Shown here in pieces: positions 1 to 64,000 of a stretch of 64,000 nt of DNA. The notes beneath the pieces were generated by a model. The model searched no databases. It had not been told where the DNA came from and was given only the letters and a program-made list of their open reading frames with translations. Position numbers and translations under genes: made by a program. Source of the stretch: Aradus depressus (Eukaryota > Arthropoda > Insecta > Hemiptera > Aradidae); assembly GCA_963662175.1 (NCBI GenBank), contig OY759214.1, forward strand, positions 75,652,037-75,716,036. Direction: 5' to 3'. Numbering within the stretch: the stretch's first letter is position 1; each line of letters opens with the position of its first letter.

Positions 1-1590
1 AGACACTATTTTTTATTATTTGGGAATTATTTATTATTTTACACTAACGGCCAACACCTCATTATACAACAACACACAAAGAATCACACATACACATTTA
101 TTGGGGACACGGGATTTATTATTTAGTTTTTTTTTTTTTTTTTTTTTTTTTTTGTAAATAAAATAAGGCAGACGGGGACATTCTGGCACTCCCCTGGGGC
201 TTAACATCGAGCATACCCCCCTTAGTCGAGCTCAAAGATTCCAAAGTGAATCGCCAGGTTGTAAATAGTAATTTTAGATAATAAGTTAGGGTTAGTTTTT
301 TTTAATTCTAGATATTAAGTTAGGATAATTTTTTGTTCATATATTTAGTAAGAGTATTTTTTTAAATAGTATTAGCAATTTGTTTATGATGTTGGGATAA
401 TTTAGTTTAGATAGGTTTGTGGCTTCATTTGAAATTGACATAATTGTAGGACGGGGCAGACGGTATATGGATTGGCCATCCATGGGAATATTCCTACGTA
501 TTTAAATTTGATTAGGAGACGCGGACCTGAGTAGGATGACAGCGAGGCGATGGCACACATATTTGTAGGTAGTCAGGTATGGTAAATGTACTTCCAATTG
601 TATTTGTATGTTTTGTTTTGTATTTTAAAATAATATTTGTATTAGTATCCGACCGTGTGTATCTATTGAAAATGTCACATTGACCCATATTTTATCTAGT
701 GACCATGATGGGCTATGTTAACCCAATGAGAGCCTTGTAAATATATTTGTCACATATATCCAGGTATGGACCTTACTTATTATGAGTGTCGACCACGGTA
801 GGTCAAATGTCAATTTTTTTTATTTTAGTTAAGAAATCCTAAGGCAAGGAGCCGAAGCATACATGACTGGAGGGGGAGATATATTATAAACTGGAGGGGA
901 TACCCAGAATTGAATATTTAACTATCGTACACACGGAGAAGGGGCCACTCCGATGATGCTTGTAGAATCCATTTAAAGGGGCGGGAGTTTGTTTAATTAT
1001 TTTTTTATGCCATGAACTGACTGTTGAACTGAAGAAAGGGTTTCGCTACTTGATTAATGCGGATGCCGGAATTTACATATATTTATGAAACTGAGATGGG
1101 ATTTGAGTGGGCTTATTTTTCTATTTTATATTTCGTCGTCGTTCCGGCAGAAGGTAAATACCTGTCGAAGGCCTAAGGAGGCATATGGTTAGGGTTTGGT
1201 CAACCCAAATTTTTGTTGAAGCGGATTAGGTATATGGGAATTCAGTTGAAACATTGTCGAGGCGTGGGGCCTTTTTGGATGTTTTAACTAGTCAGTGAAT
1301 GTATGCTAGAAATAGAATCATCGTTATTTGCCAATGGAGAGGGTTAACTCCAAGAAGTACAGCGTAAAGTAAAATCATGCTTTGGTCACGCATGCATAGG
1401 CAAGCCATGCCGATTCGAAAGGAAATTTAAAATCATGTTTTGGTCACGCATGATAATGAGGTCGATACCTGAGTATTTGGTTAAGTGTATACGCTCAGTG
1501 AACGAGCAAGTGTTAAGTGAAACTAATAAAATATGTGACTTCCAATGGTCATTTAGCCGACATATTTTATTTTAACGGGAACGGGGGATA
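1..1590. other. AT-rich non-coding sequence, possibly the 3' interior of an LTR element
   Basis: No coding sequence or family motif recognised. There is a 27-nt T run at 127-153. A purine tract (acgggaacggggga) just before 1592 could be the polypurine tract of an LTR retrotransposon. A 22-nt near-duplicate beginning aaaatcatg and containing tggtcacgcatg occurs at about 1371-1393 and 1430-1452. Confidence 0.3.
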
Positions 1591-1591
1591 T

Positions 1592-2562
1592 TGTAGCATG
1601 TCTACCCTATAGATAATGCTCAGAACTGGCGATGTCTACGAGAGGATCGCGATCGCTAGGAGCAAAGTATGGGTTGTGGGGTATCAAATTAAAGAGGATT
1701 GCATTTGGAAGAGCATGCTCGGAACCAATGATGCCTGCGAGAGAATCGCGATCGCTGGGAGCGGAAAATAAAGAATAATAGAGACACAATGGAAAGGAAG
1801 CCAAGATAATTGTCTACATCCGGTGTATAAGGAATAAGCAGTAAAGGTTTTTTTTCTTACTCCAGGTTTTCACACAACTAGAGGCAGATGTTAATTGGTA
1901 ATATGCGATTGGCTGGAAATAAAATGGGCGGAGTCCGACGACGAATCAAGTCTCGAGAACTGTCCCCTACCACGGTCGGATATCGGAAGCCACTCCCCGT
2001 TTTACTCTTTCTTCGCTCATATCTTGGTGGATCACCACGTTCCTCTCTTTGTAAAGCCTAGTTTCAGTATGTGAAAGTACTTTCTTCGTTCATGTCTTGG
2101 GTGATCACCACGTATCTTTTCTATAAGTAATATCAGTTAGAATATGTGAAATTAACTTTCTTCGTTCATGTCTTGGGTGATCACCACGTATCTTTTCTAT
2201 AAGTAATATCAGTTTGAATATGTGAATTAGTCGTAGAGACACACTTTGATCTTGGACGGTGCAAAGTCAGTGGGGGTGTAACTTCTGGTGTGCCCTCGAA
2301 ACTACGCAGATCTTCAGGGACTATGTGAATAGACGATTTCTACGGGAAGTCCAGAAAGGGTGATCACGCCGTCATTCGCCATGGATATCGTATCGAGGTA
2401 CCTCGTAATTAAGTTATAATTCAGTCCTTCAGACACACGGCCAAATTATATATATATTCAATTGTTGTTTTGTAAATATGTTCTCATAAAATAAATATGT
2501 TAAAGTTATAGGTTTGATTCATTTCATTCCCCCCCACTCATGCTTCTTCTGGTTGACAACAG
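1592..2562 (+). mobile_element. Candidate solo or 3' LTR
   Basis: Starts TGTAGCATG right after a purine tract and could end at ...GACAACA (TG...CA ends). It contains an imperfect duplication of about 120 bp (1605-1665 and 1710-1770), each half carrying the palindrome GCGATCGC, a triplicated 75-bp unit, and AATAAA-like signals near 2490. There is no matching second LTR and no coding region in the window, so the boundaries are inferred. Confidence 0.35.
2003..2232. repeat. Three tandem units of about 75 bp
   Basis: Units start near 2008, 2081 and 2157 (spacing 73 and 76). Each contains TTTCTTCG, then GATCACCACGT and an end like atatgtgaaa. Units 2 and 3 are almost identical and unit 1 is diverged. 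They may act as enhancer-type repeats within the candidate LTR. Confidence 0.85.
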
Positions 2563-3552
2563 TAATTAATTATTGTTAATTACTGATGTCAACTAACCGT
2601 TAGGATCTTGTAACCGTTCTTCCCGTGGGAGTGCTTTCAGCTATTCAGGCATTGTTTAATTAAAGTCGCGATTTAAATAATTTTCAATTTTAATAATTTT
2701 TCGATTTCAATTTTATTTATTTTATTAATTACGTGATTTGCACTCACAAAGGGAGGGAAATGGTTATAATATATATATAATATAATATATATAAATATAT
2801 GTATATAAAAGTAAAAATAAAAATGAAAAGAATACAAAAGGATAAATTATAAGAAAGTATTATAATAACAATGGAGGTAGAAATAGCAACTGTACTTCAC
2901 ACTGGTAACAATGGGAATATAGAATAGGGGAAGGAATGTAAATTCAGGGTTTGGGAATATCATCCCAGACATGTGTCTACATTGTCTGAAATGGATGCAT
3001 CCCAGTGCCAGCCTACCAACCTACCAGCCTTCCCAACTTATAAAATGTCCAACTTTACATCCATTCATCTGAATTACTAGGGGCTCCATGAGGGCCAGGC
3101 CCTTGCTTTTCTGCTGCGCTAAGCAAACCTCGAAAAGGTTATGATCGGGTATGCCCCACTCGTATTTTTTGAAAAATATTATTACTAAATTCCCATTATA
3201 AACGTATAGTATACAAAAGAATTGTAATCCTGAAAAAAAAAATAAATGTGTATGTAAAAAAAATTACGTTTTGACCATTTTATATGTCTGGACATATAGA
3301 AACATAATTTTTTAGACGTTTGCTCAATTTTCAAGAAAATGGTTAGTCTTATCGAAAAATTGCTTTCCACCAAAGGTGTTTTTTATTAAATTTATCAATT
3401 AACGAAATTACCTCAGATTTGAGATAGGATCAATATGAACAAAATTTTAATGTCTCAAAGAACGAATAATAAATATCCTTAGAAAATATTTTAAATTAAT
3501 GTTTAAATTGTATAGCATTTTCATAGCAAAATCTCTTTTTATTATCAGTAGT
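2563..3552. other. Unassigned AT-rich sequence
   Basis: No gene found. It includes an AT-rich TATATA tract at about 2767-2810 and A-rich sequence at 2815-2860. A C-rich patch at 3000-3110 has no open exon with plausible splice sites. Confidence 0.3.
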
Positions 3553-3835
3553 TTTACTTCCCCAGATTTGCAAAGTATAGAGAAAGTTATGTAATCGGTC
3601 AAAAATTCGAAGAGGAGTTTTAGTGTTTTTGACCGCAAGATGCCAAATATGAAAGAAAAAAATGTCTTTCTGTCTATGTTTGTGTCTGTAGACATGGTCA
3701 CTTCCGATATAATGAATGTATCGGCATACAATTTTATAAGTGAATCAAGAACTCTCTGACGACAACATCTATTGATTTTCAGCTTAATCGACCAACGGAA
3801 GGGGGGAGACAACACAAAATCTCTAATAACTTCCA
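3553..3835 (+). repeat. R1 dispersed repeat, 5' half
   Basis: R1 reads from TTACTTCCCCAG through GTTATGTAATCGGTCAAAAA, an A-rich stretch, gaatgaatgtatcg and a GATTTTCAGC block. This copy stops after the G-rich segment. Confidence 0.8.
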
Positions 3836-3839
3836 GAAG

Positions 3840-4920
3840 GTACTGTTTTTTTGTTTACTAAATTAAATATATGCCCATTGAAGAAAAAAAAACTGATGTT
3901 ATTTTAGGAATTAGTAAGAATTTTTGTATATAATTTATTTAATTTTTAAAATTTTTATAATGTAGGTTAAGTTTAAATAAACCCAATATTTTGTTCTCGA
4001 TTCTATGCTATTCTTTTTCCCTGTCAACCAAATGAGAAAATACCTTCGAATTAGATTGAACATTTTTGCAAATTTGGAATCATTTTATGGCATCCCAGAA
4101 TTATATATTTAGAAGAATACAAATGAAGTAATTACTTACTTACTCCGTTGGCGACGAACCCTTAGCCGCCCACATTAGCCTTTTCCACCGCGATCTGTCG
4201 TGCACCACCGGTCGCCAGTTCACCACGTGGTGTTCCACAGCATCCTTCTTCACCAGGTCAGTCCACCTCAGCCGTGGTCTTCCTCGTGATCTGGCTCCTT
4301 GGACTTGAGCGTCCATGATGCGTTCTATGGCTGTCTGCGGTCCGCTTCTCTCCACATGTCCAGCCCATATTAAGCGCCATGATTTCATATCTGCAACTAC
4401 GGTCGGGTGTTCCCAGAAGATTTCCCTCAGCTCCCTGTTGGTTCAGATCCTCAACTCTTAGGTTTCTCTATCCTTGACCGGACCTGCTATTTTTCTCAGC
4501 ACTTTATTTTCAAACGTCTGGAAACGTTTCTCCAGATGTGATGTCAGGGTTCAGGTTTCACACCCATAGATCAGAACGGGCTTTACCATGGAGCTGTAGA
4601 TCCTATACAAGGCTCTGGACCGCAGCAGCTTGATGACAGAGAAATACACTCTTTGGGCTTGCAGAAGTCTTCTGTCCTCCAGCATCGAGTTGATGCTAGT
4701 TACCTTGGACCCGAGATACCTGATGTTCTCAACTCTTGGGAAGGAGAAAGATGCGGAGAAATGAAGTAATTGTTAATTGAAATTTTTTGTGAACTTTCTT
4801 GAAAATTGTACGTCATAAACTGTATATTTTTATTAGGGCCCTTTTCGGAAACTAATGTAGAAATTTAAATTCAGTAGAAGACCAAAATTTCTACATAAAG
4901 TATGATGATTTTATTATTTA
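3840..4920 (+). repeat. R3 dispersed repeat split by a LINE insertion
   Basis: Shares blocks with 8275-8720 and 12905-13330, and with 14340-14510 on the minus strand: AATAAACCCAATATTTTGTTC, a ctgtcaac block, ACCTTCGAATT, a tcctagaatt-like block and an inner block ending CCCTTTTCGG. The copy is interrupted at 4134-4758 by a LINE that duplicated 13 bp of it. Confidence 0.7.
4134..4758 (-). mobile_element. 5'-truncated RTE-like LINE with perfect 13-bp TSD
   Basis: On the minus strand the translation runs through non-LTR reverse-transcriptase C-terminal landmarks: YLGSKV, then the helix before LRKIAGP, then an intact final 82-codon stretch with WAGHVERS and the basic GRPRLRW motif (4388-4140), ending at a stop. 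Upstream parts carry frameshifts and a stop, so it is dead. The 3' end is a short AAGT-type tail rather than poly(A), as in RTE-type elements. AAATGAAGTAATT flanks both sides (4121-4133 and 4759-4771). Confidence 0.8.
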
Positions 4921-5309
4921 TTACTTGTTTATTTTAATTATTAATTCTTTTATTTTATTTTATGTACCATTTTTAAATTATCACTGGAGATAGACCAGCA
5001 ATAGTTGATATACGCTATTAGTTGATGACATGTTCCCTTCTACGTTCTCTATATAGGAAGGAGGCTGACGAAGTGGTTTCCAGGCCCCCTCCGCTGACCC
5101 TTCCATACTTTCTGGGCAGTTCCCCCTACCCCTACCCTTTTCCAGATTTATGGAAGGCTACCTTCCAGATAGTTGAGATATAAACCTCTAACTTCAATGA
5201 TTTACCATCCTTTTACCTATATTTGTCCAGCCTAGAATTTGTTTTCCCTCTCCTGCTACTAAACCTATTGGATAATTTTTCATCATGCAAAATATTATTT
5301 TATTTCCTC

Positions 5310-5945
5310 TTTTTTACTTCCCCAGCGATACAAAGTATAGGGAAAGTTATGTAATTGATCAAAAATTCGATACAAAGTTTTCAAAGGAATTTCATGATTT
5401 CGACATCTAGATACCAAATATATAAAAAAATGTCTGTCTCTATGAATACGACAACTGATAGAATGAATGTATCGACACTTTATGTATGACCAAATCCCAT
5501 GACAACACCTATTTTCAGCCAAATCGGTACAAGGGATTAGGAGATAAGGGCGTAATGACTGTATCGATACAAAATTTAATTTCAATTAATGTGAATTCTA
5601 AACTCCATGAGGACGACACTTATTAATTTTCAGTGGAATCGGCAGAACGAAAGGGAGGAACAGAGGCTAGGTCAACCCAAAAAATCAAATAACTGCTGAT
5701 GTAATGAATGTATAGATATGAAATTTCATATTTGAAGTCAAAACCAAATGAGATCAAAATTTATAAAAATTTCTGCTATATCGTCAAAGGGAGGGAGCTC
5801 ATTTTAAAATTTAGTATGAAGATTTAGGAGCCCCTATGTAAGTCAACTATTGAATATTAGAGCATACGTTAACTGATTATGGATGGGTGGGATTTAATTG
5901 ATTAATCCGTTATGGGGAAGTACATTGCTGGTGACTTACGACTTT
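5310..5945 (+). repeat. R1 dispersed repeat, near full length
   Basis: The best complete copy. It opens TTACTTCCCCAGCGATACAA and closes with a GGGGAAGTACATTGC-like end, so its termini are short inverted repeats. Inside are repeated modules, each beginning with a gat(a/g)(g/t)aatgaatgtatcgaca-like block near 5458, 5551 and 5699. It has no coding capacity. Confidence 0.85.
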
Positions 5946-6174
5946 TTACTTTCTCATAATACTTTATCATTATAAAAATATTTTAAAATTGCGGCAACTT
6001 AAGATATTTTGGTTGAAACTAGGTTTTGGAGGCTTAATTTTTAACCTTTATTATTGATCTTTATTTTTCGGGTGCACCTTGCGGTTGTGCAACATCACCC
6101 GTTTTAATCTAACAGACTATTTCACAGGTTGTCAAATAAAATATAGTCTGACCTCTCACAGATTTTTATTAGTG

Positions 6175-6217
6175 GTAGCTAGCCGGCTTTCGAGGTTTCC
6201 CTCATCATCAGGCAGTC
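6175..6217 (-). ncRNA. Hammerhead-like motif in FB1, left arm
   Basis: On the minus strand: intact CTGATGA, one extra T, hairpin GAGG-GAAA-CCTC, GAAA, palindromic AGCCGGCT, A, GCTAC. Core nucleotides match the hammerhead consensus apart from the extra T between box 1 and helix II. Confidence 0.45.
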
Positions 6218-6285
6218 CACAAAAGTAACCATCCTTAATATAATATAAAGGCAATTGTTTTATATTAAGGATGGTTTCTTTTGTA

Positions 6286-6330
6286 GGCTGCCTGATGGTG
6301 AGGGAAACCTCGAAAGCCGGCTAGCTACCA
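6286..6330 (+). ncRNA. Hammerhead-like motif in FB1, right arm
   Basis: CTGATGG box, hairpin GAGG/CCTC with GAAA loop, GAAA, then the self-complementary AGCCGGCT followed by A and GCTAC. GTAG upstream can pair with CTAC downstream across a bulge (helix I). The last base of the first box is G instead of the required A, so this copy is probably inactive. Confidence 0.45.
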
Positions 6331-6594
6331 CTAATAAAAATCTGTGAGAGGTCAGACTATATTTTATTTGACAACCTGTGAAATAACCACTTCTCACTAC
6401 ATCAGCCATCTTCATACTAACAGACTATAATCAGTTGTATTTTTTTTAATATTAGAAGACAGTCACAACTTTGGTATTTTTGTTCCACCCTAATGGCCAC
6501 CCCCCCTTAATTCAGATTTATAAGAATTTTCCAATTCAGAAGACTCTGAATACTGAAAACTGTGAAACATATCACAAGAAGTATATCAACTTAC

Positions 6595-6782
6595 CATTCA
6601 AGTCAGAGGTCAACGGGAGTAAAACTTCATCAAAAGACCTGGTGAGAAGATGTTGGAGCTGTCCCAGTGTGTGCGACCATAGATAGGAAGTGTCTTCAGC
6701 CAGTTTGGGGAGACTTTCTGAAGCTCTAGTCACACCCCGGCTACATTCTTCGTTCGTCCAAAGCATCCCGCCTGCCCCTAAT
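6595..6782 (-). CDS. Prominin-like gene, exon e (end of TM2, start of first large extracellular loop)
   Basis: A 188-nt exon from a pyrimidine-rich acceptor (ttttctccttctacag/) to donor AATG/gtaagt. Its first nt completes the Leu codon split at the end of exon d, and it ends in phase 1. The 62 residues run LGAGGMLWTNEECSRG, then an amphipathic helical stretch with AEDTSYLW and LLTRSFDEVLLPL. Insect prominin-like proteins follow TM2 with a T/S-N-E/x segment and then ...EDT..YL..T......LL...F.E....L, which this matches by eye. Intron d-e is 831 bp. The following exon must start with two nt; I could not find it in 1-6590. Confidence 0.8.
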
Positions 6783-7047
6783 CTGTAGAAGGAGAAAAAA
6801 TAATTCAGCAAATGTAATAATAATAAAAAGAACTAATTTATATAAAATATATAATAGATATAAAAAGTAGAAACAAAGAAGAATTCAATAGATCCAGGAA
6901 GATGAAATAGAAAAAAATAAATAATACGATGGAGGTAGGAAGGAGAAAAAAGAAAGAATTTAACAGATATAGGAAAAAGAAATAATACCAGGGTGGTAGA
7001 AAGAAGAAAAAAGAAAGAAATTAATACAGATTGCAAATATGAAACAA

Positions 7048-7452
7048 AAATCTATCTGTCCTTCAACACGATAATTAACAATAAAATGAATGCATCGACA
7101 AGAAATTTCATATTTGAAGTCAAAACCGAATGAGGACATAACCTGTCAAATTTCAGCGATATCGGCTGAGAAGGGAGGGCTTAGGGGAAAGGCTCAATTC
7201 AAAAACCCTAATAACTGCCGATGTAACGAATTTATCGACACAAAATTTAGTGTGAGGATTTAAGAGCCCAAACGTAAGTCATCTATTGAATATTAGCGCT
7301 AACAGTCGGCTGGTTTTGGAGAGGGGGCGAAAAGTTATTTGATTTATAAAAGGTTCGGAAAACATTAATTTTTTCGAAAACTCAACATCGAATTTCTGAT
7401 AGATTTCATAAGTTCCCTTACACTTTGTATAGCTGGGGCAGTAAAATCTGAC
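7048..7452 (+). repeat. R1 fragment plus inverted R1 head
   Basis: 7048-7345 reads as the central and 3' part of R1 on the plus strand. 7346-7452 reads as the R1 head in reverse, ending TTTGTATAGCTGGGGCAGTA. It lies between prominin exons d and e. Confidence 0.7.
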
Positions 7453-7613
7453 AAATGTAGGCAGGAGTACGATAAGCGATCACATCCAAATTTTTTCCTA
7501 AACAAATTTCTATAGGGGGGCCTCCTTCAAATGAAAAGCCCCAAAAACTGCAGATCCATCACTGACATTAACAATTATTTTATATGAAGTACTTAACTTT
7601 ATCTTTTACTTAC

Positions 7614-7795
7614 AAAAGTAAAAAGAGAATAATGTGTAGTAGAAAAACGAGGGTGCGCCTCTTGCAATTAGGAGCACAAGTACGTTGGGGGGCGGCTCGA
7701 GCTGCACATAAATTGAGGGTCATGATAGGCACGATGAGAGAGAAGATGACAGCCAGGAGGAGCAGAGTGAGGAAGCCAGCTTCCATCTCGAGCAC
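7614..7795 (-). CDS. Prominin-like gene, exon d (TM1, Cys loop, start of TM2)
   Basis: A 182-nt exon from acceptor ctgttgtcag/ to donor TTTT/gtaagt, starting in phase 0 and ending with two spare nt. Its 60 residues begin VLEMEAGF. TM1 is about residues 8-28 (LTLLLLAVIFSLIVPI and following), then a short cytoplasmic loop with Cys at residues 30, 40 and 44 and a basic patch (CKRR), then TM2 (TLVFLLHIILFLL). The E-A-G before TM1 and the Pro inside TM1 are prominin hallmarks. The loop has fewer Cys than the usual prominin Cys-cluster, which suggests a divergent paralogue. Read unspliced, it looks like a small membrane ORF closed by a stop just past the donor; the splice-phase match to exon e argues against that reading. 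Confidence 0.8.
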
Positions 7796-8274
7796 CTGAC
7801 AACAGATAACTGTTATTGACAATATCACCCCAAGGAATGGGCCTAGACGAGCAAGACTTTAGCTAATAATAACTTTATTAGGAGCAGGAACATCTAACCG
7901 AAAGTTATTCTATCTATGCCTCCGGAATAATTATTCAACTATATGCCATCCTTAGTAGGATGGGATATGGCAAAACAGAACTCCCTTGCTATAAACAAAC
8001 CCACAAAATAGCTGATGGATTGTGGTTAAATAATAGATACATATTAGAAAACAACTAGTAAATTATTTATTAACCCATTTGTTAAATAATTATATAAACC
8101 TATTTATTATATGTAAATTTATATTTTATTTTATTTCTATTTTTTTTATTTAATAATAATAAATATTTATTTTATTTAATAATAATTGTGATAATAGATT
8201 GTGATTTAAGTCATGGCGTGATTTGGATGAGTGAGATCTCCAAGTTGAATGAGCACACAAAAAAAAAAGGTACC

Positions 8275-8720
8275 TACTGTTTTTTTTAAAAACTTATATT
8301 TTATATGCCCAAAGAAGAGTGGCTACGAAGACAAAATACTCATCTAAATTTAAGAATTAGTTTATGATAGAATTATTTGTAAAAGAAAATAAACCTAATA
8401 TTTTGTTCTGAATCCTATTATATTCATTTCCGCTGTCAACTAAAAAAAATACCTTCGAATTTTTTTTTTTTTTTTAATTTTGCTAATTATGAAAATTTGT
8501 GGTATCCTAGAATTATATTTTTTATGAAAATCCTAGCAAATTAATCACAAATGATTTTTTTAATACATGTGCTTCCTCACGTTCTTTTCTCAAAATTGAG
8601 TCATAATGTTTATATTTTTATTATTAAGACCCTTTTCGGAAATTACTATAGAAACCAAAATTTCATATAAGGCCAGCTTAAAATTATATCTACAGAAAAT
8701 GTTGTAATAATTATTTTTAT
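8275..8720 (+). repeat. R3 dispersed repeat
   Basis: Same order of blocks as 3840-4920 (AATAAACCTAATATTTTG, ctgtcaac, ACCTTCGAATT, ATCCTAGAATTATAT, GACCCTTTTCGGAAA). Confidence 0.65.
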
Positions 8721-8729
8721 TTATTATCA

Positions 8730-9270
8730 CCACAATATATAAATATAAAATTCTTTGATTACTATTAACTACTAGAAAATTATTTAACTATAAGCCATCC
8801 TTAGTGTTACTACGAACGAAGTCGGCCATAATTTTACAGACTTCATAAGGATCTGGTATTTCTTGACTATCTTGATAAAAATAAAACAATATATTCATGG
8901 CATGAAATTGCGAGGATGAAGAGTAATGATGTACTTTTATTATACATTAACAGCTGCCTCTAGAACACCAAATGATCCCCGGTTAATTTATGTAGATGAT
9001 ATTCTTGTTATTTAGGTTCCGACCTCTTGGAATAACTTCTGAAGTATAAAATGAAATGACTCATTTGGTGTAAAGATTATAGCGCTTTTGTATGAAAAGA
9101 AAACTATAACTGGAAGTTATCTCTATGACCTTCCGCTCCTGGTCCCTATCGACCTAGATCGAGCTAGATTATAGCGATGGGATTAACTTGTTCCCTCATA
9201 ATGTTCATTTTTTATAAATTGAGGAGAATGTTAGAGGGCTAGCTGCGTCTGTGGAAGGTAAAACTAAAAA
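8730..9270. other. Unassigned intronic sequence
   Basis: No exon or known element. An attatttaactataagccat block near 8775 resembles 7930-7950. Confidence 0.25.
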
Positions 9271-9274
9271 AAAG

Positions 9275-9365
9275 GCAGGTGTGCCTCACCCACATAAGCG
9301 CACGGTTTAAATGAAACTTCTTTTGTCTTCATTTACCATGCGAATTAAATAAACAAAATAATATG
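9275..9365. repeat. R2 short dispersed repeat, copy 1
   Basis: Shares CCTCACCCACATAAG, then AAACTTCTTT and TCTTCATT, with 12498-12590. A partial match (AGAAGTGAAACTTCTTTCG) occurs at 28600-28620. Confidence 0.6.
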
Positions 9366-9967
9366 TGAAGGGCTTAGTTCCAAAGTCCACTTTTGTAAAT
9401 TTTGAGAAAACAAATAACTCTCCAGGTGCATGAATATTCAAAAAAATAGAAAACACTATATTTGGCGTATTGCTGATGGAAATAACTTAATTTCTGTAGT
9501 CCGGCTACTTTTTGTAAGTGAATACACACAGAAAACGAAAAAAAATGTTTGGACTTAGCCGGTTTTGAAAATAAACAACTTGGACTTAGCACTTTCCAGA
9601 AAAAATAAATGAACTTAGCCGGGTTTGAAAATAAAATAAGAATTTATTCAATTTTGTAGAAAAAAAAGTATGCGAAATCCTTAAAGTCACGGTATAATGG
9701 GTAGATTTACCATATTAGATTCAATACTTTTCATCATAATATGTGGAATCCATTTTAGAAATGAATTCTTGGACTTAGCTGGTTTTGAAAATCAAATTTT
9801 TTAAAACTACATTTTTTTTAATGTTCGTTAAGAAAACATTTTTTTTTCGACTATCTTTGTTACTATAAGTTGGGAAATATCTCAAAAAACATTTTCCTGA
9901 AATATCTCAGATTTTTATTTGTTTGGCCTCCTGGGTCGTTCATAACCTGGCCTAATACTTCCAAGTG

Positions 9968-10046
9968 TATCTTCCAGTTTACATGTGTAAATTGAATTAA
10001 ATTAATTTTGAATAGAAAAATTTTAATCAATAATTAAAATTTAATC
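9968..10046. repeat. R4 repeat, copy 1
   Basis: AGTTTACATGTGTAAATTG and the following 55 bp are nearly identical to 13562-13638. Confidence 0.65.
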
Positions 10047-10049
10047 GTC

Positions 10050-10590
10050 GAGCAAATGCCCAGGAAGTTTGCCGCCGTCTCGTCTTCTTCCCCACATCTA
10101 TCACTATTTTGCCTATCTATTCTTGCAAACTGTTGCTCTCATTCCTGACCTTTCCCCTTTGGTGGCATTAGTGATACAAGGCGACTCAGCGCTTTACTGA
10201 GAGACCACACTGTGGCGGGGCTAGTGTTCTGATGAGTCCTAGTTGATCCCCTCAAGACTTCAAAGCCCAGAAAGTCAGGGCAAGAGCCCCTCTTCTAGTT
10301 TGAGTCTTTAGAAATAGACTCCAGCTCTCTGTAAGACCTTGAATGCTCAACTAAGGGACCGAACAAAGGGCTCGTGTTCACAACCTTATCCCTCTACAAC
10401 GAAATTGTGTCTTCTAAATCATCAATGGGTAGGAATTGTAGTATATTTGATGTCCACAGTACACGAGTTAAATGGGAAAACGAGAAGTGAGGGTTGATAT
10501 GTAATAAAATGAATATTTTAAATTAATAAAAAGTTTAATGTTAAATAAAAAATATTGATAATGACTCTAATAATTAATAAATATATCATT
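10050..10590. other. Unassigned intronic sequence, moderately GC-rich
   Basis: 10060-10440 has higher GC than its surroundings, but all frames contain stops and no motif was recognised. Confidence 0.2.
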
Positions 10591-10594
10591 TTTT

Positions 10595-10803
10595 TTTTTT
10601 TTTTTGGCCTTATGTACGATGCATATTAGCCATATCCCTTGTAAAGGTGTTATCTATTTATTTTAAGACATCCATGGCCCCGGGAGGGAGTTCTATCTAC
10701 GAAATAAAACTCACTCCCGGACGGGATTCGAACCCGCAAACCATGGTGAGACCATGCGATCAAAGCCCTACGCTCTAGCCCGCGCGGCCACAATGGCCTC
10801 CAT
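10595..10803 (-). mobile_element. SINE-B, copy 1 (tRNA-derived)
   Basis: On the minus strand: a tRNA-like head with B box GGTTCGAATCC preceded by an A-box-like GGCTAGAGCG region, a body containing CCCTCCCGGGGCCATGGATG, a short hairpin tail and terminal poly(A), seen as a T run at 10590-10606. Same family as 51212-51410. Confidence 0.75.
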
Positions 10804-10861
10804 AAAAAATTGTATCAAACATTATCTGAGTTAGGCTCCAAAAAATTTTTTTTATATTTTA

Positions 10862-11190
10862 TTTTTTTTTTTTTGGACTTATGGTCAATGCACATTGGCC
10901 ATGGTAGATGCCTATGCTTAATGTACGGAATTAAAAACGGAAACCGAGAAGAGAACCCCGGGGCACCGAACCAGCGGCGTTGGCATTAGAGCAGCAACGC
11001 CTGGGAAGGAGAGTGTGCATGTGTGCAACGCCATCCACACCTTCCAAGCCTGGGAGTGTTTCAGTCCAGAGAGCCCGGAGGTGCCCTCCCAAGCCCCCAG
11101 CCAGACCGGCACCGCTTGCCAGGCCACCCCAAGCTATCCCCACCAGGTCCCCGGCCAACCCCAAAAGAATTGATGATTTTTTAAATTAAA
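10862..11190 (-). mobile_element. 3' end of an unassigned retroelement sharing the SINE-B tail
   Basis: The minus strand ends in a hairpin-like tail (GGCCAATGTGCATTGACC) and poly(A). The body (10920-11170) is GC-rich and open in several frames but has no recognised domain. The tail resembles SINE-B and 52267-52441, so the SINE may borrow this element's machinery. Confidence 0.45.
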
Positions 11191-11264
11191 ATATAAATAA
11201 ATAAAAAAATAAAATAAATAATAATAATAAATAAATAAAATAATAAAATTTTATATTAAAATTG

Positions 11265-11545
11265 TTAGATTATTAAATTATTGTTTGTTATGAATTGAAA
11301 TAAGGACTCAGAGAGTTCAGGTGTTTTGATAGCTGCAGCCAGAATAAGGTCTATTGAAGTAGGAAGGGGAATTTGGCCATCTATCAATGTCTTGAACAAC
11401 ATTTGTCGACCAGAAGAAGTGAGGGGACAGTTGAGAAGAACGTGGTTAGCATCAGCCTCGCGGTCTGGGTCGCAGTCACATCGCGGGGATTGGAGAATAT
11501 TTATTATACGGAGATGAGAGGGCAAGGACCAGGTCGACCATTGCT
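11265..11545 (-). pseudogene. LINE ORF2 C-terminus with CCHC-type finger (I/R1-like)
   Basis: The minus-strand translation GPCPSHLRIINIL, then a CDCDPDREADANHVLLNCP-type Cys-x-Cys...His...Cys finger, is the C-terminal finger after the RNase H/RT region of I- or R1-type non-LTR retrotransposons. It ends at a stop near 11265. Upstream RT domains are absent, so it is a 5'-truncated copy. Confidence 0.7.
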
Positions 11546-11921
11546 TCCATTAGTGTGTTCGGGTGAATTGTGAACATTTTGTGCAAATGTGTGTATAGTC
11601 TAAGTTTGGGAATGGTTTGTTGAGATCGCGGTGTAATGTTATGTTCGAAAAGTAGTACAGGTGATTGTTCGAAGAATTTTATCTAGAAAAGCTTGAATTC
11701 TCTTAGTTTGAACAGACTCAGTCTGCGGTTGAGGCGAGGTTGAGATCGCTTGCCTAGTAGTCTTTTGAGCAATCCAAATCCTCGTTTTCTTTTGAGTTTA
11801 CACAACATATTTGATCAAGTCGTTTGTCAAGGTAGAATTCGTACGTCTTTGTCTTATTTCAGAGGGACATTATTCAGTTAATTTAGAAATGTGTACTTTA
11901 TTTTTCCTGGCTCTATGGTCA

Positions 11922-12083
11922 TTATAGAACCTGGGCCTCCGCAACGTTCTTCGATTCTTCTCTATCATGTGTTTTGGAGGTGTTGAAAGAATTCAGAGTC
12001 GCCTCTGCTCTAGTTTTCATCTTTCGGCCTGTCTGACCAAGATAAAAACAATTACAATCTTTACAATTAATTCTATACACGTC
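11922..12083 (-). pseudogene. Penelope-like element GIY-YIG endonuclease remnant
   Basis: Minus-strand reading D-VYRINCKDCNCFYLGQTGRK...R. This has the paired Cys and the Y-x-G-Q-T-G-R signature of the GIY-YIG endonuclease C-terminal domain of Penelope-like elements, followed by a degraded FNTS...H region and a stop. A stop interrupts the segment just upstream (12090-12150), which still reads like the family linker. It is inactive. Penelope-like elements are known carriers of hammerhead motifs, which makes this relevant to the FB families. Confidence 0.7.
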
Positions 12084-12149
12084 GGATTTGTCAGGGATGC
12101 CTTACACGGTCTTTGGTTTTTGGAAGTCCTGGCCACATCATGCATTTTT

Positions 12150-12497
12150 TAATTCAAGTAGCTGTCTGATTGTTAGAAAATAAAAGTTGAAATATAACAG
12201 TTTTATCTAATAAGAACCGACAACCTGACTGAATGTGGCCAGTTGTAGTGGTCCTTGCCTCGGTTGTACTGTCCTCTCGAGAGAACTCAAACCTCCAACT
12301 CTAATCTAATTTCATCTGACAACCCGTCTGTCAATAGTAGTCCCCACTCATCAGCTAAACTCTAGCCTAATTCTCAAACTATGGCGGTAGAGTAGTATTT
12401 ATGTGGTGAACTCATTGGCGTTGGGGGAGCCTCACCTCTCTTTCCACTGAAATTACTTATTATTTAAAATATTGATTTCATAGACTAAAAATTTAAA
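12150..12497. other. Unassigned intronic sequence
   Basis: No gene or element recognised; 12230-12450 is somewhat GC-rich without a spliceable open frame. Confidence 0.2.
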
Positions 12498-12590
12498 AAA
12501 TGCAGGTGTACCTCACCCACATAAGAGCACGATAGAAGTGAAACTTCTTTCGTCTTCATTAACTATCCGAATTAAAGAAACAAATTTATA
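12498..12590. repeat. R2 short dispersed repeat, copy 2
   Basis: Matches 9275-9365 over CCTCACCCACATAAG and the following AAACTTCTTTCGTCTTCATT. Confidence 0.6.
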
Positions 12591-12904
12591 TATATATTTT
12601 GTGATGTAAAAACTACAGAACATTCATTTTAATGAAAAGAGGTAATTTTTTTTTATTATAATATAATATATATCAAGGTGTTTAAGAAAACAAAACAAGA
12701 AAACATATAAAACAGCTGTAAAAATAGTGTTGAGTTGAATGGAGTGGTGAGCTAGCTCTTAAACGGTGCACTGTGGTTTGATATGTTTTAAATAAAAATG
12801 AAGTTGAACAATTAGATGAAAGTTGACTGGGGTGAAGTTGAGATGATATTTGGTAGAAACTTGAAAAGAAGGTACATTTGATTATATATATATTTTTCAA
12901 TATG

Positions 12905-13330
12905 CCCAAATAAAAAAAGAAATAGTTTTTTAAGTATTAATTTAATGATTTTGTTCCATTGTAAATTTTTGTTTTGTTCTGTTTATGTTCAACGTTTAGT
13001 TTTTTTAAGTATAATGTGTGAATAAAGCAAATAACCCTAATATTTGTCCTCTTGAAATTCTGTTCTATTCATCTTCCCTGTTGTCCCAGTAGTATCATTT
13101 GAAAAACCTTTGGATTAGAAATTAATATTATTTAAAATTATTAAAAAATTGGTATCTCTCTGTAAATCCAAGAGTAAAGTTTGTTTAATTGAATTTTTTG
13201 TTGTATACGTGTACTTTCTTAAAAATTGCACGTCTTTAATTATGGATAATATTTTTTAGGACAATTTTCGACAAACTACTGTAGAAATCAAAATTTAAAT
13301 AAACAAAAGAGATCAAATTTCTACAGGAAA
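12905..13330 (+). repeat. R3 dispersed repeat
   Basis: Same block order as the other R3 copies (AATAACCCTAATATTTG, CCCTGTTGTCCC, GAAAAACCTTTGGATTAGAA, ATTTTCGACAAACTACTGTA). Confidence 0.6.
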
Positions 13331-13357
13331 TGTGGTAGCAAACAAGCTTTTATCACA

Positions 13358-13361
<4 letters not shown>

Positions 13362-13427
<66 letters not shown>
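13362..13427. repeat. (TA)n microsatellite
   Basis: About 33 uninterrupted TA dinucleotides; any long Tyr/Ile ORF here is an artefact. Confidence 0.97.
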
Positions 13428-13431
<4 letters not shown>

Positions 13432-13561
13432 AATTATAACGTAAAATTTTTAGTAAAAATAGGTAGGTAATAACTAAAATTTTACTAACGATTAATTTGA
13501 ATAATACGGTTGAATAAATACGGTTTTCTTTAATACGTTGCCGATATTCAACGTGTGCGTT

Positions 13562-13638
13562 CAAGTTTACATGTGTAAATTGAATTAAATTAATTTTGAA
13601 TAGAAACATTTTAATCGCTAATTGAAATTTAATCCATA
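13562..13638. repeat. R4 repeat, copy 2
   Basis: Near-identical to 9968-10046. Confidence 0.65.
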
Positions 13639-13639
13639 A

Positions 13640-14330
13640 TTTTAATGATTTTTAATAATTAAAAAATGTAAATGGAGCATTATTATTAAAAATCACCTTT
13701 TTGTTGACTTTCATGTTGCTGTATTTGCTTTTGTCCTGCCCTGAATTGTCGAACCCGTTCCGTTGAAGTTTCCAGCATTTTAAAATATTTAACACTAACT
13801 CAGAATAAAACTAAACGTATCTATTAAATTAATAATCAAACGGATTATTTTAATGCATTAACCGTATACAAACACGTAACACATAACAGCTGATGCATCG
13901 ACACCGATCTAAACTCGTAGTTGACTTGTGCGCAACTCATACTCCTCTCCTTAGCGTTTCATGTTTGTTTTTTTATCTCGAGGTAATTCTGATTTACTAG
14001 ATTCGCTAACTAGTTTCCCTTCAAAAACGAAGTCAAGCTTTGTAAGCAACAATTTGAATGACAGACAGAGAATCACAACGGCTCACACCTCTATAGACTT
14101 GGTCTTGGATGGTACTGTTGCCTCGTACTTGTGATAACAATTTTTTTTTATGTTTACTATTACCAAATTTTCTGTATTCATGATTTATTAATGATATTAG
14201 TTTTATATAATTGCGATTTCTACAGTAATTTTCCGGGGGCTTTAATAATAAAAAATATAAACTTTATGACGCACTATTTTAAGGAAAGCACTCTTATAAA
14301 AAAAATTCAATTTGTGAATTTACTTGGATT
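13640..14330. other. Unassigned intronic sequence
   Basis: AT-rich; no exon, TIR or retroelement motif seen. Confidence 0.2.
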
Positions 14331-14339
14331 TTCCATTTA

Positions 14340-14508
14340 AAAAATATAATTTGAGATGCAATTTGCAAAATTATCAATAATCTAGTCAAAGGTATTTTTA
14401 TTTGGTTGACATCGAAAAAGAATGGAATATAATGAAGAGTATTGGGTTTATTTTTCTTAATCTACAATATAAAGATATAAAAAATTTAAATTGAACAAAA
14501 AAAAGTTA
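14340..14508 (-). repeat. R3 dispersed repeat, reverse fragment
   Basis: The reverse complement shows the ctgtcaac-like and AATAAACCCAATA blocks of R3. Confidence 0.55.
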
Positions 14509-14775
14509 TGGTTCGAAATCCGGCCGAGACACTCAGGTTTTTCATCTGGGAGTTGAAAAAACTTTGAGCACGCCATCCTCCGGGTGGGACGTTAAGCGAT
14601 GGTCTCGAGCCTGTTCGATGTCAGCTATTCTTTAGATGAGTCTTTAAAGAGTGAATAAACCTGGATAGACACAATTTATGATTCCCAGTGTAGAGTCGGG
14701 CTCATGTCCACCAGAGCGACGAAAGACCGCTCTGGTAGTAGGCGATATACTCGATATACCTAGTTAATGGTACTA
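14509..14775 (+). mobile_element. SINE-A, 5'-truncated
   Basis: Begins at the B-box region (GGTTCGAAATCCGGCCGA) and continues through GGGACGTTAAGCGATGG and GTCGGGCTCATGTCCACC. Clearly diverged from the younger copies. Confidence 0.8.
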
Positions 14776-15596
14776 CTAACTCTTCAACACGATCGTATTT
14801 GCTGGAGCCCTGGAGATATTATTGACCAAAGATTGTATTATGTTAATCTATAAGAATTTCACATTATTAATTCTCCCAGAGTAAATATAATTATTCTCGA
14901 GTATTCAGAAGTAGATTTTTGTCTCTGAATAAAGTTGAGTTTATATTAAAAAATAAATATGTAATTTCATTCAAAAATTCTTTCTCCTTTCTTAAAGTAA
15001 AAAAGTCAAGGAAAGGCAGAGATCACAATTGAAAAAGGCCTTAGCTTATTTCATTCACTTAAATATATGAGGTATTTCATACCTTGGTAGGTAATATTCG
15101 CAGAATACCTGCGTTCAAGATTAAAAATGGATTTTTTATATTTTCAAATTGTGGATCAAGCAAAGAATATGGATCTCGCTAATTCAAGCTAAGGATCATT
15201 AAGGGTTTGTAGGCTTTGATTAAAGGGTGGTTTTCCACCTCCCTGATTCCAAAAATGAAAAAAAAAAAAAAGTTCATATAGTTGGGGAAATAAAACACTG
15301 TCTTTATATTAACAAACTGCAGTTGAAGAATGCAGTAAATATTAATTCAAAGTGATGATGGTTACCTAGATTTTGCAGGTGTTTTGATTGATGACATCGA
15401 AACCCTTTTTACTTCCCATGCTATAGGGGGCTATATAGGGGATATTTGGGCGAATATTTATATATAGGGGATATTTATATATAGGAGGGTGTTATGTTAT
15501 TGGTCACAAATTCAATGTTGAGTTTTTACAGGGATATCATCTTTTCCGACCCTAGACTACAAAAAATAAAATAAGTTTTTAGACAATTTTTTTTTT

Positions 15597-15613
15597 TTGG
15601 GGGGGGGGGGGGC
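15597..15613. repeat. T tract followed by G tract
   Basis: A T run is directly followed by 15 G; no coding meaning. Confidence 0.9.
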
Positions 15614-15792
15614 TGACCCTGGTGGAGGCCAGGACACCCGTTCCCCGAATCGTTGGGGTAGAGAGCCTAACAAGTTTATTTATTGAATAAAAGTCATACA
15701 AAGTCACATATAAACATTAGATAGCACCTTATAAACAAATAATAAACAAATTGGGGAAAAAAAATAATTCAATTACATAAACTATTATAATG

Positions 15793-16042
15793 AGAGGGCG
15801 CCATTAGCTCAGAGGTAGTGTGCTGTGCTCAAGATCGCGGGTTTGAAACTCGGCCGGGGCCCTTAGGTTTTTTATCTGGTAGGTGAAAAAACCTTGAGCA
15901 CGACGCTCAAGAATAAACAAGAGTATGAAAAGTTTATTTTACATCCCAGATAAAATAAACTAAGGGCCTCGGTCGGGTTTCGAACCCACGATCTTGAGTT
16001 CAGAAGGCAAGCACGCATACCATTGAGCTCTAGGCGCCCTCC
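15793..16042. mobile_element. Two SINE-A heads in inverted orientation
   Basis: 15793-15905 is a plus-strand SINE-A head (A-box-like TTAGCTCAGAGGTAG, B-box-like GGTTTGAAACT). 15930-16042 is a minus-strand head ending gcgccctc. Only about 25 bp separate them, and the tRNA-like 5' ends face outward, giving a foldback of two SINE heads. Confidence 0.75.
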
Positions 16043-16460
16043 TTTTATTTCACTATATTCAGTTCACTTAATAACAGGCTACCCGTATTATATGTTATTT
16101 TGTATACTCTCTCATTTCGCGACCAGCCAGTATAAAAGTGTTTGCGCCGAAAATCCTACGATTTGGCTTCCACCCCAGATATTTCTTACTTCGGATAATA
16201 ATTTGAGGAGGTCCTTCTTATTTCTCGAACCTCTAGGCACTCCACTTGACTTCTGGTTGACCCTAATTCTATGAAAAAAAAATGCCTTCAAGAAAATGTT
16301 TGAATGGGGGATTTGCATTAGTAATCCTTGATTCCATGAACTTCATCACGCTGACTAACCTCACATCCTATTAATTATTTTGGCCCTCATTCGACTTTAG
16401 AACTTAAATAATTATCAAAATCTTTTGACATCTTCAGTACTTCTTGAGGAATCCTTATAG
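16043..16460. other. Unassigned intronic sequence with an exon-like patch
   Basis: 16112-16318 is open on the minus strand, with an AG/GT-like pair around GTGCCTAG and CCGAA/gtaaga. Its phase does not fit the prominin chain, so I treat it as chance or an unknown remnant. Confidence 0.2.
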
Positions 16461-16467
16461 AAATATC

Positions 16468-17060
16468 TAGTGATGAGGCAAAATCAATATTGGTCTTGGT
16501 CTTGCTCATTTTGCAAGACAAAGACCAAGACACTGATATGATTGCAAGACCAAGACCAAGACTAAATGAGTAAGACCAAAACCTAATCAGCGAGACTGGA
16601 GAATAATGTTTAAAATTTAATATCTCCTAAACGAAGTAGTCGAATTATTCGATTTTTTGAAGATAGAGCGTCACGTGTTAAAGATTTGATTGTGTAAATT
16701 TCAAATAATCCATAACATTTTGAAAAAGATATCGAAACTCCTTAATTTAATTTCTACAAATAATAAAATAGTGATCTAAATTTATTCATATCTTGATCTG
16801 ATAAAAATAAAGTAAACATTTCCTTTAACTAAAGTTTAATAATAACAATAATTGCTTATTTTGATAATTCTTATTATCTTCCCAGTTAATTTTTATCTCT
16901 GATGGGATATCACGTCTTGCAAGATTAAAACGCAATTCAACAAGACCAAGACCCAACGATAAAAGACCAAGAACAAGACATCTTCTACAAAAACAAGACT
17001 CAATGTGCAAGACCAAGACCAAGACTGCTATGGTCTTGGTCTTGCATTTGCTCATCACTG
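16468..17060. mobile_element. hAT-type MITE with 8-bp TSD
   Basis: Terminal inverted repeats AGTGATGAGGCAAAA and, reversed at the right, AGTGATGAGCAAAT, resembling hAT ends. The flanks GAAATATC (16460-16467) and GAAATATT (17061-17068) form an 8-bp TSD with one mismatch. The sub-terminal parts are built of AAGACC/GGTCTT repeats in both orientations. No transposase. Confidence 0.75.
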
Positions 17061-17111
17061 GAAATATTGTTCTTATTTCTTTAAAGTAAGTTCTTATTCT
17101 AATTGAAACAC

Positions 17112-17148
17112 ATCTTAGCTCAGAGGTAGCGTGCTAGTCTACTGATGC
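17112..17148 (+). repeat. SINE-A head fragment
   Basis: TTAGCTCAGAGGTAGCGTGC matches the SINE-A A-box region only. Confidence 0.5.
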
Positions 17149-17180
17149 ACTACTATATATATATAATTTGAAAACCAAAT

Positions 17181-17365
17181 AAGAGGCGTAGTGGCTGAGT
17201 TAGCTGCTTCGGGATGATCTTCCGAAGTTGTCGGTTATGAATCAAGGTAAAACTTCTCCTGCAGTAAGTTGATTTTAGAGCTGGAAAAAGCTTGCAGAAG
17301 CTCGTGCCATCTGCCCCAATCGGGAGTACACAAGAACAACAGCGAACAGGAAAAAAGGGGAAAAA
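17181..17365 (+). mobile_element. Candidate SINE-C (type II tRNA-like)
   Basis: A-box-like TGGCTGAGTTAG, a hairpin around CTTCGGGATGATC and CCGAAG, B-box-like GGTTATGAATC, a unique body and an A-rich end. Only one copy is in the window, so the family status is inferred. Confidence 0.45.
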
Positions 17366-17391
17366 ATATACAAGGAAACATTGAATATTAC

Positions 17392-17447
17392 CTTTTTAAT
17401 TAAGTCCATAGTTGAAACTTTGTTTCTCATGTAATCTTGAAGTAACT
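17392..17447 (-). CDS. Prominin-like gene, exon c (linker to TM1)
   Basis: A 56-nt exon between acceptor tttatttacag/ and donor AAAAG/gtaata. It gives E-LLQDYMRNKVSTMDLIKK, a charged amphipathic linker ending in phase 0 exactly where exon d begins VLEMEAGFL. Prominins have a comparable linker between the P-rich motif and the E-A-G that opens TM1. The exon has no Met start and would be missed by ORF calling. A probable SINE (17181-17365) ends only about 27 bp from its donor side. Confidence 0.75.
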
Positions 17448-17512
17448 CTGTAAATAAAGCCACAATACGAAATATCAAAATCTTTGTTGATGATAAATAT
17501 ATAATATATATA

Positions 17513-17600
17513 TAGTAGATCCTCGATTATCCGCGACCCTTGGTTCCAGAGAAAGTGCGGATAACCGAGGGTTTTAAATTTTGGACAATAGATATCTATT
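17513..17600 (+). mobile_element. Left end of a pogo/Tigger-like element
   Basis: GTAGATCCTCGATTATCCGC followed by GTGCGGATAACCGAGGG is the 'unlabelled ATCC...TAT' style of pogo-like TIRs. I found no right end within the next 1.5 kb, so this is probably truncated. Confidence 0.4.
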
Positions 17601-17789
17601 TACTCAAATTAAACAACCCTCTGATGAATTATGAGTCATTGTAAGGAAGTTGAGGTTGAAAAAATAAATCATGTATTGATGAGTAAAAAAGAAAACATGA
17701 AAATGTGTATTTACATATGTATAGTAAAAAAATACTGAATCGAATCAAAAGAACAAAAATATGAAAATTTCTACGACATACCTATGTAC

Positions 17790-18016
17790 TTACTTACTGT
17801 TTTATGAAACTGTTTTGGGAAAAAGAGATGTACTTAGTGTTTTAAGAAACTGTTTTGGGAAAAAGAGATATACTTACTGTTTTATGAAACTGTTTTGGGA
17901 AAAAGAGATGTACTTACTGTTTTATAAAACTGTTTTAGGAAAAAGTGATGTACATACTGTTTTATGAAACTCTTTTGGGAAAAAGAGATGTACTTACTGT
18001 TTTAAGAAAAAGAGAT
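17790..18016. repeat. 40-bp tandem repeat, about 5.5 units
   Basis: The unit starts tactgttttatgaaactg and ends gggaaaaagagatg. Units recur at 40-bp steps (TGTTTTGGGA-type blocks at about 17811, 17851, 17891 and 17931). Since 40 is not a multiple of 3, the ORF across it is not constrained. Confidence 0.9.
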
Positions 18017-18039
18017 GTTATTTTTTTTTGGTTTACACT

Positions 18040-18560
18040 CTCCTTTTGTAAACTTCCCAGCATATAAGGAAGTTATTGAAATGGGTTCGAAAATTGAAAT
18101 CAAAATTTTCAACAGATTTTTATATTTCAAGCTCACTACAATGTTTTTACACTATTTTTGAAAATAAGTATGTGTGTGTACGTACGTCGTCAATTTTTCC
18201 TGCACGATATCTCGCGAATGAAAAATGATATCGACTCCGCTTTGCTGTCAATCGAAGTGTATCAACGTAAATATGATCTGAAAGAAATTTTACCAAATTC
18301 AGTCCAACCGTTTTCTTGTTTGAACAAAAACACTACCAAAAAGTGGATTTTATGAATTCTTGAAAAAAGATTTATCCGATCTAATTTGTTCTGGTGGCAA
18401 TCAATATTTAAATTATATCCCCCACATAAAGAATGAAATAGTAAAAAATAAAATTTCAGCTGAAAAAGTGTTGGACTATTTGCTGAAAAAAAAGACAATT
18501 AAGGTTTATTTAGTTGACGATACTTACCTTACTACTACTTATTGTACGACTGGATGACTA
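18040..18560 (+). repeat. Unclassified repeat-like block
   Basis: It starts CTTCCCAGCATATAAGGAAG, resembling an R1-style end, and is then a body unlike R1. Overlapping short ORFs on both strands show no domain. Confidence 0.35.
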
Positions 18561-18724
18561 AACTGATGAAAATTTTAATTGTTGATTTTTTGTGTTGATT
18601 ATTTTGTTATAACAAACTAATATTTTGTGTATAGTTGTTAATTGTTTAATTAAACTTAAACTAAAAATATGATTGTGAAATGTAAACTATTGTTTTGTTT
18701 TCTCAGTCGTGTTGACCGGCTGCA

Positions 18725-18744
18725 CCCCCCCCCCCCCCCCCCCC
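18725..18744. repeat. 20-nt C homopolymer
   Basis: Uninterrupted run of 20 C. Confidence 0.97.
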
Positions 18745-18816
18745 ACCCTCCCGCTCCAGTGAATAATGCTAGCTACGCTAATGGTAGGCTAGCATGTTAC
18801 CTCTGAGCTACCGGAG

Positions 18817-18886
18817 CAAGACATCAAACATAACCTCTATACAGCTCTTTAGAGGGTATTGTATAGAGGTTCTGTTTGATGTCTTG
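18817..18886. other. Long near-perfect hairpin (27-bp stem, 16-nt loop)
   Basis: Arms 18817-18843 and 18860-18886 pair with a single mismatch. The size is that of a microRNA precursor. Nothing here shows expression, and it could equally be a tiny foldback insertion. Confidence 0.7.
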
Positions 18887-19324
18887 TACTGTATATATTG
18901 TGAGGTAGTTGTGAGATGGTGTTGTGTAGTTTAGTTCGATGGCAGTGTCATCGGAGTATATTACTGTCAATGTATGAATGGAGGTGGAAATGTTTGAGAT
19001 GTATATAGAGAGGGTAGAATATAGGAGTTAAAATAGAACCTTGTGACACCCCTGCTATTATCGGGAGTAATGAAGAGACCACACAGCTGACGGTCGACGA
19101 AGATTAACTGTAAAAGAGATACTTAAGTCAAGGAATGCCTCCTGTAAAATGTACTTAAATCCCAAAGTAAAGTGGTTCAAGTGGTAAAGTACTGTTAAAA
19201 ATAGTTTTATACTTGAACGAGTGATGATTCTATGTTACTCGGGAGATCAAATCAAATGATGTATAAATCATAAAAACCCATCCAGCTGTTTAGTCTCTCC
19301 GAGGGGACAAAGAATATAACTCAC

Positions 19325-19520
19325 ATACAAACTTGTCCTTCGGATGACACGTTAAGGAAACGGAGGACCCTATGCGACGTCAGGTACTCGTTAAAGATCC
19401 CTACCCTAGTTGAATAAACCAAGGTAGAAAAAATTTAGGACTCCCATGGAGTCGGGCTCATGTCCACCAGAGTGACGAAAGAGCGTTCTGGTAGTAGGCG
19501 ATGATAGTAGCAACGCCGGG
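19325..19520 (+). mobile_element. SINE-A, 5'-truncated and diverged
   Basis: TCCTTCGGATGACACGTTAAG, GTCAGGTACTCGTTAAAGA and GTCGGGCTCATGTCCACCAG are SINE-A body blocks. Confidence 0.8.
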
Positions 19521-19858
19521 GCAAACACACCAATGTTATAAACATTTTTTGAAGAAAAAAAAAAATAAAATAAAGTCAAAATCAGGCTATGTGAAAAAAG
19601 GCTGACTAAAAAGAATCGTAAATCTTGCGGTGTTGGGGTGAGTGTGACTGCCTCCCGTACATCAAGATGTCAGTGATTCCCCAGGAGTCTTGTTTACAAC
19701 AGGCCCGGGCCTCAAAAACATGCCTACTGGGAAATGACATCCTATACCCGGCATCATATTGGCATATAATAGACTTAACAGAAAGTGATAACATACTTAC
19801 CATGTATATATACCTTGAAATATATGCACTAGGTATAACCTAATCGAAAAGTATGGGC

Positions 19859-19862
<4 letters not shown>

Positions 19863-19889
<27 letters not shown>
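19863..19889. repeat. 27-nt A homopolymer
   Basis: Uninterrupted A run directly before an R1 copy. Confidence 0.95.
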
Positions 19890-19890
<1 letters not shown>

Positions 19891-20310
19891 AGTCGGTGAA
19901 TTACCATTAATGTAATTCCCGAGCACGAAACTAATCAACAAAATTTTCGCTCACTCTCAGAAACCAATTTGATTGAAAATCGATATTGTGTCGATCGGCA
20001 GTTATCTGGTATTTGATTCGAGCCCCCTTTCTCTCTACCAATTTCACGGAAAATTAATAGATGCCATTCTTATGGGGGTTTGAACAACATATAAAATTTG
20101 ATGTTGATACATTCATTATACTAGCAATTATTGGGATTTTTGAGTTAAGCCCCTCCTCTGATCGTCCCCTCCCCATAGGCTGATTTTGCTGAAAATATAT
20201 AGGTGGTGTCCTTAGGCGGTTTTGGATATATTACCTATATACAATTTCGTGTTAATACATTCATTATATCAGCAGTTATCGTGTTTACAGACACATATAA
20301 ATTTTTTTTC
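19891..20310 (-). repeat. R1 dispersed repeat
   Basis: Starts with a reversed R1 3' end (GTCGGTGAATTACC) and runs through the C-rich modules. It ends about 30 bp from the donor of prominin exon b, so it forms the start of that intron. Confidence 0.8.
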
Positions 20311-20340
20311 CCCCTAGGATTAGGAATTTAGTTGACTCAC

Positions 20341-20505
20341 CTAGTGGGAGAGGATGTGGCTGAACGTAGCGTAGGAAGGTCTTGATGTGAAAATAGGGGT
20401 TGAGACCTGGCTCAGAAGGAAACTGGGTGGAGTCAATGGGGCCAGGAGGGCTGAAGGACACTTCGGGGGCGGAGCCCCTTCCCATCATCTGTGCTGCCAC
20501 ACACT
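20341..20505 (-). CDS. Prominin-like gene, exon b (N-terminal ectodomain before TM1)
   Basis: A 165-nt exon bounded by ttgttgacag/ and /gtgagt, encoding 54 residues from CVAAQMMGRG to YVQPHPLPL. The C-terminal part, with an aromatic-rich helix followed by YVQPHPLPL, matches the family position just before TM1, where prominins carry a Y-x-x-x-F...V-Q-P-x-x-x-P segment. The first two nt complete a Glu codon from exon a, and the last g completes a Glu codon with exon c. The exon is markedly GC-richer than the surrounding intron. Prominins are pentaspan glycoproteins of plasma-membrane protrusions and photoreceptor membranes that bind cholesterol; that role is family knowledge, not something the sequence shows. 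Confidence 0.75.
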
Positions 20506-20587
20506 CTGTCAACAACAATAGAACGTCTAGACGTCGGTCTGTCTAAGAATTACACCCACTATATGATAACTTAATGAACGATTTTGA

Positions 20588-20712
20588 GGGCGTCGGTAGC
20601 CCAGAGGGAGCTTGCTAGTTCCCACAGTAGAGTCAACCAGAGTGCTGAAACAGAGCATGGTAGTAGGCGATATGACCTCGTGGTTAAAGCCCTGTACTAG
20701 TCACAAGAACTT
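20588..20712 (+). mobile_element. SINE-A internal-deletion derivative
   Basis: The head (GGCGTCGGTAGCCCAGAGG) is fused directly to the tail part (CCCACAGTAGAGTC through GGTAGTAGGCGATATGACC). Confidence 0.75.
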
Positions 20713-20789
20713 TTTTTTTATATTTATATAGAGACCACTCGAGACCCCTCGAAATGCCCCCGCTTCTCTGTCATCCCCATCCTTCCTAC

Positions 20790-21050
20790 TTAATGGAGGC
20801 GGGGGGGGGTGGGGGGGGGGCGAGGGTGAGACCGCGGGGGCTCGAGTGATCCCCCCTGCCTTCTCGCCCCGCCAATCACAGTCCAGCAGTGGAGGCATCC
20901 AGTAAGAGGATTGATTACATGAGGGGAGAAGCTGGTCATCACCGGCACTCCCAAGTATATTGTTGCTAGATTACAGTAGCAGTTCTCTCGGCCAGCGCCG
21001 CCTCAGTCTTCGGGGGGGGGGGGGGGGGGGGGGGGGTGGGAGGGGGGGGG
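20790..21050. repeat. GC-rich block with long G tracts
   Basis: G-rich runs at 20802-20820 and 21012-21050 (25 uninterrupted G, then short breaks). The strand has strong G-quadruplex potential. CGCCAATCACAG near 20870 resembles a CCAAT box, but the block sits in an intron. Confidence 0.6.
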
Positions 21051-21300
21051 ATTATCTGGATGACAAGAGTCGAGCAACTGGATTGACGTGGGAAGAAAGG
21101 TTAGAGTGGAATTTAGAGAAGCTTGATGAGGTCAATAAAATAAGGGATTTTAAGGTCATTATGGAGGGTAAGGTTGGACACATAGAAGGGTGCATTGACA
21201 ATTGTTCTTAGGATCTTGGATTGGAAGGACTGGATACGCTTGATGTTAGATGGTTTAGCAGTCACAAGAACTAACGAACTAACCCTAATCAATAGACAAG
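21043..21300 (-). pseudogene. Jockey-type LINE RT C-terminus
   Basis: The minus strand reads KPSNIKRIQSFQSKILR, then NAPFYVSNLTLHNDLKIPYF, a diagnostic post-RT block of Jockey-type ORF2 (N-A-P-x-x-x-x-N...L..DL.IP). A one-base frameshift follows, then NPVARLL and a stop. 5'-truncated and dead; its 3' side runs into the G/C tract. Confidence 0.8.
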
Positions 21301-21655
21301 CTGCAGCGAGATATTTAATAAACTTAACATCTTATTACTTGCGGTGTTTATATTTAAAACATTACAGGTGTTATAATATTTTTCTCTCTCAACAATACTA
21401 ATCATGATTAAGATACCAGGACGAAAGATGACTTCCGAATAACTAAATATTGTTTCTCTGTTTTCCAAAGAAGTATAAAGATCTTCTTTAATGTCCTTCC
21501 CCACTTCTTAAAATCAATAAATACATTTAAAAAATTCAATTAAAAATATTTATGTTAGAGGAAACCATTTATTCCGAAAAAGTAATTTTTTTCTCATTGT
21601 TCAAAAAGGAAAAAAAAAGCCATATATAAAAATTGAGTTACTTAATAAACTTACG

Positions 21656-22110
21656 GACTTGAACTGTGGCGTTCTACCAAGGCTTCCAATCTCCAACGCA
21701 TCCAATCCTTCGTAAAATAGCTAATGCTCCTTATTACGTCTCTAACAAAACTCTTCACACTGACCTTAACGTACCTTTTGTCACCAAAGTCGCTAAATCC
21801 AAATATAAAAAATGATTTTCCTTTCTTAGTTCCCACAATAATCCTCTAGTCCGTGCCCTCCATTCTGCCATACTTCCCCAACGACGGCTTAAGCGTCAAT
21901 GGCCTAGAGACCAGCAGCAGTGACAATGACAGTGATTAGTTACAAATGAGATGAAATCAGTGACTAGGGAGTGTCACCACTGGGTGATTTCTTCCTTCTT
22001 GACATTTTGACATTGCCATTATCTCTCTATTAGCATATTTGCTTGTTGTATTTATTTTTATACAGTTGTAAATATCTATTTGTAAATGAAAAAAAAAAAT
22101 AAAATAAAAG
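21656..22110 (+). pseudogene. Jockey-type LINE C-terminus with A-rich tail
   Basis: The plus strand reads NLQRIQSFVK, a frameshift, NAPYYVSNKTLHTDLNVPF, a stop and NPLVRALHSAILPQRRLKR (final basic RRLKR motif). An A-rich tail lies at 22088-22110. A dead 5'-truncated insertion, opposite in orientation to the fragment 350 bp to its left. Confidence 0.8.
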
Positions 22111-22358
22111 TTTAAATAATGTATAGTTTATTTTAATATGTTCTATAAAAGGAAGATTCTGTTTGACAGAAGGAATAGTTAACCTAAAGAACACATGTAT
22201 TATACATGATGATAATAGGAGTGCTTCCCAAAACGTTTGTAATTGATATTTTTTGAAAATAGTAAAACTAAATGAGAGAATTGATGCTGTAATAATATAT
22301 TATATAAGAATAAGGAATATTACACAACCCAAAAATTATTATTATTAAGGGAAGGTAC

Positions 22359-22415
22359 CTGTGGTATCATTGATGGCGGTGGTACAGTTCTGGGCTGAAA
22401 TCAGACGAAGCCCTG
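22359..22415 (-). CDS. Prominin-like gene, exon a (N-terminal ectodomain)
   Basis: A 57-nt exon. On the minus strand it follows a good acceptor (tctgctttattttag) and ends at donor CCACAG/gtacct. Only one frame is open, using two nt at the start and one at the end to complete split codons. The 18 residues begin GLRLISAQ and contain two N-glycosylation sequons, N-C-T and N-D-T, as expected for the extracellular N-terminus of a prominin. The trailing g joins to the AG that opens the next exon (codon GAG), so the phase matches exon b across an intron of 1,853 bp. The signal-peptide exon must lie at higher coordinates and was not recognised. The exon is too short to identify on its own; the assignment rests on splice signals, phase and order. 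Confidence 0.6.
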
Positions 22416-22419
22416 CTAA

Positions 22420-23030
22420 AATAAAGCAGAGAAGTGTCGGGTTCACCATTCCAACTGGGCCACCAACCCCAGTCAGCTTCATCCTTATTGGGGCTTCACA
22501 ACTAATCCTATTCCAGGCCAAGTTATGTAACCCAAATCAATCTAATATGGGCTAGTTTAACTTCCTCAAATGTGAACATTTTTATCTAGAAGGTGAAAAA
22601 ATCTTGAGCAAGCCGTCTTTCGGAGGGGCGATTCTGAAATCTTATAACACCTCCAAAACACACATGAGGCCGGCTCAGCAAGTAGAAAGATGAATTTCTT
22701 AGAAAATATATAAATTAAATTGGAAAGGAAGGAGGTATCTTTTGTCCTCAACTCTAGAGAGGGGATAGATTTGTCCAGTCTCACACATACCGTCGGCCTA
22801 ATTTTCAAACCTGCTAAGTCCGTTTCTGCAAAGTTTACAGGAGGAAGAGAAAACTTAATTATATCAATGCATATTAGTATTACTCCGTTCTCCCAGTTGT
22901 GACTCAGATTGAGGACAGGAATAACATATCTGTCCCCATCCATGAAATTTTAAATTGTTCTTTAGATAGTTCTTTATGTACGTTTATTTTAATTTTTATA
23001 AAAATCTTATTTATCAAAACATTTCAAATT
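22420..23030. other. Unassigned sequence upstream of prominin exon a
   Basis: Contains open stretches on both strands (22566-22943) with no recognised domain. 22585-22640 resembles a SINE-A fragment (TCTAGAAGGTGAAAAAATC, TCTTTCGGAGGGGCG). Confidence 0.3.
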
Positions 23031-23042
23031 AAGCTGATCATG

Positions 23043-23437
23043 CTGATCTTGAAATACCGGAAGTAGCGGAGGTCCTCAAAGAATCCTACATCCGAATGCA
23101 GACAACAATGGCCAACCACCCAAATCCACTGGTCCGGGAAATTGCTGAACACCCACCACCTTTACCACTGGAACGCAGACTTAAAAAGAAGCGACCGCAT
23201 GATTTTCTTCTCATCAATTGATCAAAAGACAATTTTTTTTTTTTTTCTTTCCTATATTATGTTCATTTTATCTACTTTAAAGTTACTTGTTTAGGGCAAT
23301 TATTGAATTGTACCTGAGTTCATATCTCATGTTAATTAGGCCATTGGCCTAGGTATTATTGTTATAGACAGCCCAACTATAATATTCATGTATAGAATAA
23401 TAAAGTTTACAATAATTAAAAAAAAAAAAAAAAAAGT
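23043..23437 (+). mobile_element. 5'-truncated Jockey-type LINE with 3' UTR and poly(A)
   Basis: An uninterrupted reading from ADLEIPEVAEVL through NHPNPLVREIAEHPPPLP to RRLKKKRPHDFLLIN and a stop (23221). This is the last 59 codons of a Jockey-type ORF2. A 3' UTR follows, with an AATAAAG signal (23397) and poly(A) at 23418-23436. It is the cleanest LINE insertion here. Confidence 0.85.
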
Positions 23438-23545
23438 ATGTTATTTTCAAAATTATTTTACAAGGTATGTTTATTTTTAAACTCTATATATCAATTTTAA
23501 TTATTATATGACACTTTTTATTAATTTATTTTATTTATAGGTTAG

Positions 23546-23745
23546 AGGGCACCGGTAGCTCAGTGGTATGCGTACTTGCCTTCTGAGCTCAAGAACGTGG
23601 GTTCGAAATCCGACCGAGGCCCTTAGTTTATTTTATCTGGGAGGTCAAATAAACTCAAGCACTCCGTTCTTCGGATGGGAGGTTAAGCGATGGTGCCGAG
23701 CCTGTACGATGTTAGGTACTTGTTAAAGCCCAATGCCTAAAGCCC
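23546..23745 (+). mobile_element. SINE-A, 3'-truncated
   Basis: A complete tRNA-like head (CCGGTAGCTCAGTGGTATGC, GGTTCGAAATCCGACCGA) and body, ending after the GTTAGGTACTTGTTAAAG block. Confidence 0.9.
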
Positions 23746-24146
23746 CATGCATCAATGATAAGCTTTGGTTTATGAGATATTGAATTCAGATGATCTGAAA
23801 ACAATTATTCGCAGGTAAAATTCTTGTCAAATTGTATAAAACATTTGTTATAATAACAAGAATCCTAAGACAGGATGAAGAAAAAACAGAGGAGTTAAGG
23901 TGTTATAACATATAGGCCAGGTAAGGAGTTTACGGAGGAGTGATAGTTGTTGTCAGAAGAGATATCTTTCATGGGGGCACAATGTTCCACAAGGTGGGGA
24001 ATTGTTTGTGTTTAGTGATAGAAGGTCCAGAAAAACACAGGATAGACCTGTCACAACTGACTCAGGTAGTTCAATTATATGGATCGAGCCTTCCTCATTT
24101 TGGTAAAAGAAGATTAGCTGAATTGAAGATGGCGTTAAACAGATAG

Positions 24147-24378
24147 CTCCACGACAACCCACATGGATCCGAGACAACCTAGGTGAATCCGAGGCAACCC
24201 AGGTTGGTTCCAAGATAACCCAGGTGGATCCGAGGCAACTCAAATGGATCCAAGCTTACCCAGGGAACTCGGAGGCAACTCAAATGAATCCGAGGCAACC
24301 CATGTGACACCAAGACACCCAAGTGGATCCGAGGGAACCCAAATTGATCTAAAGCAACCCAGATGGGGCCTTAGTCTG
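24147..24378. repeat. 20-bp tandem repeat, 11 diverged units
   Basis: Unit about GGCAACCCAGGTGGATCCGA, 19-21 bp, with units starting near each GACAACC/GGCAACC. Diverged, so relatively old. Confidence 0.85.
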
Positions 24379-24559
24379 TCACCACTATTGTGGATCTCCA
24401 TGTGCTCCACCTAGGCTTCCTGAGATGCTTCTAACAAACCTTAGGAAAGTTACATTCAGCGTCAGTTCTGATGGTCCATAGACGGTGGTTGAGTGTATTC
24501 TCCACAGGTGCAACTAGGAGGCGGGGGGCGGGGCTTTTCGCTCAAAATCAAAATTAGCC

Positions 24560-24573
24560 CCCCCCCCCCCCAA
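24560..24573. repeat. C homopolymer
   Basis: Run of about 14 C. Confidence 0.9.
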
Positions 24574-24677
24574 ATAAAATAAAACGTTGCTGTAAATGTT
24601 ATAAAATATAAAGAACAAAAGGCTAATTATTAAAATTGGATACCAATATTATCTCACGAAACTTAAACAAACTTATA

Positions 24678-25020
24678 TAGGGCGCTGGTAGATCAATGGT
24701 ATGCGTGCTTGCCTTCTGAGCTCAAGAACGTGGGTTCGAAACCCGACCGAGGCCCTTAGTTCATTTTATCTGGGATGTAAAATAAACTTAAGCACGCCGT
24801 CCTTCGGATGGGACGTTAAGCAATGGTCCCGAGTCTATACGATGTCAGGTACTCGTTAAAGACCCCTACCCTAGGTGAATAAAAATTTATGGCAGGCAAA
24901 ATTTAGGACTCCCACAGTAGAGTCGGGCTCATGTCCACTAGAGTGACGAAGGAGAGCTCTGGTAGTAGGCGATATAACCTCGTAGTTAAAGCCCGGGCAT
25001 GAGTCATAAAACCTAACCTA
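24678..25020 (+). mobile_element. SINE-A, full length with 11-bp TSD
   Basis: Head with A-box-like GTAGATCAATGGTATGCGTG and B box GGTTCGAAACC, a body, and a 3' part ending AAAACCTAACCTA. ACAAACTTATA flanks both sides (24667-24677 and 25021-25031). The tail is CCTAAC-type, not poly(A). Confidence 0.92.
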
Positions 25021-25039
25021 ACAAACTTATACAAAATAA

Positions 25040-25322
25040 TAATAAATTCAAAATCCCATAAGGACGATATAAATTAATTTCTCACAAAATCGACCGAATT
25101 GAAGAGAGGAATCAGAGGTGAGTGGGTCGACACAAAAACCAAAAAATTACCAATATAATGAATGCATCTATACAAAATTCAATATGAAGATTCAGAAGCC
25201 CCTATATATTTAAGTAATGTTTTTAAGCCCAAACCGTAAATTGGTTTTGGAGGGAGAGCAAAAACTTAATTGATTAATCCTGCTGGGGAAGTACATTGCC
25301 GTTGATTCACCGACGACTTTTT
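25040..25322 (+). repeat. R1, 3' half
   Basis: Ends with the typical GCTGGGGAAGTACATTGCCG and GATTCACCGACGAC. Confidence 0.8.
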
Positions 25323-25368
25323 ATAATATTTTTTATTTTGTTATTTAATCTTAATGGAAAGAACATCC

Positions 25369-25602
25369 CTAATAGGAACATTGGAACGAGGAATGTACAG
25401 ATACAAAAAGTTTGAAGGCTGGTTGAAACAGTGCGCTCCTGTCTCCAAACTGGGCTTTTATCTGAGGGCCGGGGGCGGCGAGGGTGGTGCGCGGACTGAT
25501 GATTTGGTCCAGTCCACAGCCACCATTCAAGCAGTACATATCTTCAATCCCCTCCCTACAATTCGCGTATGTACACTCTATTTTCATTACTTTTATTTTT
25601 AA
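25369..25602. other. GC-rich patch open on both strands
   Basis: The plus strand (WLKQCAPVSKLGFYLRAGG) and minus strand (CLNGGCGLDQII) are both open for more than 60 codons, with exon-like AG (gaaacag) and GT (cgtatgt) borders on the plus strand. No family recognised and no phase-compatible neighbour. Confidence 0.25.
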
Positions 25603-25734
25603 AATTTTTATTTTAAAAATATTACAAACATCTTGTTTAATATAATACTTCTCGTATTTCATTGAATAATTTATTATATAAAAATATATTTTATGTATAT
25701 CCATTTTCACTACATCATTTTAAAAAATCGTAAA

Positions 25735-26160
25735 TTTGTCGATACATTCATTGCATCATCAGTTCTTAGGGTTTCTGAGTTGACTCTTACAAGTGATCTG
25801 ATCCTCTCCTATCCTTCGGCCGAGTTCAAGGAAATTAATCGGTGCCATCTTTAAGTATGAAATTTTGTGTCGATACATTCAACACAACGGCAGTTATTAG
25901 AGTTTTTGTGTTAAGCGACCCCCCTAATCTCTCCCTTCTTTTCGGGCGATTTGGCTGAAAATCAACAGGACTCTGGATACACATATAATATTTCGTGTTC
26001 ATTCGATCAGGAGTTACCGTGATAACAAAGATTTTTAAAAAATTTTCGGAATAAGGGCTTCAACTACGACGTCATATCACCTACTAACAGATCTCACTAA
26101 TGGACATGAGACTCTACTGTTCGAATCCTTAATTTTGCTTACGCAAGTTTAGTTACCAAG
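25735..26160 (-). repeat. R1 fragment followed by SINE-A tail fragment
   Basis: 25735-26032 is R1 in reverse. 26046-26160 is the reverse of a SINE-A 3' part (CAACTACGACGTCATATCACC, GGACATGAGACTC). Confidence 0.7.
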
Positions 26161-26475
26161 GATAGCGATCTCGTTAAAAAAAACGAAAAAAAAAAGAAGT
26201 CGGCAAACTTTATATGAAGTCAGATAGACAAATGAGAATAAAAAATTACTCAAATTTGTCGTCAAGACAGCTCAGCGAAAAAATATGAAATTCTTTTTCT
26301 TCTCCTATGAAGATCACTTCAAATTTTTGGATTTTTTTTTCCATAACTGCTACTCCAACCTCCTTCCTGAGTATTCTGTTTTTTCAAAAATCCTGCATAG
26401 CTTATGAGAAAATTAACAATATTTAATTTTGCCTACCCAGGTTTAATTATCACGGGGTCTTTAACATGTACATTG

Positions 26476-26800
26476 AGGGCGCCGGTAGCTCAGTGGTATG
26501 CGTGTTTGCCTTCTGAGCTCAATATCATGGGTTAAAACACGGCCGAAGCCCTTAGTTTATTTTATCTGGGAGCTCGCCGTCCTTCGGATGGGACGTTAAG
26601 CGATGGTCCCGAGCCTGTACGATGTCAGATACTCGTTAAAGCCCCCTGCCCTAGGTGAATAAAAATTTAGGGTAGGCAAAATTTATGACTCCCATAGTTG
26701 AGTCATGCTCATGTCCACCAGAGTGACGAAAGAGCGCTCTGATAGTAAGCGATATGACCTCGTAGTTAAAGCCCGGGCATGAGTCATAATAACTAACTTA
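26476..26800 (+). mobile_element. SINE-A, near full length
   Basis: Intact head and tail with a roughly 20-bp deletion in the body (after TTTATCTGGGAGC). Ends GAGTCATAATAACTAAC. Confidence 0.9.
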
Positions 26801-26837
26801 TAGCTTACATCGCACAAGCTCCTAACATCCCATCCGG

Positions 26838-26935
26838 AGAATAACACTTGGATGAAAAATCTAGGAGCGTCGACCCGCGATCTTGAGCACAATAGGCAAG
26901 CAGAAGACTTCCTCGTAGTTACCGGAATATTTTTA
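26838..26935 (-). repeat. SINE-A head fragment, reverse
   Basis: CATCCCATCCGGAG, GATCTTGAGCAC and GTAGTTACCGG match the reversed SINE-A head. Confidence 0.55.
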
Positions 26936-27059
26936 AATTAAAATAAGATTTTTATATAATAAATAATAAATAAAAATAAATAACAAATTTGTTGGATCAC
27001 ACATAATTCATGCAAGTACCTCTGCAGTGATCGTTATTAGATTTTTGGCGAGGATTGGA

Positions 27060-27335
27060 ATTTTACTTCCCAGTTATTGTATAAGAAATTCTATATTGTT
27101 TTCACCGAAATTTCATATTTCATTTTTTAACTCCCGATAAAATGAATGAACATACATTTTATATGGGTATCAAGAACAATAAAACTCTAATAACTGGGCG
27201 ATGTAATGACTGTGTCGACACGAAATTAAGTATGAGGATTCAGAATTTTTTTTTCATTAGTTTAATTTTGTATTTTAGCAAAAACTTAATTTATTAATTT
27301 GTACTGGGGAAGTATATTACCGGTGATACTACTTT
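27060..27335 (+). repeat. R1, internally deleted
   Basis: R1 head (TTTTACTTCCCAG), one module (GATGTAATGACTGTGTCGAC) and 3' end (CTGGGGAAGTATATTACCGG). Confidence 0.75.
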
Positions 27336-27825
27336 TTTTTGTAATTTATTATCCAGTGAAGGCATAATAGTAATTTTAAGTTAACAAAAAATTTAAGTAT
27401 AAGTTCAGGTCGACGGTCATGTTTATTCCACATTGACCGCACATAAAAAAAGACACAATGTATGCCGTTGTTATGAGAGTAGCAAAACTGATCCATTAAT
27501 GTATGGGAGGGTGGGGGGAGGGCACTAAAACGGGACAGGACGATACATAATGACCGAGAGGAACATAGGGCCAATTGGAAAATGATCTTTAAATGGTGAT
27601 GAAAATGGGGCAGATGATCAGTTCGATCCCATTCCAATGTCTAGTACAGACAGATAGCCCTTCCATACAAACTACGGGTAATATCTTTTATGTATCATCC
27701 GTTGAGTACTTTGTTACACGAACCATACACTCCGACTACAAATACACAGATCATACATAGAGTCAAATAGGACCAACTCCTGTATTCACCAGAAGTGCCA
27801 TAAATTTGAATTGGAACTGTGAGTT
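27336..27825. other. Unassigned sequence
   Basis: 27400-27640 is open on the minus strand, but no domain or exon borders were recognised. Confidence 0.2.
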
Positions 27826-27829
27826 TTTT

Positions 27830-27925
27830 TTTTTTTTACTTCCTCAGCTATACGAAGTACCTATGTGTGTTTGTGAACACGATAACTGCCAAAAATTTAT
27901 ATGTAAATCCGAAATCACCAATTTT
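27830..27925 (+). repeat. R1 head fragment
   Basis: TTACTTCCTCAGCTATACGAAG followed by a GAACACGATAACTGCC block. Confidence 0.7.
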
Positions 27926-27982
27926 TTTTTTTTTCGAAGGGCTTATTGTGTCACCTATTGTGTACCCAGTGTGTGTTGGTCC

Positions 27983-28252
27983 CTACAGCAGCCCTGTATC
28001 TTTAATAAAGTCCAGGATTCTTCTGCCGGTTCCTTCCATTACCTGCGTCGGTTCCATTATGGTAGACCCGAAGCAGTAAAATCTTCTGCTTTCTAGTGCC
28101 CCGCACCAGCTTAGAATATGAACCGGAGCCTCATTTTCCTCGCCACATTTCCTGCACAGAGGGCTTCTAGCGATGCCCATATTGTGTAGGTGTTTGTTCA
28201 TATGACAGTGTCCTGTGATCAGCCCTGTCATAGCTCTTAGATCCACCCACAA
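27983..28252 (-). pseudogene. LINE ORF2 C-terminus, RNase H-adjacent Cys finger
   Basis: The minus strand reads MTGLITGHCHMNKHLHNMG, then SPLCRKCGEENEAPVHIL and CGALE. The T-G-H-x-x-x-x-x-H-L...C-x-x-C...H...C signature is the C-terminal finger region of several insect non-LTR retrotransposons. Open for 89 codons; the RT part is missing. Confidence 0.75.
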
Positions 28253-28259
28253 TAGAGGA

Positions 28260-28545
28260 GTCTTCTAGAAGACCACTGAGCTAAAATTGTAGCCCCACAA
28301 CACATTGTGCCTTAAGGCCTGGGGTTTGCGCATCCGGGTCCTCTGAACTGTTTATACCCTGGGGTTTGGGAGAACGTTGTCTGTAACAACCCCTGCTGCT
28401 TCATTGTACAAGCATCGCCTGTTGTGGTCTACCGGTCTCGTGTTATCCCCCCCGGTTCGTCCTTGTTCTCTGTGGGTTCCCCCAGTAGCTGATATTCACT
28501 CCTACAGCTGCAGAAAGTATGAAGGAATTATGTAATCAATAGAAT
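28260..28545. other. Unassigned sequence beside the LINE fragment
   Basis: GC-rich with stops in all frames; possibly a degraded upstream part of the same LINE. Confidence 0.25.
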
Positions 28546-28867
28546 AGCTCAAAAAAAAAAAATAATAATTACTTAAGTAGTGTGTGCTTGGAACACACGT
28601 CAGAAGTGAAACTTCTTTCGCGATTTTTTAATTTTTTGGTTTTTTGATCCATAAATATATTTTTTTATGTTGTATGGGATTTCTCAAGACACTCAATATT
28701 TCAGGTGCAAACAGTTTTATTTATTGGTTTATTTTATTTTCCGAACCCATTTTTTGCGTTTTGTGTCGATATAGTGGAAATACTAATAAATAAAATTTAA
28801 AAGATGAAACATAAAGAATTTTTTTTATTGAAGACTTATATTGTCTGCCTATCTCATATCTTCATTA

Positions 28868-28935
28868 TTATTGAACCTTGTGCTGACGATGGCGTAAGCC
28901 GAAATCGATACACATTTATATATATGTTTGTGGAA
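28868..28935 (+). ncRNA. Hammerhead-like motif, best-preserved copy (FB3-related)
   Basis: TGTG (28879-28882) pairs with CACA (28911-28914) as helix I. CTGACGA core box at 28883-28889; one extra T at 28890; helix II GGC/GCC closed by GTAA (28891-28900); GAAA at 28901-28904. Self-complementary ATCGAT at 28904-28909, then A at the cleavage-site position (28910). The layout matches a type I hammerhead with a dimer-only helix III. The extra T is the one departure from consensus. No second arm is visible here, so this is a solo half-element. Confidence 0.55.
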
Positions 28936-28939
28936 TTAG

Positions 28940-30255
28940 ACAATGTTGAATGAAAGTGTTCAATGAAAAAAAAGTATATCAAAGTAAAAGTAGGTATATC
29001 AACTTTTCAATTGTATCTATTTTATTTTTATTCATTTGTTAAATCAACATTATTTTCGTTGTTAGGAAGATAGAATTTGATTCCAAATAAGACACTATAA
29101 TGATTCCAAAGTAGAGACAATAGGCCTGTGGTAGAAATGCAGGTTTTTGAACGCAAGAGAATAGAGAATGAGAATTGAGAAAGAAAAAGAGACGCTGTTT
29201 ATGACGCAATCAAAGCTAAGCAGGCGTACACTCGCCTTTGTGATTTATTATCAGTAGATTGGGTATTAATATGAAAATGTTGTTCCTCCGAACACGATGC
29301 AACACTCATTTAAATGTAATTTCTCAACTTAATTTCCTTTTTTTGGACGATGGTCCTGTACCATTTCACTGCCTGTCATGATTTTAGGGTTCACCAAGGG
29401 GGTGAGTGAAACGGGAGATTGACGTGAGGAGAGAGGCGCCTCGGGCTGCTCCGGGAGGCGGGGTGGGGAGCGCTCCCCTCTACCAGCCCGCCCAACGATC
29501 CCCGCCCAACGATACCACTCTTAGAACTCAAAAAAAGAAATACTTTCACTCACCCCTGAGCGCAAACCACTCGTTCGATTTCGTCCAAATTTGGAATATA
29601 GGGTCTTTAATCTGACCTCACAGATTATACAATTTGTTATAAAAAAAAGGACACTTTTTTGGGGGACGAACTGAAACACTGGTGTGGAGCGGATCTGGGA
29701 GGTGTTCGTCACATAATTTCGTAACTCATTTACCAGCTTAGTTCCCAGTTTGCTGAGTGCGCGTAAAGAAGTTTCTCTTCAAAAAAAAGGCCACAGCGTT
29801 ATACATTAGGAAGAGAAGCTTGGAGACTGATGTGGAAGGAGACAACATTTGGTTCATCCTCAGTGGGATCTAATTAATTTACCCTTCCCACCTGACACCT
29901 TATAGTGCTCTCATTGGAAAATTTACATCAGGGTTAGAATATGGAGGTTTTGTTGCAAGACACCAAACCGGCTAGGTGCAGTCCACACTCAAATTAGATA
30001 TTTCAGCTGAAGAGAACTGGAGAGAACTGTTCATTAACGAATGTGTATTTGAGTAAACTATTGGCCTGGAAATACAAACCACATAAATAAGGGATCAGTT
30101 CACGCCAGGCTGAATCTTCTCTATTTCTAACCAATTCTCACTACCAAAACACGAGTACTTCGTCCTATTTCGCGTTAGCTACACACAACTAATACGTAGA
30201 TCAATGGCGGGAAATGTTCTAAAGGTAGGAGCTTTTGATACTTTATAATAAAAAA
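28940..30255. other. Unassigned sequence with a GC-rich block at 29400-29530
   Basis: The block at 29400-29530 is strongly GC-rich, with a duplicated CGCCCAACGAT, and open on both strands, but it has no recognised domain. The rest is AT-rich without motifs. Confidence 0.25.
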
Positions 30256-30261
30256 TAATAA

Positions 30262-30500
30262 TAATATAACTGGACTTTCTTATATCTTGATTGATTTCAA
30301 CTTAAAGAGCTTAAGCTCTCTTCCCCTCTATCTTCTCAAAATCATTTCATACTGGCATTACTGGGTATATGAAAGTAATGAGTTCATTCTACAGCGTAAT
30401 TCTGAGAGAGACTTTCTTATACCCAGTAATGGTAGTATAATATGATTTTGAGAAGGAGAATGGTTACTACAAAAAAAGTCCTGTAATGGCCACATAACAA
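30262..30500. mobile_element. TIR element T1, copy 1
   Basis: Left GGACTTTCTTATATC and right AAAAGTCCTGTAATGGCC inverted ends, with an inner inverted pair ending TTTCTTATACCCAGTAATG. Same family as 38840-39117 and 46822-47035. No ORF. Confidence 0.65.
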
Positions 30501-30570
30501 ATATTTAATTGTTTTCTTTATTTTTATAATTTTTCATAAAAACTATCAATAATAAATATATATAATAAAT

Positions 30571-30865
30571 TGTCTTCTGAGCTCAAGAACGTGGGTTCGA
30601 AGCCCGACCGAGGCCCTTAGTTTATTTTATCTGGTAGGTAAAATAAACTTAAGCACACCGTCCTTCGGATGGGACGTTAAGCGATGTCAGGTACTCGTTC
30701 AGACCCCTGCCCTAGGTGAATTAAAATTTAGGTTAGGCCAAATTTAGGACTCCCACAGTTGAGTCTGGCTCATGTCCACTAGAGGGACGAAAGAGCGCTC
30801 TGGTAGTAGGCGATATGACCTCCGAAGTTAAAGCCCGGGCATGAGTCATAAAACATAACCTAACC
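30571..30865 (+). mobile_element. SINE-A, 5'-truncated with perfect 14-bp TSD
   Basis: Starts inside the tRNA-like head (TGTCTTCTGAGCTC) and ends ACATAACCTAACC. TATATATAATAAAT flanks it at 30557-30570 and 30866-30879. 5' truncation with a TSD shows LINE-driven target-primed insertion. Confidence 0.92.
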
Positions 30866-31318
30866 TATATATAATAAATAGTTAATTATTTGTTTCGCGA
30901 TACAATTTAAACATTATTTTGAAATATCTCCTACAAAATATGATCCAAACTTAAATAAGAAAACTCATAAGCGCTTGGAAATTGAATAAGGAACATTTTT
31001 TGTAGGAATTAATTTTTTGATAGGGTTAACCGTTTTTGGATAAATCAAAGAAACATATAAAAATACGTGTTTCAAAACTACATTTCAGGACGGTTTTCGG
31101 CATGTATCTCCAAAACTGGACGACCTGCGAACAAATGTATTTCATATAAAAAATGTATTTAAATTTTCTCTACAACTTTAACTTTGCAAATAATTTTGAT
31201 TAGGTCAAAAATACAAGTGATATCTACTAGTTTTCAACTGATTTGGGCCAAAGACTAATTCAACCTAAGTAAACACATGTGACTTCTTAATTCCAAATTT
31301 TAGTTCATAGTAAGGAGT
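30866..31318. other. Unassigned AT-rich sequence
   Basis: Nothing recognised apart from short A/T runs. Confidence 0.2.
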
Positions 31319-31668
31319 GGGGGGGGGGGGGGGAAGGGGGGAAGGGGGGCTCAACTCAAAAATTCTAAAATTTTCCGATGTAATGAATTGGAACTGAAAT
31401 TTTATATTCAAATTCAAAACCACATAAAGATGGCAACTATTAAATTTTCGCGAAATCGTTTGATGGAAAGGCGAGACCAGAGGAAGAGGGCTGACTCAAA
31501 TATCGTAACAACTGCCGATTTAATGAATGTATCGATACAAAATTTAATATGAGGATTCAATAGTCACTATGTATGTTAAATAGTTTAGTCCAAACTGTCG
31601 ATTGGCTTTTGAGGGAGAGAGAGAACGTACTTGATTAATTTGTGCTGGGGAAGTACATAGCTGGTGAT
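31319..31668 (+). repeat. R1, 3' part with expanded G tract
   Basis: Begins in a G tract (15 G, then G5-6 groups) at the place where R1 normally has a short G-rich segment, then continues to GCTGGGGAAGTACATAGC. Confidence 0.8.
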
Positions 31669-32218
31669 TTTTTTTTTTTTTCTATTGGTTCGGATTTGAA
31701 AACCCAAAGCAGAAAGTGGTCGCCAAAAATTCGCAGACCCGTTACTGTGAACCATTCTGGAGCTAGAGGCGGCCGCACGTTATTCACAAAGCTCTCAGTC
31801 CCTTTGTTCAAATCTACTCCTGAAGAATTCTCAATTTAGAGACTGGAACTTCTTCATTTCAATTTATCATGCAGAATTCAGCGCAATATAAGATTAAAGC
31901 ACCTTTAAGTCGTGCTCCACACCTATAATAATTAAATTTCGTGGTAATTTTGAACGTGGAAATCAATCATTCTTTGCCCATTTTCCCTTCGTATTACTCT
32001 CATTTTCATATTCCGGCATTCCAATCTCTTATGATGTGGGGCTATTCATATTCCGCCTTATTCTTCCTTCTCTTATCCTGTAGAATCCTTATATATCCTT
32101 TTGTTTGATTAAACTCCTTATTTTCTTTTTAAACCATAATTTATCGCAATTGCAATAAACCAATAATATTTTTCAAATAATTTTTTAATGTATATCATCA
32201 GCATACATTACATCATAA
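31669..32218. other. Unassigned sequence
   Basis: 31700-31840 is open on the plus strand without a recognised domain; the remainder is AT-rich. Confidence 0.2.
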
Positions 32219-32409
32219 ATTGTCGGTGAATCACCGGCAATGTACTTTTCCATCACTAATTAATCAATTGAATTTGCGCTCTCCCACCAAACCAATCTAT
32301 TTCTTTAAACTAAACAGATAGTTGGCCTAACATAGTAGTTACATTCTGAGTCATACTATATTTTGTGTCGAAACATTCATTACATCGGTAGTTATTAAAG
32401 TTTTTTTTA

Positions 32410-32440
<31 letters not shown>

Positions 32441-32450
32441 CACGCCCCTT
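32219..32450 (-). repeat. R1 3' part with 30-nt C tract
   Basis: A reversed R1 end (GTCGGTGAATCACCGGC) leads into an uninterrupted run of 30 C (32412-32441), again at the R1 G-rich site. Confidence 0.85.
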
Positions 32451-32489
32451 TCTCTTCAGGATTGCTGTAAGAACTAAGGGTGGAAATAA

Positions 32490-32595
32490 CATTTTGCACC
32501 TGGATATAGTTACTTCGGTGACGTAGGGAATGCTGAGGTCAGTATAAAGGGTCTTGTTGGAAACATAGTAATAAGTCCACATCGGTTTCAACACT
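32490..32595 (-). pseudogene. Jockey-type LINE fragment
   Basis: The minus strand reads YYVSNKTLYTDLSIPYVTEV, the same post-RT block as the other Jockey-type fragments. Only about 100 bp remains. Confidence 0.7.
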
Positions 32596-32611
32596 GCGTT
32601 GTATATAAGTA

Positions 32612-33425
32612 CAGTAAAATCCGGTTATAACGATATTCAAGAGACTAAGAAAAATACATCGTTATATCCGGAAATCTTAATATCCGGAACCAAACTGTTA
32701 AACCTACATACAAATGTATGGGCTTAGTGAAAAAAAATGTGTTTTACAATGATCATAACGAGAAAGTTTACATATTTTTATTTACTGTTTAAACTTTACT
32801 TGAAATTTACTTACATACATTTGTAACTGTATACATAAATTATGTATACACATGAGTACATATGTATTAACTTTCCACAAAAAAATCAGTTATTTTAGTT
32901 TGCTTGCTTTTTTTTTAAGTATACATTTTTGCTTACATGGTTATGAAGTTCCGAAGTCACGATCCCTACGGAGGCAAAGGAAGACTAATCTGAAACTAGG
33001 AATATACGCACTAGAAGGGGAGAAGGGAGTTCGAAGAAAATTCTACAAGGGGGAAATGGTATGTTTGGAAATGGTATGACTCATTGCGCTCGGAAAGAGT
33101 AAACAAGAACCGTGAAAACCCTTTTCTATAATGTTCGTATTTTTCATCCGTTCAAAACTCATACTTACTCAAACTCATACATTTACTCAATTATGTATGT
33201 ATGTGGCGTATGTACATATATATTATATCGTTATAATCAGAATGAAAAAACAACTTTTTCTTATGTTTTAGATCGTTTTATGCGGAATATCGTCGTTATA
33301 CCTAACATCGTTATATCCGGATTTATTTCTTCACTTTTAAATAGCAAACCAAACTAAATACGGGTTTTACATTGTTATATCCGGAAAATCGTTATATCAG
33401 GAATCGTTATAAAAGGATTTTTCTG
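32612..33425. mobile_element. Pogo/Tigger-like non-autonomous element, TA TSD
   Basis: Left CAGTAAAATCCGGTTATAAC and right GTTATAAAAGGATTTTTCTG are inverted. TA precedes (32610-32611) and follows (33426-33427). Sub-terminal CGTTATATCCGGA repeats occur at both ends. There is no transposase among the short ORFs inside. Confidence 0.85.
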
Positions 33426-33704
33426 TAGTTTTATTTTCAAAATGAATTTAGATCTTTTGTCTAGTAACTTAGTAAAAGTTTGTAGCGTCTGTTTATTTAT
33501 TGTCTTTTCAGTCTCGTGTGGGTTAGTCACTTGTCAAGTAGAAGGTCTAGATCGCGGACTTGATGTTATGAAGAGATGGGATTTTTAGGTATACCGGAGG
33601 CCAGGTATATTTGAGAAGGAGAGTAAAGACGATCTGAATTGACTTACTGTCTTTACTTTGTCTGTATTTTTTTTTTTTTTTTTGTCTGTATTCAACTTCG
33701 GTCT

Positions 33705-34050
33705 TTACTTTCACGAAATTTAATATGAGGAGTCGCTATGTAACTAAACTATTGATAATTCTCATAGAGTGGTTCATCCCACCCATACAGCACAGCGGTT
33801 AAAGGACAACTGTCCGCTGTGCTGTGTGGGTGGTATGAAGCTGATGATGACGTTGTTGCGTTTAAGACCGGTTCAGGTCTAAAATAAAACAGTGGGCATA
33901 CAACATCTTTTATTTCTATGAGAAATCTCGTCCCACATCTTACTATCACATATGAATTGATAATTAGTCCAAACTCTCCTTTGGTTTTGGAGGGAGAGAG
34001 AAAACTTAGATGATTATTTCATATTTGGGAAATAAAATGCTGGTGATTCC
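33705..34050 (+). repeat. R1 3' end split by an FB2 insertion
   Basis: R1 sequence (TTTAATATGAGG, AACTATTGATAATT) continues after the insertion with AGTCCAAACTC and ends GGGAAATAAAATGCTGGTG. Confidence 0.8.
33761..33955 (+). mobile_element. FB2 foldback element, left arm mostly deleted, 10-bp TSD
   Basis: ATTGATAATT occurs at 33751-33760 and 33956-33965 and is the R1 target sequence. The element keeps a short left arm end (CTCATAG), an inner hairpin (ACAGCACAGCGG and its complement), a CTGATGATGACG motif, ACCGGTTC, TTTATTTCTATGAG and an asymmetric tail of about 35 nt. Confidence 0.85.
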
Positions 34051-34054
34051 CTGA

Positions 34055-34345
34055 AAATGTGAATTATCTTTGAATATGGGTGGTTTTGTTTCACCTGTAT
34101 AACTGAATTTCTATTGAAAATATTGCAATAGAAATTCAGTTATACACAATATTCAATTCAATTCTCTGAATAACGAAGTTACTCAATTGTACGTTAGAAC
34201 GAAGTTATGAGTAAATGGACAAATCATGATGAATATGGGATTATTACAGAAATTGATGTATAAACAAAATAATATTTCAGTCCAAAAAAAAAAAAATGTT
34301 TTAATATTATTATTGGAATCTCTCTCTGTAACTACTAACGAGTTC
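34055..34345. other. Unassigned sequence with small inverted repeat
   Basis: AACTGAATTTCTATTG (about 34103) and CAATAGAAATTCAGTTATAC (about 34127) form a short hairpin; nothing else recognised. Confidence 0.4.
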
Positions 34346-34348
34346 GTT

Positions 34349-34535
34349 ATAATGACTCATGTCCTCGCTTTAACTACAAGGTCATATCACCTACTACCAG
34401 AGCGCTCTTTCGTCGATCTACTGCGAGAGGCCTACTTTTGCCTAGTCTAAATTTTTATTCATTTTTAGGGTCGAGTACCTGACAATGCACTGGCTCTGGT
34501 TCTTCGGTTAACGGCCCATTCGAAGGACTAAACTT
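34349..34535 (-). mobile_element. SINE-A 3' half, reverse
   Basis: ACTCATGTCCTCGCTTTAAC, CTACTACCAGAGCGCTCTT and the following blocks match the reversed SINE-A tail. Confidence 0.85.
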
Positions 34536-34573
34536 CCTAGATAATATAAACTAAAAACCAGATACCTGTGAGA

Positions 34574-35092
34574 TATCGGCGCACAGTGTGAAATTTATGA
34601 GTTTTGATTTTCAAAATTCAAGCCCCCGCTCAATTTTTGATCAATTTGGATGAAACTAAGTGCAAAATATTTGTGAAAGCTGGATTTTTATCAGGTAACT
34701 GCGAGTATCACATTCAATGAATCCATTAAAACCATCAAAAGTGCCAAAAATAGCCAATATATTGTATTTGGATCACTTTAGGCAAAAATGACAACATTAG
34801 GACCACTTTTGGCTAAAATAAATATTGAATTCGTAATCAGCGACTCAAAAAACATTAATTTAAGTTGTAAAAATCTGTTAACAAAAACTCAGACAAAAAT
34901 AATTAAAATTTTCGCGGGGTTTTCGCAGCTGTCAATTGGCATATAATACCTGCATTGTGAAACCCGCAGTTACCTGATAAAAAGCCAGCTTTCACAAATA
35001 TTTTGCACCTAGTTTCATCCAAATTGATCAAAAATTAAGCGGGGGCTCGAATTTTTGAAAATCAAAACTCATAGATTTCACATAGTGCGGCA
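34574..35092. mobile_element. Foldback element with arms of about 125 bp
   Basis: 34580-34706 and 34968-35090 are reverse complements with few mismatches (ends around GCGCACAGTGTGAAATTTAT). The 260-bp centre has no coding sequence and the arms contain no hammerhead-like motif. Confidence 0.85.
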
Positions 35093-35164
35093 CCCTCTAA
35101 TATGATTTTATTATTGGTAGTTTTATTATTAAAAAGGATTTTCAGAAATATAGAAAAAATGAAA

Positions 35165-35655
35165 TATGATATGGTCTCTTCTTATACCGGCCACTGGTGC
35201 ATAGATCAAAGAATGTAAAATAAATTTATGTAGGAAATATTTCAAAAGTTAGGTTTTATGACTCATGCCCGGGTTTTAACTACAAGGTCATATCGCCTAC
35301 TACCAGAGCGCTCTTTCGTCACTCTGGTGGACATGAGCCCGACTCTACTGTGGGAGTCCTAAATTTTGCCTACCCTACATTTTTATTCATCTAGGGTAGG
35401 GGTCATTAACGAGTACCTGACATTGTACAGGCTCGGGACCATCGCTTAACGTCCCATCCGAAGGACGGCGTGCTTAAGTTTATTTTACCTCCCAGATAAA
35501 ATAAACTAAGGGCCTCGGTCGGGTTACGAACCCACGACCTTGAGCTCAGAAGTCAAGCACGCATACCACTGAGCTACCGGCGCCCTCAGGAAATATTTCA
35601 AAGTAATGTTTAAATTGTATAGCATGGCAACGAATTATATTATTATTGATAGTTT
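35165..35655 (+). mobile_element. T1-related TIR end, interrupted by SINE-A
   Basis: GGTCTCTTCTTATACCGGCC then GTGCATAGATCAAAGAATGT matches, in reverse, the end at 47560-47632. The SINE at 35247-35587 split it and duplicated AGGAAATATTTCAAA. Confidence 0.6.
35247..35587 (-). mobile_element. SINE-A, full length with perfect 15-bp TSD
   Basis: Reverse orientation: its 3' end (AGTTAGGTTTTATGAC reversed) is at the left and its head (CACTGAGCTACCGGCGCCCTC) at the right. The TSD AGGAAATATTTCAAA is at 35232-35246 and 35588-35602, making it one of the youngest copies. Confidence 0.93.
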
Positions 35656-35667
35656 TTAGAAACTATA

Positions 35668-36298
35668 AATCACCGGCAACTCCTCGATGAGTTAACGCAT
35701 TAATCTATTAACTTTTCGCTCTCTCCAAAACCAGCCGACCGTTAGCGCTAATATTCAACATTTGATTTAAACAGAGCTCCTAATTCCTCATATTAAATTT
35801 AGCCGATTAATTCATTACATCGGGCGCTTTTAGGGTTTTTGAAATGAGCCCTCTCTCCTGAACCCCCTCTTCCCTTCAGTTGATATCACTGAAATTCGAA
35901 AGGTTATGTCCTCATTGGGTATTTTACCTCCCAGATAAGATAAACTAAGTGCCTCGGCCGGGTTTCGAACCCTTGATCTTATTTTTTCTAAGGGTTCAAA
36001 CAACAACCCTGGGTGAATACCCATTAATTATTAATTACGACAGTTAGTAGAATTTTTGAGTTAATTCGCTCCCCTTATTCCTCCTTCCCTTTGGCCGAAA
36101 ATTTCGTGTCGATACATTCATCCTACCGGGAGGTATCGATGTTCACAAACACATAGACAGATACAAATGTTTTTTTTTTTTTCATATTTGGAAACTGGAG
36201 TTCGGACAATTTGAAATTCCGTTGAAAACTCCGCATCGAATTTTTGACCGATTACTTAACTTCCCCTATACATCGAACAACTGTTGAAGTAAAACATC
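35668..36298 (-). repeat. R1, near full length, with a SINE-A scrap inside
   Basis: Reversed R1 from the ATCACCGGCAACTCC end to the GAAGTAAAAC head. 35918-35985 is a SINE-A head fragment (TTTTACCTCCCAGATAAG, GGGTTTCGAACCC). Confidence 0.8.
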
Positions 36299-36856
36299 AG
36301 TAATGATGCCCCTCCGCATTGCAGCGGTGTAGCTACACCACTGTCAATATCATATCAGGGTTTTTCCCATGGAAAATTATGAATATTATATGAAACATTT
36401 CCTCTCTGTTAATTACTAAATGTTGATATTTTAAAAAATGTGTTTTCATTGGGGTGGAAAAAAGGGGTGAGCGGAAAAGGGCAATTTTATCTGACCTGCA
36501 GGGGCAATATTTTATAAGAATACTCTGGTTTCATGAAATATTTATCGGTGCCAAGAGGAAAGAAGGTTCTTTGATCGAAACTGTACCAGGAAGATACTAC
36601 TGCGACACAATCAGGAATATACGTCCTCCACTTGTTTCTATATGAAATTGTGGACATATGATCTGAATCATCTGGTATGTCAGGATATAAATACCATATT
36701 AAATATAATTCCCTTTACCAATTGTTCAGTGCTTTAGAGTCTCAAGAAAACTTGCTTTCAATAAACTGTCATATCGGAAAACTCCGACTGCTAACAATAT
36801 AAATTTTAGGATAATATTTGGGGAGGGTTTAGATATGAGTTTTGTCCTGAAAGTGC
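36299..36856. other. Unassigned sequence
   Basis: 36454-36645 is open on the plus strand (LQGQYFIRILWF) without a recognised domain. Confidence 0.2.
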
Positions 36857-36864
36857 CTATAGGC

Positions 36865-37563
36865 TAGGAATGTAAAACAATCGATAGTTCCGATACAATC
36901 GGTGTTAAACTATCGATAGTTTAGGAACTATGTATTTCTGGGATCGAAGGAAGGTTACATTTACAGTTCTTGTAGAGTGTTTGGTTGCTTTGAACTGAAA
37001 ATTTACTATTCTTGTACCGTGCTTTGTTGTTTTGAACTGAAAAATGAGTCGTAAACGGAAGTCCGATGTGTGAAGTTACTTCGATAAGGATGTGGGTCCA
37101 AAAAAAACTGGCTACATGTCGTTTGTGCAGTGTTGAATACAGAACTTCCGGGAACACATCCAATTTGAAGGATCACTTATTGAGAAAACATCACAGCGAT
37201 TACAACGGCAACGCTTTGTGCACACCTACAGATACAGAAGAGAATAGAAGTAGTGGAAGTGGAATTAGTTTTTACTTGAGTTCAACAAAAACATATGAAA
37301 AAAACTCCGAGAGATACAGGATTCTCTTGAATCGGATTGTTTCATACATAGCAATTGATTTTCAACCATTCAGCGTAGTCGAATTCGTAAAAGAAATATA
37401 GGTAGTTACACTGTAGGACATCTTGTTTATTTGTCTTCCTTAAATTATTTACATGGTACATGTGTGCATATACATGACCATAATGACTTGATGTCACTTC
37501 TACTTTTAAAAAAATTTCGGCATTACTATCGAGGATATTGCCATCGATAGTTTTACACCCCTA
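36865..37563 (+). mobile_element. hAT-type element remnant with BED finger and 8-bp TSD
   Basis: TIRs TAGGAATGTAAAACAATCGA and, reversed, TAGGGGTGTAAAACTATCGA. Flanks CTATAGGC (36857-36864) and CTGCAGGC (37564-37571) agree at 6 of 8. Inside, on the plus strand, is a degraded transposase start from about 37042: a stop, then a frameshift, then a BED-finger-like CRLC...SGNTSNLKDHLLRKHH and a VSYIAIDFQPFSVVE block typical of hAT transposases, closed by a stop at 37400. The catalytic domain is deleted. Confidence 0.8.
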
Positions 37564-37595
37564 CTGCAGGCTCTCTCTGTATCTACACTTCTCAT

Positions 37596-37824
37596 ATAAA
37601 TAAAAAACGTTGCCTTCCCACAGTTTTATTTTAGACCACAACCGGTTTTCGACGCAACAGCGGGCAGTGGTTCATCCACACAGCACAGCGGTGTAAAGGA
37701 CAACTGGCGACCACCGCTGTGCTGTGTGGGTGTGAAGAACCACTGATGATGACGCTGTTGCGTCGTAAACCGGTTCTGGTCTAAAATTAAACAGCGGGAA
37801 GACAACGTTTTTTATTTCTATGAT
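37596..37824. mobile_element. FB2 foldback element, two-armed copy
   Basis: Arms 37596-37695 and 37726-37824 pair through AAATAAAAAACGTTG, GACCACAACCGGTTTTCGACG and the inner ACAGCACAGCGG hairpin. The right arm has CTGATGA at 37743-37749, helix II GACGC/GCGTC with TGTT loop, and ACCA (37739-37742) able to pair with TGGT downstream of ACCGGTTC. GAAA reads GTAAA here. Confidence 0.8.
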
Positions 37825-38221
37825 ATATTTTATTCTTTGATTTTTTTATTAATAAAATACTCAAATAAAAAAATAAATGTTATAATCAATTATATCACTT
37901 TTTTTTCTTGCTTTGGCTGGTGCGTCATTAGCTCGTTAATGAATGATACAGTGTTTAAAGAGAGAGATCTTTATTCGCCATCTTTTATTCTCTCAATTGA
38001 ATCATGTTTTTTTATTCGTAATTTATTTTATTATCTTGCAGTTTAATTTCCTTTTTTTATTTATGCTTTATGCCCTTTGGTGGTCTACTAACAAAAATAA
38101 TTTTAATGACTTACCGAGAAACCATTCTCCCATTTTACTCAACCGCAGACAGATAATTTCTAAATTTTATTTTTTATTTTTGTTATTTTTCAGTTATCTA
38201 TCTGAACTTTAAATGATATAA

Positions 38222-38432
38222 GGGAGGCGGTAGGTAGTGTGCTGTCTACTGAGCTCATGATCACTGGTTCGAAACCCGGACGAGGCCCTTTGGGACCATC
38301 CGAAGGTTGGCGTGCTAAAGTTTATTTTACCTCCCAGATAAAATGAACTAAGGGCCTCGTCCGGCTTTCGAACCTCCGAACTTGAGCTCAATAAGCAACC
38401 ACGCATACCACTGAGCTACCGGCGCCCTCTCA
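38222..38432. mobile_element. Second inverted pair of SINE-A heads
   Basis: 38222-38300 is a plus-strand head (GGTTCGAAACCCGGACGA) and 38301-38432 is a minus-strand head ending ACCGGCGCCCTC. As at 15793-16042, the 5' ends face outward. Confidence 0.8.
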
Positions 38433-38549
38433 TGTCGATACATTCATTCTAACGGGAATTATCGTGCTCACAGACGATGATAATCATGATTATGAAATGA
38501 AATCTTATTTCCGATAAATAATATAAATGTATTTTTTTGTGGAGGAGGA

Positions 38550-38839
38550 GGTTCCTGTATTTGGCGCATTTATGTATTTGAACTCATTGTACTGCTGATG
38601 AGTGACTGACCCCGCCCCGTGCAGCTAAAGGAGTTATGGTGGGGACGCTGTTTGTTGTATTGTATGATATACAGCAGGGCCGAAGTGCATTTATCACAGG
38701 TGCAGTCAACCTTGCATCCCTCCCCCTCCCATATATAAGGTACTTCACATCGTTCCTCCATACAAACTTTTCTGTCGTCTACTTGATCAGGTAGGAGTAT
38801 TCCTTTAATAGTACTTCGTCGAAATGTCAACTCCATTAC
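38550..38839 (-). other. Unassigned Cys-rich open stretch
   Basis: The minus strand is open for 88 codons with several Cys (CMEERCEVPY, CKVDCTCDKC). It abuts the T1 element and no family was recognised. Could be part of a gene, an unknown element or chance. Confidence 0.25.
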
Positions 38840-39117
38840 AAGACTTTCTTATACCAACCACCCTTATAGATCACTCTCTCTTTCCCCCTCCCACTTCTCA
38901 AAAACATTTCATTCATGCATTACTGGTTGAATGAAGGTAATAAGTTGGCGTCAGTAGTATTTTTTGTTTCTTTGTTTAGCATAATTTTAAGAGTGACTTT
39001 CTTACACCCAGTAATGTCAGTATGAAATTATTTTGAGAAGGAGGAGGGGGAGAGAGAGTGATAGAGATAGATATGTAAACATGGTTGACATAAGAAAGTC
39101 CTATAATGACCACATCA
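38840..39117. mobile_element. TIR element T1, copy 2 (most complete)
   Basis: Left CAAGACTTTCTTATACCAAC and right GTTGACATAAGAAAGTCCTA inverted ends, with CTTCTCAAAAACATTTCATT paired with AATTATTTTGAGAAGGAG inside. No ORF. Confidence 0.75.
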
Positions 39118-39173
39118 TATACATATTTTTTTTTTCTTATTGATGTGTAAACATCTCTCGGTAGGGGCTATGT

Positions 39174-40713
39174 TATGCCGTGTTTACACTATGTAGCAAA
39201 ACAGGTATATTGCCGAGCAATGTAGCTGTGCTACACATTTTTGAAAACGCCACCCGAAAACAGCAATACTGTTATACAGCAATATAGTTCAATTCAAGAG
39301 CTATATAGCTGGAAATGAGTTTCCCATCGGTTGTCGGTAAGATCAAAGGGAACTATGCAGCTGAGCTATACAGCCGGGCTGGAAGCACGTCTTTTGTTGT
39401 AGCACAGCTATATAGCTGTCGCCCGAAGACGCTCGTCTGTAGTGTGCTTGCCATCTCGAAGTGAACTGGTTGATTTCATCAAGTACATGCTCATACAGCT
39501 GCTAGAGCTACACAACGAAACGTTTTTAGTCATAGCTACATAGCTCTTTTTAGTCAAAGCTATATAGCTCTTTTTAATCATAGCTAGCTACATATATTGC
39601 TCAGCTACATATAGCTCGGCTATATAGCTGTCGCCCGAAGACGCTCGTCTGTTGTGTGCTTGCCATCTCGAAGTGAACTGGTTGATTTCATCAAGTACAT
39701 GCTCATACAGCTGCTAGAGCTACACAACGAAACGTTTTTAGTCATAGCTACATAGCTCTTTTTAGTCAAAGCTATATAGCTCTTTTTAATCATAGCTAGC
39801 TACATATATTGCTCAGCTACATATAGCTCGGCTATATAGCTGTCGCCCGAAGACGCTCGTCTGTAGTGTGCTTGCCATCTCGAAGTGAACTGGTTGATTT
39901 CATCAAGTACATGCTCATACAGCTGCTAGAGCTACACAACGAAACGTTTTTAGTCATAGCTACATAGCTCTTTTTAGTCAAAGCTATATAGCTCTTTTTA
40001 ATCATAGCTAGCTACATATATTGCTCAGCTACATATAGCTCGGCTATATAGCTGTCGCCCGAAGACGCTCGTCTGTAGTGTGCTTGCCATCTCGAAGTGA
40101 ACTGGTTGATTTCATCAAGTACATGCTCATACAGCTGCTAGAGCTACACAACGAAACGTTTTTAGTCATAGCTACATAGCTCTTTTTAGTCAAAGCTATA
40201 TAGCTCTTTTTAATCATAGCTAGCTACATATATTGCTCAGCTACATATAGCTCGGCTATATAGCTGTCGCCCGAAGACGCTCGTCTGTAGTGTGCTTGCC
40301 ATCTCGAAGTGAACTGGTTGATTTCATCAAGTACATGCTCATACAGCTGCTAGAGCTACACAACGAAACGTTTTTAGTCATAGCTACATAGCTCTTTTTA
40401 GTCAAAGCTATATAGCTCTTTTTAATCATAGCTAGCTACATATATTGCTCAGCTACATATAGCTCGGCTATATAGCTGTCGCCCGAAGACGCTCGTCTGT
40501 AGTGTGCTTGCCATCTCGAAGTGAACTGGTTGATTTCATCAAGTACATGCTCATACAGCTGCTAGAGCTACACAACGAAACGTTTTTAGTCATAGCTACA
40601 TAGCTCTTTTTAGTCAAAGCTATATAGCTCTTTTTAATCATAGCTAGCTACATATATTGCTCAGCTACATATAGCTCGGCTATATAGTTTTGCTACATAG
40701 TATAAACACGGTA
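39174..40713. mobile_element. TIR element carrying a 212-bp x 6 tandem array
   Basis: Termini CCGTGTTTACACTATGTAGC and, reversed at about 40690-40712, CCGTGTTTATACTATGTAGC, each flanked by TA, so a TA-target DNA element is likely. Most of its length is the array described separately. No transposase. Confidence 0.8.
39407..40678. repeat. 212-bp tandem array, six units
   Basis: GCTATATAGCTGTCGCCCGA recurs at 39407, 39619, 39831, 40043, 40255 and 40467, and GCTATATAG once more at 40679, with exactly 212-bp spacing. Units are virtually identical (one visible difference, TCTGTTGTG against TCTGTAGTG in the second unit). The unit is full of AGCTATATAGCT-like palindromes. Such uniformity means recent amplification or assembly-sensitive sequence. 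Confidence 0.97.
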
Positions 40714-40828
40714 TAAGACAGTCAGAGCGTGTTTCAGTTGTTAATTATACTGTCACTTACGTATCATATAATTTAATTATGAATGATATGCTATTTTATG
40801 CTATATGAATTAGTTTCGTGATTCGAAA

Positions 40829-40872
40829 CTACCCGGGCTTTATCTACGTTGTCATAATGCCTACTACGCGAT
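40829..40872 (-). repeat. SINE-A tail scrap
   Basis: CCCGGGCTTTATCTACGTTG and TGCCTACTACGCG match the reversed SINE-A 3' part. Confidence 0.5.
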
Positions 40873-40889
40873 ATAATTAATTTTTTTCT

Positions 40890-42300
40890 TTACTCCCTTT
40901 GCTTAGGAGGAAATTATATATTCACAGGAATTTCATGTTTTCCAATACATTGATTCCAAAAATTAATTACCGGCTGTGTATGAATGAATTAATTAATTTT
41001 TGCTTAATCTGTCGACAGTTTGCGCTAATAATCAATAATTGATTTACGTATGGGCTCCTAAATCCTCGTACTAAATTTTCTGAGTTCAGCTCTCCTCTGA
41101 TCGGCCCTTCCTTTCGGCGAATTTCACTGAAAATTTGTAAGTGTCGTCCTTATAGGGTTTTGAATTAACGTATAAAATTTTGTATGGATACATTCACTTG
41201 AGTTGCCTCTCTTCTTACGGAGTTTTGGACACATAAAATTTTGATACATTCATTTAACCGTCCGTTATTAGACATTTTGTGTTGAGCCTCTCCACTAATC
41301 TCCCTTTTTCCTTTGATCGATTTGGCTGAAAATCAAGGGGGTATTGAAATGAAAAGAAATTTTATTATTCTGGGACCGAGGTCCCCTAAGAATAAATACA
41401 TCCAGAGTAAAGAACAGGAAACAATAAAATATAGTATCAGTACAAAAAAATAAAAAGATAGGTAAATAAAATTAGTGCTACATTGGAGAAAAACTATACA
41501 ATTAAAAAAATAGATAAACAAAAGACTAACAGGAAAAAACATAAAATTAACAACTTCATTATGATGAAAAAAAATAAATAAAAGAGAATAAGTAAAAAAG
41601 AAAATCTCTATAACTAAGAAATAAATAAAATTGATGATATAAATCGACCGAGCATAGTACTATGCTGGTTGATTATAAAAGAGAAGGAAGGATGCCCAGC
41701 CAAGGTTTGAAATAAAATTAATTTTAGACAGTAGGGGCTCGATAGAAAAGTGTGAGGAGAAGAAGAAAAAGAAAAATAGTCAAAATAAAATAAGATAAGA
41801 TAAAAAATAAATAAATGTGTAAAATGAACCAAAAAGGAATAATATTGATTATGATCGAATAATTTAGGAAATATGATAAAAGAAATATAATAAAAATGGA
41901 GAATGACAAAGACAAAAAAGAGAGAGAGAAAAAAAAGGGACAAGTAATTTGAATGATTAGATAATTGAGGTTGACGAATTAGAGAATACGGGGAAGAGAT
42001 CAAAGGGGAGTGGATTGTTTAGTGAAGAGGATTTGGAATAGTGAGGATTTGAAAGAAGTCACGGAAGGAGAGTGACGGATTGGGGGAGGCAGGGAGTTGT
42101 AGAGAGAGGAGGCCTGGACAAGAAATGAATTGTGGAAGGCTGAGGAGCGATGGGAGGGGATGAAGAGGTCTGAGGTTTTGAATAGACATATATAATTTCG
42201 TGTCGATTCATTTATTTTACCGGGGGAGTTATTGCGTTCACAGACACAGAGAGACATCTGGTGGTCGGAAAACATGAAATTCCTTTGAAAACTCCGGATT
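40890..42300 (-). repeat. R1 interrupted by a LINE
   Basis: Reversed R1 runs 40890-41336 and resumes at about 42178-42300 (AATTTCGTGTCGATTCATTT, GTGGTCGGAAAACATGAAAT). The intervening LINE replaced about 30 bp of R1. Confidence 0.75.
41337..42177 (-). mobile_element. 5'-truncated CR1/Jockey-like LINE 3' end
   Basis: The minus strand ends a LINE ORF: SSAFHNSFLVQASSLYNSLP, then SVTSFKSSLFQIL and a stop (42001). The R/Q-A-x-x-L-x-N-x-LP...F-K..L pattern is the usual C-terminus of such LINEs. A pyrimidine-rich 3' UTR follows, ending in CGGTCCCAGAATAATAAAAT near 41340-41380. Confidence 0.7.
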
Positions 42301-42579
42301 TAACTAACTGTTGTGTTATTTATAAACAATTATTTATTAAATGCTATTGCCTCAATATTAATTGGAGGTTGAGAGTAGCCATTGTTAATTACATTTAAAT
42401 GACTAACTTTAATTGAGGAAAACAAACAGGTAATAATTGTTGTAATAATGTTAACAAATAAACAGCCGCAGGGCAGAAGAAAATGTTGATGACTCGTGAA
42501 CTTCCGAATAAAATAAAAAATATATTGACGGTGTAAAAACTGAAGAGCACAACGCTCGTAAAAGGAAGAATCCGTTTTA

Positions 42580-42785
42580 TTTACTTCCCCGACTATACGA
42601 TGTATGAACACGATAACTCACGATAGAACAAATGCATTGCTCGAAATTTTTATATGTATATACAGAAACCCTTAAGGACCATATCTATTGATTTTCAGCC
42701 AAATCGGTCAAATGGAAGGAATTAGACGAGACATATCACAAAAACTATAATAACTGTTAATCTAATCAATGAGTTAGGATTTAAA
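42580..42785 (+). repeat. R1 head and first module
   Basis: TTACTTCCCCGACTATACGA, GAACACGATAACTC and ATTTTCAGCCAAATCGGTC. Confidence 0.75.
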
Positions 42786-43053
42786 CGCACATTTTAAAAA
42801 AAGTACAGCTTACCAAGTAAAAAAGGTTAATTACACAGTACAAAATGATAAATGCACAGTAGAATGCAACTCTGTAAATAAAATTTTAACCCAATAACTA
42901 AAAACGTATTGCCTAGTAAGTTAATCGAATAACATGGGTAATAAGGCGTAGTAGGAAATTTGAGAACACTCGGTAAAAAACTTGAATTTATTGCCGTGAG
43001 TGTAAATTTTATATAATTTATCGTTTCCAGATTTACTTTGTGAAGCTCCATTC

Positions 43054-43645
43054 TAGGAATAGATAATTAAAATACACAATTTCTTTGTCAAACTTCACTT
43101 TATATTCTCAAATACTCAACTAGTTTCGCCGTGTTAAGGCATTATCAAGAGTCACTTACAAACTGACAGAATTGGTTGACAGGGTAGAAGGTACAGTTAT
43201 GGAGGGTTTTTTTTTAGGTAATGACGGAGAATCCCTTGTTTTTGTTACTCTATACATTCCAATAAACAGATATTTACAAGATAATAATAAATATAAACAT
43301 AAAAAAGAAAATATATATATATATATATATAAAATCTAATAAATACTGTTAGATTCGCTTTATTAGATTATATATATATATATATTTTCTTTTTTACGTT
43401 TATATTTATTATTATCTTGTAAATATCTGTTTATTGGAATGTATAGAGTAACAAAAACAAGGGATTCCCCGTCATTACCTAAAAAAAAACCCTCCATAAC
43501 TGTACCTTCTACCCTGTCAACCAATTCTGTCAGTTTATAAGTGACTCTTGATAATGCGCCTTAACACGGCGAAACTAGTTGAGTATTTGAGAATATATAG
43601 TGAAGTTTGACAAAGAAATTGTGTATTTTAATTATCTATTCCTGT
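43054..43645. mobile_element. FB4 foldback element
   Basis: A near-perfect palindrome: arms about 43054-43330 and 43368-43645 around a TA-rich centre. Each arm holds the motif ACTC, TTGATAA, TGCC...GGC, GAAA, ACTAGT, T, GAGT. Box 1 reads TTGATAA instead of CTGANGA. No ORF and no clear TSD. Confidence 0.85.
43541..43590 (+). ncRNA. Hammerhead-like motif in FB4 with altered core
   Basis: ACTC (43544-43547) pairs perfectly with GAGT (43581-43584). The box TTGATAA is at 43548-43554, GAAA at 43571-43574, palindrome ACTAGT at 43574-43579 and T at the cleavage-site position. Relative to CTGANGA, positions 3 and 8 are changed C to U and G to A, which keeps their Watson-Crick pairing. The mirror copy is at 43112-43155 on the minus strand. 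Confidence 0.4.
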
Positions 43646-43649
43646 AAAT

Positions 43650-44115
43650 TTTATAACTGTGAATAATATATTTTCTACTCAACTGTAATTAATATTATTA
43701 TATAATTCGACGAACAGCCTAATTTATTTATCGTAAATATATCCTTTTTACACTGCCCTTGTTCTTTTTTACTATTCGTTAAATATTATTCAACTAGCAT
43801 TTAATTTATTTACTGTGAGTATATCCCTTTTTACTGGGCGTTTATTTTGTTTACCAAACGTTAAATATTATTCTACTAGCATTCAATTTATTTACCGTGA
43901 GTTTCTTTTATTTTACTATTCGTTTACTTTTTAATCGCGTCATAAACTTATTACTCTGAATATAATCTTGTAAATGTGAATTAATTTTGTTACTGTGAAT
44001 AATAAGTTCTCTACTTTAGTATTAAATAATTAAAGTTTACTTTAACTACTGTGCAAAACTTTTTGCTACTGTGCATTTCACCGTAAATGTTTTTCGAATG
44101 AGCCCCATTTTATTT
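43650..44115. other. Unassigned AT-rich sequence with short recurring phrases
   Basis: Phrases such as tttaccgtgagt / tttactgtgagtatat and attcgttaaatatta recur every roughly 60-100 bp (43735-43930), suggesting an old diverged tandem repeat. They continue the composition of 42790-43050. Confidence 0.4.
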
Positions 44116-44117
44116 GA

Positions 44118-44342
44118 GAGGTGAATGAACTTTCGGATGGGACGTTCAGCAATGGTCCCGAGCTTGCAAGATGTCAGGTACTCTCTAAAGACACCTTACC
44201 CTAGGTAAATAAACTGGGTTTAGAAAATGTAGGACTCCCTGAGTAGAGTCGGGCTCATGTCCACCAGAGCGAAGAAAGAGCACTCTGGTAGTAGGCGACA
44301 TAAACCCGTAGTTAATGCCCTGGCATCAGTCACAATAACATA
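44118..44342 (+). mobile_element. SINE-A, 5'-truncated
   Basis: CTTTCGGATGGGACGTTCAG through GTCGGGCTCATGTCCACCAG, ending CATCAGTCACAATAAC. Confidence 0.85.
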
Positions 44343-44399
44343 TGATGTAATGGCATTATTTAAAAAATAACTTTTTTTTTTTTACGTTTATCAGAAAAA

Positions 44400-44640
44400 C
44401 CTGTTCTCTTGGTCGATTTGGCTGAAAATCAATAGGTGTCGTCCTTATGGAGTTCTGGAGAGTTATGTTCACAGACACACACACATACACACATAAAGAC
44501 AGCTATTTTTGTTTCCATATTTTGTATCAAGGGGTTGGAAACTTCCACAATAATATGTGATAGAAAGGATGTTGTGAGACGAGATATCTTGAAACTGTGT
44601 CATCATGAGTGGCACATCCCACCTGTACAGTGTGGAGTCT
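44400..44640 (-). repeat. R1 fragment followed by degraded FB2 arm
   Basis: 44400-44510 is reversed R1. 44560-44640 is a reversed FB2 arm (TTGAAACTGTGTCATCATGAG, CACATCCCACCTGTACAG). Confidence 0.6.
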
Positions 44641-44814
44641 TTATTTATTTTTCATATAAATTATTGTTTCCTCCATTTTTAGAAAATTTAATAACACGTG
44701 CCAAATAAATTCACTAGATCAATCCATACTCGTTGCCATGTTGCTAGAGCCATTGTAGAATGCAGTTGAGCTATTTTCTCAGGGGCTAGATTGTGGGCCC
44801 TAAGATATAACATT

Positions 44815-44945
44815 CTTAGCTGTAGGATTTAGGAGCCCCTATGTAAATCAACTATTGATTATTAGGGCAAACGGTCGACTGGTTTTGGAGGGGGCGCGAA
44901 AAATTAATTGATTAACTTGTTAAGAGAAAGTACACCGGTGATAAA
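44815..44945 (+). repeat. R1 3' end
   Basis: AGGATTTAGGAGCCCCTATG to GAAAGTACACCGGTGATA. Confidence 0.75.
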
Positions 44946-45565
44946 AGTATGTACAAACATATATTTACATAATTTTTGATAATTGTCGAGCAATTTGATT
45001 TTCAATAATCATTGGTAGTCTCTATTCTAACCAACAGACAGTAACAGGAATGAAAACATGAAATTTTCCATCATTAACAAATCCGAGTCAGCTTGAGACA
45101 GTAGCACTTTATCCATCTTGTGAAGTACTGTATATTGAAGCATAAAAACAATCTTGACTTTAGTTTAACGCCATGTATGGAGGTAACTCTGGTTTATAAG
45201 AGGAGAGACGCAGGTCTACCTCTCTAGCTCCTTCATTTATTTTAACTGCGGATGGTGGAGCTACCTGTCAAGTATGATAAATCACCCTACGAATGTGGTA
45301 AAGGGCTCTGAAGACTGAATATGAAATATTACACTAGTCCCTGTGTGACAAAGAGACTCAAAAGTTCGTTAGAGACTGCAATCCAGTTCAACAATGCACC
45401 AACACTTGGGTTCTACCTGGACAGTCGCAAACCTGGAATCCCTACAATCGACTGAAACGCCAAGATAAGAACTTAACAAATGATTTGGACAAATAGAAAA
45501 TTCAAACTGTCTACAGAGAACTTACAATCATACGACCGATAATTCAAAGTCTTTAGAATCATTGT
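44946..45565. other. Unassigned low-copy sequence
   Basis: No repeat family of this window and no clear exon; normal composition, so possibly unique DNA. Confidence 0.25.
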
Positions 45566-45569
45566 AACC

Positions 45570-45655
45570 TCCTTTTTTTTTTTCCAACCTCACACTTCCC
45601 AACGACCTCAAAGTTCCTTTTGTCCAACACTTCATCAAATTCCGTTTTTCCTGTA
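45570..45655 (+). pseudogene. Jockey-type LINE fragment
   Basis: The plus strand reads SNLTLPNDLKVPFVQHFIKF, the post-RT block of Jockey-type ORF2, joined directly to R1. Confidence 0.7.
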
Positions 45656-45925
45656 AATTTTTACTTGTGGAATGAGGACGGCATCTTTCAACTTTCCGCG
45701 AAATCGACCGAAGGGAAAGGAGGAATCAGGGGTGGGGAGCTCGCCCCAAGAACCCCCAAAACTGTTTCGAATGACTCCAAATGGTCAATTGGTCTTGGAG
45801 GGAGATCACAACTTAATTGATTAATTCGTGGTGATGAAGTACAATTGCGGTGATTCATCGACGACGTTATTTTTTTTTTTTTGATTCCGGGTGGTCGGAA
45901 AATATGAAATTGAATGAAAACTCGC
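45656..45925 (+). repeat. R1 module and 3' end, then inverted R1 head
   Basis: CGAAATCGACCGAAGGGAAA to GATTCATCGACGACG on the plus strand, then GGTGGTCGGAAAATATGAAA in reverse. Confidence 0.7.
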
Positions 45926-45926
45926 G

Positions 45927-46714
45927 CTATTCACAATATAAAATAAAATAAAATAAATAAAAAATAAAAACAATAGTACGGGGATAATGTCTTGAACAAG
46001 CCGGGGCTTCAGTCGACGGTGTGGTAAAGGTTCCCCAATGCCAAAAGTAGCGGGCTCCAGAAACACTCTGCAGCCTAGTCCTGAATTTTGTTCCTACCTC
46101 CAACATGATATCTCGAACGTCGGGAACACCCAGATCCCTGCGTATCTGAGAATTTCGTAGCATCCAAGGCGCGTTTACGGCAAGGCGGAGAACTTTGTTT
46201 TCGAACCTGACCAGTTATTGTAATGAAGGTCTGGTTAAACAGGACAGGTGTCTGTGATGAGTGGCCGTATGAGTGCAGTGTAGAGTTGGTTGGCACATTC
46301 ATGTCGGAGTGTACTCGTAGTGTTCTTGTTTAGAAGTGGGTAGAGGGAGGAGAGTCTGGTGTAGGCATGTGTCAATTTGGAGTTAATGTGTTGGCCCCAG
46401 GTCAGTTTAGTAGGGTGTCATCGGCATAGGTTGTCAGTGGCAGACCTGGAGGCTCAGGTATATCGTGGCAGAACAGATTGAAGAGGATGGGACTGAGGAT
46501 CGAATCTTGGGGGGACTCCTGCACCGATAGTCCTTCGGTCGCTAAGGCAAGAGTACTTTCCCAAAAATGTTTTTTTATAGGTTTTTGGGTTCATGTTAAT
46601 AGAAAACTTTTTGTTCAAAATTAAATTTCCTATAAGATCCACAAATATTAACTTGTTACACCCTATTCTTATTAAGACTAAACTCCTTCTCAAAAGACAA
46701 TCTGGTTTTCCCAT
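45927..46714 (-). pseudogene. Jockey-type LINE with RT core and internal deletion
   Basis: The minus strand carries AGVPxDSILSPILFN-like codons (46480-46530), then PLTTYADDTLL with the catalytic YADD codons at 46417-46428. The LTWGQHINSKL block follows at once instead of about 100 residues later, in a different frame, so the palm-thumb junction is deleted. LRLAVNAPWMLRNSQIRRDL and VRDIMLEVGTKFRTRL then close the C-terminus. It is dead, but the only RT active-site remnant in the window. Confidence 0.8.
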
Positions 46715-46821
46715 GAAACAATATGTGTGTCATATAATATTCAGAAACTTTTATGGAGTTTTTCAGGACCATATTAGAAAACTTCTATTTTCTTCTATTA
46801 TCATAAAAATGTAATTGATAT

Positions 46822-47035
46822 GGTCATAACAGGACTTTCTTATGGCAACCACTGTTGGATATATCACACCCACTTCCAAATTCATGTCATACTGGGCATA
46901 AGAAATTAATGTGTTTCATCAGCGGTTTACTTTGTTTCATTGTGGAGCGTAATTTTTAGAGTGATTTTTTATACCCAGTAATACCAGTGTGAAACGATTT
47001 TCAGAAGGGTGAGGGAGAGAAAGAGATAGTTTCCC
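46822..47035. mobile_element. TIR element T1, copy 3, right end missing
   Basis: GGTCATAACAGGACTTTCTT at the left and the internal TTATACCCAGTAATACCAG block; the right TIR is lost. Confidence 0.65.
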
Positions 47036-47114
47036 AGCTAAACGAAATATTTCCTTGGTTTTTGGTTGGGACCTTTTTTCTATATGGTGGTATAAGTGAA
47101 AAAGTGGCCAGTTA

Positions 47115-47190
47115 GGTCCAAGCAATATTTATTTTTATTTACGTTTCGACCTCTTATGGGCCATTATCATCAGAAACGATTGCTTATAAA
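47115..47190 (-). ncRNA. FB5 hammerhead-like motif
   Basis: On the minus strand: AAGCAAT, CTGATGA (47167-47173 reversed), helix II GGCC/GGTC, GAAA, ACGT palindrome, A, then an A/T-rich loop and ATTGCTT, which closes a distal 7-bp helix I. A family unrelated in sequence to FB1-FB4. Confidence 0.4.
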
Positions 47191-47221
47191 CATTTCTCAT
47201 AAATGTTTTAAATAGGTATAT

Positions 47222-47346
47222 ATAAATTTAATTATATTAAGGATGGTTACTTTTGTAGACTGTCTGATGATGAGGGAAACCTCGAAAGCCAGCTAGCTAC
47301 TTCTAATAAAAATCTGTGGGAGGTCATACCACATTTTATTTGACAA
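47222..47346 (+). mobile_element. FB1 solo arm
   Basis: TATTAAGGATGGTTACTTTT through GTCTGATGATGAGGG, CGAAAGCCAGCTAGCTAC to ATTTTATTTGACAA. The box CTGATGA is intact but the GCCAGC helix is no longer self-complementary. R1 sequence begins at its right end. Confidence 0.75.
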
Positions 47347-47870
47347 GTGTAATGAATTTATCGACACAAATTTTAGTATGAGGATTTAGGAGCTCCTGTG
47401 TAAGTCAACTATTGAATATTAGCGCAAACGGTCGACTGGTTTTAGAGGGGGAGAGAAAAGTTAATTCTGAGGAAGTACATTACTGGTGATTCGCCGACGA
47501 ATTTTTTTATACTTTTCGAAAACTACTAATAATAATATTATTATTACGAATAAATTTATTTTACATCCTTTGATCTATGCACTAGTGGTCGGTATAAGAA
47601 AGTCTTATTATGACCATATCACATGATATTTCCTGTCAATACATTCCATTACATTGACAGTTATAGAGAGTTATTTTATTAAACCTCCCCCCCCCATTTA
47701 TTCTATCGCGGTTTCAAAACCCGGCCGAGGCCATTACTTTATTTTATCAGGGAGGTAAAAAAAATTGAGCATCCGTCCTTCGGATGGAGATATCACACAC
47801 AGACAGATAAACTTTTTTTTTTATTTTTGGAATCAGGAGGTCGAAAATTTGTATCCCCAAAAAAATGTAT
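47347..47870. repeat. Mosaic of R1, T1 end and SINE-A fragments
   Basis: R1 3' end at 47347-47515 (plus); T1-related TIR end at 47560-47632; R1 C-rich bit at 47633-47700; SINE-A body at 47703-47790 (plus); R1 head remnants at 47790-47860 (minus). Confidence 0.6.
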
Positions 47871-49090
47871 CTTTAAATTTTTTCTACAATCTTCTTATGA
47901 ATATATTTTTGATTACTTCATAAATATATATAAGCGATAGGTTGTAACATGTACTTTGCCCAAAGTAAAGTTGTCTCAATTTTTGACGTGAAAACGTCTA
48001 TTGGCTCGTTAAGCACAGTGCTAGCCGGTCAAACTTTCTTGTTCACAAAATACCGTCAGATTTCAGTCGCTAATAACTACGAGACTAATAATGCGATAAC
48101 AACGGTTGAGGTCACAATGGATAGAGCATGTCTGTATGTTTTTGTTGTGCAGTGTTTGTTTTGGCTGTGACGTTATCGGGATAGTTTGGGCGCCGGCGGA
48201 TAATTGTTGTGAATTAGCGTTGTGCAAATTTAGAAATTAGTGTAGCGTGATAACGCGTTTAGATAGGACGTTGATTCGGGTGTCATTGTAAAGAGATTGA
48301 AAAGCACTACTAGGACTCAAAGTGAAACAATAAAAATAATCGCCGAAATATATGTAAAAATCGGTAATAAATTGAAAATTGTAAAAAAATTAAAGATGTC
48401 TCATAATATGCGCGGAATTATAGAATACGCAAATCAGAGGAAAGCTAGCATCAAAAGGAATATATAAAACTTAAAAAGTCTAGTGCCGAGCAAATGTAAG
48501 AGCTACGGCAGCATCGAAAAGAAAATGAAAAAACGGCGCAAAGACGTTTTCATGGAAAATCTACGGCGTGGACCTTGACTACGCCTTAATGTTTTTTTTT
48601 TTTTCGTGCTTTTCGGTCAACATGTAATCAGGGCTTAGTTAGCACATGTGAAATCTTAATTTCAAATTTCAAGTTCGTAACTGCAATAATTCCTGGGTAG
48701 CACTCACAATGTTCCAATCACACACAGACAGATATAATCACGAAAATGGTAAAAACGTGTTCTTTCAAGAAACATGAAAATCCGTGGAAAACTCGTTTTT
48801 TCGCACGATTACAATGTATACTACAAGTTAAAGTAAAAATTCATTATGAAAATAAAGTCATGCTCGGTGGAGAAAATTCGTAAAATAATTATACTTACGA
48901 GAAGCTTCCCAGTCTAGCGAACTGGGGAATGGCGGAGTACCGCAACCGAGTGATGCTCACAATTAAATTCCCGTAAAATCAATTATGACACACTCTGTCA
49001 AGTTCTGTGGGGCTAGGGTAATGTCCCTTCAGTAGGAGGCCTTGTGACAGGGTTCTCATGGCGATATACTCAAAACCAGGCCGGATCTAT
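47871..49090. other. Unassigned sequence with weak coding-like traces
   Basis: 48400-48570 has basic, Arg/Lys-rich codons (KLKKSSAEQM, stop, ELRQHRKENEK) reminiscent of basic N-termini of transposon proteins, but no domain can be named. 48905-48965 is moderately GC-rich with a minus-strand donor-like gtaagt at its left edge. R1-like bits lie around 48720-48790. Confidence 0.25.
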
Positions 49091-49435
49091 GGGTTCAGAG
49101 AGCTCTTAGGCCGCCCCTTCCAGAAATTTGGTGAGGAAAATATTTTAGAAGAGGTGGTTCGTGAGAGACAGTATAATTCATAAAGAGCTGGACATGGCTC
49201 CCATGGACACCGTCCTGCGATCTCTGACTGGGACGTTCCTCCAGAACCTGCCCCTCAGCCCTGGAGCTGTCCACTTCCAATATTGGACCGCACATCGCAG
49301 ACTGCGACCCAGACTCCCACAGGACATTTTAGCTTAGATTTTAGTTTTATTTATCATTATTGTTTTTTTTTATTTTAATATTTTATTTTGTCACTTTTGT
49401 GAAAGGCACTAGAATGCCGGGCCAAATAAATTACT
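49091..49435 (+). other. Unassigned short coding-like end with 3' UTR-like sequence
   Basis: 49187-49336 reads LDMAPMDTVLRSLTGTFLQN on the plus strand, through FQYWTAHRRLRPRLPQDI to a stop. A T-rich region and CCAAATAAATTA follow, so it could be the 3' end of a retroelement or last exon. No family recognised. Confidence 0.3.
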
Positions 49436-49538
49436 TTATTTCTTTCCCTTTATATCAATTTTTTCGATAGGACTAACTGTTTTTGCGTAAATCCAGTAAT
49501 CGTCCAAATAAATAGAAATTAAAACGTAATTTTACTAT

Positions 49539-49886
49539 TTCACAGGTTGTCAAATAAAATATAGTATGACCTCTCAAAAATTTTTATTAGAAGTAGGTAG
49601 CCGGCTTTCGAGATTTCCCTCATAATCAGTCAGTCTACAAAATAAACCATCCTTAATATAATATAAAGGCAACAAAGATAAATATATTAAATTGTAAAAA
49701 ATTAATTTTGTTGCCTTTATATTATATTAAGGATGGTTTCTTTTGTAGACTGCCTGTTGATGGGGGAAACCTCGAAAGCCGGCTATCTACTTCTAATAAA
49801 AATCTGTGAAAGGTCATACTATATATTATTTGACAACCTGTGAAATAATAACTTCTCACTACATCAGCCATCTTCATATTATTTTC
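49539..49886. mobile_element. FB1 foldback element, copy 2
   Basis: Arms 49539-49672 and 49712-49847 plus the same asymmetric tail as copy 1 (CACTACATCAGCCATCTTCA). ATTTTACTAT is found at 49529-49538 and 49887-49896. In the right arm box 1 is CTGTTGA and the left arm is also mutated, so both motifs look decayed. Confidence 0.8.
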
Positions 49887-50539
49887 ATTTTACTATGGTT
49901 TTCAGCACATATTTGGCAAACCGGACGACTTGGCAAAAAACCTATTACATGTACCTATATAAAATGAGCATTATTTTTATGTCTCTTTTATTTGAAAAGA
50001 TTTTTTATTAGGTCGTCTAAGCAGTATTTTAATTACTGTACATGCCCAAAAAGACAAACAGACACAAAATGTATTCAGGGGACACTAATATTCCGTTGAA
50101 AACTCAAAAGAAAGTGTCAAGTATTGAACAATAACATATTTCCATTGTAATAAATTTCAAAAAAAATTGGTCGGATAAATAATAATTTTTTTTGTTGTTA
50201 TCTACCCCTATAAATAGAAGCTTCACTACTGATTAAGCCTGTCACATATCCTGTTGTTGATCCTGTCTGTTTAACGTTGTTTCAGACTTAAAATGAGGGT
50301 AAAGGTTATCATTTAGGACTCAGGAGCACCCCCTCCGTTACCTTCTGAATACTAAACAGCTAGTTCATGTTAGCTACTGAAATATCAGCTGTATCTTGCT
50401 TATTATTCATCGAGTGTGGTATCACTTGAATTTGCCGCATGAAAAACGAATTTGATGCTCTCAGAATCTTCCTGGTGTACTTTTTGAGTAATGAATACTC
50501 AAACTTTGTATTATGTAGTAGGTCGAACTGTATTTACTC

Positions 50540-51075
50540 CAGGTTTCTTCCCTTTTCCTATGGGCTGTTTGGCTGAAAATCAATAGTTATTGTCCTTAGA
50601 GTGTTTTAGATACAAATATAAAGTTTCGTAATGATACATTCATTCTATCAGCAGTTATCGTGTTCTTCACACTTTTTAATTTTCCAGCAGAGCCGGCTTT
50701 CAACGCAACTACGTCATCATTCTACTTCGTCCCTTAAGCTGGTTTGGCTGAAACATTATGCATGTTGTCTTTATGGGGTCATTCATTTCACTTACTGCCG
50801 ACGGTCAGTGAAATTTTTGAATTAAGCCCCTTTCCCAATCTCTCCTTTTTCTTTCGTCGATTTCGTTCAAAATCATTAGATGTCATCCTTATATCTACCT
50901 CAAAACGTCCTGAATAACTAAGTAACAAACTCTGGGAAGACGATATTTACCGATAGAATGAATTTATAAACACAAAATTGTGAATATATGTATGTTGGAC
51001 AAACATATACAATTGTATCCTTATGAATTCATACTATCGGGAATTATCGTCTTCCCAGACATATATATTTTTTTA
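50540..51075 (-). repeat. R1, diverged, with internal duplication
   Basis: Repeated ATTCATTCTATCAGCAGTTATC-like modules; an inverted micro-repeat (AACTCTGGGAAGACGATA and TATCGTCTTCCCAGAC) lies at 50930-51060. Confidence 0.65.
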
Positions 51076-51211
51076 AGTGTAACTTCGTTTAGTTACAGCA
51101 GAACGTTTTGAAGTTGATGCAGCGTTTTCCCTCTCCAAAACACAAACGAAAAATCGTATCATTCTTGACGTCCACTGAGGAGACTGCGCATACTTGTGCG
51201 CACCTTTCACT

Positions 51212-51410
51212 TTTTTTTTTTTAGCCTTATGTACGATGGATTTTAGCCATGTCACTGTGTTATCTAGTTATATACTACATCCATGGCCCCGGGAGGGAGT
51301 TGTATCTATGAAATAAAACTCACTTCCGGACAGGATTCGAACCCGCGAACCATGGGAGACCATGCGACCAAAGCCCTACGCTCTAGCTCCCACGGCCACC
51401 ATGGCCCCAA
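51212..51410 (-). mobile_element. SINE-B, copy 2, with 10-bp TSD
   Basis: On the minus strand: GGCCATGGTGGCCGTGGG, A-box-like GAGCTAGAGCG, exact B box GGTTCGAATCC, body, tail GGCTAAAATCCATCGTAC and poly(A). ACCTTTCACT is at 51202-51211 and 51411-51420. Confidence 0.88.
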
Positions 51411-51429
51411 ACCTTTCACTTGTGATGGT

Positions 51430-51715
51430 TTAATACAACACGCATATCCGTTTGTGTTTGAATTAATGCAGTTTTTTTTTGAGTGTGCAACGCTTTAAAT
51501 GTACTTATTCTGCATCGTATAAGTATACTTATTGTGTTAAATTTATTGTGTGTCGCATAAAATGTACACAATACAAAAAAAACAAGTGAAATAGAGATAA
51601 AAATTGTAAGTAGTTGATTTTTGTTTTATAACCTGATACCAACTCTCTTCCCGTGACATTCTCGCACGAGCCGAGAACAACTATATAAACTTCCCCAATT
51701 TAATATGATTGGCCC
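51430..51715. other. Unassigned sequence
   Basis: Nothing recognised. Confidence 0.2.
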
Positions 51716-51760
51716 GTGATGGTAGTTCACCTTTAAGCTACTAGGTGGAACTACCATCAC
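51716..51760. other. Short hairpin with 17-bp stem
   Basis: GTGATGGTAGTTC...ACCT pairs with AGGT(G)GAACTACCATCAC with one bulged base. Confidence 0.85.
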
Positions 51761-51769
51761 GTCACTGTC

Positions 51770-52180
51770 CCCAAACCTTTTAGGCCCCTGGAGAGCGCGG
51801 GTGCTGTCCGGGGCTGTTGAGCGGTTGGGAATCCGTGCTAGAGGGCCCCTGGGGTCAGCTGACGCCTGACCCTACCCCTGATCGGCTCCCGCTCCCTCAG
51901 CAGCTCTGGATTAAGGGGCCACTAGTCGGAACTTTTGATACCATTGGTCCAACTAGTGTGCCCTGCCCGGCTCGCTCTGGGTTCGACATATATCCAAGAA
52001 AACCAGAGGACAACGCCAGTTGAAGTAAACCAGTCTTCAATCTATTCTATCCAGCTGTGAAGCCAAGGGAGTCATCTCCACATCCCCCCCACGCCTTCCG
52101 GGGTATTTTTGGGCGGCCGGCTCTGCTGGCCAGTACACCACTCTACATCCCCCTCCGACATCAAACTGTTATTATTCCAT
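51770..52180. other. GC-rich block of unknown nature
   Basis: About 400 bp much richer in GC than its surroundings, open on the plus strand for 68 codons (51817-52023; LPLPQQLWIKGPLVGTFD). No domain, no repeat partner in the window. Confidence 0.3.
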
Positions 52181-52266
52181 TCTACAATTCCGAAAACAAT
52201 TTTATGATTTTTCAATAACTTTTACTTTTAGATAATAAACAGATGTCACAAGTTAATCTATATAAT

Positions 52267-52441
52267 TTTTTTTTTTTTTTAATGGCCTCATGGACTGAGC
52301 ATATCAGCCATGACTACAATTGTAAGAAAAGGTTGTTAAATAAAGGGGCATCTTATGGAGGTGATGGGGTACCATATGGGATCTGGAGAAGAGGAGCCCG
52401 AGGAGGAACCAGGGGCCGAGAGGTGGCCAGGAAAAAGTAAA
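52267..52441 (-). mobile_element. Retroelement 3' end sharing the SINE-B-type tail
   Basis: The minus strand ends GGCTGATATGCTCAGTCCAT then GAGGCCATT and poly(A), like 10862-11190; the body is GC-rich without a known domain. Confidence 0.4.
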
Positions 52442-52597
52442 ACTATATTAAAATATTGTTAATATTAATAAATTTGTATAAGACATTAAATATTACAGGG
52501 ATTTTGGGATATCTTAATATTAATTGCAAACCAATGGGTAATTAATTATTGCCAACAATAACTTCGAAAATGGAGACACGGCAGGCAATCTATAAGT

Positions 52598-52950
52598 TAA
52601 GAGGGCGCCGGTAGCTCAGTGGTATGCGTGCTTGACTTCTGAGCTCAAGAACATGGGTTCGTAACCCGACCAAGGCCCTTAGTTTATTTTATCTGGAAGG
52701 TAAAATACACTTAAGCACGCCGTCCTTCGGATGGGACGTTAAGCGATGGTCCCGAGCCTGTACGATGTCAGGTACTCGTTAAGACCCGTACCCTAGGTGA
52801 ATAAAAAATTTAGGGTAGGCAAAATTTAGGACTCCCACAGTAGAGTCGGGCTCATGTCCACCAGAGTGACGAAAGAGCGCTCTGGTAGTAGGCGATATGA
52901 CCTCGTAGTTAAAGCCCGGGCATGAGTCATAAACCCTAACCCTAACCCCT
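52598..52950 (+). mobile_element. SINE-A, full length, with TSD
   Basis: Head GCCGGTAGCTCAGTGGTATG, B box GGTTCGTAACCC, and tail ending CATAAACCCTAACCCTAACC. CTATAAGTTAA precedes and CTATTAAGTTAA follows. Confidence 0.92.
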
Positions 52951-52951
52951 C

Positions 52952-53160
52952 TATTAAGTTAATAAATTAATGTAACCTTAACTGTAATTAAAAAATGTTA
53001 AAAATATATTATATGATTAAAAAAAATTTCTGAATTAAATTATTTCCTATCCTGTACCAATTTTAATAAAAATAGTTAAAATAAAAATATAGTCTATTAA
53101 CACAAAGAGAAACTGAAACTAGAAGAGTTAGGTATGGAAGTTACACTGTTCTAACTGCCC
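52952..53160. other. AT-rich sequence
   Basis: Nothing recognised. Confidence 0.2.
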
Positions 53161-53164
53161 ACAT

Positions 53165-53275
53165 TTTTTTTTTTAATTTCTGTAATCAAATGGTCGAAAA
53201 ACACGAATAGAACGAACTTCTGACCGATTACATAACTTTTCCTATACTTCGTATAGCAGGGGAAATAAAAATAAT
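53165..53275 (-). repeat. R1 head, reverse
   Basis: TGGTCGAAAAACACGAATAG, TGACCGATTACATAACTTTT and TATAGCAGGGGAAATAAAA. Confidence 0.75.
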
Positions 53276-53442
53276 GTTATAGAAGAGATTCAGTGAGAGA
53301 AATTAAAGGGTTATACAACTGTCAATCAAATTACAGGTTGTAGAGGCAGCTAACAGGAAATATTTGAGAAAAATTCTGCTGATTCGATTTTTAGTCAATA
53401 AGAAGAGTCAGAAAATTGCTGAAGAGTACTGAAAAATGTTGG

Positions 53443-53950
53443 AGCAGCGGGAGTCCCAGGTATCTTGCATTGTGGAGCGGGAGTCCCTGGTATCCTGCAT
53501 TGGGGAGCGGGAGTCCCTGGTATCCTGCATTGGGGAGCGGGAGTCCCTGGTATCCTGCATTGGGGAGCGGGAGCCCCTGGTATCCTGCGTTGGGGAGCGG
53601 GAGTCCCTGGTATCCTGCATTGGGGAGCGGGAGTCCCTGGTATCCTGCATTGGGGAGCGGGAGTCCCTGGTATCATGAATTGGGGAGCGGGAGTCCCTGG
53701 TATCCTGCATTGGGGAGCGGGAGTCCCTGGTATCCTGCATTGGGGAGCGGGAGTCCCTGGTATCCTGCATTGGGGAGCGGGAGTCCCTGGTATCCTGCGT
53801 TGGGGAGCGGGAGTCCCTGGTATCCTGCATTGGGGAGCGGGAGTCCCTGGTATCCTGCATTGGGGAGCGGGAGTCCCTGGTATCATGAATTGGGGAGCGG
53901 GAGTCCCTGGTATCATGAATTAGGGAGTGGTGGTGGTTCCTGGTATCCTG
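53443..53950. repeat. 30-bp tandem array, about 17 units, with 210-bp higher-order period
   Basis: Unit TATCCTGCATTGGGGAGCGG then GAGTCCCTGG. Sixteen full units lie at 53461-53940. Variant units recur 210 bp apart: CTGCGTTGG at about 53585 and 53795, CATGAATTGG at about 53675 and 53885. Because 30 is divisible by 3, five frames stay open for 150-200 codons of perfect decapeptide repeats. I do not call these proteins: there is no start context, codon bias or domain. Confidence 0.95.
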
Positions 53951-53977
53951 TAAATAGTTGTCTATGATAAGTGTTGT

Positions 53978-54135
53978 CGTTGTAAGGTTTTGGATACACA
54001 TATAAAATTTCATTTCGATACATTCAGTACATTGGCAGTTATAAAGGTTTTTATGATAAGCGCTCCCACTCTATTTCCCCATTTGGCTTTCATCGATTTG
54101 TTTGAAAATAAATAGTTGTTGTCCTTATGGGAACA
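53978..54135 (-). repeat. R1 fragment, reverse
   Basis: TTGGATACACATATAAAATT and GATACATTCAGTACATTGGC; it directly follows the 30-bp array. Confidence 0.7.
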
Positions 54136-54389
54136 ACATTTAATTTTTTAGATATAATTAATTAATAAGTAAATTTCAAATTGTATATCTTGTTTTGATC
54201 AATTTTAAATAGATGAATTACTTATCAAATAATCTAGGGAATAGGTTAGTCTTCCCTTCTGGCATTTGTGATTATTTTATTTATTTTTACTCCTTTCTTT
54301 CTTCTCTTTCTCTATGTAAAGTATATATTTTTTACCTCTGGCAGAAATTTTATTCTGGGCAATGATTTGTGTGGTAAAGAGGTAAAATT

Positions 54390-54515
54390 AAAAATCTGTC
54401 AAAAATTCAATGTTGAGTTTTCACCAAAATTCTCTCTGATCACAAAAATGAAAAAAAACTTCCTTGTCTGTCTTTGAACGCGATATCTCCCAATAAAGTG
54501 AATATGTCGGCTGTA
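54390..54515 (+). repeat. R1 head, diverged
   Basis: GTCAAAAATTCAATGTTGAG and GCGATATCTCCCAATAAAGTG. Confidence 0.6.
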
Positions 54516-54960
54516 ATTATTATTAACTTTATTATTATGATACTATTTTATTTGTTTGTGGGTTTGCCAATATCACCAACAGTTTTGAAAAACTAAGATG
54601 TCATGAGGTTGCAAAATACACAAAAAGTAACTTACTTCATGATGATTTTATTAAATAATAATAATACATTTATTTCCAATACATGGTAATAGGATACATC
54701 AAAAGAATTTATACATTAAGGTTGCTTGAGTCTAACACACCTATGATTAGTAGTAGTAACAAAACTATTAAAAAAAGTAAAATGAGATTAATAAAAACTG
54801 AACAAATAAATAGGTACTTAAAAATATATGAGTATATAAAAAAAACTAATACAATATACTTTTATAATTATAAACATATCTTTTATTAATTTTTTAATTA
54901 ATTATAATAAGTAGACACATTTTACAATTTAATAAAAATTAAGATAACTATTTTTCAAAA
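54516..54960. other. AT-rich sequence
   Basis: No gene; ORFs here are low-complexity Lys/Ile/Asn. Confidence 0.25.
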
Positions 54961-54974
54961 AAAACTTTTCGGAA

Positions 54975-55075
54975 GTGTTTTTATCTCAACGATGTTTCGG
55001 GACGTTCTTAAGCCTCATCATCATATTCATCCCTAAGCCCCATCACCATATTCATCAGGTCCCAATGTAACTATA
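54975..55075 (-). ncRNA. FB6 hammerhead-like motif, decayed
   Basis: On the minus strand: TGATGATGAGGCTTAAG, CGTCCCGAAACATCG. The first box has A in place of C and the short palindrome is ACAT, not ACGT. A 40-bp segment around it is tandemly duplicated (CTAAGCCTCATCATCATATTC and CTAAGCCCCATCACCATATTC). Confidence 0.35.
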
Positions 55076-55171
55076 ACAATATATGAAAAATAATATATAG
55101 ATTAATCAATTATGAATGAATATATAAAAAAGCTTCTAAGTTGAGAAACGCGGACATATTGTGGAAACTTG

Positions 55172-55693
55172 TAATAAATAAATAAAACACTTATTTTTGA
55201 AATATTGTCTATTCCACTAAAGATATATATACATATATAACTACCGGTTTCGGCTTTATACCATCGTCAGGTCTAGTTATGAACTAAGTCAGTTTGCAGG
55301 GAGCGACCCTTCAAATACATCTCAGGTCAAAGGGTGCTATTAAAACTTGGGAGTCCCCCGGCTGTACCGTTAGCTAACTCATGAAATATTTCTTAACAAA
55401 ACCTAGTTCTGAATTAACATAAATTAGTCTAGTGACATTGGTTTATGTTAATTCAGAACTAGGTTTTGTTAAGAAATATTTCATGAGTTAGCTAACGGTA
55501 CAGCCGGGGGACTCCCAAGTTTTAATAGCACCCTTTGACCTGAGATGTATTTGAAGGGTCGCTCTCTGCAAACTGACTTAGTTCATAACTAGACCTGACG
55601 ATGGTATAAAGCCGAAACCGGTAGTTATATATGTATATATATCTTTAGTGGAATAGACAATATTTAAAAAATAAGTTTGTTTTATTTATTTAT
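55172..55693. mobile_element. FB3 foldback element
   Basis: A near-perfect palindrome: arms 55172-55424 and 55440-55693, loop about 16 nt. Each arm has box CTGACGA, extra T, helix II GG(T)/(G)CC, GAAA, palindrome ACCGGT, A, GTTATATA. Few arm mismatches suggest a young element. Confidence 0.88.
55592..55630 (+). ncRNA. Hammerhead-like motif in FB3, right arm
   Basis: CTGACGA at 55595-55601, GAAA at 55614-55617, ACCGGT at 55617-55622, A at 55623. GAC before the box can pair with GTT after the A (one wobble), with a distal ATAAC...GTTAT alternative. The mirror copy on the minus strand is at 55240-55275. Confidence 0.45.
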
Positions 55694-56190
55694 ATAAAAA
55701 AGTCTAAATAAATTATAAATGAATAAATAAAACAATATCGTACATTCGACTGACCTTTAAGTGTGGAGGAACTCTACCCAAAAACGAGAAACGAAAGCTT
55801 TGTATCAAATAATGTTTTTTGGATATGAAACATTCTTTTTTTTTTTTTTATTGTTATTTTATTTTTTTTGAACTATTTTATATATATTTGATGAAAACTT
55901 TATTGATATCTGTGGTTATTTATCAGAATCCTTTTCTATACTACTTTTCTAGAATACATATGTTTATTACTTATATACAAGTACATTGCTGCGTGGCGTT
56001 GTCTACCGCGAATTCTGCTGGGCTCCGGATTTCTTCAATATTCTGCTGACACTACGTTAAACTTAATATATGTTTTCACTTTTTTCCTTATTATAGGATC
56101 GTTACATATAATAAAAATTATTATAATGGAACTGACACAAAGTTCCACAACTCACATCTCAAGCAGTTGGGATCTCCAACACATCTACAA
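55694..56190. other. AT-rich sequence
   Basis: Nothing recognised; ORFs are low complexity. Confidence 0.2.
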
Positions 56191-56194
56191 AGGT

Positions 56195-56400
56195 GATTCT
56201 AAATGTGAAGCCAGCTGGATGGGTTTCTAGCTCTTCACATCCTTCCGCCATTCTTCCGCCGGGCTTCTTTCCTGTAAACCGATTGGCTACCTACCTTTGT
56301 CATGTGACCCACAGCCTTACTTACGTGGTATTGCTGCTGACGTCAGCGTTCTCACTTCTTCGCCAAGACCCCCCCACCTTTTACACTGCTCTCTCCATTG
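56195..56400. promoter_or_regulatory. Candidate promoter / first-exon region
   Basis: GC-rich block with clustered promoter motifs: two TTCCGCC (ETS-like, GGCGGAA on minus), CCGCCATT (YY1-like), ATTGGCTA (inverted CCAAT), TCATGTGACC (E-box) and TGACGTCA (full CRE). On the minus strand a strong donor-like gtaagtaag follows CAGCAATACCAC (56327-56340), so a minus-strand untranslated first exon is possible. A minus-strand ATG (MAEGCEELETHPAG) reads only about 30 codons. Confidence 0.4.
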
Positions 56401-56948
56401 TCAATTTTACTTACAAATTAATAAATTTAATGTCCATATATTTTGGATATTACACGGCATATAATTGTATAAGTAACAAACTTTATCTCTATCTAGTGCA
56501 AGTAAGAAGTAATCTCATAAATGGGATAAATAAAATATGTCATACTAAACAAGAAAAATTAACCTGAAACCGTTTTTTTCCCTCTCTAAAATAGACCATT
56601 ATCTGGCTTTATATTAATCCTATCAGGATTTGTAACATGAAATAAATTTAAGAGTTAATATGAAGTAGATACAATGTTTTTACATAAAGAGCCATAAGTG
56701 GCTAATAAAATAAAATTTATTTACCTTGGACGTAGGACAGCAGTAAAAATCCAGGAGTAGGTATTATCATATTTTTTTTTTCTACTTTCATAGCTAACTA
56801 CAACAACATACGTATCTTCTATCTGAACCACAAATTACTTTATCTGGACACACAGGATTTAGGCTAAATTGGCCTCCAGTGGACTTTAGAAAAACGTGAA
56901 GGGGATAGATGAAATAAACATCTCTGTTTACTCAAAAAAAAAAAAAAA
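56401..56948. other. AT-rich sequence
   Basis: No gene; an A run lies at 56934-56949. Confidence 0.2.
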
Positions 56949-56949
56949 A

Positions 56950-57062
56950 TTGTCAGTGTATTACCGGCAGTGTATTTCCCCAGAACAAATTAAACAATTA
57001 ACATTTTGCTTCCCCTTTAAAGCAATTTGACTGTTTGCGGTAATATATTCAATAGTTGACAT
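56950..57062 (-). repeat. R1 3' end, reverse
   Basis: GTCAGTGTATTACCGGCAGT and GTATTTCCCCAGAACAAATT. Confidence 0.75.
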
Positions 57063-57239
57063 TATTTTCTTCATTTTATTACAATATTTAAGCATTTAAG
57101 ATTTAATATTGGTTCATGTATGTAGTTTATAAGCTGTCTTGATGTATTAAGTTACACTCTTATGGTTTAATATAAATAAATAATTTTATTACAGTGGAAA
57201 CACATAATTCCTTCCAATTAAGTTATTAGTTATTTTTGA

Positions 57240-57450
57240 ACTCATGTCCGGGCTTTGATTGCATGATCACACCGCCTACTACCAGAGCGCTCTTCCGCTA
57301 TTTCTGGTGGACATGAGCCCGACTCCACTGTGGGAGTCTCTAAATTTAGCCTACCCAGGTTTAGTTATCTAGGGTAGGAGTCTTTAGCATCTGACATCGT
57401 ACAGGCTCGGGATCGCGCAACTCCCCTTTCGAAGGACGACATGCTCAATT
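57240..57450 (-). mobile_element. SINE-A 3' half, reverse
   Basis: ACTCATGTCCGGGCTTTGAT, CTACTACCAGAGCGCTCTTC and GGACATGAGCCCGACTCCAC. Confidence 0.85.
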
Positions 57451-57832
57451 TCAAATGTTAACTTGCCACATATATTTGTAATTGTGTTTGAAAGTAACTC
57501 TTGAGTGGTTATAAAACCAAGAAACAACAGAGAAAGTTGGAAGTTAAGCCTCAATAATGGATATTTTATGAATGGAGCTGAGCCTTGCTTTATTAAGTTG
57601 CTTAAAGCTCACTTAATTCTTAACACATCTCCAGGGAAATAAGTTAAAAAAAAAAAAAAACTGCTTTCCAAGAATGCATTATATGGCGACTTTCAGAAAA
57701 TTTGAGAGGAAATTAGATTTTTTAATGGATTTTTTCTTTTTTTTAACAATGTCAATTAGTAATGTTGCTTTGTATTCCGGGAAAATCAACCCCAGGGGTT
57801 CTTGCTGCCCCACCCCACTTCCTATTGGCTAA
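57451..57832. other. Unassigned sequence
   Basis: Nothing recognised; an A run lies at about 57646-57660. Confidence 0.2.
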
Positions 57833-57833
57833 C

Positions 57834-58128
57834 TGAGCTCAAAATCACGGGTTCGAAACCATGTCGAATCCTTAGTTCATTTTATCTGAGAAGTGAAATA
57901 AACTTAAGCACGCTGTCCATCGGATAGGAAGTTAAACGATTGTCCCCGAGCTTGTACGACGTCAAGTACTCGTTAAAGACTAGGTGAATAAAATTTAGGG
58001 TAGGCAAAATTTAGGACTACCACAGTAGACCCGGGCTCATGTCCACCAGGCTGACAAAAAATCGCTCTGGTAGTAGCCGATATGATCTTGTAGTTAAAGC
58101 CCGGGGTGAATCATAATAACTAACTAAA
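57834..58128 (+). mobile_element. SINE-A, 5'-truncated
   Basis: Begins CTGAGCTCAAAATCACGGGT (B box GGTTCGAAACC) and ends GTGAATCATAATAACTAAC. Confidence 0.85.
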
Positions 58129-58204
58129 AATGAGAAAGAAAAAAAAATTAAAAATAGAAAAATTAAATAAATAATCTAAGAATATCAATTTAAACCTCAT
58201 TCAA

Positions 58205-59025
58205 TTTACATATGAAATTTAGTGTCAATACATTCATTACAAAGGGAGGGTGTTTTAGAGTTTATGTGTTAAGGGTTCTGGAAACACATATAAAATTTTG
58301 TGTATAAAATTTCGTGTCGATACATTCATTCTATTGGCAGGTATCGTGTTCACAGATACACACACCAACAGACATATTTGTTTCACCCCCAGCTATACGA
58401 GGATAAGTAAATAAGTTTTGTAATCGGTCAAAAAATCGGTGCAGAATTTCATGTTTTCTACAGACACCAAATTTGAAGAAAAAATGTCTAACCGTCTATA
58501 TGTATGTGTCTGCGTGTCTGAGAACATGATAACTCCCGATAGAATGAATGCATCAACACGAAATTGTATATGTAAACGCAGGCACCCTCTAACGACAACA
58601 CCTGTTGATTTTCAGCCAAATCGACCAATGGGGAAGGGGTGGATTAGAAGGGAGACATAACTCAAAAACTCTAATAACTGTCGATGTAATGCATGTATCG
58701 ACTCAAAATTTAGTATGAGAATTTAGGAGTCCCTACGTAGCTACGTACGCGTAGGTCAACTATTGAATCTTAGCGCAAATGATCGACTGGGTTTGGTGGA
58801 GGGCCGAAAAGTTAATTGAATAATTCGATCTGGGTTCATAGTGACCAGTAGAAGGAACGTGGAAGTTTCCCGATGTATTGCAAAAAAATGGCACTTCTAG
58901 ACAAAAACTCCGGAAAAAATCAATATTAATTTTTAGCTAAAATGGTCGATTTTAGAGAAAGATCAAAACCTTAGTTGATAAATTCGCGCTGGGGAAGTAC
59001 ACTTTCCGTGATTCACCGACGACAT
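58205..59025. repeat. R1 pair, reverse then forward
   Basis: 58205-58375 is reversed R1 ending near its head. 58385-59025 is a long plus-strand R1 from CCCCAGCTATACGAGG to GCTGGGGAAGTACACTTTCC, with a roughly 100-bp unrelated insert near 58835-58930. Confidence 0.75.
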
Positions 59026-59745
59026 TTTTATACTGTTAGCACATTTCCTTGGTATTTATTATTTATACAGTTGTATATATTGATGTATTTGTAAATTAAA
59101 AAAAAATATATATTTTTTTATATAACAGAGAGAATGCATAACAAATAAAAAATACTCTCATTTGAACAAGAGTGACAATTTTCCTCTCTATATGTAAATT
59201 TAAAATAAAATAAAAAATTGTTATTGTTATTTTAATTTTACAATTTTCATGGTATAAAACTATTGATATCTTGGTAGCCTAGATTCCAGGGAATTAATTT
59301 TCCTTATTTTTTTTTTTAAATTCCATTCTGCTTGGAAAAGAATGAGAAAATTCTTGGAAATTGTTGTCTGTGTAGAATGTTAATTAACTAATTACAAGGA
59401 CTTTTGAGACCTCACTGAATTTTGTAATGAAGATTGTAAAGATATCATATCATTCACTGAAAGACATCTTGTTAAAAAAAAAAATATTGAGAGGAAAAAA
59501 AGTATATTGCTTTTAGAAATTAGTATCTCAGATCCATTTCTTAAAATGAAATGAATAAGAGAAGGAAAAATGTTGGAAGTCGCAGAGGGAAATAATGTCA
59601 TTAGACAAATGTCATCGGTGAATCCTCCATTGCAAATTATTTGCAATCTCTTTTTCAACTACCTACCTCTTTTGCAATTTGGCTGAAAAGCTTTAGGAGT
59701 GTGCTCAGGGACTTCCTCGAAAATTGAGACCACTTTACTTTCATT
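59026..59745. other. AT-rich sequence
   Basis: No exon or repeat family. 59525-59575 is partly repeated at 59866-59915 (GATCCATTTCTTAAAATG, AATGAATAAGAGAAG), an imperfect 341-bp-spaced duplication. Confidence 0.4.
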
Positions 59746-59749
59746 CTAC

Positions 59750-59848
59750 AGAGATAGCTATAGAAACAAAAGACGTTGTCTTCTCACTGTTTTATTTTTG
59801 ACCAGAACCGGTCTTGAAAGCTACAGTGTCATCATCAGTGGCACATCC
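59750..59848 (-). mobile_element. FB2 solo arm, reverse
   Basis: GCTATAGAAACAAAAGACG, TTTTATTTTTGACCAGAACC, GGTCTTGAAAGC and GTCATCATCAGTGGCACATC. Confidence 0.75.
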
Positions 59849-59915
59849 CACAAGCCTGTCATCATCAGATCCATTTCTTAAAATGGAATGAATAAGAGAA
59901 GAAAAAATGTCTGAA

Positions 59916-60784
59916 GTCACGGAGGGAAATAATTATTCAAGAAAAATGACATTAGTGAAAGTTGTTTGTTATGCAAAAATGAACATTTTTGTTTAGTATA
60001 ACGTTTTTCTGAAAACCAATATTTTCCGAGTTTTTCTTGAAAACCCCCCAGAAAAAAATATTTTTTTGGGGGGACAAAGCGGTAAAAACACGTTTTTTAA
60101 ACAATCCAAAAAGATTAAGCTGATAAATCAATCGCACATAAACATTTTTTGTTTGTAACATTTTTTCCCACAATCTATATTTTCCGAGATATGGACGGTT
60201 TTTCTGCTTCATTTACTGGACTATTGGTATGAGGCTCCTTACATGTTTTCAATAGCTCCAACTACTAATTTATTGAAAAAAGCGAACGGGGATGATAATA
60301 AATTAAAAAATATTGTAATACAAAGCTCTCTACTGCATGAGATTTCGAAAGGTCCTATCGATCCGGTCCGGATCATATCACCATAAAATATGATTTCGCC
60401 CCACTTCCTCCGCTGTCAACTCGGATCTCTCCACCCCCCTTGACAAAATCCAGGATACACAGCTGGATAAAATTGTTGCAAGAATTATTATATTCCGATG
60501 AAATGAACGGACATACATTGGAGATATGTAAATTTGACTCAACATTTGAAATTCAAATATACTTTTTAGTTATTCATTCTGGGATTCACACTTGATTATC
60601 ATTGTTCTCTATCTAATTCCTATTCCACACCTTGTAGATTTTCCAATTTGGAACCGAAGTGTAAGTGGATTTTCAATTATCTGTCTTCTAATGGGAAATT
60701 TTCTATCTGCTTATTCCATCGTACCACTAGACTGTAATCCTAGTAATTTATTTTTCATTTATTTATATTTTTGTTTAATATTAT
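59916..60784. other. Unassigned sequence
   Basis: Mostly AT-rich; no family or gene recognised. Confidence 0.2.
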
Positions 60785-61545
60785 TTAATACTTCCTTCTA
60801 CGAAGTTTAGGATAAGTTATGTAATCAGTCGAAAATTCGATGTTGAGTTTGCACCAAAATTTCATGTTTTCTAAACCATGATTTAAAGAAAAAAAAAAAA
60901 GTCGTTTAAAAAAATTATCTTTTTGCTCCCCCTCCAAAACCAGTCTCCTACAGTTAACTTATATAGGGACTCCTAAATCCTTATAGTAAATTTTGTGTAG
61001 ATAAATTCATTACATTGGCAGTTATTAGAGTTTTTAAATTGAGCCCCCTCCCCCTAACCCCCCTTCCCTTCCGATATCCCTGAAATTTGATAGATTATTT
61101 CCTCATTAGGTTTTGACTATGAAATTATATGTAGATACAATCATTACAACCCCCAATCTCCCCTTTTCCTTAGACTGATTTGGCTGAAAATTGATAGATG
61201 TTTTCCTTATGGGGTTTTGGTCCCACATTGAAAATTTTGTGTCGAGACATTCATTATATTGGTAGTTATTAGAGTTTTCCCCCCTAATCCCCTCTTTCCC
61301 TTTGGTCGATTTGGCTGATGAACAATAGGTGTTGTCGTTAGAAGGTTCTGGGTTCACGTATAAAATTTCGTATCAATATATTCATTCAATCGGGAGTTTT
61401 CGTGTTCACAGTCACACAGACAGACAGAATATTTGGTTTTCCATATTAGGAATCTGGAGATCGGAAAAGATAAAATTCCATTGAAAACTCCGCAACAAAT
61501 TTTTGACCGATTACATAACTTCCCCTATATTTCGTATAGCTGGGG
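60785..61545 (-). repeat. R1, long multi-module copy
   Basis: 60785-60885 is a small plus-strand head. 60905-61545 is a reversed R1 with at least three modules and ends TTTCGTATAGCTGGGGAAAT. Confidence 0.8.
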
Positions 61546-61700
61546 AAATAATGTGCCTGTCTGTCTGTGTCTTCGCTAACTTCCGATAGAATGAATCTAT
61601 CGACACGAAATTGTATATTTGTATACAGATCCTCATAAGGACGACACCTATTATTTTTTACACAAATCGGCCGAAGGAAAGGAGAGATTGAATGGGGGGA
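61546..61700 (+). repeat. R1 module adjoining FB2
   Basis: CGATAGAATGAATCTATCGA and CGGCCGAAGGAAAGGAGAGA. Confidence 0.7.
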
Positions 61701-61830
61701 CACATCATAATGTGTCCATTTAGACTCCATATTGTACGGGTGATGTGCCACTGATGATGACGCAGTTCTTTGAGAGCCGGTTCTGGTCGGAAATAAAACA
61801 GTGGGAAAACAACATCTTTCATTTCTAACA
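61700..61830 (+). mobile_element. FB2 solo arm
   Basis: GTGCCACTGATGATGACGCA, GAGCCGGTTCTGGTCGG and AACATCTTTCATTTCTAACA. GCCA before CTGATGA can pair with TGGT after CCGGTTC (one G-U). Confidence 0.8.
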
Positions 61831-61887
61831 GACATATTAATGTTTTCGCAAAATCTGCCGAAGGGAATGTGGGATTAGAGGAAGAGG

Positions 61888-61984
61888 CTCAACTGTGCCA
61901 CTGATGATGACGCAGTTGCGTTGAAAGTAAATTCTGATCTAAAGTAAAAGAAGGGAAAGACAATATCTTTTATTTCTGTGAGAC
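61888..61984 (+). mobile_element. FB2 solo arm, second
   Basis: CTGATGA (61897-61903), helix II GACGC/GCGTT, then an intact GAAA. The CCGG palindrome is replaced by GTAAATT. Ends TTTTATTTCTGTGAG. R1 pieces flank it on both sides. Confidence 0.75.
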
Positions 61985-62044
61985 ACCTATTTATCAGCTC
62001 AAAAACCCCAATAATTGCTGATGTAATGAATGTATCGGCACTTT

Positions 62045-62700
62045 TAAAACGATTCCGAAGTCATTTCACAAAGAAACGAGATCGCGAAACTGAAATTTTC
62101 AATATATACCTATTATTTATGTAAAAAGAGAAAGTTGGAAAAATAAATTATTATATTCAATTAGGCCTAAAATTGTTTTCCCAGAAGCTATTTTTTCAAT
62201 GGGTTTTAGAATGGGCCGGAAATATTTCTCATGTTAGGAAATCGTTAAAATAACTGGAATGTTAGGGAAACGGCCAAGTCGTTACATTGAATTTAATGGT
62301 CGCTTAGTTTCTCTCCACGTTTCCCCTCATTTCTCCCAATTCCGTAAATATTTGAATATATCTTTTTGTTCATTGCTACAGATGAACTGTTTTATTCGGT
62401 GTGAACATTTTGAAAAATGATATCTTTAACAATTTTTGAAAAAAAATTGATATGTATACAGCTGTGTCCGTCTTAATATGGATCATTTGAGGCTACTGTA
62501 GTATAATATGGTGCTTTTTTGAGAGAAAAATTATTGTAAATGGAATGTAGTGTCAGGGATTTATTTCCATAAGAAATACAGCTTTTTGGATTTCGGCGCC
62601 GAGTCATTCCATGCTAAATCAAGATAAAAAATAATAATTTTGAACTTTGATGTTTCTATATAGTTTCCAGGCATGGAAAATATGAAAAAAGTATGAATCC
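62045..62700. other. Unassigned AT-rich sequence
   Basis: No gene or repeat family recognised. Confidence 0.2.
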
Positions 62701-62704
62701 CCAG

Positions 62705-63695
62705 ACGATTTGGAAAGTTTTTAAATTGAGCCCCGTCTGATCCCTCCCCTCCTCTGGTTGATTCCGCTGAAAATTGATGAATGCCGCCCTTATAGTATTT
62801 TGAATTTACATATGAAATTTCGTGTCAATACATTATTAGTTGCAGTTATCAGATTTTGTGTTAAATCTCCCCCTTCCCTTTGTCAGATAGGCTGAAAATC
62901 AATAGGGTCGTTCTGGATACACATACACAATTTCGTGTCAATACATTCATCTATCGGAAGTTATCGTGTTCATAAACACACAAACAAAGATAGAATTTTT
63001 ACTTCCCGAGTTATGTAATCGGTCAAAAATTCGATGCGGATTTTTCTAGACTCCAAATATGAAAAAAAATTGTTTGTCTGTGATCACGTAACTCCCGATA
63101 GAATGAATGTATCAACACGAATCCAGAACCCTCTAACGACGACATCTATGGTTTTTCAGGCAAATCGATGAAAGGGGAGGGGGGATTAGGGGGGAGGCTT
63201 AACTTAAAAACTCGAATAACTGCCGATAGAATGAATGTATCGACACGGAATTTCATATGTAAATTCAAAACCTATAAGGACGGAAATGTTTAATTTTCAG
63301 CGTAATCGGCAGAAGAGAATGGGTGATCAGAGGGAGTCAACTAAAAAAAAAAACGATAATTACCAATGTAATGAATGTATCGACATAGAAATTTCATACT
63401 TAAAGACAAAACCCAATGAGAACCAAACCTGTCAAATTTTGGCTCAATGAATGGGGATTCAGGGTAGGAGGCTCAATGCAAAAACCCTAATAACATCCGA
63501 TGTAATGAAGTTATTGACACAAAATTTAGTGTGAGAATTCTGGAAAAGTACATTACCGTTGATTCACTGACGACATTCTTTTTTCATTGTTGGAACCAAG
63601 AGGTCGGAAAACATGAAATTTAGTTGAACACTTCACATTGAATTTTTACCGATTATATACATTCCTCTATACTTTGTTTATCTGGGGAAGTATAA
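62705..63695. repeat. R1 cluster: reverse copy, forward copy, reverse head
   Basis: 62705-63010 is reversed R1. 63000-63575 is forward R1 with four modules starting near 63097, 63226, 63364 and 63500 (130-140 bp apart). 63576-63695 is a reversed head ending CTTTGTTTATCTGGGGAAGT. Confidence 0.85.
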
Positions 63696-64000
63696 TTTTT
63701 ACTGTTAGAGATGAATGGTGGACAGATAGCCTTCCAGACGATAAGCTCCCTATTGTCGTTTCCATGAATTGATTGAGCTAGGTGGTGTAGACCAATTGAT
63801 TCAGATAGTGGTTATGATGGGGGTGATTGGTGTCAGGGGGATGTCAGCCTGTGAGACTGCAAGGGAAGTGACCATTATCGAGCTGACTGGACTGGATAAA
63901 CGGAGCCTAGCCAGGAACCAGTCAAGCGCATACTGGAAATCAAGGAATTCCCCTATCTTGGCGACCAACTCGGAAAAACCTTCCTCTTTTTTTCGCATCT
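63696..64000. other. Unassigned block at the right edge, open on both strands
   Basis: 63801-63998 is open on minus (LVAKIGEFLDFQYALDWFLA) and also largely open on plus (SACETAREVTIIELTGLDKR). Composition is richer than its neighbours. It may be part of a retroelement ORF that continues outside; I cannot name a family. Confidence 0.3.

Follow-up and report, generated by a model that had tools for sequence, protein, structure and literature searches.

The window, by which is meant the whole 64-kb stretch of Aradus depressus DNA analysed here, contains long foldbacks, single arms and remnants with hammerhead-like cores, for which E values are given below from a model with 40 phage cores as its sole training (26 window matches at E up to 10). 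The FB1a foldback (6121..6416) consists of two head-to-head arms, with a short tail on the left and an additional 34 nt of tail on the right, and lies between identical 12-mers (CTAACAGACTAT) at 6109..6120 and 6417..6428 that represent a target-site duplication. One arm has the core CTGATGA-T-GAGG..CCTC-GAAA on the reverse strand (6188..6211; E 0.0041); in the core of the other, on the forward strand, A9 is changed to G (6292..6315; E 0.42). FB1b (49539..49886) is flanked by a duplication of ATTTTACTAT (49529..49538 and 49887..49896), has a short tail on its left arm and a further 42 nt on its right, and carries mutated hammerhead-like cores on the reverse (49606..49629; E 0.53) and forward (49754..49777; E 0.54) strands. 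FB1c is a single forward-strand arm (47232..47346) with its core at 47264-47287 (E 0.0041) and a broken palindrome (AGCCAGCT). FB5 is a partial hammerhead-like motif, present as a single copy on the reverse strand (47144..47173; rank 7 of 26, E 0.25); its pairing with FB1c as a mixed head-to-head element was rejected, there being no target duplication and a longest shared word of 7 nt.

The FB2a foldback (37592..37840) is one around which a target duplication was sought and none identified. Its forward-strand core (37743..37768; E 0.46) reads ACCA/CTGATGA-T-GACGC..GCGTC, followed by the palindrome AACCGGTT, C17 and TGGT, with GTAA as box 2; the opposite arm has GAAA at this position and lacks 8 nt around box 1. 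Other FB2 sequences are a single arm or remnant at 33841..33923 (forward), remnants at 59760..59838 (reverse) and 61751..61845 (forward), and a forward-strand remnant at 61901..61981 with the intact core CTGATGA-T-GACGC..GCGTT-GAAA (E 0.12). The FB3 foldback (55133..55690) has an additional 42 nt of tail on the left arm and a short tail on the right, with cores on the reverse strand of the left arm (55248..55270) and the forward strand of the right (55595..55617), each with E 0.0013; its target duplication (TATATAAAAAAG; 55121..55132 and 55691..55702) was picked by inspection, an automatic search having ranked other AT-rich shared words ahead of it. FB3b is a single arm with no foldback, having the forward-strand core TGTG/CTGACGA-T-GGC..GCC-GAA, the palindrome ATCGAT, A17 and CACA (28883..28904; E 0.00069). 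FB4 (43014..43642), between copies of TGTAAATTTTATA at 43001..43013 and 43643..43655, has 40 nt of extra tail on the left arm and a short tail on the right. Its reverse-strand core (43124..43148) is TTGATAA-T-GCC..GGC-GAAA, in which U3-A8 replaces the C3-G8 pair, with the palindrome ACTAGT, T17 and a helix I of ACTC/GAGT, while the forward-strand core of the right arm (43548..43574) has a 2-nt insertion in the stem. FB6 is a weak motif on the reverse strand (54995..55024; rank 18 of 26, E 1.6). Many of the core copies in the window are mutated.

A preliminary description of this DNA had proposed six foldback families of one architecture. Foldbacks with arms of at least 71 nt are indeed found at the listed positions 6121, 49539, 37596, 43054 and 55172; at 47222, 28868, 33761 and 59750-61888 there are instead single arms or remnants. 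The shared architecture is upheld for FB1, FB2, FB3 with its relative at 28883, and FB4, leaving FB5 as partial and FB6 as weak, and the sequences at 28868 and 55172, which had been placed in one FB3 family, are 77% alike over 74 nt and are more appropriately regarded as two diverged subfamilies, FB3b and FB3.

A search of both strands of the window for CTGANGA, exactly one base, a stem of at least 3 and GAAA identified six sites (6211, reverse; 28883, forward; 47264, forward; 55270, reverse; 55595, forward; 61901, forward), compared with 0.075 on average across 40 dinucleotide shuffles, although these six are not independent, representing four subfamilies (two each from FB1 and FB3, one each from FB3b and FB2). 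The inserted base is T in every case, and the same core with zero or two inserted bases has no match on either strand. When one mismatch was tolerated, 14 one-base-insert matches were found (2.7 in six shuffles), nine of which, from five subfamilies, are followed by a palindrome starting from the last A (0.17 in shuffles). In FB1, FB2, FB3, FB3b and FB4 this palindrome is succeeded by one non-G base and then by a strand that pairs with the sequence preceding box 1, such that helix I, of 2, 4, 3, 4 and 4 bp respectively, lies directly at the predicted place. The ordered core originally proposed for all the families is present in these five subfamilies; by inspection, the FB5 and FB6 cores do not fit it cleanly. 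The features expected of a hammerhead, i.e. CUGANGA and GAAA boxes (in the six perfect copies, each with one extra U), an A15.1-U16.1 pair, H17 and a helix I adjoining both, are all found, with helix III available only as the palindrome, in a dimer. The spacing of one nucleotide between CUGAnGA and the next stem is within the limit for hammerheads, in which at most 1-2 nt separate this box from adjacent stems according to the accessible text of PMC10085705.

Four of the five long foldbacks, FB1a, FB1b, FB3 and FB4, lie between target duplications, which measure 12, 10, 12 and 13 bp respectively; FB2a is the exception. Among 3982 random pairs of 75-nt sequences, 1.8% share at least 10 bases, 0.5% at least 12 and 0.25% at least 13. 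The AT content of the targets and their flanks is 71-88%, against 64% for the window. In all four of these foldbacks the extra tail of 34-42 nt is found on one arm only, with the tails directed outward, and the distance from A9 of the core to the tail end falls into two groups, 85, 85, 89 and 90 nt and 119, 127, 129 and 132 nt, across three unrelated families; the ends of the long tails depend on the placement of the target duplication, which for FB3 was chosen from several AT-rich shared words.

Small hammerhead variants of Penelope-like elements (PLEs) have reportedly been found by Lunse, Weinberg and Breaker to cleave as dimers. Minimal PLE hammerheads are described in the available part of PMC6155905, and the window families resemble such small forms in their CUGANGA and GAAA cores and minimal helix III, while adding U10 in all cases; a further likeness is to the type I hammerheads of animal retrozymes, with dimer action in amphibians (PMC7229834, in excerpt). 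For the Pen families of Adineta vaga, passages of PMC3846280 describe inverted pseudo-LTRs (pLTRs), duplications of 8-10 bp where present, palindromic head-to-head junctions and an optional tail of ~31 bp at the 3' end of one inverted pLTR. The available sections of PMC11167929 report that in PAc, a Poseidon PLE of Anolis, both strands are cleaved and extended, with a preference for AT-rich targets. The ORF of this element opens at stem II of its hammerhead, reverse transcription (RT) begins 111-118 nt into the ORF, and a 30-40 bp tail lies between two RT start sites. Judged by these excerpts, the window foldbacks share with both systems head-to-head inverted arms, short target duplications (here of variable length), an optional one-arm tail of 30-40 nt (here 34, 42, 42 and 40 nt) and AT-rich targets, and, with PAc as the comparison, the A9-to-end distances put the hammerhead about as far from the RT start sites as it is in that element. 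Unlike these elements, the window copies consist of arms only, without a coding region, and several families occur within 64 kb.

The earlier suggestion of a link to PLEs with a tiny, dimer-type helix III is thus sustained by the duplications, the head-to-head arms, the one-sided tail and the fixed distance between ribozyme and tail. The foldbacks are very likely to be solo inverted pLTR pairs from at least four PLE families, or from non-autonomous relatives moved by PLE proteins, with each arm carrying a minimal type I hammerhead-like core that has the known additional U10 and a palindrome for a dimer-type helix III. Under the mechanism envisaged, a PLE protein would cut both target strands, each strand would be extended by reverse transcription beginning at either of two positions, ~85-90 or 119-132 nt downstream of A9, and the two truncated cDNAs would come together head to head. 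Ribozyme activity would belong to tandem master transcripts, in which two copies would form the dimer helix III, and not to the foldback copies with their paired arms. Counting against this reading are the helix I of just 2-3 bp in FB1 and FB3 and the FB2a insertion, for which no duplication was identified. A tblastn search of the window with a reverse transcriptase motif gave no match below E 1.7, and among the 10 of 133 window ORFs (at least 70 aa) compared with Pfam, only a BED zinc finger exceeded the curated cut-off, with no reverse transcriptase or GIY-YIG domain. Known biology would account for a striking pattern, linking the hammerhead with inverted PLE remnants and their one-sided tail, and the finding of similar A9-to-tail distances in families that are unrelated supports the published idea that PLE reverse transcription has two internal start sites.

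The inverted arrangement itself is not supported as a source of working ribozymes on opposite strands. In the predicted folds of whole foldbacks (FB1a, FB3 and FB4, one strand each), pairing between the arms leaves the ribozyme stem with a probability of 0, and such copies probably lack ribozyme activity. Within an arm, helix II is predicted at just 0.05 in FB3 and 0.37 in FB4.

The extra U was at first considered either an unusual functional variant or a DNA-level signal of another kind. It is in fact an already known variant and does not point to a signal of another kind: in the accessible part of PMC3705267, the plus-strand hammerhead of Chrysanthemum chlorotic mottle viroid has an extra A10, and changing A10 to U makes cleavage 3-4 fold faster. 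This viroid and the window families both have one extra base between A9 and G10.1, differing in that it is A in the viroid and U here. The extra U also recurs in three-helix hammerheads of phage contigs in IMG/VR; outside the window, 137 of 178 matches to the U10 core satisfy a three-helix hammerhead test, compared with 16% when flanks were swapped. Pseudomonas phage LKA1 has a U10 hammerhead ahead of ORF2. These viral examples share the core, including the additional T ahead of stem II, but unlike the window elements they have a loop-closed helix I or III and lie ahead of phage genes, without a retroelement. Among named phages, one contig query (L021) matched just a 50-base piece of one phage and another (L147) matched none, and a literature text search for the U10 core letters together with 'hammerhead' found no paper.

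Applied to the window, Rfam hammerhead models gave no hammerhead, either at the gathering threshold or at E up to 10; the only Rfam matches, microRNA-type ones on the foldback centres and other weak ones, are taken as effects of long hairpins. None of four three-helix U10 sites was matched, compared with all of four sites lacking an insert, every match being below the gathering score, so Rfam hammerhead models may be blind to U10. Only one of 10 no-insert loci (L184) has a gathering-level hammerhead match, and this is away from the pattern-match site, hence runs at the gathering threshold do not discriminate U10 from no-insert sequences. Judging from the few cases in the phage comparison, U10 hammerheads seem to escape standard covariance models, and their number may consequently be underestimated. 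The phage-trained model placed FB3b, FB3 (twice), FB1 (twice) and FB2 in ranks 1-6, five of them with E <0.005, while FB4 is absent from its 26 matches and FB5 and FB6 fall at the higher E values given above. It is possible, and suggested only tentatively, that U10 hammerheads form a widespread, under-annotated subclass common to animal PLEs and tailed phages, with U favoured for faster cleavage; in PLEs, A9-U10-G10.1 may make an AUG, one motif thereby serving as ribozyme core and as start codon at a set distance from two RT start sites. A stop follows this ATG at codon 9 in FB1, 12 in FB2 and 3 in each of FB3, FB3b and FB4, hence there is no ORF running through as in PAc.

Rather than by two-sided priming, the PLE remnants could have arisen by self-priming, with a single cDNA or antisense RNA folding back and being copied before insertion of the hairpin. 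Passages of PMC3846280 prefer to explain head-to-head palindromes by self-priming on an antisense template, and the FB1a arms differ at just 1 of 91 positions counted from the box on, yet this origin is considered rather unlikely here. It requires one arm to contain the other, whereas in FB1a, the sole informative foldback, the short-tail arm has the longer inner end and the long-tail arm the longer outer end, so that neither arm was copied from part of the other, unless the asymmetry stems from a later small deletion. Furthermore, at a site upstream of the box the two FB1a arms differ, one agreeing with FB1c and the other with the right arm of FB1b, and the FB1b arms differ at 9 of 91 positions, as much as FB1a differs from FB1b (8-9 of 91), which may reflect age or two templates. 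The FB1a arms suggest a simple genomic test between two-sided priming and self-priming.

A different question is whether the hammerhead likeness reflects sequence descent only, the motif now being a site for RNA binding or RT positioning by the PLE protein. In the excerpts of PMC11167929, mutating the hammerhead of PAc leaves insertion in vitro normal, protein is required for cleavage, and no reads were observed to terminate at the cut site; this, together with the many mutated copies in the window, lends the idea some weight. It nevertheless appears doubtful, as unrelated arms have retained the palindrome, H17 and helix I, and the U10 core elsewhere so frequently passes the three-helix test. 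Foldback or palindromic-MITE DNA transposons, with the hammerhead-like palindrome an incidental DNA-level signal, would explain the long, near-perfect inverted repeats (up to 240 nt at 98%), but are very improbable: the duplications vary in length rather than being fixed, the outer ends repeatedly differ by 34-42 nt where matching terminal inverted repeats would not, and the conserved single-stranded core and the swap of C3-G8 to U3-A8 fit RNA. Chance combined with simple-sequence palindromes is a negligible prospect, with only the poor scores of FB5 and FB6 to commend it, and is excluded by the shuffles for the FB1-FB4 group as a whole.

Relatives of the window elements were also sought elsewhere. 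In IMG/VR, of 13 stretches with the dimer-type pattern, sought as animal PLE relatives, none resembles the window elements by eye, and one (L297) looks like a phage hammerhead; none of 12 stretches matching a PLE reverse transcriptase motif pattern was confirmed. A similar pattern matched four stretches with prokaryote titles in a collection of bacterial and archaeal genomes, which by eye look chance-like.

A strict form of the core (CTGANGA, one base, a stem of at least three pairs, then GAAA), searched for on both strands of the window, gave six matches against 0.075 per shuffle in 40 shuffles, and none on either strand with zero or two inserted bases. The insert is T in all six. Because two matches come from FB1, two from FB3, one from FB2 and one from FB3b, a diverged FB3-like single arm with its core at 28883, only four subfamilies are represented and these are not six independent events. 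Allowing one mismatch, 14 one-base-insert matches were found against 2.7 in six shuffles, nine of them followed by a palindrome starting at the last A (0.17 in shuffles); zero-base inserts gave six matches against 3.5, and two-base inserts two against 3.5. The complete order, from box 1 and the extra T through stem II, GAAA, palindrome and position 17 to the helix I strand, is kept in FB1, FB2, FB3, the copy at 28883 and FB4. In all five, a single base, never G, follows the palindrome, and the helix I strand pairs with the bases preceding box 1 (2 bp in FB1, 3 in FB3 and 4 in each of the others), a joint outcome with a chance of about 6 in 100 million at 6/16 per pair, before allowing for the choice of motif and register. 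FB4 carries U3-A8 in place of C3-G8, a swap that occurs in natural hammerheads according to an excerpt of PMC3088659. The pattern in FB1 to FB4 is real; the preliminary description extended one architecture to six families, but neither the phage-trained model described below nor inspection gives a clean fit for FB5 and FB6.

Long arms are found at five of the places at which foldbacks had been noted: 6118-6385 (FB1a), 37592-37823 (FB2a), 43055-43643 (FB4), 49532-49851 (FB1b) and 55184-55681 (FB3). The arms oppose each other head to head, and their ribozyme-like strands run outward. Identical flanking words of 12 bp in FB1a, 10 in FB1b, 12 in FB3 and 13 in FB4 compare with random 75-nt pairs that share at least 10 bases in 1.8%, and at least 12 in 0.5%, of 3982 pairs; that of FB3 was picked by inspection, the automatic list ranking other AT-rich words above it, and no word flanking FB2a was accepted as a target duplication. 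The target duplications and their flanks are 71-88% AT, against 64% for the window. Measured from A9, the last base of box 1, the short-tail arm ends after 85 nt in FB1a and FB1b, 89 in FB4 and 90 in FB3, coinciding with the point where arm-to-arm similarity stops. The corresponding long-tail arms, whose ends depend on where the target duplication is placed, end 119, 127, 129 and 132 nt from A9, a difference of 34-42 nt. Similarity in FB2 fades about 77 nt past A9 (hand count, seven-copy alignment). As the FB1, FB3 and FB4 arms have no mutual match at the BLAST threshold used, this common ruler does not reflect simple recent descent.

These features resemble Penelope-like elements (PLEs). Excerpts of PMC11167929 describe the protein of the Anolis PLE, PAc, as cutting and extending both strands and favouring AT-rich DNA, with reverse transcription beginning 111-118 nt into the ORF and a 30-40 bp tail representing the stretch between two RT start sites; the predicted hammerhead cut in the window families would fall 22-28 nt past A9, as counted on the sequences. 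On this structural match the foldbacks are classed as PLE-type insertions, and the link to PLEs originally proposed has good structural support. Searches of the window for the defining protein were negative: no tblastn match to the PLE RT motif fell below E 1.7, and among 10 of 133 ORFs compared with Pfam only a BED zinc finger exceeded the cut-off, weak matches such as zf-RVT lying below it. The FB1 to FB4 elements are new members of an already known kind, with a neat tail ruler. The ORF with the BED domain (37048-37398, E 1.1e-6) lies beside FB2a and is perhaps a DNA-transposon remnant.

Head-to-head arms would arise if a PLE protein primed from both target strands, the origin that fits best. 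A less likely alternative is that a cDNA or antisense RNA was copied back on itself. Self-copying would nest one arm within the other, yet the left arm of FB1a, although its tail is the short one, extends further inward, and the right arm, with the long tail, starts later, so that neither is part of the other and two-sided priming is preferred. FB1a is the only informative element, and a later deletion could mimic its asymmetry.

The suggestion that the inverted arms act as opposite-strand ribozymes is not supported. The helix II pair probability is 0 in predicted folds of the whole FB1a, FB3 and FB4 foldbacks (one strand each), because the arms pair along their full length; in single-arm folds it is 0.97-1.0 for FB1 and FB3b, 0.37 for FB4 and 0.05 for FB3. 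On these predictions, the ribozymes of the foldback copies are most probably inactive, and any dimer cleavage would take place in tandem master transcripts or between separate molecules. The ATG formed by A9-T10-G meets a stop at codon 9 in FB1, 12 in FB2 and 3 in FB3, FB3b and FB4, hence the window copies carry no PLE ORF across the core; this speaks against a start-codon role in these copies, with no bearing on full-length elements. Other repeats in the window comprise a tandem array at 39400-40687 (212-bp unit, 6.1 copies, 99% identical), a minisatellite at 53446-53927 (30 bp, 16 copies at 96%) with several open frames on both strands, and inverted repeats at 15823-16003 and 38247-38393 that carry a tRNA-like GGTTCGAAACCC-type word and are possibly of SINE type.

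A covariance search with a custom model including the extra U was among the checks suggested in the preliminary description. Such a model, trained on 40 out of 121 distinct phage cores and on no window sequence, was applied to the window without filters. It ranked FB3b, two FB3 and two FB1 cores first to fifth (E 0.0007-0.004), FB2 sixth (E 0.12) and FB5 seventh (E 0.25); the eighth match (32171-32201) is probably chance. FB4 is missing from the 26 matches with E up to 10; its altered box makes this expected, yet it still counts as a miss. At gathering score, Rfam gave a hammerhead in none of eight comparison loci with the extra U at position 10 (U10) and in one of ten without an insert, but there away from the pattern site, so these runs do not discriminate. 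In E-value searches no hammerhead was found at one U10 site in locus L029 (E up to 1, 161 nt) or three in L013 (E up to 10, 2 kb), against no-insert matches in L198 (RF03152, E 0.0048) and at all three sites in L212 (E 0.0035, 0.022 and 2.6), each below gathering score. This contrast, none of four against four of four in a small sample, suggests that the Rfam hammerhead models penalise the insert.

Of the two readings initially offered for the extra U, an unusual functional variant or another DNA-level signal, the second is set aside: the insert is a known hammerhead variant. Excerpts of PMC3705267 report an additional A10 between A9 and G10.1 in the CChMVd plus hammerhead, where C or G is very harmful and U raises the rate 3-4 fold. 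Hammerheads with the insert also occur in IMG/VR, whose contigs are taken as phage as a class rather than host by host. A pattern with stem GGCC and any inserted base left 58 usable distinct matches once edge and duplicate matches were dropped: T in 51, A in 4, G in 2 and C in 1, of which 48, 3, 2 and 1 passed a three-helix test. This order, with U commonest and A second, fits the kinetics of the viroid, although both G and C are also found. Without an insert, there were at least 114 matches with this stem, and 110 of the 114 listed passed; the longer stem GGCCT/AGGCC gave 19 stretches without an insert versus four matches with T. A wider U-only pattern yielded at least 178 distinct matches, including four bacterial contigs, and 137 of the 178 listed passed (helix I of 4 or more, helix III of 3 or more), against a background that is 16% rather than zero (291 of 1774 with 3' flanks swapped between loci); 76 of the 178 listed passed a stricter, one-permutation test. 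Of the 137, 134 have C at position 17, and all four Watson-Crick pairs occur at each of five helix I positions, in a set chosen for pairing.

At IMG/VR loci such as L029, L013 and L001, many hammerheads with U before stem II lie shortly upstream of phage start codons. For 94 of the 137, the start codon of an ORF of at least 50 aa and a Shine-Dalgarno-like word occur within 200 nt (median 42 nt). Eight of ten proteins scanned against PHROGs, from 30 listed downstream proteins of at least 120 aa, matched anti-restriction, FtsK-like, ATPase, sigma-like and unknown families, a variety that implies no single partner gene. These phage U10 hammerheads are an apparently under-annotated parallel and, with the tail ruler, the part worth following. 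In Pseudomonas phage LKA1, one such hammerhead (locus L308, 1127-1153; record 1526-1552) shows three helices by inspection, with helix I CGGGAG/CTCCCG, C17 and helix III CAGT/ACTG; it sits shortly ahead of early ORF2, in a record that carries no such annotation.
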